IMG/VR virus record: IMGVR_UViG_3300002835_000958
Coordinates: 1-26,042 of that record
Strand: one strand, 5' to 3'
Source: a virus
Length of the DNA: 26,042 nucleotides
Part shown: positions 1 through 26,042 of the stretch, piece by piece
How the letters are laid out: every line of letters begins with the position of its first letter
How positions within the stretch are numbered: position 1 is the first letter of the stretch
Translations under genes and position numbers: made by a program
The notes under the pieces: model-generated
Databases searched by the model: none
Seen by the model: the letters and a program-made list of their open reading frames with translations, nothing else
Told to the model about the DNA's origin: nothing

Positions 1-28
1 ACGGCACCATGGACTGCTGTCTTTTTCT

Positions 29-58
29 TTGACGATGACATGGGGGAGAGTGTATATC
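29..58 (+). promoter_or_regulatory. possible sigma70-type promoter for the 289 gene
   Basis: TTGACG at 29-34 is a near-consensus -35 box. TATATC at 53-58 is a fair -10 box, 18 nt downstream. A transcript from here would carry a leader of about 220 nt before the first gene at 289. This rests on motif matching only; the next ATGs downstream (60, 121) open short frames without coding character. Confidence 0.35.
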
Positions 59-288
59 ATGGGGGCCCCGGTGTGTGTTGTAAAAAATTTTAGATTGGGG
101 CCCGGGTGGGGTGCGTTTTCCATGGGTCCCTGCCCCCAAACAAAAGTATCATCTAGGGTCCCTGCTCCATCCGTGCTGGTCCCGGTTCAAATCTGTGCTC
201 CAGATCGACCACCAGTGCGCCACACATATGGGTTTACACTCAATGAGTCGCACCTGGAAAAATAAATTAGGGTGCACAGGGAGATGTT
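59..288 (+). other. GC-rich non-coding leader with inverted and direct repeats
   Basis: I see no convincing gene in this stretch. GGGCCCC at 63-69 can pair with GGGGCCC at 97-103, and the AT-rich near-palindrome TAAAAAATTTTA (81-92) lies in the loop between them. GGGTCCCTG occurs twice (124-132 and 156-164), both times followed by a C-rich tail. GGTTCAAATC at 184-193 resembles a tRNA T-loop but no tRNA can be folded around it. It could be a structured 5' leader or a small RNA, or it could have no function as RNA. Confidence 0.3.
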
Positions 289-648
289 ATGGCAAAAGCT
301 AAACGTAAGTCCGCAAAAGAATACTGGCAGGAATTCGAGCATCTGGGCTTCCTTCCTGAGGTCACCTATGCAATTGGCTGGGAGACAGAGTTCCTTGGTC
401 ACGGGTCACACTTCTCAAAGGACGGTCAGGTGTTCGTCGCCGTATACGACCGTACTGCCATGGTTGAGCGCTTAGCGACAGAAGCGATGGATGAGTGTAC
501 GGAAGATGAGTGCCTTACTGAGTGCGATCACCATGGTCAAGCCGATGAGTACATCTCGTTCAACGTTGAAGGTGCGTATATGGGACCAGGGATGCCAGTC
601 TACCTTTCCTTCGCTGAAAAGGATGATGAGTCCCTTAGGGAGTTTTGA
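289..648 (+). CDS. hypothetical phage protein, acidic, 119 aa
   Basis: I do not recognise this protein. AGGGAG at 277-282 lies 6 nt before the ATG and supports this start. The first residues are lysine-rich (MAKAKRKSAKEYW), and the rest is acidic with a Cys/Glu/Asp-rich middle (MDECTEDECLTECDHH, about residues 67-82) that could bind a metal. There is no signal peptide or membrane segment. It is the first gene after a long leader and is followed by a 139-nt gap, so it may be a single transcription unit. Confidence 0.6.
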   Translation: MAKAKRKSAKEYWQEFEHLGFLPEVTYAIGWETEFLGHGSHFSKDGQVFVAVYDRTAMVERLATEAMDECTEDECLTECDHHGQADEYISFNVEGAYMGPGMPVYLSFAEKDDESLREF

Positions 649-787
649 GCCCTTTTGGGGCCTGCCTCACGGCACCGAGACCCTCACCTCACGGCTCAAC
701 CGCCTCACGGCGTTTTCGGGCCGAGCCTGAGGCTCTCTGGCCGGACAATGATGTGCAGTTCCATATTCGCCTGATAGAATACCTGGT
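649..787 (+). other. intergenic region with three CCTCACGGC repeats and hairpins
   Basis: CCTCACGGC occurs three times (665-673, 687-695, 703-711). CGCC-TCAC-GGCG at 701-712 followed by TTTT could be a weak terminator. GAGCC-TGA-GGCTC (723-735), flanked by GGCC (719-722) and GGCC (739-742), can form a longer bulged hairpin. The region separates the 289 gene from the leaderless-type promoter of the 788 gene. Terminator function is inferred. Confidence 0.35.
775..787 (+). promoter_or_regulatory. -10 element of a leaderless-type promoter for the 788 gene
   Basis: TAGAAT (775-780) is followed by 7 nt and then the ATG at 788, so transcription would begin at or next to the start codon. No SD sequence precedes the ATG. 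TGTGCA (752-757) lies 17 nt upstream and is a poor -35 match. Confidence 0.5.
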
Positions 788-1516
788 ATGCCTCAGCCGA
801 TAGCGAACATCCCCCCGATCTCCTGCTACGTCCGCAAGGAGTACCTGCGCGACCTGCAGGACGGACACGGCGAGTTCACACCTGCCTACTGGGTATCCGT
901 AAAGGCGATTCGCCATCGAGCCCTCTACATTGAGGCGTTCCTCCCTGAGTACGGCGCCCTGTACGACAAGCTTCCCATCAGTGCCTTTACCTCTCGACCA
1001 GAGACTCCGAAGCCCGACCTTGCCCTTGGCAACCTACAGCTTTGGGATGCCAACTCCACCCAGGTGGCAGTCATCGAGAAGTCGGTCCTCAAGAATATGC
1101 GCTGCAAGTTCCGCACCCAGGAGGGAGGGTGGCACCACGGTCACTACCTCTTCACCGTAGATATGGTTCACTCGGACCCAAACGAGATCGACGCTAACTG
1201 GGCCAGGCTACCGGCAGAGCATAAGTCGTATAACTTTATTCGCCTGGACAACGGGCAGTACGCAGCCCAGCCAAACAACCGGGTCCTCTGGGAAGATGAG
1301 GCGCTGGTGTTCAAGACCCCGAAGCTTCCCGATTTCAAGGTAAGTACGAAGGAGTTCTCTGCTGAGGCGGGTAGGTGGAAGCTCGGCGACCAGGATAGCT
1401 GGAGCTATGAGGAGCAGGATGCGAAAGCTGAAAAGAAGTTCCTTCGCCCGATCAACCCTGATCCGGTGAAGGCAATAGCAAAGGAGATACACCGTGGAAG
1501 ACCTAAGACCTCTTGA
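788..1516 (+). CDS. hypothetical phage protein, 242 aa
   Basis: I cannot name a family. The protein is soluble, rich in aromatic residues and Trp, with a compact N-terminal part (residues 1-170) and a charged Lys/Glu-rich C-terminal tail (about 190-242). The tail ends in a basic stretch (RGRPKTS) that could touch nucleic acid. No signal peptide, membrane segment or enzyme motif is visible. The start is set by the -10 element 7 nt upstream, there being no SD. Its 3' end overlaps the next gene by 23 nt, so it opens a run of coupled genes reaching the tRNA. Confidence 0.7.
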   Translation: MPQPIANIPPISCYVRKEYLRDLQDGHGEFTPAYWVSVKAIRHRALYIEAFLPEYGALYDKLPISAFTSRPETPKPDLALGNLQLWDANSTQVAVIEKSVLKNMRCKFRTQEGGWHHGHYLFTVDMVHSDPNEIDANWARLPAEHKSYNFIRLDNGQYAAQPNNRVLWEDEALVFKTPKLPDFKVSTKEFSAEAGRWKLGDQDSWSYEEQDAKAEKKFLRPINPDPVKAIAKEIHRGRPKTS

Positions 1517-1733
1517 CGAGAAGCTTGACGAGAGCCTGACACAGGAAAGCTTCACTGCCGAAAGCCAGAAGTTCACATTGGGATTTCGACTGATATTGGG
1601 ATCTGAGGGGTCGGTGACCGCACTACCGCCCGATGGGCACGAGAAGCACACGATGACTGATGAGCAAATCATTGAGGCTGTCCGACATATGGTCGAGGGC
1701 GCCGAGGTCAACATTGTCGGCAGCAAAGACTGA
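1494..1733 (+). CDS. small hypothetical protein, 79 aa, GTG start
   Basis: The start is a GTG preceded by AAGGAG (1481-1486) with 7 nt spacing, which is better than any downstream ATG. The protein is acidic and has no recognisable domain; its C-terminal part (about 55-75, TDEQIIEAVRHMVEGAEVN) looks like one amphipathic helix. It overlaps the end of the 788 gene by 23 nt in another frame, suggesting translational coupling. The function is unknown. Confidence 0.6.
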   Translation: MEDLRPLDEKLDESLTQESFTAESQKFTLGFRLILGSEGSVTALPPDGHEKHTMTDEQIIEAVRHMVEGAEVNIVGSKD

Positions 1734-1749
1734 CGGAAACGACCCGGTC

Positions 1750-1890
1750 ATGGGCATGTGCAATTATTGCAATGAGCTCACCAAGGTCTACGAACAGGAG
1801 GACGAACACCGTTCTCTGTTCCTAGTCTGCAAGAGCTGTATTAAGGACATATTTGTCCGCATTGACATCGATGAGGCCCGAGATCAATGA
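1750..1890 (+). CDS. small zinc-ribbon-like protein, 46 aa
   Basis: The frame is open from further upstream, but the coding part most likely begins at ATG 1750 (or 1756), just after the stop of the previous gene. Two CxxC knuckles (CNYC near residues 4-7 and CKSC near 29-32), separated by a charged linker, indicate a four-cysteine zinc site. The stop overlaps the start of the glycosyltransferase gene in an ATGA tetranucleotide (1887-1890), so the two are probably co-translated. The exact start is uncertain because no clear SD is present. Confidence 0.5.
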   Translation: MGMCNYCNELTKVYEQEDEHRSLFLVCKSCIKDIFVRIDIDEARDQ

Positions 1891-2522
1891 ATGATATTTC
1901 CGTAGTCGTTCCGTACCGAGATCGGGCTGCCCACCTTGAGCAGTTCGTACCGGCGATCATCGGGGCGATTCCTGGCGTGGAGCTGCTTGTCGTTGAGCAA
2001 GGAAACGAGAAGCCGTTCAACCGAGGGGCACTCTGCAACGTCGGCTTTATTTTCTCCTCACACTCTCATATCATATTTCACGATGTAGACATGATTCCGC
2101 AGGGAGTTGACTACTCCCCACAGGACGGAGCCACCCACCTTGCGACTGCTGCAAGTCAGTTTGAATACAAGATGCCGTACCTTCAGTACTTTGGAGGGGT
2201 GACGATGTTCGACCGAAGTTCCTTCGCCGAGTGCAACGGATTCCCCACAAACTACTACGGCTGGGGGCTGGAAGACGACGCACTTCTCGACCGAGCAAAC
2301 CTGGCTGGTGTGAGGATTTCTCGACGGGATGGCCAGCGCTTCCTTAGCCTCGACCACGAGAGGCCATACGATAATAAGCCGCCCAAAGAGAACATTGATG
2401 TGCACTTCAAGGCGCTAGGGTCAAGAGTGGCGGTGATGGCCAACGGGCTAACGAGCATGCGCTACACACTTCAGTCTGTAACAATTCAGGACGGCTACAC
2501 CCATGTCGTGGTGGACATTTGA
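1887..2522 (+). CDS. beta-1,4-galactosyltransferase-like glycosyltransferase (GT7 family)
   Basis: The 211-aa protein carries the ordered motifs of the GT7/beta4GalT family: VVPYRDR (7-13), FNRGALCNVGF (44-54), FHDVDMIP with the metal-binding DxD-type DVD (64-71), YFGGVTMF (101-108) and NGFPTNYYGWGLEDDAL (117-133). In this family the DVD motif and the WGWG-(E/D)DD segment bind the sugar nucleotide and acceptor, so a GlcNAc- or glucose-type acceptor and a UDP-hexose donor are plausible. There is no membrane anchor, unlike animal homologues, so it should act in the cytoplasm. Targets could be host glycans, virion proteins or modified DNA; the sequence does not decide. It overlaps the upstream small gene by 4 nt. 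Confidence 0.85.
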   Translation: MNDISVVVPYRDRAAHLEQFVPAIIGAIPGVELLVVEQGNEKPFNRGALCNVGFIFSSHSHIIFHDVDMIPQGVDYSPQDGATHLATAASQFEYKMPYLQYFGGVTMFDRSSFAECNGFPTNYYGWGLEDDALLDRANLAGVRISRRDGQRFLSLDHERPYDNKPPKENIDVHFKALGSRVAVMANGLTSMRYTLQSVTIQDGYTHVVVDI

Positions 2523-2586
2523 CATTCCCCCGCGGATCATCTAGGCTTCATCCCCAGGCGTGAAGTTGCGCCAGAAAGGACAGGGT

Positions 2587-3057
2587 ATGGCGAAGAAAGA
2601 GACTAAACCGGAGGACTGCCAGCTGTGTGCATGCATCGGCTGCTCGGAGGGGAACTGCTGCGAGCACGAAGGAAGGCGAGACGTCTGGGAGCAGCTGTCT
2701 AGCGCAACTGGCCACTCCTACTTCATTCAGGACATCTTCAAGCGAAAGATGAGCGACCTATCAGATACCTCGCTTGCGCTTAGCGTTGGCCTAAACAATA
2801 AGACGCTTGAGTGGGAAGAGCGGGCGGCTATCATCGCAACCGGCGTAATGGCAATCCAGAAAATCATTGATTTAAGCGACTACGAGTACAGCCAGGTGTA
2901 CAATGACCCCAAGTGCGTTGCTTGCCAATGCGATCTGTGTAGAAAGAAAACGGAGGACATCATCCGCCGCTTGAAGGGCAACTGGGGAATGCCGGTTGTC
3001 AACACTTGCTGCGGCCATAAGGAGATGAGCGTCCATAGTGATGGCCTTCCGTTCTAA
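2587..3057 (+). CDS. cysteine-rich hypothetical protein, 156 aa
   Basis: The frame is open from a GTG at 2560, but ATG 2587 has a good SD (AAGGA at 2576-2580) and is preferred. Two cysteine clusters frame the protein: CQLCACIGCSEGNCC near the N-terminus and CVACQCDLC plus a later CC pair near the C-terminus. The middle (about 45-100) is helical and has no membrane segment. The clusters could hold zinc or an iron-sulfur centre. I do not recognise the family. The stop TAA is directly followed by the next in-frame ATG (3058). Confidence 0.6.
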   Translation: MAKKETKPEDCQLCACIGCSEGNCCEHEGRRDVWEQLSSATGHSYFIQDIFKRKMSDLSDTSLALSVGLNNKTLEWEERAAIIATGVMAIQKIIDLSDYEYSQVYNDPKCVACQCDLCRKKTEDIIRRLKGNWGMPVVNTCCGHKEMSVHSDGLPF

Positions 3058-3462
3058 ATGAAGGAGAAAGAAAATGGCAGGAAAGAGATTTCGAGCGAAG
3101 AAGAAAGCACGTTCCGTTACTCGGCGAAGATTGATCCCGGCGGGGACGGTCCTGAGCCTGTGTATCTTGACGCTGGTATGTATTTCTTTCGTGGTGGCGC
3201 AGGCCATTATCAGGGCCAAGTGATGTGGGGCTTGCTCGAAAACTCCAAGGAGATTGGCATGGTCGACAATATGTCACTCGAGTCAAGCTACGCGCTTTGG
3301 AGGCAGGGCGGCCTAAGAAACACTATGGCAATCTACGCCGCGAATAACCGGCCCTGCGAATGCGGCAACCCAGCCACTGAAAACGGACTGAGCTGCTTCA
3401 ACAGCAATCACGAAGTGATGCGGTCGGAGATGCGGCGGCTAAATATTGTGACGGAGGATTAA
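3058..3462 (+). CDS. hypothetical protein, 134 aa (or 79 aa from ATG 3223)
   Basis: The frame is open from an ATG immediately after the previous stop, but that ATG has no SD. Inside it, ATG 3223 sits in a TGATG overlap with the stop of a small membrane protein read in another frame (3074-3223), and could be the real start, giving 79 aa. The C-terminal part has CECGNPATENGLSC, a possible zinc-binding knuckle. The upstream part (about residues 20-55) is Gly-rich with normal codon choice, so the long form cannot be excluded. The function is unknown. Confidence 0.5.
   Translation: MKEKENGRKEISSEEESTFRYSAKIDPGGDGPEPVYLDAGMYFFRGGAGHYQGQVMWGLLENSKEIGMVDNMSLESSYALWRQGGLRNTMAIYAANNRPCECGNPATENGLSCFNSNHEVMRSEMRRLNIVTED
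3074..3223 (+). CDS. candidate small single-helix membrane protein, 49 aa
   Basis: ATG 3074 is preceded by AAGGAG (3061-3066) with 7 nt spacing, one of the better ribosome binding sites nearby. The product has a very basic N-terminus (MAGKRFRAKKKARSVTRRR), then one hydrophobic stretch (about residues 25-44, TVLSLCILTLVCISFVVAQA) ending in IIRAK. That is the layout of a small inner-membrane protein with its basic end in the cytoplasm. It lies within the 3058 frame, so at most one of the two readings may be used over this stretch. It would be coupled to ATG 3223 by a TGATG overlap. Confidence 0.45.
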   Translation: MAGKRFRAKKKARSVTRRRLIPAGTVLSLCILTLVCISFVVAQAIIRAK

Positions 3463-3463
3463 G

Positions 3464-3655
3464 ATGGAGTTTGCTATTGCCGTAATCCAGGCGTTGCTTT
3501 TTGGGCTCGGTGCTGGATCTGTCGTTCTTTTCGGGGATGCCGTGGCAACATGGGCGCTCAGGTCTCTTGGTTTCAACGTATGGACCGGAGACCTTGTTGC
3601 GTTTATCACAGCAGGCCTTCTAGTTTTGTTTACACTTGCATACGTGGTGATTTAA
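3464..3655 (+). CDS. small two-helix membrane protein, 63 aa
   Basis: The protein is almost entirely hydrophobic, with two predicted transmembrane segments (about 3-25 and 42-62) separated by a short loop containing a Trp and an Asp. A GGAGG sequence lies a few nt before the ATG. The stop TAA abuts the start of the glycosyltransferase at 3656 with no gap. It could be a membrane partner for the neighbouring glycosyltransferase, comparable to small flippase-like proteins in phage glycosylation cassettes, or holin-like; neither is shown by sequence. Confidence 0.6.
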   Translation: MEFAIAVIQALLFGLGAGSVVLFGDAVATWALRSLGFNVWTGDLVAFITAGLLVLFTLAYVVI

Positions 3656-4489
3656 ATGTCAAAAAAGAAACGCTTTAAGCAACAGTCAAACCCACAGCCG
3701 AGGCCTCAAGCGGCAAGGTTCAAGCTTGCAGTTTGGACGCCATCCCTGACCGGAACGTTCAACGTCGGGTACGTCAATTCAATTCTAAAGATGCAGGTTG
3801 AGGCCCAGAGGGTCGGAGGAAAGTTTTCCTGGGGCGTTGTTCCGGGGATTTCAATACTTCCGGTCGCAAGGAACAGGTCAGTAGTCGAGTTCCTTAAGGG
3901 GGACGCGACGCACTTCATGTTCTTGGACTCAGACGTGGGGGTCAACGCGCAAGACGTAATGGTTTGCGTGCTGTCTGGTCTTGATTTCACGGCACTGCCG
4001 TATTCCAGAAGGGCGTTCGACCCAGCGCGAGCGCTCTCCATTATCCAGGGGACCCCAGGAATTGAGCCAAAAAGCATTGCCTCGATCCTAGCTCGACCGG
4101 CGTTTGAGTTCCACGGGACTGAGCCGAAGGAAATCGATCCAGAAATCTCGGAGCTTGGCTTTGTTGTTTGTGACCGAGTCGGAACCGGAGCGATGATCCT
4201 TCGACGAGAGGTGTTTGAAAAAATGGCGCCAATCGTTGACGAGTATTTTGACCTCATGAACGAAGAGCAGGAGACCATTACGACCAAAAACTTCTTTGGG
4301 TATTCACGCAAGGAAGGATATTTTATTGGCGAAGACTGGACCTTCTGCGACCAATGGACATCCCTTGGCGAAAAGATTTACCTTAAGGTCGACGCAAAGA
4401 CCTCACATGAGGGAAGCATCCAGTACGGATACGACTTCCAGGCCCTGGCCGACATAGCAGCAAAGGCAAAAGACGATGCAGGGGCCTAA
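3656..4489 (+). CDS. glycosyltransferase, GT-A fold (GT2-like), 277 aa
   Basis: After a basic, disordered N-terminus (1-20) the protein follows the GT-A plan. A beta-strand with FLDSD carries the DxD-type metal site (D91, D93). GTGAMILRREVF (177-188) matches the segment near the acceptor site, and GEDWTFCDQW (225-234) is the usual (E/D)D-containing motif before the catalytic helix. The final KTSHEG contains the late His seen in many family members. No membrane helix is present. It directly follows a small membrane protein and lies 1.1 kb from a GT7-like enzyme, suggesting a sugar-transfer module. Donor and acceptor are unknown. Confidence 0.75.
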   Translation: MSKKKRFKQQSNPQPRPQAARFKLAVWTPSLTGTFNVGYVNSILKMQVEAQRVGGKFSWGVVPGISILPVARNRSVVEFLKGDATHFMFLDSDVGVNAQDVMVCVLSGLDFTALPYSRRAFDPARALSIIQGTPGIEPKSIASILARPAFEFHGTEPKEIDPEISELGFVVCDRVGTGAMILRREVFEKMAPIVDEYFDLMNEEQETITTKNFFGYSRKEGYFIGEDWTFCDQWTSLGEKIYLKVDAKTSHEGSIQYGYDFQALADIAAKAKDDAGA

Positions 4490-4814
4490 GTACACCATTA
4501 GCCTAATTCCAGACGACTTCATGCTCCAGGAAGATGGCGACTGGAAGCTGGCAAAGATTGTCAAGTGCCCAGAAGAATACAGAGATCTTATCGCTGAATT
4601 CTATACGCTGAAGGAGCATAAAATTTTCGGTCTTGACGACCAGATCGTTGACCTTTATGATGGGGTCTACGAGCGAATAGGCGCCATCGTTGCGCACTGG
4701 AGGTCAAGCGGGGCAATTGAGTTTGCCGTATTCAGCGAAATCGAAGATGCTGAGAGCTTTATGGAAGCAATCCTTGACCTGGAGCAGTCCAGGGGAAAGT
4801 GGAACATTAAGTGA
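4476..4814 (+). CDS. hypothetical protein, 112 aa
   Basis: I do not recognise this protein. It is acidic and soluble, mixed alpha/beta in appearance, with no cysteine cluster, membrane segment or known motif. It overlaps the end of the glycosyltransferase gene by 14 nt, and its own stop overlaps the GTG start of the next gene in a GTGA arrangement, so it belongs to the same co-translated run. Coding is supported by these overlaps and by normal codon choice throughout. Confidence 0.6.
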   Translation: MQGPKYTISLIPDDFMLQEDGDWKLAKIVKCPEEYRDLIAEFYTLKEHKIFGLDDQIVDLYDGVYERIGAIVAHWRSSGAIEFAVFSEIEDAESFMEAILDLEQSRGKWNIK

Positions 4815-5038
4815 CCCACGACACGTCGGATCAGTGTATGCACAGCCTGGAGATGCTGCGGGAGACCCTGCACATCGACAACTGCCTGCACTGTGTCTGG
4901 CAGGAAGCCGAAAGCGTAGTCGGAAGCTTCTCCATTAAGGGGGCGGACGGCCAGTACGTAGCGCAAGCTGACGGAGTATCTGCTTTCGGGAGAAGCGCCG
5001 TAGAGGCGGTAAGGAACCTGACAAGAATTTTGAGCTAG
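4811..5038 (+). CDS. small hypothetical protein, 75 aa, GTG start
   Basis: The start is a GTG at 4811 overlapping the upstream TGA (GTGA); an internal ATG at 4838 is an alternative. The N-terminal half contains three cysteines and several histidines (DNCLHCVW), and the C-terminal half looks like a short beta sheet followed by a helix (SAFGRSAVEAVRNLTRIL). This resembles the layout of small HicB/antitoxin-like folds but the match is too weak to call. It is the last protein gene before the tRNA. Confidence 0.5.
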   Translation: MTHDTSDQCMHSLEMLRETLHIDNCLHCVWQEAESVVGSFSIKGADGQYVAQADGVSAFGRSAVEAVRNLTRILS

Positions 5039-5072
5039 GAGAAACCATGGAAACTGTTTCGTACAGCGCTGG

Positions 5073-5148
5073 GGGGGAGTAGCTCAAAGGTTAGAGCACC
5101 GAGCTTATATCTCGGCGGTTCCTGGTTCGAGTCCAGGCTCCCCTACCA
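5073..5148 (+). tRNA. tRNA-Ile (anticodon UAU), CCA encoded
   Basis: A full cloverleaf can be drawn. The acceptor GGGGGAG (5073-5079) pairs with CTCCCCT (5138-5144), with one G-U at the end. The D-stem is GCTC/GAGC (5082-5085/5094-5097). The anticodon stem is CCGAG/CTCGG (5099-5103/5111-5115) with loop CTTATAT, so the anticodon is TAT (5106-5108). The T-stem CCTGG/CCAGG (5121-5125/5133-5137) carries loop TTCGAGT. Discriminator A5145 is followed by encoded CCA (5146-5148). It would read the rare isoleucine codon AUA. Confidence 0.93.
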
Positions 5149-5165
5149 AAAAAGAAAGGATGTTT

Positions 5166-5573
5166 ATGGGAACCATGACAAACGCAATGTTCGACGCAAG
5201 GGTAATACCAGACAGCGAACTCATCGACGCAATAGTACGGCCGCATAAAGTTCTCGGGGCAAAGGATGACCCAGATCTTGGGCCGGTTTTCACTTGCATA
5301 AAATGCCAGGATGAGTGGCCAGCTGATTACGATTTCTGGGCCAAGCCAACCCAGGGCGGTAAGTGTCTGGCATGCGAGTGGGAAGACCGGCCAAAAGAAA
5401 TGCGGACCAACGCCCACTACGAGCGCTGGAACTCCCGCCGACTACAGCGCAAGCGTCAGGCACGGCTTCGGGAAATTGGTCGAGAGATTGGCATCCCCCA
5501 CCGGCATAACCGTATTCGAACAAGAAAAGTCCCCGATCAGATCTCGCTTGGGCTAGAAGTCGGAAATGACTGA
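5166..5573 (+). CDS. treble-clef/zinc-ribbon protein, 135 aa
   Basis: The frame opens at ATG 5160, but AAGGA (5156-5160) is correctly spaced for ATG 5166, which is preferred. Near residues 42-75 there is [14 protein letters not shown] followed about 20 residues on by CLACE. This is the CxxC...CxxC layout of a treble-clef finger often seen in phage HNH-like or endonuclease VII-associated proteins. The second half is strongly basic ([22 protein letters not shown]), suggesting nucleic-acid binding. No catalytic His/Asn set of a true HNH nuclease is apparent. It follows the tRNA closely and overlaps the next small gene by 8 nt. Confidence 0.65.
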
Positions 5574-5739
5574 AAATACACAAGATGGTGTGGACATGTC
5601 AAAAGATAAGGACTTGACACGCCAAGACGCAGAAGCCATAATTCGCACATGTCCAAACTGTGGTGAGACGCTAGAGGACAGCAAGTGCAAGCTTGTCTGC
5701 GAATGCGGGTATTTTGCAAGTTGCTCCGACTATTACTAA
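5566..5739 (+). CDS. small zinc-ribbon protein, 57 aa
   Basis: ATG 5566 overlaps the end of the upstream gene by 8 nt, and the frame runs 57 codons to TAA 5737-5739. The C-terminal half has CPNCG and CECG knuckles about 15 residues apart (about 29-48), followed by YFASCSDYY. This is a zinc-ribbon seen in many small phage proteins of unknown role. The N-terminal 25 residues are polar and charged. The next gene starts 9 nt after its stop, so the block is contiguous. Confidence 0.65.
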
Positions 5740-5748
5740 GGAGGAGAT

Positions 5749-6306
5749 ATGGTTGTTAAAAACATTGCGGTAGTGGCAATAATTGTCGCACTTGAGCTCA
5801 CTGTGCTCACTGCTTATACCCACATTACTACGCAGGCTGCCCCCATTCACGCCCTTCCACCAGAGATGAGAGACGACTGGCAACATCCGGTCGAGCTAAA
5901 ACCAGACCTTTTCGCCTCAGGAAAAGCAAGCTGGTACGACGCAAGCAGGAACAACGCCTGGTACACCCGGAAAACCGAATGGGGAGCGCCGGTAGAATTT
6001 TACGCTGCCGCAGGGCCGGACCTGAGAAATCTTGTTCAAGCCTTGTTTCCGACTAAAATCAATTGGGGCGTAACAATGTGGCGTAAATTTGCCGCAAAAG
6101 ACCAGAGGCCGAAGTTTATAGTTACATCTATAGTTACAGGCAAGTCAATAGTCGTTACTGTGACAGATTGGTGCGGCTGCTATAGTGGCACGGTGAAAGA
6201 CAAAAGTGATGATAAGATCGTTGACCTTTCACCAAGTGCGTTTGTAGCGCTTGGACTACCCCTCTCGAGGGGAGTGATAGACGTAATCATTGAACCAGTG
6301 AGGTGA
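5749..6306 (+). CDS. RlpA-like double-psi beta-barrel protein, membrane-anchored or secreted
   Basis: AAGGAGGAG just upstream gives this gene the strongest SD in the region. Residues 5-23 form a hydrophobic signal or anchor segment. The mature part matches the RlpA-like/expansin-type double-psi barrel: SGKASWYD (57-64), a core strand ending in VTVTDWCGC with the conserved Asp (D140), and KIVDLSPSAFVALGL (156-170), where DLS is the second conserved site. RlpA proteins bind or cleave glycan strands of peptidoglycan. A role in cell-wall passage or lysis is plausible, acting outside the membrane. Five of its 13 isoleucine codons are AUA, the codon read by the nearby tRNA. It also contains a 10-nt repeat (6117-6126, 6129-6138). 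Confidence 0.7.
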   Translation: MVVKNIAVVAIIVALELTVLTAYTHITTQAAPIHALPPEMRDDWQHPVELKPDLFASGKASWYDASRNNAWYTRKTEWGAPVEFYAAAGPDLRNLVQALFPTKINWGVTMWRKFAAKDQRPKFIVTSIVTGKSIVVTVTDWCGCYSGTVKDKSDDKIVDLSPSAFVALGLPLSRGVIDVIIEPVR

Positions 6307-6310
6307 TCAA

Positions 6311-6565
6311 ATGAGCTGTAATTGTTCGGTAAACCTTTCTGATCTACACGAGATTGCGCGAGAGCGCGGAGCATCTCTTGGGGTGCTGACTATTGAGGTC
6401 TCGTACGATTATGGGAAGCCAGAGGTCCTTGTGCAAGCAGACCTTGACCGGGGAGATGGCGAAGACGCAGAGACAGTGCTTCTTGAGACTAAGGCCAACA
6501 CGATTAACGGAGCGTTGCTGAAGGTAAAGGCAATGGTCGAGGAGCTCAAGGTTGCCGGAGAGTAG
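6311..6565 (+). CDS. small hypothetical protein, 84 aa
   Basis: GAGGTGAT just before the ATG is a strong SD that overlaps the end of the RlpA-like gene. The acidic protein has a short CNC motif near its start and otherwise no cysteine. The layout looks like helix, two beta-strands and a long C-terminal helix (about 60-82). I do not recognise a family. The end lies close to the following gene, whose frame is open across the junction. Confidence 0.55.
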   Translation: MSCNCSVNLSDLHEIARERGASLGVLTIEVSYDYGKPEVLVQADLDRGDGEDAETVLLETKANTINGALLKVKAMVEELKVAGE

Positions 6566-6602
6566 GCAGGTACGACCACAGGCTACATTTGGAGAGGGCC
6601 AA

Positions 6603-7118
6603 ATGCTGCGCCTTCTTGCGCAGTTTTACGGCAAGAACCCAGTCCGCGTTGAATGGGCCGACAGCCTGGTAGAGGACCTTTCAAAGCATGGCGTAAAGAT
6701 TTCCATATCTACCGCAAGGGCATATGTCTACGGTATGCGAAAGCCAAGCAAGGTTGTCCTCGAAGCCCTCGAGAAGGTTAGGGACGATCTCCTCGGCAAG
6801 TCCGATCCAGAGATTCCCCAGCACATCCAGGTCGAAGTTGAAGCGCTTAACACAAGGCGGCTGATTAAGACAATTACGCTCGATAAGCGCCACAGGGCCA
6901 TGGATAAGCGCTATCAGCAAATTGCAGAGGCTGCAAGAGAGGCAGGGGCGAAGATGTCCGTTTACGCGGATTGCGTACAGACGATGTGCACGATGTGCGT
7001 TGGGCCTGGGGGCGCTTGCATGATTACCGATTGTCCGCTACGATCAGTATCCCCACTCCCACTTGGGTACGGGGCAAAAACAATGGCAGAGACAGAAAAG
7101 GAGAACAGGAATGTCTAG
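6603..7118 (+). CDS. putative DNA-binding protein with Cys-rich C-terminus, 171 aa
   Basis: The frame is open from a TTG at 6552, but ATG 6603 has GGAGAGG 6-7 nt upstream and is preferred. Residues 25-55 (DSLVEDLSKHGVKISISTARAYVYGMRKPSKVVLEALEKV) look like a helix-turn-helix of the XRE type, in which a short loop precedes 'G...PS'. The C-terminal third has a cysteine set, CVQTMCTMCVGPGGAC...CPLR (about 128-150), resembling the zinc-binding tail in other phage regulators and nucleases. A transcription regulator is the likeliest role; the basic linker (TLDKRHRAMDKRY) fits DNA binding. It overlaps the next gene by 8 nt. Confidence 0.6.
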   Translation: MLRLLAQFYGKNPVRVEWADSLVEDLSKHGVKISISTARAYVYGMRKPSKVVLEALEKVRDDLLGKSDPEIPQHIQVEVEALNTRRLIKTITLDKRHRAMDKRYQQIAEAAREAGAKMSVYADCVQTMCTMCVGPGGACMITDCPLRSVSPLPLGYGAKTMAETEKENRNV

Positions 7119-7566
7119 TTGCACAAATGAGTTCTGCAATTGCAACGCGATTGCGGCTGGCGCAGCAATACCACACGGGTCGAGCTCTCCAGATGGGCGA
7201 CCGCTTAGCTACGGGCCAATTACCACCTACACCACGTTCTCTGCTTACCAGGACAATGCTGGGAAAACTTCAGGAGCCTGGCGAGAGATGGATGAAGGTC
7301 GGGCTAGGGTTGCAATTGCTGCAATGGGACTCACCGGCGAGTCAGGTGAGCTCGTCGACTACTTGAAGAAGTGGGTGGGTCACGGTCATCCGCTAGACAC
7401 AGACAACGTTGAAAAAGAGCTTGGAGATGTGCTTTGGTACGTCGCTGAGCTCTGCAATGCGCTTGGCCTTGACATGGACAAGATCGCTCAAAAGAATGTT
7501 GAAAAACTGAAGGCGAGGTACCCAGATGGCTTCTCCCAGTCGGCAAGCATCAACCGCAAGTCCTAG
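7111..7566 (+). CDS. MazG-like nucleotide pyrophosphohydrolase
   Basis: Start ATG 7111 has AGGAG about 7 nt upstream; the frame extends further upstream without an SD. The first 50 residues are Cys- and Gly-rich (SSCTNEFCNCN) and may bind a metal. The rest (about 60-145) is a MazG-like helical domain with GLTGESGELVDYLKK and EKELGDVLWYVAELCNALGL. These supply the paired acidic residues (ESGE, ExxxD) that bind Mg2+ in this family. MazG-type enzymes convert NTPs or dNTPs to monophosphates, here probably to shape the nucleotide pool or remove unwanted dNTPs during infection. It overlaps the DUF1599-like gene by 41 nt. Confidence 0.82.
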   Translation: MSSCTNEFCNCNAIAAGAAIPHGSSSPDGRPLSYGPITTYTTFSAYQDNAGKTSGAWREMDEGRARVAIAAMGLTGESGELVDYLKKWVGHGHPLDTDNVEKELGDVLWYVAELCNALGLDMDKIAQKNVEKLKARYPDGFSQSASINRKS

Positions 7567-7900
7567 AACGTTCGAAGAGGCGTTCGAGGAGATTTACAAG
7601 GAGGCCTTCAACCTCCTGGTAGATAAGCAGCGCCGGTATGGCGACTCAAACATTGAGCAGCTGGGCCTCCATGGGGTTATTAGCAGGATTGCTCACGATA
7701 AGACCGCCCGCGCAAAGAAATTCCTTAATGGGAGGATTGAAAACGGCGTAGTAATTCTGGACAAGCTCCCAGACGGTCAGGACGAATCTATGGAGGATAC
7801 GTTGCTTGACATCGCCAACTACTCTCTAATCGCCGTTGCGCTTCTGCGCGGCGAGTGGGGCCACCCCATGAAAGAAAATGTCAATACCGATAAGATTTGA
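7526..7900 (+). CDS. DUF1599/Nmad1-like protein, 124 aa
   Basis: The pattern DKQRRYGDSN, GVISRIAHDKTARAKKF and ESMEDTLLDIANYSLIAVALL (about residues 33-107) matches the all-helical DUF1599 family, also called nucleotide modification associated domain 1, which is related to the MazG fold. Members occur in phages beside nucleotide and DNA-modification genes; a role on nucleotides is inferred from that company. Its start lies inside the 3' end of the MazG-like gene, so the two are co-translated. Its 3' end overlaps the convergent HNH gene by 20 nt. Confidence 0.75.
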   Translation: MASPSRQASTASPRTFEEAFEEIYKEAFNLLVDKQRRYGDSNIEQLGLHGVISRIAHDKTARAKKFLNGRIENGVVILDKLPDGQDESMEDTLLDIANYSLIAVALLRGEWGHPMKENVNTDKI

Positions 7901-8186
7901 TGCGTTCAGACTTTCGTCGGTTATTTTCGGCGGCGGTCACTTCCTCAAGGTGGGAAGGATTGACGCATTTACGGTTCTGACACAGGTGGTCAAGTTGAGT
8001 AGTTCGCGGAATGTCACGAACCTCTCGCTTATAGAGCCATCTGTGGGAGCTGACCTTCCAGCCACGCCACTTGAAAGCGCCGTACCCGTTTGGGTCGGTC
8101 GCACCGGTCCAGAACCAGCAAGTGGTTGTCTTTTCAACCATTGCCATAAATCTGTCCATCTCGTCTTGGGTGTATGCTGATGGCAT
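7881..8186 (-). CDS. HNH endonuclease (HNH_3 type), 101 aa
   Basis: The frame is open from 8351, but a leaderless-type promoter (TACAAT, 8199-8194) ends 7 nt before the ATG at 8186, so I start it there. The order is CWFWTGATDPNGYG (23-36), SSHRWLYK (47-54) and LDHLCQNRKCVNPSHLE (65-81), ending in VTAAENNRR. This is the classic small HNH fold, with the catalytic His in LDH, the Asn/His of NPSH, and zinc-binding Cys. Such free-standing nucleases nick or cut DNA and often spread as homing genes. It stands alone on the minus strand between plus-strand genes, as expected for an inserted mobile gene. Confidence 0.88.
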   Translation of the reverse strand: MPSAYTQDEMDRFMAMVEKTTTCWFWTGATDPNGYGAFKWRGWKVSSHRWLYKREVRDIPRTTQLDHLCQNRKCVNPSHLEEVTAAENNRRKSERIKSYRY

Positions 8187-8192
8187 GCGTGG

Positions 8193-8199
8193 TATTGTA
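8193..8199. promoter_or_regulatory. overlapping divergent -10 elements (8186 minus and 8205 plus genes)
   Basis: TATTGT (8193-8198, plus) and TACAAT (8199-8194, minus) are nearly the same seven base pairs read both ways. The plus -10 is 6 nt from ATG 8205 and the minus -10 is 7 nt from ATG 8186. Neither gene has an SD sequence, so both transcripts should be leaderless. Polymerase could bind in only one direction at a time, coupling the HNH gene and the plus-strand gene by exclusion. Confidence 0.5.
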
Positions 8200-8204
8200 C
8201 ATCC

Positions 8205-8585
8205 ATGACTGATAACCAAGACCGCTGGGTTGGCGACGTCCCCCATTCCTGGAAGGGCGGATACTGGGGAGCGACCTGTCCGTTTTACGCCGACCATGGC
8301 CCGATGTGGGTTACCAAGGATGAGCTTTACGTGTGCTCTCACCGGGCGCACGACGGATTCTGGGGCAATATGCCAGACCTGCCTGGCTACGCAAAGCTAA
8401 GAGAGCAGTATCCTGACGGCATCGTTCCTGTGACCAAATCTTATTGGAGATCGTCCGATCTTGTCAGGCATTACTGGCCGGATGACCCAGCGGCAGGGAG
8501 CCAAGCCATCCGGCAGGAAGTATTATCACCGGATTACGAGTCAATAGATGGATTAGAGAATCCTGCGCTAGAAGCTAATTCTTAG
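8205..8585 (+). CDS. hypothetical protein, 126 aa
   Basis: I do not recognise this protein. It is soluble, rich in aromatic residues, and has CPFYADHG and CSHRAHDG about 18 residues apart (about 25-50), a possible Cys/His zinc site. The C-terminal half is polar, with a helix (SSDLVRHYWPDDPAAGSQAIRQEV). The start is fixed by the -10 element 6 nt upstream. It converges with the small minus-strand gene at 8575, overlapping it by 11 nt. No paralogue is visible in the window. Confidence 0.6.
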   Translation: MTDNQDRWVGDVPHSWKGGYWGATCPFYADHGPMWVTKDELYVCSHRAHDGFWGNMPDLPGYAKLREQYPDGIVPVTKSYWRSSDLVRHYWPDDPAAGSQAIRQEVLSPDYESIDGLENPALEANS

Positions 8586-8784
8586 CCCTCACGACAGCGA
8601 TCCACCCCGCCTCCATGTCGTCAAGCGTAGCGTAAATCTCCCCAAGCTCGTCAGTCAGAACGAATGAAGATCCATCCTTGTTAGGCGCAACGTCAACCCC
8701 AGGCATATCCAAAACGCCGGAAAGGTGGATTGCGTACACCAAGTCGGTTGGCGGCTCAGGATAGGTTTCCTCGATTTTGGCCAT
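8575..8784 (-). CDS. small acidic hypothetical protein, 69 aa
   Basis: A longer frame is open from 8982, but TATACT (8796-8791) ends exactly 6 nt before the ATG at 8784, and the extra upstream part would be antisense to the ParB-like gene. The 69-aa product is acidic and soluble with a beta-rich look (DLVYAIHLSGVLDMP, then SSFVLTDELGEIYATLDDMEAGWIAVV). It has no recognised family. As a single minus-strand gene with its own promoter it fits the pattern of a phage moron. Confidence 0.55.
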   Translation of the reverse strand: MAKIEETYPEPPTDLVYAIHLSGVLDMPGVDVAPNKDGSSFVLTDELGEIYATLDDMEAGWIAVVRAKN

Positions 8785-8790
8785 TTCAGT

Positions 8791-8796
8791 AGTATA
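8791..8796 (-). promoter_or_regulatory. -10 element of the 8784 minus-strand gene
   Basis: TATACT on the minus strand is a strong -10 match. It is followed by 6 nt and then the ATG at 8784. No SD sequence intervenes, so a leaderless mRNA is expected. It lies back to back with the plus-strand promoter at 8813. Confidence 0.55.
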
Positions 8797-8809
8797 CAAC
8801 AGAAACCTG

Positions 8810-8824
8810 TGATAACATCTACCC
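8810..8824 (+). promoter_or_regulatory. extended -10 of the 8825-16074 operon
   Basis: TGA-TAACAT (8810-8818) is an extended -10 element. The hexamer 8813-8818 ends 6 nt before ATG 8825, and there is no SD. It is the only clear promoter in front of the long ten-gene operon. A recognisable -35 is not seen, which fits extended -10 promoters. Confidence 0.55.
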
Positions 8825-9517
8825 ATGGAATCAAATATTGCGCAGGGGATTTCACATCTCGCCATCCCTCTTTTCGACGTTGCCCCGCACCCTAAAAATG
8901 CGCGACGCGGCGATGTAGAGAAGATTGCCGAGAGCCTGAAGAAGTTTGGGCAGCAAAAGCCCATCGTTGCCCAGAAAGGCACAAAATTCGTTATTGCCGG
9001 TAATCACACTTGGCATGCGGCGAAAAGCCTTGGATGGGAGACAATTGCGTGTCACTTCACTGACTTGTCGGAGAAGGAGGCGCAGGGGTATCTAATTGCA
9101 GACAACCGCACAAGCGACCTGGCAGAGTATGACCCGAAGGCGCTGGCGAGGTTGCTCGTTGACATGAGAACCGGCAATGATCTCGAGGGAACGGGATTCA
9201 TGAGCTCCGACGTAGATGCAATCCTGAGGGAAAGTCTCATCTTGGCAGACGAGGTTGGATCATTCCTTGATGATTTCATCTCGTCTCTTGGCGACGGGCC
9301 AGACCAGGTCCAGGGCGCGGAGCTCGACGGGGAGAGACTGGTGAGGCTGTCTTACGAATCAGCCGGTGGTAGGCCGGTTGCAATTAAAAAGCTTAATGTT
9401 ACCGAAATGATTAGTCTCATGAGGGGAATCGATAGTGCCAGGGACAAATTCCGAGTGGAATACCCAGGAGAGGCATTGTCAAAAATCGTAGAAGATTGGA
9501 GCGAGGAAAATGGCTGA
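8825..9517 (+). CDS. ParB-like nuclease-domain protein, 230 aa
   Basis: Residues 12-115 form a ParB/Srx-type domain: HPKNARRGDVEKIAESLKKFGQQKPIV, then FVIAGNHTWHAAKSLGW with the GNHxxHAA signature of phage ParB-like proteins, then GYLIADNRTSDLAEYD. In this superfamily the GxxR/GNHR region binds nucleotide or phosphate. Many phage copies have no known job, though some act as nucleases or regulators. The C-terminal 110 residues are unlike chromosomal ParB: there is no obvious HTH, but a late acidic helix. It heads the operon and overlaps the cupin gene by 8 nt. It resembles, but is not identical in layout to, the protein at 19690. Confidence 0.8.
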   Translation: MESNIAQGISHLAIPLFDVAPHPKNARRGDVEKIAESLKKFGQQKPIVAQKGTKFVIAGNHTWHAAKSLGWETIACHFTDLSEKEAQGYLIADNRTSDLAEYDPKALARLLVDMRTGNDLEGTGFMSSDVDAILRESLILADEVGSFLDDFISSLGDGPDQVQGAELDGERLVRLSYESAGGRPVAIKKLNVTEMISLMRGIDSARDKFRVEYPGEALSKIVEDWSEENG

Positions 9518-9956
9518 GCTACTTAAGATTATCAATGTTGCGGAGTTGGCGCTTGCTAAGCCCGACACCGCCATTCCCGTGGTCGGAGCGGACGCGCGTG
9601 GGCAAAACATCGCCACCAACGGGAAGCTTGGTGCAGACATCCTTTGGGTTCCGTCCAACGCATCCTTCCCAATCCACACCCACCCAGGCGACCATCTCTT
9701 GATGTGCCTTGAGGGTGAGGGGACCATCTCGTTTGATGGCCAGAAGATTGATGTTCGACCTGGCGACATGTATATGATCCCTGGCATGATTCCTCATGCA
9801 GTAGGCGCAGGCGCTGCAGGCCACGTTCTGCTTGCAATCGGTAGCCCACATAAGCCGGTGGACGCCCCTGATCGAATGAAGCCAACCGACTGGCAGGGAA
9901 ATGCCGTAGAGGCCCCGATATTCGATGACAGCGAGGCGAAGAAGCAGGACGAGTAA
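9510..9956 (+). CDS. cupin-domain protein, 148 aa
   Basis: Residues 44-112 form a single conserved cupin barrel. Motif 1 includes FPIHTHPGDHLLMCLEGEG (about 52-71), with the two His and following Glu expected to bind a metal, and motif 2 includes PGDMYMIPGMIPHAV (about 85-100) with its His. Small cupins can be isomerases, dioxygenases, sugar-binding proteins or metal-dependent regulators; the sequence does not decide. The C-terminal 30 residues are polar and acidic. It overlaps the ParB-like gene by 8 nt and touches the amidoligase start by 1 nt, so it belongs to that pathway. Confidence 0.85.
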   Translation: MAELLKIINVAELALAKPDTAIPVVGADARGQNIATNGKLGADILWVPSNASFPIHTHPGDHLLMCLEGEGTISFDGQKIDVRPGDMYMIPGMIPHAVGAGAAGHVLLAIGSPHKPVDAPDRMKPTDWQGNAVEAPIFDDSEAKKQDE

Positions 9957-10846
9957 TGCCTGTGGCAGGGCTTACATACGGACTCGAGCTAGAATGGGCC
10001 GACACAACGCGCTCAATAGAGCTGCCGAGTGACCTTGCCTCGTGGAACCTGTTTGAAGATACGATCGTGAATAGCGACGGGACGTCAAACGATCAACTCG
10101 GAGACAGGGGTGGTAAGGGCGGGGAAATTAATACTGTCCCAAGCGAAAGCGGAGATCGTCAGGTAGAGATTGCAAGTTCGCTAATCAAGCTGTTTACTGA
10201 TGCCGGGTGCCCCCCAACAGTGAACTTTAAGACTGCCATGCACGTGCACATTGGGTACGACGGGGTAAAAGAAGATCTTGGGGCAATGAAGTCGCTGATT
10301 AGCTATGTGTCCAAGTACCAGGTCGAACTACTCTGGTCGACATTTAAGCTTTCGGAGCCTAAACCGCAGCACTATGAGTCGATGGATGACTACAGGTTTG
10401 CATTGGAGTATTTCCGAAAGTATACGGTTCCGTACCGCGGCCATGTCTATTCTCCGGAGACAGCTAGCCGGGCGCTATCGGCTTCGACTATTGACGAGTT
10501 CTTTGACATTATCCGGCCCATCCAGGATGAATTTGATGAGACGGATCGATCGTTCATCAACCTGTCAAGTATCGAGAAGAATGGAACCATCGAATTCCGA
10601 CAGTTCTCATCTACGACAAATACCGATCAGGTTCGTGACGCAATAGACTGGTGCGCCGCGTTTGTCAAAGAAGCGCTTGGCGAGCAACGGCATCCCCTAG
10701 AATTCATGAACGACCAATACTATGATTTTCCAGACCAGCTGCACATTGACGCTAAGCTGGAGAGGGCGTACCGAGAAGATTATCTTTTGAACGCGACAGG
10801 AGACCACGCAGTGTCGCTCAGGAGCAGGGAGGCAAAATGGCGATAG
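9956..10846 (+). CDS. putative amidoligase (Amidoligase_2 family), 296 aa
   Basis: The order of motifs fits the amidoligase branch of the glutamine synthetase/GCS fold: YGLELEW (8-14), SDGT (40-43), GGEINTVP (55-62), MHVHIGYD (95-102) and GTIEFRQFSSTTN (210-222). The Glu, His and Arg in these motifs bind Mg-ATP and the carboxylate in the family. Members are predicted to join a carboxylate to an amine through an acyl-phosphate; substrates are mostly unknown. TAATG joins it to the cupin gene, and it overlaps the next gene by 10 nt. Next to an aldehyde dehydrogenase and a GNAT domain it may build or modify an amide-linked small molecule or side chain. Confidence 0.75.
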   Translation: MPVAGLTYGLELEWADTTRSIELPSDLASWNLFEDTIVNSDGTSNDQLGDRGGKGGEINTVPSESGDRQVEIASSLIKLFTDAGCPPTVNFKTAMHVHIGYDGVKEDLGAMKSLISYVSKYQVELLWSTFKLSEPKPQHYESMDDYRFALEYFRKYTVPYRGHVYSPETASRALSASTIDEFFDIIRPIQDEFDETDRSFINLSSIEKNGTIEFRQFSSTTNTDQVRDAIDWCAAFVKEALGEQRHPLEFMNDQYYDFPDQLHIDAKLERAYREDYLLNATGDHAVSLRSREAKWR

Positions 10847-11616
10847 AGATCAAGGAGATTAACTGGAGAATCCCATTTGCCTTGCGCAACTATGGTCCCA
10901 ACTACATGACCTACGGATTTGAAAGAGCAGCAGAGCCATCAACGACTTGGTGGGGCCTGCATGTTGACGGGAATCTTGTCTCGTTTGGCCGACTTGACAT
11001 CCCGCCACGCGGGGCATGCACGCTGGGCTCTCTTTGGACAATGCCAGAGTACCGCGGCAAGGGATACGGCAAAATACTTGTCGAGCACCGGCTGAAACTC
11101 GTCGGCGACCGAGACGTTAAGACAATAACTAGAGCTGCTGAAATATATGAAAAGTTTGGATTTGTCAATGCGGGTATTGTCGCGCAGAGAGACGAGGGAA
11201 CTTGGTTCCGGATGATTCTTAAGCGAGGAGCTCCTGGCAAGCTTTCGAAGCGGGCAATCATTGTCGATATCGACGAGACGCTCATTGATAGCGAGGGGAA
11301 TACCATTCAGTCAACAATGGATTGGGTTCAGGAGAACAGAAAAGGTAGGTCCGTTATTATTTTGACTGCGAGGGCTGAAGAGTCAAGGGAGCGCACCGTG
11401 GAAAGCCTAAAGAAGGCCGGTATAAAGTATGACGAGTTGTTCATGAGCGACCTTCCTGCCGGTGCGTATGTAGAGTCAAAGCGCTGGAGAGTTAATAAGC
11501 TACTCGAGGATAACTACATCCTGGACATGGCAATAGACGACGATCTCGACGTGCGAAAGATGTACGAATCGCTTGGTGTTGGCGAAGTAGTCGACCCGGA
11601 GGAACTCAATGGATAG
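10837..11616 (+). CDS. GNAT acetyltransferase-HAD phosphatase fusion, 259 aa
   Basis: Two domains are joined. Residues 1-130 are a GNAT fold: LGSLWTMPEYRGKGYGKIL (63-81) contains the acetyl-CoA loop RGKGYG, and AAEIYEKFGFVNAG (100-113) is the usual late GNAT motif. Residues 138-259 are a HAD phosphatase: VDIDETLID (143-151) has the nucleophile D144 and acid D146, ILTARAEES (175-183) is motif II, and AIDDDLDV (232-239) supplies the last metal-binding aspartates. The HAD part resembles that of phage polynucleotide-kinase phosphatases. All key residues are present, so both halves should be active. The substrate might be acetylated and dephosphorylated in sequence. GGAGG precedes the start, and both ends overlap neighbours. 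Confidence 0.85.
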   Translation: MAIEIKEINWRIPFALRNYGPNYMTYGFERAAEPSTTWWGLHVDGNLVSFGRLDIPPRGACTLGSLWTMPEYRGKGYGKILVEHRLKLVGDRDVKTITRAAEIYEKFGFVNAGIVAQRDEGTWFRMILKRGAPGKLSKRAIIVDIDETLIDSEGNTIQSTMDWVQENRKGRSVIILTARAEESRERTVESLKKAGIKYDELFMSDLPAGAYVESKRWRVNKLLEDNYILDMAIDDDLDVRKMYESLGVGEVVDPEELNG

Positions 11617-12958
11617 CCTTGATATTCTAACTTTCGACCCGAGGACCGGGGAGTCAAGAGCTAAGTTTGAGTCTGCCAACGCAAAGACGGTAATGGAGGC
11701 GCTTTCCTCTGCGCGGACGGCCCTTCCAGGCTGGGCTAATTTGACTTACGCCGATCGATCAAAGTTCATGTTTCAGCTGGCCGATGGCATGGAGCGAAGG
11801 ATCGATGAGCTTTGCATGTTTGAGTCGATGAACACCGGGAAGCCAAGATCGCAAGCCCTCAGTGAAATAAACCACGCGATCGACACTATTCGTTTTTTTG
11901 CTGGTGCAGCCCGAACGCAAACGTCTACAATTCCAGGCGGCTATATGGAAAACACATTTTCGTATGTGACAAGAGAGCCAGTTGGGGTTGTTGGAGTCAT
12001 TCTCCCCTGGAATTACCCGACAGTTATTTGGGCCTGGAGGATTGGGGCAATCCTCGCCTCCGGATCAACAGCAGTAGTAAAGCCAGCAGAGCAAACCCCG
12101 TACTCTGCGGTACTCCTACAAGACATCTGTCTCGAGAACCTGCCATTGGGCGTCGTATGCACAGTACTCGGCGGAGAGGAGACCGGCAAGGCAATGACAT
12201 CAGCAAACTTTGACTGCATCGCTTTCACCGGATCCACTTCAGTCGGCAGGGAGATCTCCAGGGAAGCATTCCCGGCAAAAACATCTCTAGAGCTTGGTGG
12301 TAACGGACCAGTAATATTTTTTGAAGACGCCCCCGGCCGAGCGGCAAAAGATATCGCTGCGGCTGCGCTCTACAACAACGGTCAATCCTGCGCAGCTCCA
12401 GCACGTGTTATCGCTGTTGGCAAAGCCGCCTTTGAGAGGGCTGCCAGGGAGCTAACCGAGGAATTTTCTTCGGTGCCAACGAACATGCCGTCAATCAGCA
12501 TTGAGCAGGCGGAGAAGATTGAGAGATTCATCTCCGAGACCAGCGGTGACGTAGTCCGGGGTACCACGACCCAAGAACCCGGGAAAGAAGACCGGGGGTA
12601 TTGGGTAAAACCAGCCCTTGTGATTAACCCATCGCCAGTGGACGACGTTGTTTCCTGCGAGGTATTCGGACCGGTCCTGACGGTTCAGCTTGCGTCCGAT
12701 CTTCGGCAGGCTGTTGAGATGGCAAATATGTTTGGCCCCGGGCTCTCTGGTTCGGTATGGGGTTCCGATTTGACAAACATCAAGGTATGCGAGCAGGCTA
12801 TGGATGTAGGTGAAGTCTGGGTCAACTGCCACCTTGCCCAAACGCCAGAGATACCGCATCCCGGAAGAGGATTGAGCGGAAACGGTGCCGACATGGGGGC
12901 CGACGCAATCCGAGAGTACCAGCACGTCAAGGCAGTACACGAGAGGTACGCACGATGA
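11609..12958 (+). CDS. aldehyde dehydrogenase (NAD(P)-dependent), 449 aa
   Basis: The protein has the complete ALDH plan. It has PWNYPTV with N135, VVKPAEQTP with K158, the cofactor loop FTGSTSVGREI (206-216), the general base in LELGG (E228), the nucleophile in NNGQSCAAP (C261), and the cofactor-holding Glu of EVFGPVL (E351). It is somewhat shorter than the usual 470-500 aa, mainly in the segment after the catalytic Cys. It would oxidise an aldehyde to an acid with NAD(P)+ and looks closest to the betaine/aminobutyraldehyde-type enzymes, though substrate cannot be read from sequence. ALDH is rare in phages. GGAGG lies before the ATG and both ends overlap neighbours (8 and 4 nt). Confidence 0.93.
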   Translation: MDSLDILTFDPRTGESRAKFESANAKTVMEALSSARTALPGWANLTYADRSKFMFQLADGMERRIDELCMFESMNTGKPRSQALSEINHAIDTIRFFAGAARTQTSTIPGGYMENTFSYVTREPVGVVGVILPWNYPTVIWAWRIGAILASGSTAVVKPAEQTPYSAVLLQDICLENLPLGVVCTVLGGEETGKAMTSANFDCIAFTGSTSVGREISREAFPAKTSLELGGNGPVIFFEDAPGRAAKDIAAAALYNNGQSCAAPARVIAVGKAAFERAARELTEEFSSVPTNMPSISIEQAEKIERFISETSGDVVRGTTTQEPGKEDRGYWVKPALVINPSPVDDVVSCEVFGPVLTVQLASDLRQAVEMANMFGPGLSGSVWGSDLTNIKVCEQAMDVGEVWVNCHLAQTPEIPHPGRGLSGNGADMGADAIREYQHVKAVHERYAR

Positions 12959-13803
12959 GGCGTAGGTACCCGGGGCTTGATATCACCAACAATGGCACAA
13001 TCGCCACGAATACGCGCCGAGGGAAGAAGTGGGACGACGTAACAATTTGGCAAGCATATGACGAAATTGAGAAATACGTCCCTACGTCGTGGCTTGAAGA
13101 CAGGATCGACGAGGCAACCCGAAGGATTGAGCTGGCTAAGCAGAAGTATCCCGGGAAGGTAACAGTCGGGTGGAGCGGCGGCAAGGACGCGCTCGTCGCA
13201 GAGCGGGTTCTGAGGATCGTTGGCTACGACGCCGGTGTTGCGGCCCTGTATCGCTGCGCTAAGGTCGCCGAGATGCACGAGTACGTCGCCGACCACAAGC
13301 CGGAAAAAATCGAGATAATCGAGATAGGGCCAGATAACTCCTGGGTCATTAAGAATAAAAACAGCGTTTGGGGACAAAATCCTCCAGCGAAACTTGCGAA
13401 TTTCCACGCGCCAGCGCAAAGGGAATGGTGCTATAAGAACAGGTCGGCGCTGCACATCACGGGTAGGCGGATGGACGACCAAAACCACTGCGGCAAGCAC
13501 GACAGGAACCTGGGCGGAGTTCAAGCCCCGCGCGGCAGGGGAACTGTAAGCCTTGCGCCAATCTACGACTGGTGGCACGAAGAAATACTGGCCGCCATTA
13601 AGTACTTTAATCTCAATCTGGCCCCTACATATAAGGGCCAGTACGGATTCATTATCGGGTCAAACAGTAATTGGGTTGACCTGGCTGACCTTGTTGGAAG
13701 ATCCGATATAACTCTATTCCCGACTATTGTAGAATTTAGAGATTGGATTGGACGGGTTGCCCCCAAGAGCATTCCGGAATTTGATGAGATTATGAGCGCA
13801 TGA
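12955..13803 (+). CDS. PP-loop ATPase, PAPS reductase-like (adenine nucleotide alpha hydrolase fold), 282 aa
   Basis: The P-loop VGWSGGKDALVA (71-82) with SGGKD is the PP-loop of the ATP pyrophosphatase/PAPS reductase superfamily. QREWCYKNRSALHI (about 159-172) and the Cys/His set in DDQNHCGKHD are candidates for substrate or metal binding. Family members activate substrates by adenylation or reduce PAPS; examples in nucleic-acid chemistry include DndC and tRNA thiolation enzymes. There is no C-terminal ECGLH-type motif as in classic PAPS reductase. It overlaps both neighbours by 4 nt (ATGA), directly next to a second, longer PP-loop protein. Confidence 0.8.
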   Translation: MRRRYPGLDITNNGTIATNTRRGKKWDDVTIWQAYDEIEKYVPTSWLEDRIDEATRRIELAKQKYPGKVTVGWSGGKDALVAERVLRIVGYDAGVAALYRCAKVAEMHEYVADHKPEKIEIIEIGPDNSWVIKNKNSVWGQNPPAKLANFHAPAQREWCYKNRSALHITGRRMDDQNHCGKHDRNLGGVQAPRGRGTVSLAPIYDWWHEEILAAIKYFNLNLAPTYKGQYGFIIGSNSNWVDLADLVGRSDITLFPTIVEFRDWIGRVAPKSIPEFDEIMSA

Positions 13804-15197
13804 CAGAAGAGCAGAAGAGCCACTTTGACATTAACCCAGACACGTTCTGGGAGAGTGCGGCTTCGGCCAAACACGGCACGAAGGACCAACGTGAGTACGC
13901 GCCCAATAGCGTTCGCCGTCGCGTTGGAATTGGGAAGAATGTGTGGGAAGCAGCCCTGGACAGGATGAGGTTTATCTTTGCAAACTTCGAGGAGGTCGTC
14001 GTATCGTTCAGCGGCGGCAAGGATAGCACCGCGACCATGATGGTTGCCTACGAGGTCGCAAAAGAGCTAAACAGGCTCCCGCTCCGCGTTATTTTTATTG
14101 ACGAAGAGGCTATCCCGTACCAGACCGAAGAGTACGTCCGAAGGGTTTCTCAACTTCCAGGAGTTCAGCTCGATTGGTACTGCCTGCCGATTCGACACCG
14201 AAACGCTTGCTCAAGGGAAAACCCGTGGTGGTTCCCATGGGCACGAGAGGAGCAGGATAAGTGGGTACGTCCAATGCCACCAGAGGCAAACGCAAGAATT
14301 GACGAACAGCCAGTGCTAAAAGAGTGGATGGAAAGGGCACACGCTGATCCAGAGCTTCGTGTCATGTACCCGGACATCAACGACATCATGGCCGACCCTG
14401 CTGGAACTGGAAAAAAGACGATCATGCTTATCGGACTGCGCGCGCAGGAGAGCATCCGAAGAATGAGGCTTGTGTCGAAGCGTCCTGGCTCCAAGGCCAA
14501 TTACATTGTTACCGACGGGATCGATAAGCACGGAGTTCAGCTTAAATCGCAAAAGTACACACCGAGGATCTTCAAGGGATATCCGGTCTATGACTGGACG
14601 AATAACGACATCTGGACAGCGGTTAGGAAGTTTGACTGGGACTACAACCAGTTGTACCGACACATGGTCATGGCGAAAATCCCCGTTAACAAGGTTCGAG
14701 TTGGTCCTCCCTACGGCGAGGAGCCGATGATCTCTCTTTGGATGTTCTCAAAGGTCGCACCGGAGGTCTGGGACCGCATGGCCCACCGTGTTCCCGGTGC
14801 AAACACTGGCGCAATGTACGCCCATACCGAGCTCTGGGGCGTTGGAATCCCACCGAAGCCTACTGACTTGAGCTGGGAACAATATATGGTGCACTACATT
14901 AAAAAGTTCCGGCCGGAGGATCAGAAAGTTATTGCGAAGCGAATTCGAAGATGGATTGGGTGGCACCACGCTAAGACCAACGATCCGATACTGCCAAATG
15001 CTCCGCATCCGCTCACCGGGATAAGTTGGGGCTTCCTCATGAGCGTGGCAATGCGTGGAGATTTCAAGAACCGGAAGGAGCCACCAGCGCCAAAGACCAC
15101 CGAGCGAGAAAAGGCGATGGTAGAGAACTACAAGATCGAGTATCGTATGCTTGCTGAGAGCGGAGAGCTTTCAACCTGGAGAGTAAAGAGGGGATAA
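13800..15197 (+). CDS. IbrA-like PP-loop protein (PAPS reductase domain, DUF3440-like), 465 aa
   Basis: Residues 50-170 carry the PP-loop VVVSFSGGKDSTATM (66-80), and FIDEEAIPYQTEEYVRRV is the segment following the second strand. Further on, LIGLRAQESIRRMRLV matches the GxRAQES signature of the IbrA family, and VYDWTNNDIWTAVRKFD is the matching C-terminal PAPS reductase motif. The last third corresponds to the extra C-terminal region of IbrA-type proteins. In E. coli IbrA, with IbrB, activates expression of prophage eib genes; the chemistry is not established. Here it is followed after 1 nt by an IbrB-like gene, as in the known pair. Confidence 0.83.
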   Translation: MTEEQKSHFDINPDTFWESAASAKHGTKDQREYAPNSVRRRVGIGKNVWEAALDRMRFIFANFEEVVVSFSGGKDSTATMMVAYEVAKELNRLPLRVIFIDEEAIPYQTEEYVRRVSQLPGVQLDWYCLPIRHRNACSRENPWWFPWAREEQDKWVRPMPPEANARIDEQPVLKEWMERAHADPELRVMYPDINDIMADPAGTGKKTIMLIGLRAQESIRRMRLVSKRPGSKANYIVTDGIDKHGVQLKSQKYTPRIFKGYPVYDWTNNDIWTAVRKFDWDYNQLYRHMVMAKIPVNKVRVGPPYGEEPMISLWMFSKVAPEVWDRMAHRVPGANTGAMYAHTELWGVGIPPKPTDLSWEQYMVHYIKKFRPEDQKVIAKRIRRWIGWHHAKTNDPILPNAPHPLTGISWGFLMSVAMRGDFKNRKEPPAPKTTEREKAMVENYKIEYRMLAESGELSTWRVKRG

Positions 15198-15198
15198 T

Positions 15199-15720
15199 AT
15201 GGAAAAGGTAATAGGACGAGATAAGCAGCCGCTAGCGAAGGTTGAGTGGGTCGACCGCAATACGCTTCGTGCAAACGACTACAACCCAAATCACGTAGCG
15301 CCGCCAGAGCTTGAGCTGTTGAAGCTAAGCATCATGGAGACAGGCTGGACACAGCCGATCGTAGCGCGCCGAAGCGGGGAGATTGTCGACGGATTCCACC
15401 GATGGACATGCTCCGGAGACCCAAGGGTCGGTGAAATGACAGACTTCCTTGTTCCGGTAGTGTTCATCGATGTCGATGCAGCCACGCAGCGTATGGCAAC
15501 GATTCGGCACAACCGCGCACGCGGTAGCCACGGCGTGGTCCGGATGGCTGACATTGTTGCCGAGCTTGCCGACGATATGAAGCTCCCAAAGGCCGAGATT
15601 ATGCGACGCCTTGGAATGGATAACGAAGAGTTTGAGCGGTTGCTTGACCGCGGAGATATCATTAAGCGCCTTGCAAGAGATGATTTTAACGAGGCGTGGG
15701 CACCAGAGGAGGATAAGTAG
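15199..15720 (+). CDS. IbrB-like ParB-domain protein, 173 aa
   Basis: The first 100 residues are a ParB/Srx domain: NTLRANDYNPNHVAPPELELLKLSI (13-37), WTQPIVARRSGEIVDGFHRW (43-62), and MATIRHNRARGSHGVVRMADIV (about 93-114). The order NDYNPN, VAPPE, DGFHR and the RARGSH block is the pattern of IbrB partners. The rest (115-173) has a helix with a HTH-like look (PKAEIMRRLGMDNEEFERLLDRG). GAGGGG gives it an SD and it starts 1 nt after the IbrA-like gene. A regulatory or nucleic-acid-acting role together with IbrA is inferred. The last base of its stop is the first base of the next GTG. Confidence 0.82.
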   Translation: MEKVIGRDKQPLAKVEWVDRNTLRANDYNPNHVAPPELELLKLSIMETGWTQPIVARRSGEIVDGFHRWTCSGDPRVGEMTDFLVPVVFIDVDAATQRMATIRHNRARGSHGVVRMADIVAELADDMKLPKAEIMRRLGMDNEEFERLLDRGDIIKRLARDDFNEAWAPEEDK

Positions 15721-15869
15721 TGGTTAAGGCAGTAGGTCATCTTATCGGATTTATCGGTGCTGGGCTTTTGTTTTATGGAGTCTTCGAGCTAAATAAGTTT
15801 ATTGGCGCGGGACTTCTTCTGTTCTCCGTGTCCCAGGCGGCTATTCGGTATGTCGAAAGCCAAGGGTAA
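15720..15869 (+). CDS. small two-helix membrane protein, 49 aa
   Basis: A GTG at 15720 shares its G with the TAG stop of the IbrB-like gene, and the frame runs 49 codons. The product begins MVKAVGHLIGFIGAGLLFYG (helix 1, about 5-22), then a short loop FELNKF, then IGAGLLLFSVSQAAI (helix 2, about 27-42), ending in RYVESQG. This is a typical two-helix inner-membrane hairpin. Coding is supported by the 1-nt overlap and the strong hydrophobic pattern. It could anchor a product of the operon at the membrane. Confidence 0.55.
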   Translation: MVKAVGHLIGFIGAGLLFYGVFELNKFIGAGLLLFSVSQAAIRYVESQG

Positions 15870-16074
15870 AGAGGCAGCCGTCTCGGCGATAGAGCGGCTC
15901 AGGGCGGTGCTCCAAAGCGGCTTCGCTAGCGGTATGTTCTCGGCGCCGAACAAAAGCGACGTGCTTGTTCGCGCGGCATACCTCCGCGGGGTGTCCGACT
16001 CTATTGACATAATCCAGGAAGAAATAGATTCCAGGGCAGTTGTAGTCAAGTACAACTCATCGATTTCGGATTAG
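15850..16074 (+). CDS. small hypothetical protein, 74 aa
   Basis: The frame opens at 15802, but the first part would lie wholly inside the membrane protein gene; ATG 15850 gives a sensible 20-nt overlap and is preferred. The product starts basic (MSKAKGKEAAVSAIERLR) and continues as long amphipathic helices with a GVSDSIDIIQEEID segment. No known family. It is the last gene of the operon; a new promoter follows at once. Confidence 0.5.
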   Translation: MSKAKGKEAAVSAIERLRAVLQSGFASGMFSAPNKSDVLVRAAYLRGVSDSIDIIQEEIDSRAVVVKYNSSISD

Positions 16075-16075
16075 G

Positions 16076-16104
16076 TTGCAGTTCCGACTAGACTCGGCTA
16101 GACT
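16076..16104 (+). promoter_or_regulatory. sigma70-type promoter for the DUF932 gene
   Basis: TTGCAG (16076-16081), 17 nt spacer, TAGACT (16099-16104) is a good -35/-10 pair. A second TAGACT lies 10 nt upstream (16089-16094). Transcription would start near 16111, just before the strong SD GAAGGAGGTG (16111-16120), giving a very short leader. Confidence 0.6.
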
Positions 16105-16124
16105 GTACCCGAAGGAGGTGCCTT

Positions 16125-17099
16125 ATGGCCCACGAAGTAGAAAGCATGGCGTTCGTCGGAAACCGAGGTTTGCCCTGGCACGCAGGAGCAACCGCAGGCT
16201 TAATTGAAAATCTTGCCGACCTAGCGAAGGCCGACCAGATGATTGCGGCTGCTAAGCTCGGATGGAAGGTGAACCAGATGCCGATCGTTGTTGACGGGAT
16301 CGGTGCGCACATCCCAGACAAGGTGGCAAACGTCCGCGATTCTGACCACAAGGTGCTGGGCATCGTCAGCCAGCGGTATAAGGTCGTCCAGAACGATCGA
16401 ATCTTTGAGTTTGCTGAGGACCTGTGTGGTGTCGGCGGGCGATTTGAGACAGCTGGATCTCTTCGCAACGGGGAGATTATCTTCTCCTCAATTGAACTGC
16501 CGCATGACTTTGTCGTCGATGGGGACGTGAGTAAGGTAAAGACATATCTTCTTGTCTCAAATGGCCACGACGGAATCCACGCCTTCAAGGCCTGCATTAC
16601 TCCGGTGCGAGTCGTCTGCATGAACACCCTTAACGCTGCGTTCCGTGGCGCCAAGGACAAGTTCTCTATTCGCCACACCGAAAACATTGCCGGAAGGATC
16701 AACCAGGCCCGTGAAATCCTTAAGCTTACGACATCCTACATGGATGACTTTAAGGTCATGGCAAACAACATGGCACACACCGTAATCACAATCCCAGAAG
16801 GGCTGGCTATGGTGAAGAGCATCTTCCCGCTCACTGAGGACGAGAAGCGCGGTGGGGCAGAGATGTCTATCAATGCCCAGAAAGTTATGGGTAATTGGCT
16901 CGAGTCGCAGAACATTGAGTCTGTCCGCATGACTAAGTGGGGGCTTTGGAACGCGATCACTGAGTTCATTGACCACGGGATGGCCTACCGCGGCGGAAAG
17001 ACGAGCTCAGTCTCCGACGCAAAGGCAGAGTCTATTTTGTTTGATGGGTACGCAGCGAGAGCTAAAAAGGCCTCGCTCGAATCTGTCATGAGTTCTTGA
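16125..17099 (+). CDS. DUF932 family phage/plasmid protein, 324 aa
   Basis: The protein matches the DUF932 (phage/plasmid-like, TIGR03299-type) family throughout. It has an N-terminal 'FVGNRGLPWHAGA' opening, the GIVSQRYKVVQNDRIFEFAEDL segment (about 77-100), GRFETAGSLRNGEIIFSSIELP, then VRVVCMNTLNAAF (about 163-175) and a helical C-terminal half. The biochemical role is not settled; members sit in phages and plasmids beside DNA-metabolism genes. A canonical promoter and one of the strongest ribosome binding sites in the window suggest high expression. It is followed by a gap of only 7 nt. Confidence 0.83.
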   Translation: MAHEVESMAFVGNRGLPWHAGATAGLIENLADLAKADQMIAAAKLGWKVNQMPIVVDGIGAHIPDKVANVRDSDHKVLGIVSQRYKVVQNDRIFEFAEDLCGVGGRFETAGSLRNGEIIFSSIELPHDFVVDGDVSKVKTYLLVSNGHDGIHAFKACITPVRVVCMNTLNAAFRGAKDKFSIRHTENIAGRINQAREILKLTTSYMDDFKVMANNMAHTVITIPEGLAMVKSIFPLTEDEKRGGAEMSINAQKVMGNWLESQNIESVRMTKWGLWNAITEFIDHGMAYRGGKTSSVSDAKAESILFDGYAARAKKASLESVMSS

Positions 17100-17106
17100 G
17101 GTAATT

Positions 17107-17310
17107 ATGCCTGAGATTAACAAGCTTTACACGCTAAGGGAAGCGGCACACATTCTCGGAATTTCGTATAGCACGCTTAAAAACCAGATCTATTTCCGAC
17201 GCCTTGCGGCAAAGAAGGACGATCGTGGGCACTATGTTATCAGCCGAGAGGAAATCGAGCGGTACCGGGACGAAAGCCTTGGGAAGCAGCAAAACCAATA
17301 CGGCAGCTGA
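17107..17310 (+). CDS. excisionase-like HTH protein (MerR/HTH_17 type), 67 aa
   Basis: GAGGT lies 6 nt before the ATG. YTLREAAHILGISYSTLKNQIYFRRL (8-33) is a winged-helix DNA-binding motif of the excisionase/HTH_17 group, followed by YVISREEIERYR, the usual final strand and helix. Such proteins act as excisionases, repressors or terminase-type DNA binders. No integrase is in the window, so a regulator of the adjacent genes is as likely as an excisionase. Its stop overlaps the next start (TGATG). Confidence 0.8.
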   Translation: MPEINKLYTLREAAHILGISYSTLKNQIYFRRLAAKKDDRGHYVISREEIERYRDESLGKQQNQYGS

Positions 17311-17669
17311 TGACCAGGAAAGATGAGGTCCTGTCCCATCTAGCCGACCGAATTGGTCGGTGGGTTGACGGTAGTGATCTTGCCAACGAGAAGGTCGGTG
17401 GTAGCGAAGGCTTGCGTCGGCTTAGAGAGCTGCAAGAAGAGGGCCACAAGATCAGTACGCGAAAGCACCCTGATCCGTCGCGTGACGTTTGGCAGTACAT
17501 GCTTGAACCAGGAACTGCCAAAGAAGTCCAATGGCGTTGTACTAAGTGCAAGCACGAGCAAGCAGATTCTCTCATAACCGACCACGCAAAGTCTCTAACT
17601 ATCGCCGATGGATATGCTCATGAATACTGCCAAAAGTGCGTAAGCAGGCAGCTATTTAAGAGGCTATAG
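17310..17669 (+). CDS. winged-helix/zinc-ribbon-like protein, 119 aa
   Basis: Residues 1-65 resemble a winged helix of the kind that opens with RKDEVLSHLADRIGRWVDGSDLANEKVGGSEGLRRLRELQ, in which RLRELQEEGHKI is the recognition-helix-like part. Residues 77-112 hold CTKC and CQKC about 30 residues apart, a zinc ribbon. DNA or RNA binding is likely. It is coupled to the excisionase-like gene by TGATG and ends in a 6-nt convergent overlap with the large terminase, so transcription from the two sides meets here without an obvious terminator. Confidence 0.6.
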   Translation: MTRKDEVLSHLADRIGRWVDGSDLANEKVGGSEGLRRLRELQEEGHKISTRKHPDPSRDVWQYMLEPGTAKEVQWRCTKCKHEQADSLITDHAKSLTIADGYAHEYCQKCVSRQLFKRL

Positions 17670-19115
17670 CGAAAGGCCTCTGCTCCCAGATGTGAAATAG
17701 AACGTTGACCCGGTAAGATCAGCAGCATACCCAAGGGCGTCGACCATGTCGTCGTGAGTACTGTTTGGGAATGTGAGCATCTCCCTCTCAAGAGCGTCTA
17801 TTCCTGGGCCGCCCTTCAGGTGAAAGACTTTTCCTGCCTCATACCTTGCAGCCAAAGCCCGGGCGCGGATTACCTTGTCTCGGTCTGGACGTACAGCCTT
17901 TGCTGGGAGTCGCGTCTCGGCGAGAAGCTCGCGGATAAAGGTTGCCTGGTACTGCACTGACTCAATGTTTACCGCCTCCATAAAGCGTGGCTCGTCTACC
18001 TGGTCTATATCCTGCCCCTTCAGTCCAATCAACCTTGCTGGCCAAGAAACACGGGGACTCGTCTCATCGTTCAGCAACCCGCCGTCCTTGTCAATACCGG
18101 TAAGCCAGTACCTGTGCCCCTCTTGAATTCTTGAGCGGTAAGCCCCGACCACGTAAAGGTTGCCGGAGCTGTCTTCAACAACCTCCACCGCAGCGGTATA
18201 GTCGGAGCGCTCATTGGCGGAGGCTGCAAGGTCAACGCCTATCCTGCGGGACCCGTGGGGAATTTTATCAACATGCTGTACCCAGTCATGGCGGAAGATA
18301 TTTCCGCCCATTTGAGTTACGTCATTTTGGAACTGGAGTGAGAAGATTGGCCCGCCAAGCTCTTCACGCTTCCTTTCCAAGTCGGCGAGGCTGAAGTACC
18401 CGGGCCATAGTGGCTTATTGTCTTCGATGGCGGCCCTTCGGAGTGTTGGTATGCCTCTAGCATGCAGCCTGGCGTAGAAGTCGTCTTCATGCCAGCGCGT
18501 CCCGATGTACCATCTCTTAGCTCCAGGAACAAGCATCGGGTCAACGACCTGCCAGTAGATTTCTTCTGCCTTCTTTCTGGCACCAGCGGTAGAGTTTTCG
18601 CGCAATCCGACCATGTCGTCTGCGAGGAGAATGTCAAGACGCGGCCCAGGCTTTACAGACGTCAGACCGTCAGCGAAACAGGTCGTATCTTTACCAAGGT
18701 CAACCCCCTTGACAATCCAGACGGCGTCCGTCCACTTTCTGCCGACAACGCCATCCTTCGCCCACGGGAACACCTCTGCAAAGTATGGTGACTCTACAAG
18801 CGTCTTAATGGCCCGGGATCGAGCAATGCCGTCGCTCTGTACGGCCGTGAGGACTCCGATCCTAACTTTGCCGCGAGTCTCACCAACAAGTCTTGCAACC
18901 CTGTGTATTAACATCGTTGTCTTCGCGTGGCCGCGAGGCATAAGGACCAAGGCAGTGTCGTTCTTGTCTAGGAACTTTTCCATTCCAACAAGGTGCCTTG
19001 GAAAGACAAGGCCAGACATGTACTCAGCAAAGGCAGCGTCACTCGTGGCCGCCTGAACGCGAAGCCACTCTCGGTACTGGGCCTGCGGGCTACTTTGCGG
19101 GTTCGGTGAGGACAA
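17664..19115 (-). CDS. terL: terminase large subunit
   Basis: The 483-aa protein has an N-terminal ATPase and a C-terminal RNase H-fold nuclease. The P-loop is PRGHAKTT (60-67), a variant of the terminase Walker A. ILLADD (162-167) is the Walker B, with Asp in place of the usual Glu at the second position. Nuclease residues are GVDLAAS (D295), SDYTA (D305) and HDDMVDAL (454-461). It cuts and pumps DNA into the head. It starts at TTG 19115 with GGAG 7 nt upstream and overlaps the small-subunit gene by 26 nt. It lies on the minus strand, unlike the tail genes. Confidence 0.93.
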   Translation of the reverse strand: MSSPNPQSSPQAQYREWLRVQAATSDAAFAEYMSGLVFPRHLVGMEKFLDKNDTALVLMPRGHAKTTMLIHRVARLVGETRGKVRIGVLTAVQSDGIARSRAIKTLVESPYFAEVFPWAKDGVVGRKWTDAVWIVKGVDLGKDTTCFADGLTSVKPGPRLDILLADDMVGLRENSTAGARKKAEEIYWQVVDPMLVPGAKRWYIGTRWHEDDFYARLHARGIPTLRRAAIEDNKPLWPGYFSLADLERKREELGGPIFSLQFQNDVTQMGGNIFRHDWVQHVDKIPHGSRRIGVDLAASANERSDYTAAVEVVEDSSGNLYVVGAYRSRIQEGHRYWLTGIDKDGGLLNDETSPRVSWPARLIGLKGQDIDQVDEPRFMEAVNIESVQYQATFIRELLAETRLPAKAVRPDRDKVIRARALAARYEAGKVFHLKGGPGIDALEREMLTFPNSTHDDMVDALGYAADLTGSTFYFTSGSRGLSL

Positions 19116-19632
19116 CTTTGTTCTCCGTAAACTCTAGGTTTTCCTTCTCGATATCGTCCTCATTCCTGAGGTTCTCAGCCCACTCAGTGAGCCGCGCAGC
19201 GATCTTCTCGCTGTCGAGAGAGTCAATGTTGTGCTCCTGGGCAATCATGACTGGACCGCCACCCTCGCCGGTTAGCTCGGTCTTTTCTGGTGCGTATGCG
19301 CCGACCATTTTGGCAACTGTCTGCACAGCCTCCATCTGAAGCCTGAGGAAGGCAACCTCAGCACTACCACCACGGGAACGAGCGGCCCCAGCCGCGGCAT
19401 CTCGACTTATCTGTCGAATTTTATCCATGAGCTCGCCGCGAACAACCGGAATATCAAGCTTCTCGGCCGCCCACTCTTTCTTGATGACGGACATGTGGTG
19501 ATAGATGCTATCGATGCTTAGATCGCAAGCCTTGGCTATCTGGGCGTATGGAACCCCGTTCAGGTACAAGGCTTTGATCTTCTCCCTGAGGGCCTCCATT
19601 TCGGCCGCTGGTTTTCTTCCTGGTCTACCCAT
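19090..19632 (-). CDS. terS: terminase small subunit
   Basis: The N-terminal third has an HTH (residues 24-46, NGVPYAQIAKACDLSIDSIYHHM) and starts MGRPGRKPAAEME, typical for DNA-recognising small terminase subunits. The middle, with RQISRDAAAGAARSRGG, is the helical oligomerisation-type region, and the tail (135-180) is acidic. AAGGAGG precedes the start on the minus strand. It would select the packaging site and hand DNA to the large subunit encoded immediately downstream. The adjacent non-coding stretch (19633-19689) is shared with the divergent ParB-like gene. Confidence 0.83.
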   Translation of the reverse strand: MGRPGRKPAAEMEALREKIKALYLNGVPYAQIAKACDLSIDSIYHHMSVIKKEWAAEKLDIPVVRGELMDKIRQISRDAAAGAARSRGGSAEVAFLRLQMEAVQTVAKMVGAYAPEKTELTGEGGGPVMIAQEHNIDSLDSEKIAARLTEWAENLRNEDDIEKENLEFTENKVVLTEPAK

Positions 19633-19674
19633 TTGGCTGCCTCCTTATTAGCAGTGTCAGGATATTAACACATA

Positions 19675-19689
19675 TGTTATGATACACGC
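19675..19689 (+). promoter_or_regulatory. extended -10 of the 19690 gene (leaderless type)
   Basis: TGT-TATGAT (19675-19683) is an extended -10 element ending 6 nt before ATG 19690; no SD is present. TGTCAG lies 17 nt upstream (19655-19660), similar to TGTCTG at the matching place before the 20536 gene. Confidence 0.55.
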
Positions 19690-20214
19690 ATGCCAGAAGA
19701 CATTAAGATCCTTCAAGAGTCAATAGAGATGGTCGATACAGACTCCATCGACCCCCACCCAGAAAACCCACGGGTTGGAGATATCGGGGCCATTATCAAC
19801 AGCATGAGAACTAATGGGTTCTTTGGAGCCCTAATCGCCCAGAAGTCTACTAGGCACGTTCTGGTCGGAAATCACAGGCTTCATGCGGCAACATGGCTAA
19901 AAATGCCACAAGTCCCGGTTATTTGGGTAGATGTCGATGATGTTAAGGCAAAAAAGATCATGCTTGCAGACAACCGAGTTTCTGACCTGGGGAGCTATAA
20001 CGACGACGTCCTGCTCAGCCTGATTAAGGACCTTACTGACGAAAAGGTCAACGTTGCCGCGCTGGGGTACGACGACGACGATATTGAAGACATCATTAAG
20101 CGGGCAAATGAGCCGATGGACCTAAACGTGGAGGCCGAGCCGGAAAAGAAAGATCGGGTTGCTCGATGCCCCCAGTGCAACTTCGAATTTACGCCTAGCA
20201 GACCAGGTCGCTAG
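19690..20214 (+). CDS. ParB-like protein with C-terminal zinc knuckle, 174 aa
   Basis: A ParB/Srx domain covers residues 10-110: IDPHPENPRVGDIGAIINSM, VLVGNHRLHAATWLKM with the GNHRxHAA signature, and IMLADNRVSDLGSYNDD. An acidic linker with DDDDIEDIIKR follows, then a basic tail with CPQCNFEFTP (about 157-166), a half zinc knuckle. This layout, close to the terminase genes, is common in phages. A role in packaging control or DNA cutting is possible; nothing in the sequence proves catalysis. Its start is fixed by the leaderless-type promoter. It overlaps the minus-strand gene at 20195 by 20 nt. Confidence 0.82.
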   Translation: MPEDIKILQESIEMVDTDSIDPHPENPRVGDIGAIINSMRTNGFFGALIAQKSTRHVLVGNHRLHAATWLKMPQVPVIWVDVDDVKAKKIMLADNRVSDLGSYNDDVLLSLIKDLTDEKVNVAALGYDDDDIEDIIKRANEPMDLNVEAEPEKKDRVARCPQCNFEFTPSRPGR

Positions 20215-20458
20215 AGAACGGCGCCTGGGCCTCAAAATCCTCCATATCCGGCTCCCTAAACCCCTCAGGGATATCCATCCAAAGGATAATCATTCGGTAT
20301 GAGTCGTCGCTTGCGGCTTCACCCAGCTTGTTTGCCGCCAAGACTACCGCTCCGCGAGCATCAGCGGCCAGGTCGACCCAGCCGGGCCCAAGAACCTTCC
20401 AATACGGGGCCTTGCCACCGACGTGCCTGATGACGACTCGGATCTCTTCGTTCCGCAT
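20195..20458 (-). CDS. small hypothetical protein, 87 aa
   Basis: The frame is open from 20497, but TACAAT (20470-20465) ends exactly 6 nt before the ATG at 20458, so that start is preferred. The protein has a beta-rich N-terminus (EIRVVIRHVGGKAPYWKVLG), a helix with several alanines and an acidic tail (PDMEDFEAQAPF). No family is recognised. It is a single minus-strand gene between plus-strand genes, like those at 8184 and 8784, and has its own promoter. Confidence 0.5.
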   Translation of the reverse strand: MRNEEIRVVIRHVGGKAPYWKVLGPGWVDLAADARGAVVLAANKLGEAASDDSYRMIILWMDIPEGFREPDMEDFEAQAPFSSDLVC

Positions 20459-20464
20459 AATCCG

Positions 20465-20470
20465 ATTGTA
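20465..20470 (-). promoter_or_regulatory. -10 element of the 20458 minus-strand gene
   Basis: TACAAT on the minus strand, 6 nt from the ATG, with no SD. It has the same hexamer as the promoter of the HNH gene. Confidence 0.5.
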
Positions 20471-20523
20471 CACGACAGGAAAGAGCAGAACACGCAACGA
20501 TGTCTGTCAGCTCGCACTAAATG

Positions 20524-20535
20524 TATCATTAGGTA
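20524..20535 (+). promoter_or_regulatory. -10 element before the tail gene block
   Basis: TATCAT (20524-20529) is followed by 6 nt and ATG 20536. TAGG just before the start is too weak a SD to be sure it is used. TGTCTG lies 17 nt upstream (20501-20506). This is the first promoter of the tail operon. Confidence 0.45.
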
Positions 20536-20931
20536 ATGGTTGGCCTGTACGAAGTCCTATTCACCGCGCTCTCTGGAGACAACGACCTCCAGACGCTTTT
20601 GGGCGGGTCGAGTTCCGATAGGAAAATTTACCCAATAACCCATGACGGAGCGACTGAACCGCCAGCAGTCCGGTTCGCCATCCTCAGCGGGAATAGCGAC
20701 ATTGGACATCCAGTTGACAGGCCAGTCATTGACCTAGAACTTGTTTCGACAACCGGGGTAACCCAGCTAAATCTTATTCAGGCCAGGGTTGACGCCATTG
20801 TCAACCGCAAGAGACTTTCTAATGCCAATATAATCGTTCATTTGTGCTATAAAGTATTCGAGGCTGACGAGTACGACCCGGAAGCCCGAGAATACAGGAG
20901 GATAGTCAGGTATAACCTGATTACCAGCTGA
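20536..20931 (+). CDS. tail completion/terminator protein (DUF3168-like), 131 aa
   Basis: The size, position and pattern fit a tail completion protein: an N-terminal helix (GLYEVLFTALSGDNDLQTLLG), a strand-turn with KIYPITHDGATEPPAVRF, then beta-strands (DLELVSTTGVTQLNLIQARVDAIVN) and a final strand. It caps the tail tube at the end of assembly and joins it to the head. It is followed by the two tube-like genes after 16 nt. Individual sequence signatures are weak in this family, so the call leans on context. Confidence 0.65.
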   Translation: MVGLYEVLFTALSGDNDLQTLLGGSSSDRKIYPITHDGATEPPAVRFAILSGNSDIGHPVDRPVIDLELVSTTGVTQLNLIQARVDAIVNRKRLSNANIIVHLCYKVFEADEYDPEAREYRRIVRYNLITS

Positions 20932-20947
20932 AACAGGAGAGAGAATA

Positions 20948-21508
20948 ATGCTTACTCTTGGTAGCGGTACGATCAGCATTGCGGCATACCAGACGGGTGC
21001 CAATGCTACGACCCCGGGCTCCACGTACACGGCAGGTAACCTCTACACGATCGGCGAGATCGGTGGAGACGTTGAGTTCGACATCAATTTCCAGGAGAAG
21101 GAGTTCTTCGGTCAAGCTAACTTCGCAATCGCCAAGGCTTTCTATGGCGGTAAGGTCGAGGTTCGCGCCCGCCGAGTCGAGGTCAACGTTGCTGCCCTCA
21201 AGAACTTCTTCACCACAAACTCGTTGACGGCGCCAGATCCGGGCTCGTTCACGTACAACCCAGCTGTCAGTGGCGCATCGGCAAGCTTGCCGCGCCCGCT
21301 GTATGTGAAGTTTACGCACACGCGATCGGACGACTCGTCAAAGACGGTCAACATCCACCTTTTCAAGGCATATAGCATGAAGCTGACGTACCCATTCACC
21401 CGCGAAGACATCGCAGTGATGGATATTGACTTCTCGGCTATTGTTGACACGGCTGCGGCAGTGGGGACTACGACCACCCGGTCGATTCTTCTCGTCGAAG
21501 CCTCCTAA
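20948..21508 (+). CDS. major tail (tube) protein-like, copy 1, 186 aa
   Basis: A good SD (AGGAGAG) precedes the ATG. The protein is beta-rich. It opens with MLTLGSGTI, has TIGEIGGDVEFDINFQEKEF (about 34-53), AKAFYGGKVEVRARRVEV (about 62-79), and a C-terminal block with RSDDSSKTV, LTYPFTREDIAVMDIDF. The paralogue at 21519 shares all these blocks. Two adjacent tube-like proteins suggest one forms the tail tube and the other a second or decorated subunit; which is which cannot be told. It would assemble around the tape measure protein in the virion. Confidence 0.7.
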   Translation: MLTLGSGTISIAAYQTGANATTPGSTYTAGNLYTIGEIGGDVEFDINFQEKEFFGQANFAIAKAFYGGKVEVRARRVEVNVAALKNFFTTNSLTAPDPGSFTYNPAVSGASASLPRPLYVKFTHTRSDDSSKTVNIHLFKAYSMKLTYPFTREDIAVMDIDFSAIVDTAAAVGTTTTRSILLVEAS

Positions 21509-21518
21509 GGAGTAGAAC

Positions 21519-22349
21519 ATGCTTACGCTTGGTTCGGGAACGATACTCGCGCGTAAGTGGTATCCTGGCTCGACGCTCGGGGCGCCTACTGGCGTCTCAG
21601 CGTCGGCCACGGGTACCGGTTCTGGTCTTTCAGCTGGAACCTATTACGTCCGGGTTGCATCAGCAAATGCGTACGTAAACGGAGTTAGCGATCCGAGCGC
21701 TCAAGTTACGGTGACAATCACCTCTGGTCAGAATATCCAGGTCGACTGGACCGCACCAGGCAGCGGCGCCACGCCAACTAAATACTTTGTATTCATCGGC
21801 ACGTCAACTGGCAACTCTACAAAGCAGGCAGAAGTTAACCACCCAACGGTAACCTACACCAGGACTGCAGCGCTTACTGACGGAACACCTGCGTCCTGGT
21901 ACGGGATGCAGACGGTTGGGGAGATTGGCGGGGATGTTGAATTTGCGATGGACTACCAGGAAAAAGAGTTTATTGGGCAGAACAACTTCCCGATGGCTAA
22001 GGCGTTCTACGGCGGTAAGGCAAACCTTATGGCACGACGGGTCGAATTGTCCCTGGAAAACATCCGCCGCCTTCTTGCCTCAACATCGAGCTACACGGGG
22101 ACCTGGGGCTCCACGGCGGTTGAGACGCACTCTCTACCGACGGATATCCAAACCCAATTCCTTTATGTAGAATTTAGCCACCTTCGTTCGGATGACACGG
22201 CTAAGACGGTGACGATAGTCGGCTATAAGGCCTGCCTATCGAAGCTGACTTTCCCGTTCACCCGCGAGGATATTGCAGTCATGGACCTGGAGTTTTACCT
22301 GTCCTATGACTCGGGAAACGCCGCCATCGTACAGGTGTCGGCAGATTAG
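21519..22349 (+). CDS. major tail protein-like, copy 2, with inserted Ig/FN3-like domain, 276 aa
   Basis: AAGGAG precedes the ATG. It repeats the first copy: MLTLGSGTI at the start, TVGEIGGDVEFAMDYQEKEF (about 132-151), AKAFYGGK, and RSDDTAKTV, LTFPFTREDIAVMDLEF. Between the start and the conserved part lies an extra domain (about 22-125) with the look of an FN3/Ig fold: SGLSAGTYYVRVASANAYV, SGQNIQVDWTAPGSG, KYFVFIGTSTGN. Such domains on tail tubes project outward and may touch cell-surface glycans. The pair arose by duplication plus domain gain or loss. Confidence 0.7.
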   Translation: MLTLGSGTILARKWYPGSTLGAPTGVSASATGTGSGLSAGTYYVRVASANAYVNGVSDPSAQVTVTITSGQNIQVDWTAPGSGATPTKYFVFIGTSTGNSTKQAEVNHPTVTYTRTAALTDGTPASWYGMQTVGEIGGDVEFAMDYQEKEFIGQNNFPMAKAFYGGKANLMARRVELSLENIRRLLASTSSYTGTWGSTAVETHSLPTDIQTQFLYVEFSHLRSDDTAKTVTIVGYKACLSKLTFPFTREDIAVMDLEFYLSYDSGNAAIVQVSAD

Positions 22350-22362
22350 TTAGGAGAAGAAA

Positions 22363-22650
22363 ATGGCAGGAAATAACCTGGGCGAGATCCGCCCCACAAA
22401 TAAGGCACTCAACCTGAATGACCTTGCAGAACTTGAAGAGAAGTTTGGGTCACTCGACAGCATCAATTTCTCTAAGGTCTCAACCCTTAGGTACGTCCTC
22501 TGGCTGGTTCTTAAGAAGGAAGATGTTGCGTTGACGCTTGAGCAGGTTGGCGAGCGTTTTGACCTTTCCAACTTGAACAAGGAGATTGAGCCAATCCTTG
22601 AGGCTTCAGGTCTGCGTGGTGACGGCGAGGGAAAAGCTCAAGAGGAGTAA
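22363..22650 (+). CDS. tail assembly chaperone, gpG-like, 95 aa
   Basis: The first product of a gpG/gpGT-type chaperone gene, with an AGGAGAAG SD. It is acidic and helical, with a middle segment VSTLRYVLWLVLKKEDVALTLEQVG typical of this group. It keeps the tape measure protein soluble during assembly and is not in the mature tail. Just before its end the mRNA has GGGAAAA (22629-22635), where ribosomes can slip to make a fused longer product with the next frame. Confidence 0.8.
   Translation: MAGNNLGEIRPTNKALNLNDLAELEEKFGSLDSINFSKVSTLRYVLWLVLKKEDVALTLEQVGERFDLSNLNKEIEPILEASGLRGDGEGKAQEE
22629..22635 (+). other. programmed -1 frameshift slippery site GGGAAAA
   Basis: In the upstream frame the codons are (GA)G GGA AAA. 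This is the X XXY YYZ heptamer for simultaneous -1 slippage. After the slip the next codon is AGC at 22635-22637. That frame stays open through the downstream reading frame to its stop at 22911-22913, so a 183-aa fused chaperone (91 + 92 codons) would be made. No clear downstream stem-loop is visible. Confidence 0.8.
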
Positions 22651-22673
22651 AGTGGAGTGATATAGAGTGGCCA

Positions 22674-22913
22674 ATGATTATGGCGTCTTACGCCGAATCA
22701 TTTGGCTACACTCCAGCTCAGTTCTTCACTTTAACCCTCAAGCAAGTTGCCGCATTCGGCAGGTACGCTGAAAAAAGAGAAGACGATATAAAGAAATCAA
22801 GGAAGTCCAAAGGCTCATCTTCCAGTAGTTCCGGGTCGATCAATACCCTCGAGGAGCTCGTCGGTAGGTTTGGCACCCAAGAGGCAAAAGAAAGATTGAT
22901 GGGAGATGGCTGA
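22674..22913 (+). CDS. gpT-like frameshifted extension of the tail chaperone
   Basis: The frame opens by -1 slippage at 22635 and contains SSRGVKWSDIEWPMIM before its first ATG at 22674, so no separate start is needed. The protein part AESFGYTPAQFFTLTLKQVAAFGRYAEKR (about residues 4-32 from the ATG) is helical, followed by a Ser-rich linker (KGSSSSSSGS) and an acidic end. In the gpG-gpT system the extension binds the tape measure protein. ATG 22674 lacks a proper SD, which supports the frameshift reading. The next gene overlaps it by 8 nt. Confidence 0.75.
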   Translation: MIMASYAESFGYTPAQFFTLTLKQVAAFGRYAEKREDDIKKSRKSKGSSSSSSGSINTLEELVGRFGTQEAKERLMGDG

Positions 22914-25900
22914 GGAACAGCTACAGTTTAATATTACGGGAGACGCAACAAAGCTCATTAGTGAGCTTGAGCGGGCCGCCCGTGCTGTAGCCTCCGCAAA
23001 AACAGCCTTCAACGGTATCAAGTCGACACTCTCTGAGGTCGCTCAGACGAGTAGCTCTCTCTCCGCTTCTATGGAGAAGGCGACCGGGTCGGTAAACAAG
23101 TCCGCCTCCGCCACAAGAAGCAACACAAAGGCTCTGTCCGACCTGGCCAATGCTGTAAAGCTTTTGGCCGGGTCGGTCAGTTCACTAGATGAGAAAATCT
23201 CCAAGCTTGCTGCGGCAACTACGAGGAATACGACTGCGACGCGGCAAAACTCCGCCGCGATGCGGGACGACACAAATGCCGTTAATCAGTCAAGCAACGC
23301 AGTAAGCGACCTAACACAAAGGCTTGCGAGTCTGGGCAACTCAGCAAAAGCTGCTAAGTCCGCGATGTCGGGGATTGGTGGAAATGTCCAAGTTGGCGGT
23401 TCCGGCGTAGGTGCAGCCCTAAGCACAGGGTTTAACGCGGCAAGGGCTTCAAGCGGCCTTCTAAACAACTCAGTGAAGGTACTATCCGCCAGCCTCACTG
23501 GCATACGCGCAGTCGGCTCCATGGTTGGCAATGCCTTGAGCTCTGCGTTCAACAGGATCAAGACCGCAATAAGCAATACATTTAATGCAAACTCTGGCCT
23601 TCTTGCATCCTTCCGGCAAAGCATCGGTTATGCGATGCAGTTCTATACAGTTGGGCAGGCAATTAACTTTGTACGTGGATCGGTTGACCACCTTCTAAGC
23701 GGCATCATCGGCTTCAATAGCCAGCTCCAGACAACAAGAATCGCATTCTCTGCGGTGTTCCGATCAGACCAGGTCCTCATGTTCGACCAGGCGATGAAGG
23801 AAACTGGCGGGAATATTGCCGAATCAGTGGAGATAATGAATGGCCGCATCGCGGACTCGTACGGCACGCTTTCGGCTGGGCTAACCGGGACATTCAACAG
23901 CACGGAAGAGGTCACATCAGCCCTCAGGGCAAAGGCGAGGTCCGAAGCCGAAGAATACGTAAAGATTCTTCGTGAGTACGCAAACGTTACGCCATTTAAG
24001 CTTGAAGAAATCGTACAGGCCAGCCGACGAATGGCGGCCTTCGGATTCCAGGCCGATGAAATCCTTCCATCCATTAACGCGATTGGCCAACAGGTTGCTG
24101 CAATCGGAGGAACCGGCGAGCAGATTGACCGAGTAACCTATGCCCTCGGACAAATGCGTACCGCAGGAAAAGTGTATGCGCAAGACATGCTCCAGCTCTC
24201 TAACGCTGGTATCTCAGGCTATCAAATCCTTGCAACTCACGCTGGCAAGACCGTTCAGGAGATCAAGGACCTGGCCAAGAAGGGAATGCTCGACGGCAAG
24301 GTTGCATCAGAAATAATCCTAACTTATCTCCAGAAGCGCTTCGATGGCGCAATGCTTGACCTTGCAAACACCTATGCCGGTGCGAAGACAACAATCTCAG
24401 ACATGACAAGGTCGCTAACGGCAGACGCCTTCGTCCCGCTATACAGCGCATTTGAGAAGGTTGCCATTAACTTTGCCTCGATGCTCACAAGGCCAGAAGC
24501 CGCAGCATTTGCGGAAGACATCAAAAATAATGTGATTGCGCCGGTTAGCGAGTTCATATTCGATATCATCCCGGCTGGCATCGAAGGGATTGCTCAGTTT
24601 GGTGCTGCTATTTACAACTCTGCTGTTACCGCCGGAACTCCGCTCAATGCACTTGTGAATGCTGTCGCAGCTGTAGTCAGCGTCATCCAGCAAGGCATAC
24701 CGATTGCCGTCGAGATGCTGGGGAACAAAGCGGTTCAGGCCGTACTCGGACTCATCCTTGCATTCAAGCTTCTAAACGCCGTCATCATGGGAAATCCAAT
24801 TCTCGCCCTGGTCAGCATCATAGTTGCTTCCCTTGGAATAATCGATAAGATCCTAAAGGCAAACGGGACCTCACTACTAGAGGTCTTTAAAAACGTTGTC
24901 ACATCCCTTGAGCCAATCATCATGAACGTGTTTGGGTTTATCTCGGCAATCATCCCAGTCATAGCTCAGGCCGTTCAGCAAGTGATACCGGTGATCCTGC
25001 AGGCAATAGGAGCAGTTGTTGGATTTATCCAGTCTATCTATCCGTTGATTGAGTCGATTATTGTTCAGTTTGTCGGCATCATTCAAAATATTATTCCGTA
25101 CGTTCAGGCAATCATCGGACTTGTTATGACAGCTATCCAGGCAATTGCCCCAGTTATAGGAACAATCATTACCGCAATACTGCAGATTATTGACGCTGCA
25201 ATGCCAACAGTTAACTTCCTAGTTGAGATGGTAATGGGGATTGCAACGATTATTGTTGGCATAGCAACAGCAATTATTAGCGTCGTTGCTCCAATTATTG
25301 ACTTTGTTGTAAGGGCAATAACTCCAATCATTGTCGGAATCTTCCAGTTCATTGGGGTCCTTCTCCAGCTGGTAATGACTATTGCAAAAGTTATCGCTGG
25401 TTTTATTGGGTTTATCATGTCGCTTGCACCGGTTCAGTTTGCAATTAATGCGGTCAGCTTTGTCATCGGTAGGCTTGGAGATATTGCTGCTGGTATCTTC
25501 GGGTTTATCGGAGGAATAATCGGGTTCATGGCTAACGCTATTGCAACGGGCGCTAACTTTGCAATTGACATTATCAACGTTTTGATTGACGCCTATAACG
25601 CAATACCGTTCCTTGACGATATCGGGAAGCTCGATAAGATCTCCATGAAGGTCGAAGTTGAGCGTCCGGTCATGCCGGAGATTACAGCGGCAGACAGCAC
25701 CATGGGCATTTCCGGGGACCAGATCAGCACGCAAGGAATTAGCGATGTTGTTGGAACCCTATTCGGAGACGAACAACAGAAGATCGAGATGAGCGCCGAC
25801 CTTAACACAAAGCTTCAATTCCCTCCAGGGTGGGGAGAAGGTGCGCTTATCACAACCGGCGACGGTACTGGAACCGGCACCGGGGGCGGAGGCGGGAAGA

Positions 25901-26042
25901 CAAAGCAGCAAGAACTGAACGAGTTCCTTGCAGCCGTATCGAAGTATGAGAAGGCGATGCTCGAGGCGCTCAAGGATCTTCACCAGAGAAGGCTCGAGGA
26001 TATCGAGAAGCAGAGGGACGAGGAGATCGCCGCCAAGGAGGC
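22906..26042 (+). CDS. tape measure protein, incomplete at the right edge
   Basis: From ATG 22906 the frame stays open to the end of the window, at least 1045 codons. The start is Ala/Ser/Lys-rich coiled coil (about 15-130). A second region around 270-500 with KARSEAEEYVKILREYANVT and GQMRTAGKVYAQDMLQLSN resembles the N-terminal domain of TP901-like tape measures. Then comes a long hydrophobic part (about 580-905) with many QAI/PVI/II blocks. Near the end there is GGGGGK and a charged helix rich in Glu. It sets tail length and later passes into the host with the DNA. The 8-nt overlap with the chaperone is typical. Confidence 0.92.
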   Translation, partial: MAEEQLQFNITGDATKLISELERAARAVASAKTAFNGIKSTLSEVAQTSSSLSASMEKATGSVNKSASATRSNTKALSDLANAVKLLAGSVSSLDEKISKLAAATTRNTTATRQNSAAMRDDTNAVNQSSNAVSDLTQRLASLGNSAKAAKSAMSGIGGNVQVGGSGVGAALSTGFNAARASSGLLNNSVKVLSASLTGIRAVGSMVGNALSSAFNRIKTAISNTFNANSGLLASFRQSIGYAMQFYTVGQAINFVRGSVDHLLSGIIGFNSQLQTTRIAFSAVFRSDQVLMFDQAMKETGGNIAESVEIMNGRIADSYGTLSAGLTGTFNSTEEVTSALRAKARSEAEEYVKILREYANVTPFKLEEIVQASRRMAAFGFQADEILPSINAIGQQVAAIGGTGEQIDRVTYALGQMRTAGKVYAQDMLQLSNAGISGYQILATHAGKTVQEIKDLAKKGMLDGKVASEIILTYLQKRFDGAMLDLANTYAGAKTTISDMTRSLTADAFVPLYSAFEKVAINFASMLTRPEAAAFAEDIKNNVIAPVSEFIFDIIPAGIEGIAQFGAAIYNSAVTAGTPLNALVNAVAAVVSVIQQGIPIAVEMLGNKAVQAVLGLILAFKLLNAVIMGNPILALVSIIVASLGIIDKILKANGTSLLEVFKNVVTSLEPIIMNVFGFISAIIPVIAQAVQQVIPVILQAIGAVVGFIQSIYPLIESIIVQFVGIIQNIIPYVQAIIGLVMTAIQAIAPVIGTIITAILQIIDAAMPTVNFLVEMVMGIATIIVGIATAIISVVAPIIDFVVRAITPIIVGIFQFIGVLLQLVMTIAKVIAGFIGFIMSLAPVQFAINAVSFVIGRLGDIAAGIFGFIGGIIGFMANAIATGANFAIDIINVLIDAYNAIPFLDDIGKLDKISMKVEVERPVMPEITAADSTMGISGDQISTQGISDVVGTLFGDEQQKIEMSADLNTKLQFPPGWGEGALITTGDGTGTGTGGGGGKTKQQELNEFLAAVSKYEKAMLEALKDLHQRRLEDIEKQRDEEIAAKE

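Follow-up and report, generated by a model that had tools for sequence, protein, structure and literature searches.

Predicted leaderless gene starts, marked by −10 elements at a fixed distance from ATG, in a phage whose likely host is a streamlined Chloroflexota

Introduction

What signals the start of a gene at the head of an operon when its ATG is preceded by no convincing Shine-Dalgarno (SD) sequence? The question is raised by IMG/VR record IMGVR_UViG_3300002835_000958, whose entire length of 26,042 bases (GC 53%) is the window analysed here. In bacteria, the TA-led leaderless genes carry TANNNT about 12 bp (counted from its first T) 5' of the start codon and no SD, an arrangement significant against shuffled sequences (Zheng et al. 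2011, PMC3160421). Among phages, lambda cI gives a leaderless mRNA, and according to a review such mRNAs for the most part attach to 70S ribosomes directly (PMC9031893). For cluster O mycobacteriophages leaderless promoters PL1 and PR2 are predicted with the +1 on the first codon (PMC4351075), and another mycobacteriophage gene has a predicted leaderless promoter (PMC11373665). Leaderless initiation is well established and already predicted in other phages; the present case belongs with these, its phage group and likely host being different ones. No description of leaderless starts in phages of Chloroflexota was found in the open-licence literature.

Gene starts in the window

The ORF table and the sequence were read manually for gene starts, giving 44 starts, 11 of them operon heads, and the gap was taken as the number of nucleotides between the end of the TANNNT hexamer and the ATG. 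A hexamer at gap 6 or 7 precedes eight of the 44 starts, which are eight of the 11 heads (six at gap 6, two at gap 7), and none of the remaining 36. All eight sites of the original prediction are present exactly at the positions and gaps that it gave. The −10 elements and their genes are:

775..780 (+), −10 TAGAAT, TGn-extended, gap 7 to ATG 788
788..1516 (+), predicted leaderless gene, phrog_3704 ('ferredoxin'), sharing 52% identity with a protein of a cyanophage
7881..8186 (−), predicted leaderless HNH endonuclease gene, −10 TACAAT (8194-8199), gap 7
8205..8585 (+), predicted leaderless gene, function unassigned, −10 TATTGT (8193-8198), gap 6
8575..8784 (−), predicted leaderless gene, function unassigned, 69 aa
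8791..8796 (−), −10 TATACT, gap 6 to ATG 8784−
8813..8818 (+), −10 TAACAT, TGn-extended, gap 6 to ATG 8825
8825..9517 (+), predicted leaderless ParB-like gene, heading a long operon
19678..19683 (+), −10 TATGAT, TGn-extended, gap 6 to ATG 19690
19690..20214 (+), predicted leaderless ParB-like gene
20195..20458 (−), predicted leaderless gene, function unassigned, 87 aa
20465..20470 (−), −10 TACAAT, gap 6 to ATG 20458−
20524..20529 (+), −10 TATCAT, gap 6 to ATG 20536
20536..20931 (+), predicted leaderless gene, heading an operon that continues into the tail genes

A TG lies close 5' of every one of the eight −10 elements, as TGn in four and immediately adjacent in four. At individual sites of the window the −35 matches are weak (2-4 of 6 positions), so that the promoter call depends on the −10.

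TANNNT is a loose motif, found at 0.9% of positions, and stands at gap 6 or 7 before 15 of the 764 other ATGs of the window (2.0%). Against this background the binomial p is 2e-6 for eight of 44 starts and 3e-12 for eight of 11 heads; for the heads it becomes 8e-7 when five candidate ATGs are allowed per head, as a correction for a choice of starts guided by the motif. Pairing with the 16S tail separates the two sets of starts (Mann-Whitney p = 1e-4): the eight leaderless starts range from −4.7 to +0.8 kcal/mol, whereas the other 36 mostly fall between −6 and −16. These energies bear out, for most of the 36, the earlier statement that the eight starts lack a convincing SD while other genes have one. 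Three heads depart from the layout and are SD-led:

289..648 (+), SD-led head gene, SD AGGGAG
16125..17099 (+), SD-led DUF932 gene, strong SD, −16.2 kcal/mol
19090..19632 (−), small terminase-like gene next to the large terminase gene, SD-led in the window and of the leaderless type in most relatives

The heads had been said to follow the rule almost without exception, DUF932 and terminase apart; both of these exceptions were confirmed (16125 and 19632−), and gene 289 has to be added as a third. The three corrections of gene starts proposed for the minus strand all agree with the leaderless layout, although their backing by homology differs: that of 20458− is also supported by more distant relatives (one codon off), those of 8186− and 8784− by near-identical phages only.

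Related phage loci

A terminase search gave 190 related IMG/VR stretches, of which 80 were retained, and the spacing was analysed in 82 related phage loci. Before the gene-start ATGs of these loci TANNNT is found at gap 6 in 102 sites, against roughly 16 at other gaps (16 at gap 5, 24 at gap 7). With a codon-trained gene caller the gap-6 hexamer precedes 101 of 997 candidate ATGs, whereas 100 dinucleotide shuffles gave a mean of 12.4 and a maximum of 23. The spike is not one family counted repeatedly, since 20 protein families carry the hexamer at gap 6 as compared with 3-12 at other gaps; the small terminase is the largest contributor. When the same script was applied to two proteobacterial phages (GC 46-49%) as negative controls, the peak was absent, and the layout was present at 0 of 31 annotated starts in one and at 1 of 68 in the other. 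The comparison of spacing with random ATGs or shuffled sequence, which the original prediction had named as its own check, upholds the excess both in the window and in the relatives.

The logo of the gap-6 sites, picked by TANNNT and ATG alone, contains a TATAAT-like hexamer, a −35-like TTGG at a 17-nt spacer and a pyrimidine (C/T) at −1. A −10 at gap 6 together with a −35-like element at 17 nt would make the A of the ATG the canonical +1. Two further features were seen in related loci L010-L097: a secondary, lower peak of TANNNT at gap 11 (41 sites) and a T at −17 in 59% of the gap-6 sites, which perhaps belong to an extended −10.

Two modes of start at one gene

Homology through a conserved N-terminus, MAK.GR or MGRPGR, fixes the start codon of the small terminase-like gene (19632−). 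Of the 34 distinct upstream regions that this gene has in the phages, 27 are of the leaderless type, with TANNNT at gap 6 (one at gap 7) and weak SD pairing, and in the other seven, the window included, the −10 lies at 25-31 nt and an SD is placed between the −10 and the ATG. About three switches between the two layouts are counted on the tree, a rough number in view of its long branches. These upstream sequences support the view of the small terminase start as a natural experiment in which SD and leaderless layouts would be mutually exclusive, and the gene offers a ready comparison for the passage between two modes of translation start.

Gene 788, leaderless-type in the window, is SD-led in the near-identical phage L001, whose version of the protein is 95% identical and follows a different upstream sequence. 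In orthologues of 20536 at 48-50% identity gap 6 is retained, with TATGCT and TAAAGT in place of the hexamer TATCAT; in this comparison of sequences the conserved feature is the distance and not the letters of the hexamer.

Likely host

Searching 84,980 bacterial and archaeal genomes with a terminase alignment gave four strong matches, of 54-55% identity, all in Chloroflexota, and a search within the Chloroflexota class concerned found six strong carriers among 177 species; in this class search no related terminase was found in the small host-candidate genomes. A second marker is a tRNA gene:

5073..5148 (+), tRNA-Ile(UAU), used as host marker, matched at 96-97% identity by tRNAs of small Chloroflexota genomes

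A tRNA-Ile with anticodon UAU is an unusual means of reading AUA in bacteria. The phage tRNA is 97, 96 and 96% identical to those of three genomes of 1.1-1.2 Mb in the class and 87-90% to those of most of the group's remaining small genomes; in a sample of the phylum beyond this class, identity reaches at most about 82% over most of the length. GC and gene content (transporters, UbiA, competence protein) give the contig of genome G136 with the matching tRNA a chromosomal appearance. Contigs L236-L250 of this assembly average 46% GC as compared with 61% for L231, and the assembly may therefore be mixed. The aldehyde dehydrogenase of the phage, taken as a further marker, found no counterpart in the class at E <= 1e-100. 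The GC content counts against the link (61-63% in the small host-candidate genomes, 53% in the phage), as does the lack of a related terminase in those small genomes.

The start signal itself was found in this group. For the GC-rich genomes a codon-trained gene caller was used in place of simple longest-ORF calling, and in the small genome G139 (461 kb, 63% GC) TANNNT stands at gap 6 before 49 of 430 candidate ATGs, against 2.0 in shuffled sequence, which corresponds to about 14% of genes. Raw pattern counts over the class, made without gene calls, are above the reversed control in most genomes; no excess over that control was seen in G155-G178, and G044 gave a strong excess, although the stretches analysed held too few genes for a spike. 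The host is likely a streamlined Chloroflexota, and the claim that it tolerates leaderless mRNA finds support in the gap-6 spike of this group. The class is presumably Limnocylindria and the small genomes presumably Ca. Limnocylindrus. The description of SL56/Limnocylindria in PMC6169038 also enters into this assumption. The phage itself is presumably of freshwater, lake-type origin.

Alternative explanations

The spacing might be a product of chance or selection, created by picking starts and hexamers by eye, as TANNNT occurs so readily and the starts were chosen with the motif in mind. We give this next to no credence: the significance holds with five candidate ATGs per head, independent spikes occur in the relatives and in the likely host, and starts are anchored through protein homology. 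The hexamer could instead be an A/U-rich translation signal inside a normal leader, with the true promoter further upstream, since some bacteria begin many genes without an SD (PMC3160421). The fixed 6-nt spacing, the resemblance to TATAAT, the −35-like element at the right spacer and the pyrimidine at −1 make this very improbable, and the SD-led small terminase genes, in which the hexamer has moved away from the ATG and an SD is added, speak against it as well. It is likewise hardly to be expected that the promoters are real and transcription starts 1-3 bases before the gene or a few bases inside it, giving very short leaders or a later start codon. Two sites do have gap 7, and the choice of start site may shift by a base or two, but gap 6 is much preferred over 5 and 7 (102 against 16 and 24), which would fix the +1 on the A of the ATG, and N-termini are conserved from that same ATG.

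The mechanism might also operate as described in an actinobacterium, the customary candidate where leaderless genes occur; actinobacteria have about 19% predicted leaderless genes on average (PMC3160421). This guess was abandoned because WhiB is absent from 28 related phages; with strong terminase relatives in Chloroflexota only, and the tRNA-Ile(UAU) matching small Chloroflexota genomes, an actinobacterial host is improbable.

Proposed mechanism

The explanation that very probably accounts for these observations is one of sigma-70-type −10 elements placed for leaderless mRNAs and read by a streamlined Chloroflexota host. From the hexamer, its spacing, the absence of an SD, the conservation and the signal in the host group we infer the +1 position, the transcription, the translation from a 5' AUG and the identity of the host. 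The eight TANNNT hexamers would be the −10 elements of sigma-70-type promoters, often TG-extended, recognized by the host polymerase. Transcription would begin with the A of the start codon, give or take one base, a one-base leader being possible at the two gap-7 sites, and the ribosome of the host, itself rich in leaderless genes, would initiate directly at the 5'-terminal AUG of the resulting mRNA. Downstream genes of the operons and the three SD-led heads would be initiated through their SD sites. That starts are signalled in a leaderless manner is supported by the significance in the window, by the spike in the 82 related loci that is absent from the proteobacterial phages, by the gap conserved in orthologues and by the exclusivity at the small terminase.

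The window genes resemble TA-led genes in having TANNNT at the same distance above chance, no SD and a spacing conserved across orthologues. TA-led genes were, however, defined as a statistical class of cellular genes, and of 12 Chloroflexi genomes just 4 had leaderless genes in that survey, at about 4.7% (PMC3160421), against about 14% in G139. As with lambda cI (PMC9031893), phage genes are predicted to be translated from a 5'-terminal AUG; cI is a single gene in a host with rare leaderless mRNAs, whereas in the window eight of 11 heads are concerned and the likely host group is rich in them. The cluster O mycobacteriophages differ in their actinobacterial host, and the passage on PL1 and PR2 does not describe them as sharing one −10 (PMC4351075). 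The same layout in relatives and likely hosts indicates that the finding is real, yet of a known type. For a large group of uncultured phages it would provide a dependable guide to where genes and their promoters start, and it would link this group to streamlined Chloroflexota, for which few viruses are described.

A −10 probably shared by two divergent genes

The start codons of 8186− and 8205+ have 18 bases between them, and within these lies:

8193..8199 (both strands), near-symmetric −10, predicted to be shared, TATTGT on + (8193-8198) and TACAAT on − (8194-8199)

With the hexamers taken as −12 to −7, positions −7 and −11 fall in both strands on the same two base pairs, 8194 and 8198. In promoters that work in both directions from a symmetric −10 (Warman et al. 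2021, cited through PMC10268837) −7 and −11 of both strands likewise coincide, the divergent starts are 18 bp apart and T occupies −18 on both strands. Here the A's of the two start codons are 19 apart, and 18 is obtained only for a minus transcript that begins one base ahead of its ATG; with that +1 at 8187, position −18 is T on the minus strand (8205) and G on the plus strand (8187). In the same source the divergent RNA is often antisense and non-coding, whereas in the window both predicted +1s are start codons of genes. A search for further copies of the pair in 1.28 Mb of phage and 0.65 Mb of small-genome sequence found only near-identical L001 and one chance-like site. From this geometry a single −10 would serve both 8186− and 8205+. 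Tentatively, and with some doubt, we suggest that this one element drives two divergent mRNAs, each starting on its own start codon, that the 18-bp spacer could hold all promoter and start signals of the HNH endonuclease gene and its neighbour, and that polymerase bound in one direction might exclude the other, as in an either-or switch.

Other features of the window

Homologues of the 788-1516 protein are found mainly in cyanophages (S-TIM5 and others), where they are annotated as PurM or ferredoxin. A 49-aa ORF at 3074-3223 (+), out of frame within ORF 3058-3462, is preceded by the strong SD AAGGAGA and probably encodes a membrane segment. It had no match in Pfam and is possibly an overlapping gene. 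The operon at 9510-15720 (+), headed by the predicted leaderless ParB-like gene 8825, contains cupin, amidoligase, GNAT-plus-HAD, aldehyde dehydrogenase and PAPS-reductase-like genes, which together suggest a pathway that modifies small molecules or a surface. The record has three ParB-like genes in all (8825, 15199 and 19690, all +), and Microbacterium phage Leaf likewise has three, beside its terminase.

Follow-up and report, generated by a model that had tools for sequence, protein, structure and literature searches.

An operon in a viral contig carries a cupin and an aldehyde dehydrogenase (ALDH) that are, by well-supported sequence comparison, apparent specific relatives of the SbzM/SbzJ pair of sulfonamide biosynthesis, joined to genes of DNA-modification type, which suggests that a sulfonamide group may be placed on the DNA of this bacterial virus or on some other target. 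Taken whole, a pathway that would build a cysteine-derived sulfonamide acid and join it to an acceptor, with phage DNA as the likeliest candidate, is a tentative reading that we hold somewhat short of probable. In the window, the 26,042-nt stretch of viral DNA analysed here, eight genes are packed between positions 8825 and 15720 with successive overlaps of 8, 1, 10, 8, 4 and 4 nt followed by a 1-nt gap (Table 1). The initial annotation had described an overlapping operon of ten genes, and each gene that it named was recovered with its stated domains by Pfam and PHROG; however, a ninth ORF (start ATG 15850 or TTG 15802, end 16074) is set apart by 81–129 nt from the eighth gene, so the region holds nine genes of which only eight are packed. 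Comparison with two related contigs, which are 88–92% identical to the window at the nucleotide level across the operon, gave dN/dS values of 0.00–0.03 and no indels in all eight packed genes, which are therefore not chance ORFs. This eight-gene operon is real and under strong purifying selection, and its G+C content (0.531) does not differ from the value for the remainder of the window (0.52–0.53). The case for an operon promoter is weak: the string TGTGATAAC, previously read as an extended −10 element, does end ~10 nt upstream of the ParB1 ATG, but a sigma-70-like consensus scan of positions 8500–16300 found no plus-strand site (two sites in total, both minus, with 4.9 expected from shuffles). 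The window and its relatives are contig fragments of incomplete genomes, and a nucleotide search of the window against sequenced phages returned zero matches.

Table 1. Genes of the operon region, with supporting profile matches
Feature	Position	Strand	Length	Evidence
ParB1, ParB/Srx fold	8825..9517	+	230 aa	PHROG 723 E 6e-42; Pfam ParB_N E 2e-5
SbzM-type metal cupin	9510..9956	+	148 aa	Cupin_2 E 6e-13; PDB 9ug7 profile match E 8e-43
Amidoligase_2, glutamine-synthetase-fold ligase	9956..10846	+	296 aa	PF12224 E 6e-8
GNAT acetyltransferase-like domain with PNKP/acid-phosphatase-type HAD	10837..11616	+	259 aa	PF00583 E 3e-11; PF03767 E 1e-8; PHROG 415 E 2e-15
SbzJ-type ALDH	11609..12958	+	449 aa	PF00171 E 4e-108; catalytic C261, E228 and N135 kept
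Small PP-loop ATPase, PAPS-reductase-like, SGGKD loop	12955..13803	+	282 aa	PF01507 E 0.016
IbrA-type PP-loop protein, PAPS_reduct + DUF3440	13800..15197	+	465 aa	PHROG 2302 E 1e-77; PF01507 E 2e-13; PF11922 E 6e-11
ParB2, near-constant IbrA partner	15199..15720	+	173 aa	PHROG 2159 E 3e-61
Small ORF, role unassigned, outside the packed set	15850..16074	+		dN/dS 0.02 (purifying selection); no family in Pfam and PHROG profile searches

Natural sulfonamides are rare, and those of the SB-203208 type inhibit isoleucyl-tRNA synthetase. The sbz genes of Streptomyces specify the SB-203208 sulfonamide pathway, in which SbzM and SbzJ make 2-sulfamoylacetic acid from cysteine (PMC6331615), and the consulted literature that names SbzM deals with it solely in actinomycete antibiotic clusters. 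Over its 102-aa core, the window cupin shares 47–49% identity with its counterparts in the sbz-type Streptomyces clusters L252–L254; the two groups have the metal motifs HTHPGDHLL and HAVGA in common, and the histidine ligands H56, H58, H62 and H96 are invariant. These clusters were recognised by gene content, not by comparison with the published SbzM sequence: L253 encodes a class I tRNA synthetase, two AMP ligases, two carrier proteins, a GNAT protein, a methyltransferase, a PLP enzyme, a cupin and an ALDH, and is taken to be an sbz cluster because this content fits the published description (PMC6331615). The protein of PDB entry 9ug7 was considered as a possible SbzM and set aside, since the sbz-type cupins are only 44–48% identical to it. 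No match to the window cupin was found among sequenced phages.

The window ALDH is 39–41% identical to the ALDHs of sbz-type clusters. In five of five Streptomyces genomes, which encode 16–24 ALDHs each, its top match was the cupin-adjacent enzyme, and the ALDH of a second phage behaved likewise in all five; with the two phage queries the cupin-adjacent ALDH scored 290–325 and 318–359 bits, whereas no runner-up exceeded 258. Phylogenetic analysis placed the phage enzymes with the SbzJ/cupin-adjacent ALDHs in one clade (support 100/100), apart from 20 other Streptomyces ALDHs. The two genes also associate in phage cassettes: of the 22 cassettes that have the window-type cupin, 6 also have an SbzJ-type ALDH, compared with 0 of the 73 that lack this cupin (p = 9e-5, or 4e-4 once one duplicate is removed); the ALDH of L195/L196 was excluded from this count because it falls on another branch of the tree. 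Most cassettes with the window-type cupin have no SbzJ-type ALDH, so their pathway may stop at the aldehyde or at some other product. The putrescine analogy offered in the initial annotation gives way to these results, since the ALDH lies inside the SbzJ clade of cysteine-derived sulfonamide pathways and scores 194 bits with the PuuC model, where 850 are required.

The cassette belongs to a phage gene set otherwise annotated as PAPS reductase plus ParB. IbrA relatives are present in 215 sequenced phage records, and IbrA and ParB2 occur together in 78 of 80 phage loci. ParB1, the cupin, the ALDH, the small PP-loop protein, IbrA and ParB2 recur as a set, in shuffled order, on unrelated phage contigs, and when the window-type cupin was met in further viral loci it lay within a ParB1/IbrA/ParB2 cassette every time (19 of 19). 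ParB1, cupin, PP-loop protein, IbrA and ParB2 form a widespread core to which the ALDH, amidoligase and GNAT-HAD genes are variable additions, the last two being found in operon position only in the window and two near relatives. The GNAT-HAD protein had no BLAST match in the sbz clusters and no match in sequenced phages. With six of eight genes recurring jointly in other phages, the earlier view of a dedicated pathway rather than scattered genes is supported, and its expectation that the genes travel together holds for all except the amidoligase and GNAT-HAD. Elsewhere, type II DNA methyltransferases carry the ParB1 domain as a fusion (PADLOC MTase_II E 2e-15), and ParB1 recurs next to IbrA and also next to TET/ADDT loci. 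In Mycobacterium phage Gaia, gp103 is of IbrA type and gp104 carries the annotation ectoine synthase/ParB; our profiles confirmed the ParB2 part of gp104 alone, the cupin profile reaching E ~0.01. Familiar annotations (IbrA/IbrB of Escherichia phage PhiR5_2 and phage PAPS reductases) would make these host-metabolism or regulatory genes, either a PAPS reductase for sulfate assimilation or IbrA/IbrB transcription co-activators, a highly improbable account that leaves the recurrent cupin and ALDH pair, the amidoligase and the constancy of IbrA–ParB2 unexplained.

Two further accounts bear on what the cassette makes. A nucleic-acid modification with no sulfonamide, in which the cupin and ALDH act on a different substrate, such as some other thiol or an amino-aldehyde, and the PP-loop pair carries out sulfur transfer or amination of base or backbone, strikes us as unlikely yet worth weighing. 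It draws on the weak similarity of IbrA to DndC (E 9e-8), on the different two-domain cupin present in 46 of 88 IbrA loci, and on the best NCBIfam model of the window ALDH, aminobutyraldehyde dehydrogenase, although that match is far under cut-off. The small PP-loop protein, whose family alignment has SGGKD, GRR and W-HE as invariants, also resembles in fold sulfurtransferases including TtuA, PAPS reductase and LarE, matches that are only supportive because the model is of low confidence (pLDDT 61.5). Against this account, two independent lines, one for the cupin and one for the ALDH, tie each enzyme specifically to its sbz relative. The sulfonamide arm could instead yield a free small molecule directed at the host or rival phages rather than a DNA modification, as the antibiotic-type clusters that house the pair's relatives and a sodium:solute symporter gene in 10 of 88 IbrA cassettes might suggest; we consider this improbable, since the operon contains no scaffold-building enzymes, the pair keeps company with ParB and PP-loop proteins, and a terminase gene lies within 5 kb of at least 47 of the 88 cassettes, an observation that also counts towards the DNA link.

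A second link to DNA modification comes from the amidoligase, whose AlphaFold model (pLDDT 83) has glutamine synthetase and YbdK as best PDB folds. Thymidine hypermodification uses ADDT as its amino acid:DNA transferase, and 70 of 88 related phage amidoligase loci have ADDT within 8 kb, with TET/JBP at 43 and HMUDK at 18. This proximity strengthens the earlier proposal that a group is attached to a base, although the unusual base remains a prediction, and the amidoligase–ADDT link is useful by itself for predicting hypermodified phage DNA. The window protein matched the ADDT-linked family by tblastn (E 1e-20 to 1e-44) and by a family profile that includes the protein itself (E 8e-92); its branch in the tree is long and poorly supported. 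ParB1-like genes occur in seven amidoligase loci with TET or ADDT. We set aside an amidoligase match in L156, which was weak (E 3e-6) and lay over an antisense ORF, and a 287-aa protein of LuxC/LuxE clusters considered as DpdA, for which Pfam and PHROGs gave no support. ADDT, TET, HMUDK and TS-like genes were found in 0 of 80 IbrA loci. The two links to DNA modification thus derive from separate sets of phages, and the lineage of the window is the sole place where they meet. Classical thymidine hypermodification, with its ADDT, TET or HMUDK genes lying beyond the ends of the sequenced contigs, would account for the company that related amidoligases keep and for its absence from fragments; it nevertheless seems very unlikely, because no such gene, nor a TS-like one, was detected in the window or its 31-kb relative G001 (best E 0.25; both genomes incomplete) and the amidoligase is packed inside the IbrA cassette. 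Amidoligases also occur in LUZ24-type modules (PMC11945000), for which modification of peptidoglycan or protein has been proposed. A corresponding role here is the least probable reading of all: we rejected the peptidoglycan module because the family profile of the window amidoligase matched no LUZ24 protein (best E 0.19; gp18 0.24), and the module's ATP-grasp and gamma-glutamyl cyclotransferase partners are absent here.

Our favoured reading, assembly and transfer of a sulfonamide acid, can be set out in four steps. By homology, the SbzM-like cupin would oxidise and decarboxylate L-cysteine to 2-sulfamoylacetaldehyde, which the SbzJ-like ALDH would oxidise to 2-sulfamoylacetic acid; the phage pair probably carries out this conversion, and the 40–49% identity to sbz enzymes does not fix the substrate. 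The ATP-dependent amidoligase, the GNAT domain and two PP-loop adenylating enzymes might then activate the acyl group and transfer it to an amine, in place of three sbz components (an AMP ligase, a carrier protein and the GNAT protein SbzI), of which no relative is found among the annotated proteins of the operon. In the last and weakest step, the acceptor may be phage nucleic acid with the two ParB-fold proteins as guides. A nucleic-acid target has a nearly even chance; its most specific form, a 2-sulfamoylacetyl group placed covalently on the bases of the phage's own DNA by the PP-loop/ParB machine, is doubtful. We know of no organism with a sulfonamide on its DNA bases. Relatives of SbzM and the ALDH in a phage operon point to cysteine as a concrete substrate, 2-sulfamoylacetate as the product and a mass signature, all of them testable. 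If the pathway is true, it would also account for what the IbrA cassette does; the PP-loop/ParB machine of this cassette is widespread in phages and has no established role.

Like the sbz pathway of SB-203208/altemicidin, the window has homologous cupin and ALDH genes with the metal and catalytic motifs, keeps the pair together and includes a GNAT, as sbz does; unlike sbz, it is phage-borne, has amidoligase, PP-loop and ParB genes and carries no AMP ligase, carrier protein, tRNA synthetase or PLP scaffold enzyme. Clusters for phage thymidine hypermodification (5-hmdU kinase, ADDT/aGPT-Pplase, TET/JBP) hold related amidoligase and ParB genes, and phage Tonitrus is reported to have a ParB with TET (PMC11955845), whereas the window and its 31-kb relative yielded no ADDT, HMUDK, TET or TS-like gene. 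Dnd/Ssp phosphorothioation likewise pairs a PAPS-reductase-like PP-loop protein with a ParB-fold protein; none of the nine operon-region proteins had a family match to DndA, DndB, DndD or DndE, and the window differs in having two PP-loop and two ParB genes together with a cupin and an ALDH. Prophage IbrA/IbrB is the same kind of pair as the window IbrA and its ParB-like partner, which are here embedded in an eight-gene operon with biosynthetic enzymes.

Eight overlapping or abutting genes form an operon in this 26-kb piece of an uncultivated virus record, bounded by genes for the ParB-fold proteins ParB1 and ParB2 and followed 81–129 nt later by a ninth ORF. Two closely related viral contigs, G001 (31 kb) and G002 (18 kb), have the same gene order at ~89% nucleotide identity, and comparison of the window with these contigs revealed dN/dS values of 0.00–0.03 and zero indels in all eight genes, demonstrating that the operon genes are functional; both contigs are too near the window to count independently for the genes belonging together. 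Outside the operon, the products of the two conserved upstream genes could have a modified base or the virion as their target, and DUF932, encoded downstream, is also found near amidoligase loci L026, L067 and L094 and near loci of the PP-loop protein IbrA (L119, L141–L143, L148, L156).

Coordinates of the operon, neighbouring window genes and the related phage Gaia genes (ALDH, aldehyde dehydrogenase)
Feature	Position	Strand	Content
Operon	window:8825-15720	+	ParB1, cupin, amidoligase, GNAT-HAD, ALDH, small PP-loop, IbrA-type PP-loop, ParB2
Upstream genes	window:1887-2522 and 3656-4489		group 7 glycosyltransferase and PHROG 1574 protein
Downstream gene	window:16125-17099		DUF932
Third ParB-like gene	window:19690-20214		adjoins terminase genes; sequence close to ParB1
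Gaia gp103-gp104	L226:7269-9505		IbrA-type gene, then protein annotated ectoine synthase/ParB multidomain

In the Streptomyces sbz cluster for the sulfonamide SB-203208, the cupin SbzM converts L-cysteine to 2-sulfamoylacetaldehyde, the ALDH SbzJ oxidizes this product to 2-sulfamoylacetic acid, and the GNAT SbzI joins the acid to an amine (PMC6331615). Among bacteria, window-type cupins are encoded mainly in biosynthetic clusters of actinomycetes, near ATP-grasp, AMP-ligase or PKS/NRPS-like genes, the contexts listed for SbzM homologs (PMC9113183). Using a related cupin (PDB 9ug7) as query, we detected the family in only 11 of 393 Streptomyces genomes. Three of these loci (L252–L254) resemble sbz or sbz-like clusters in gene content, including L253 with a class I tRNA synthetase, two AMP ligases, two carrier proteins, a GNAT, a methyltransferase, a PLP enzyme, a cupin and an ALDH, as described for SB-203208 biosynthesis (PMC6331615). 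The window proteins share 47–49% identity over 102 residues (cupin) and 39–41% identity (ALDH) with their counterparts in L252–L254. In five of five Streptomyces genomes, each encoding 16–24 ALDHs, the closest relative of the ALDHs from the window and phage locus L198 is the cupin-adjacent enzyme, separated from the runner-up by a clear gap. A maximum-likelihood tree unites five phage ALDHs with six SbzJ or cupin-adjacent ALDHs in one clade (100/100 support) that excludes 20 other Streptomyces ALDHs; the window ALDH has a long branch, yet its membership is well supported. As judged from homology, the phage cupin and ALDH would most likely perform the first two sbz steps, and a literature search found no paper connecting SbzM relatives to phages. 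Separately, loci L214–L222 from Streptomyces and other actinomycetes are candidate sulfonamide natural-product clusters. Their SbzM-type cupins, many of which have an ALDH next to them, are accompanied by DUF3050-like and ATP-grasp-like proteins or by an AMP ligase.

An IbrA alignment used as query against viral contigs recovered 80 loci, 78 with ParB2 and 53 with ParB1. A cupin-fold gene of either of two types occurs in 52/88 IbrA loci versus 0/88 amidoligase loci, and a recognised terminase gene lies within 5 kb in at least 47/88 IbrA loci. All 19 further loci found with the window's cupin type are ParB1/IbrA/ParB2 cassettes (one contig begins within IbrA), several with an ALDH adjoining the cupin; L198 is arranged ParB1-cupin-ALDH-IbrA-PP-loop-ParB2, followed by terminase genes. 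Counting right-lineage ALDHs only, the enzyme is present in 6/22 cassettes with a window-type cupin versus 0/73 without (p = 9e-5; p = 4e-4 after removal of one duplicate). Cassette recurrence and ALDH-cupin co-occurrence therefore establish six of the eight operon genes as a recurrent set. The initial annotation had read the operon as a possible dedicated pathway, an idea that would fail if its genes did not travel together in related phages; these six do travel together, and the amidoligase and GNAT-HAD are a local addition. IbrA relatives are present in 215 sequenced phage records, including Mycobacterium phage Gaia, where we confirmed the ParB2 part of the protein annotated ectoine synthase/ParB; Gaia is culturable in M. 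smegmatis. A sodium:solute symporter gene adjoins the cassette in 10 loci from gut and other phages (L007, L013, L116 and others), and the SbzM-type cupin cassettes L195 and L196 have a nearby ALDH on a different branch.

The window amidoligase has the ligase fold of glutamine synthetase; its model (pLDDT 83) is closest in fold to glutamine synthetase and YbdK. Among 88 viral loci with related amidoligases (L021–L111), profiles built on cluster members recognised via Pfam located within 8 kb the thymidine-hypermodification amino acid:DNA transferase ADDT (70 loci), TET/JBP (43), an LMW-phosphatase-like gene (36), and HMUDK and a thymidylate-synthase-like gene (18 each). LUZ24 proteins, including the proposed peptidoglycan module, gave no match to the family. 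The ADDT, TET and HMUDK neighbours and the lack of a LUZ24 match thus tie the amidoligase family, in which the window enzyme sits on a long and poorly supported branch, to DNA hypermodification, and the ADDT-linked members seem likely to catalyze an amide-forming step in thymidine hypermodification. ADDT, TET and HMUDK genes are absent from the window and G001. Companions of the ADDT-linked phage amidoligases often include an LMW-phosphatase-like gene, TET/JBP, a 5-hmdU kinase or a DAO oxidoreductase. Six other loci (L023, L024, L025, L027, L045, L052), from phages that have between one and four copies of the amidoligase, encode LuxE, LuxC and a class III aminotransferase, with QueD and FolE in some; these enzymes may form a route from acid through aldehyde to amine for a side chain of a 7-deazaguanine-type base.

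Both PP-loop proteins keep the SGGKD nucleotide loop. IbrA is weakly similar to DndC and conserves C128 in 99% of 108 sequences, and the small PP-loop protein resembles sulfurtransferases and PAPS reductase in a low-confidence model. ParB1 matches the ParB portion of ParB-DNA methyltransferase fusions, and ParB1-like genes are also found in seven TET- or ADDT-bearing amidoligase loci, circumstantial evidence that leads us to prefer a nucleic acid as acceptor; phage Tonitrus is likewise reported to combine ParB with TET (PMC11955845).

Together, gene content, selection, recurrence and the relationship of the cupin-ALDH pair to its sbz counterparts provide the observed basis for a model in which these two enzymes would convert cysteine to 2-sulfamoylacetate, as homology predicts. 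Gene context further suggests that the amidoligase, GNAT and PP-loop enzymes would activate and transfer 2-sulfamoylacetate, with DNA as the putative acceptor, and the HAD domain may either strip off a phosphate that activation leaves behind or belong to the acceptor side. Gene content separates the operon from thymidine hypermodification, Dnd, the LUZ24-type pathway and the putrescine pathway, and the sbz cluster has loading enzymes whereas the phage operon does without them. Each half of the operon is akin to something known, in a combination that fits no system tested.
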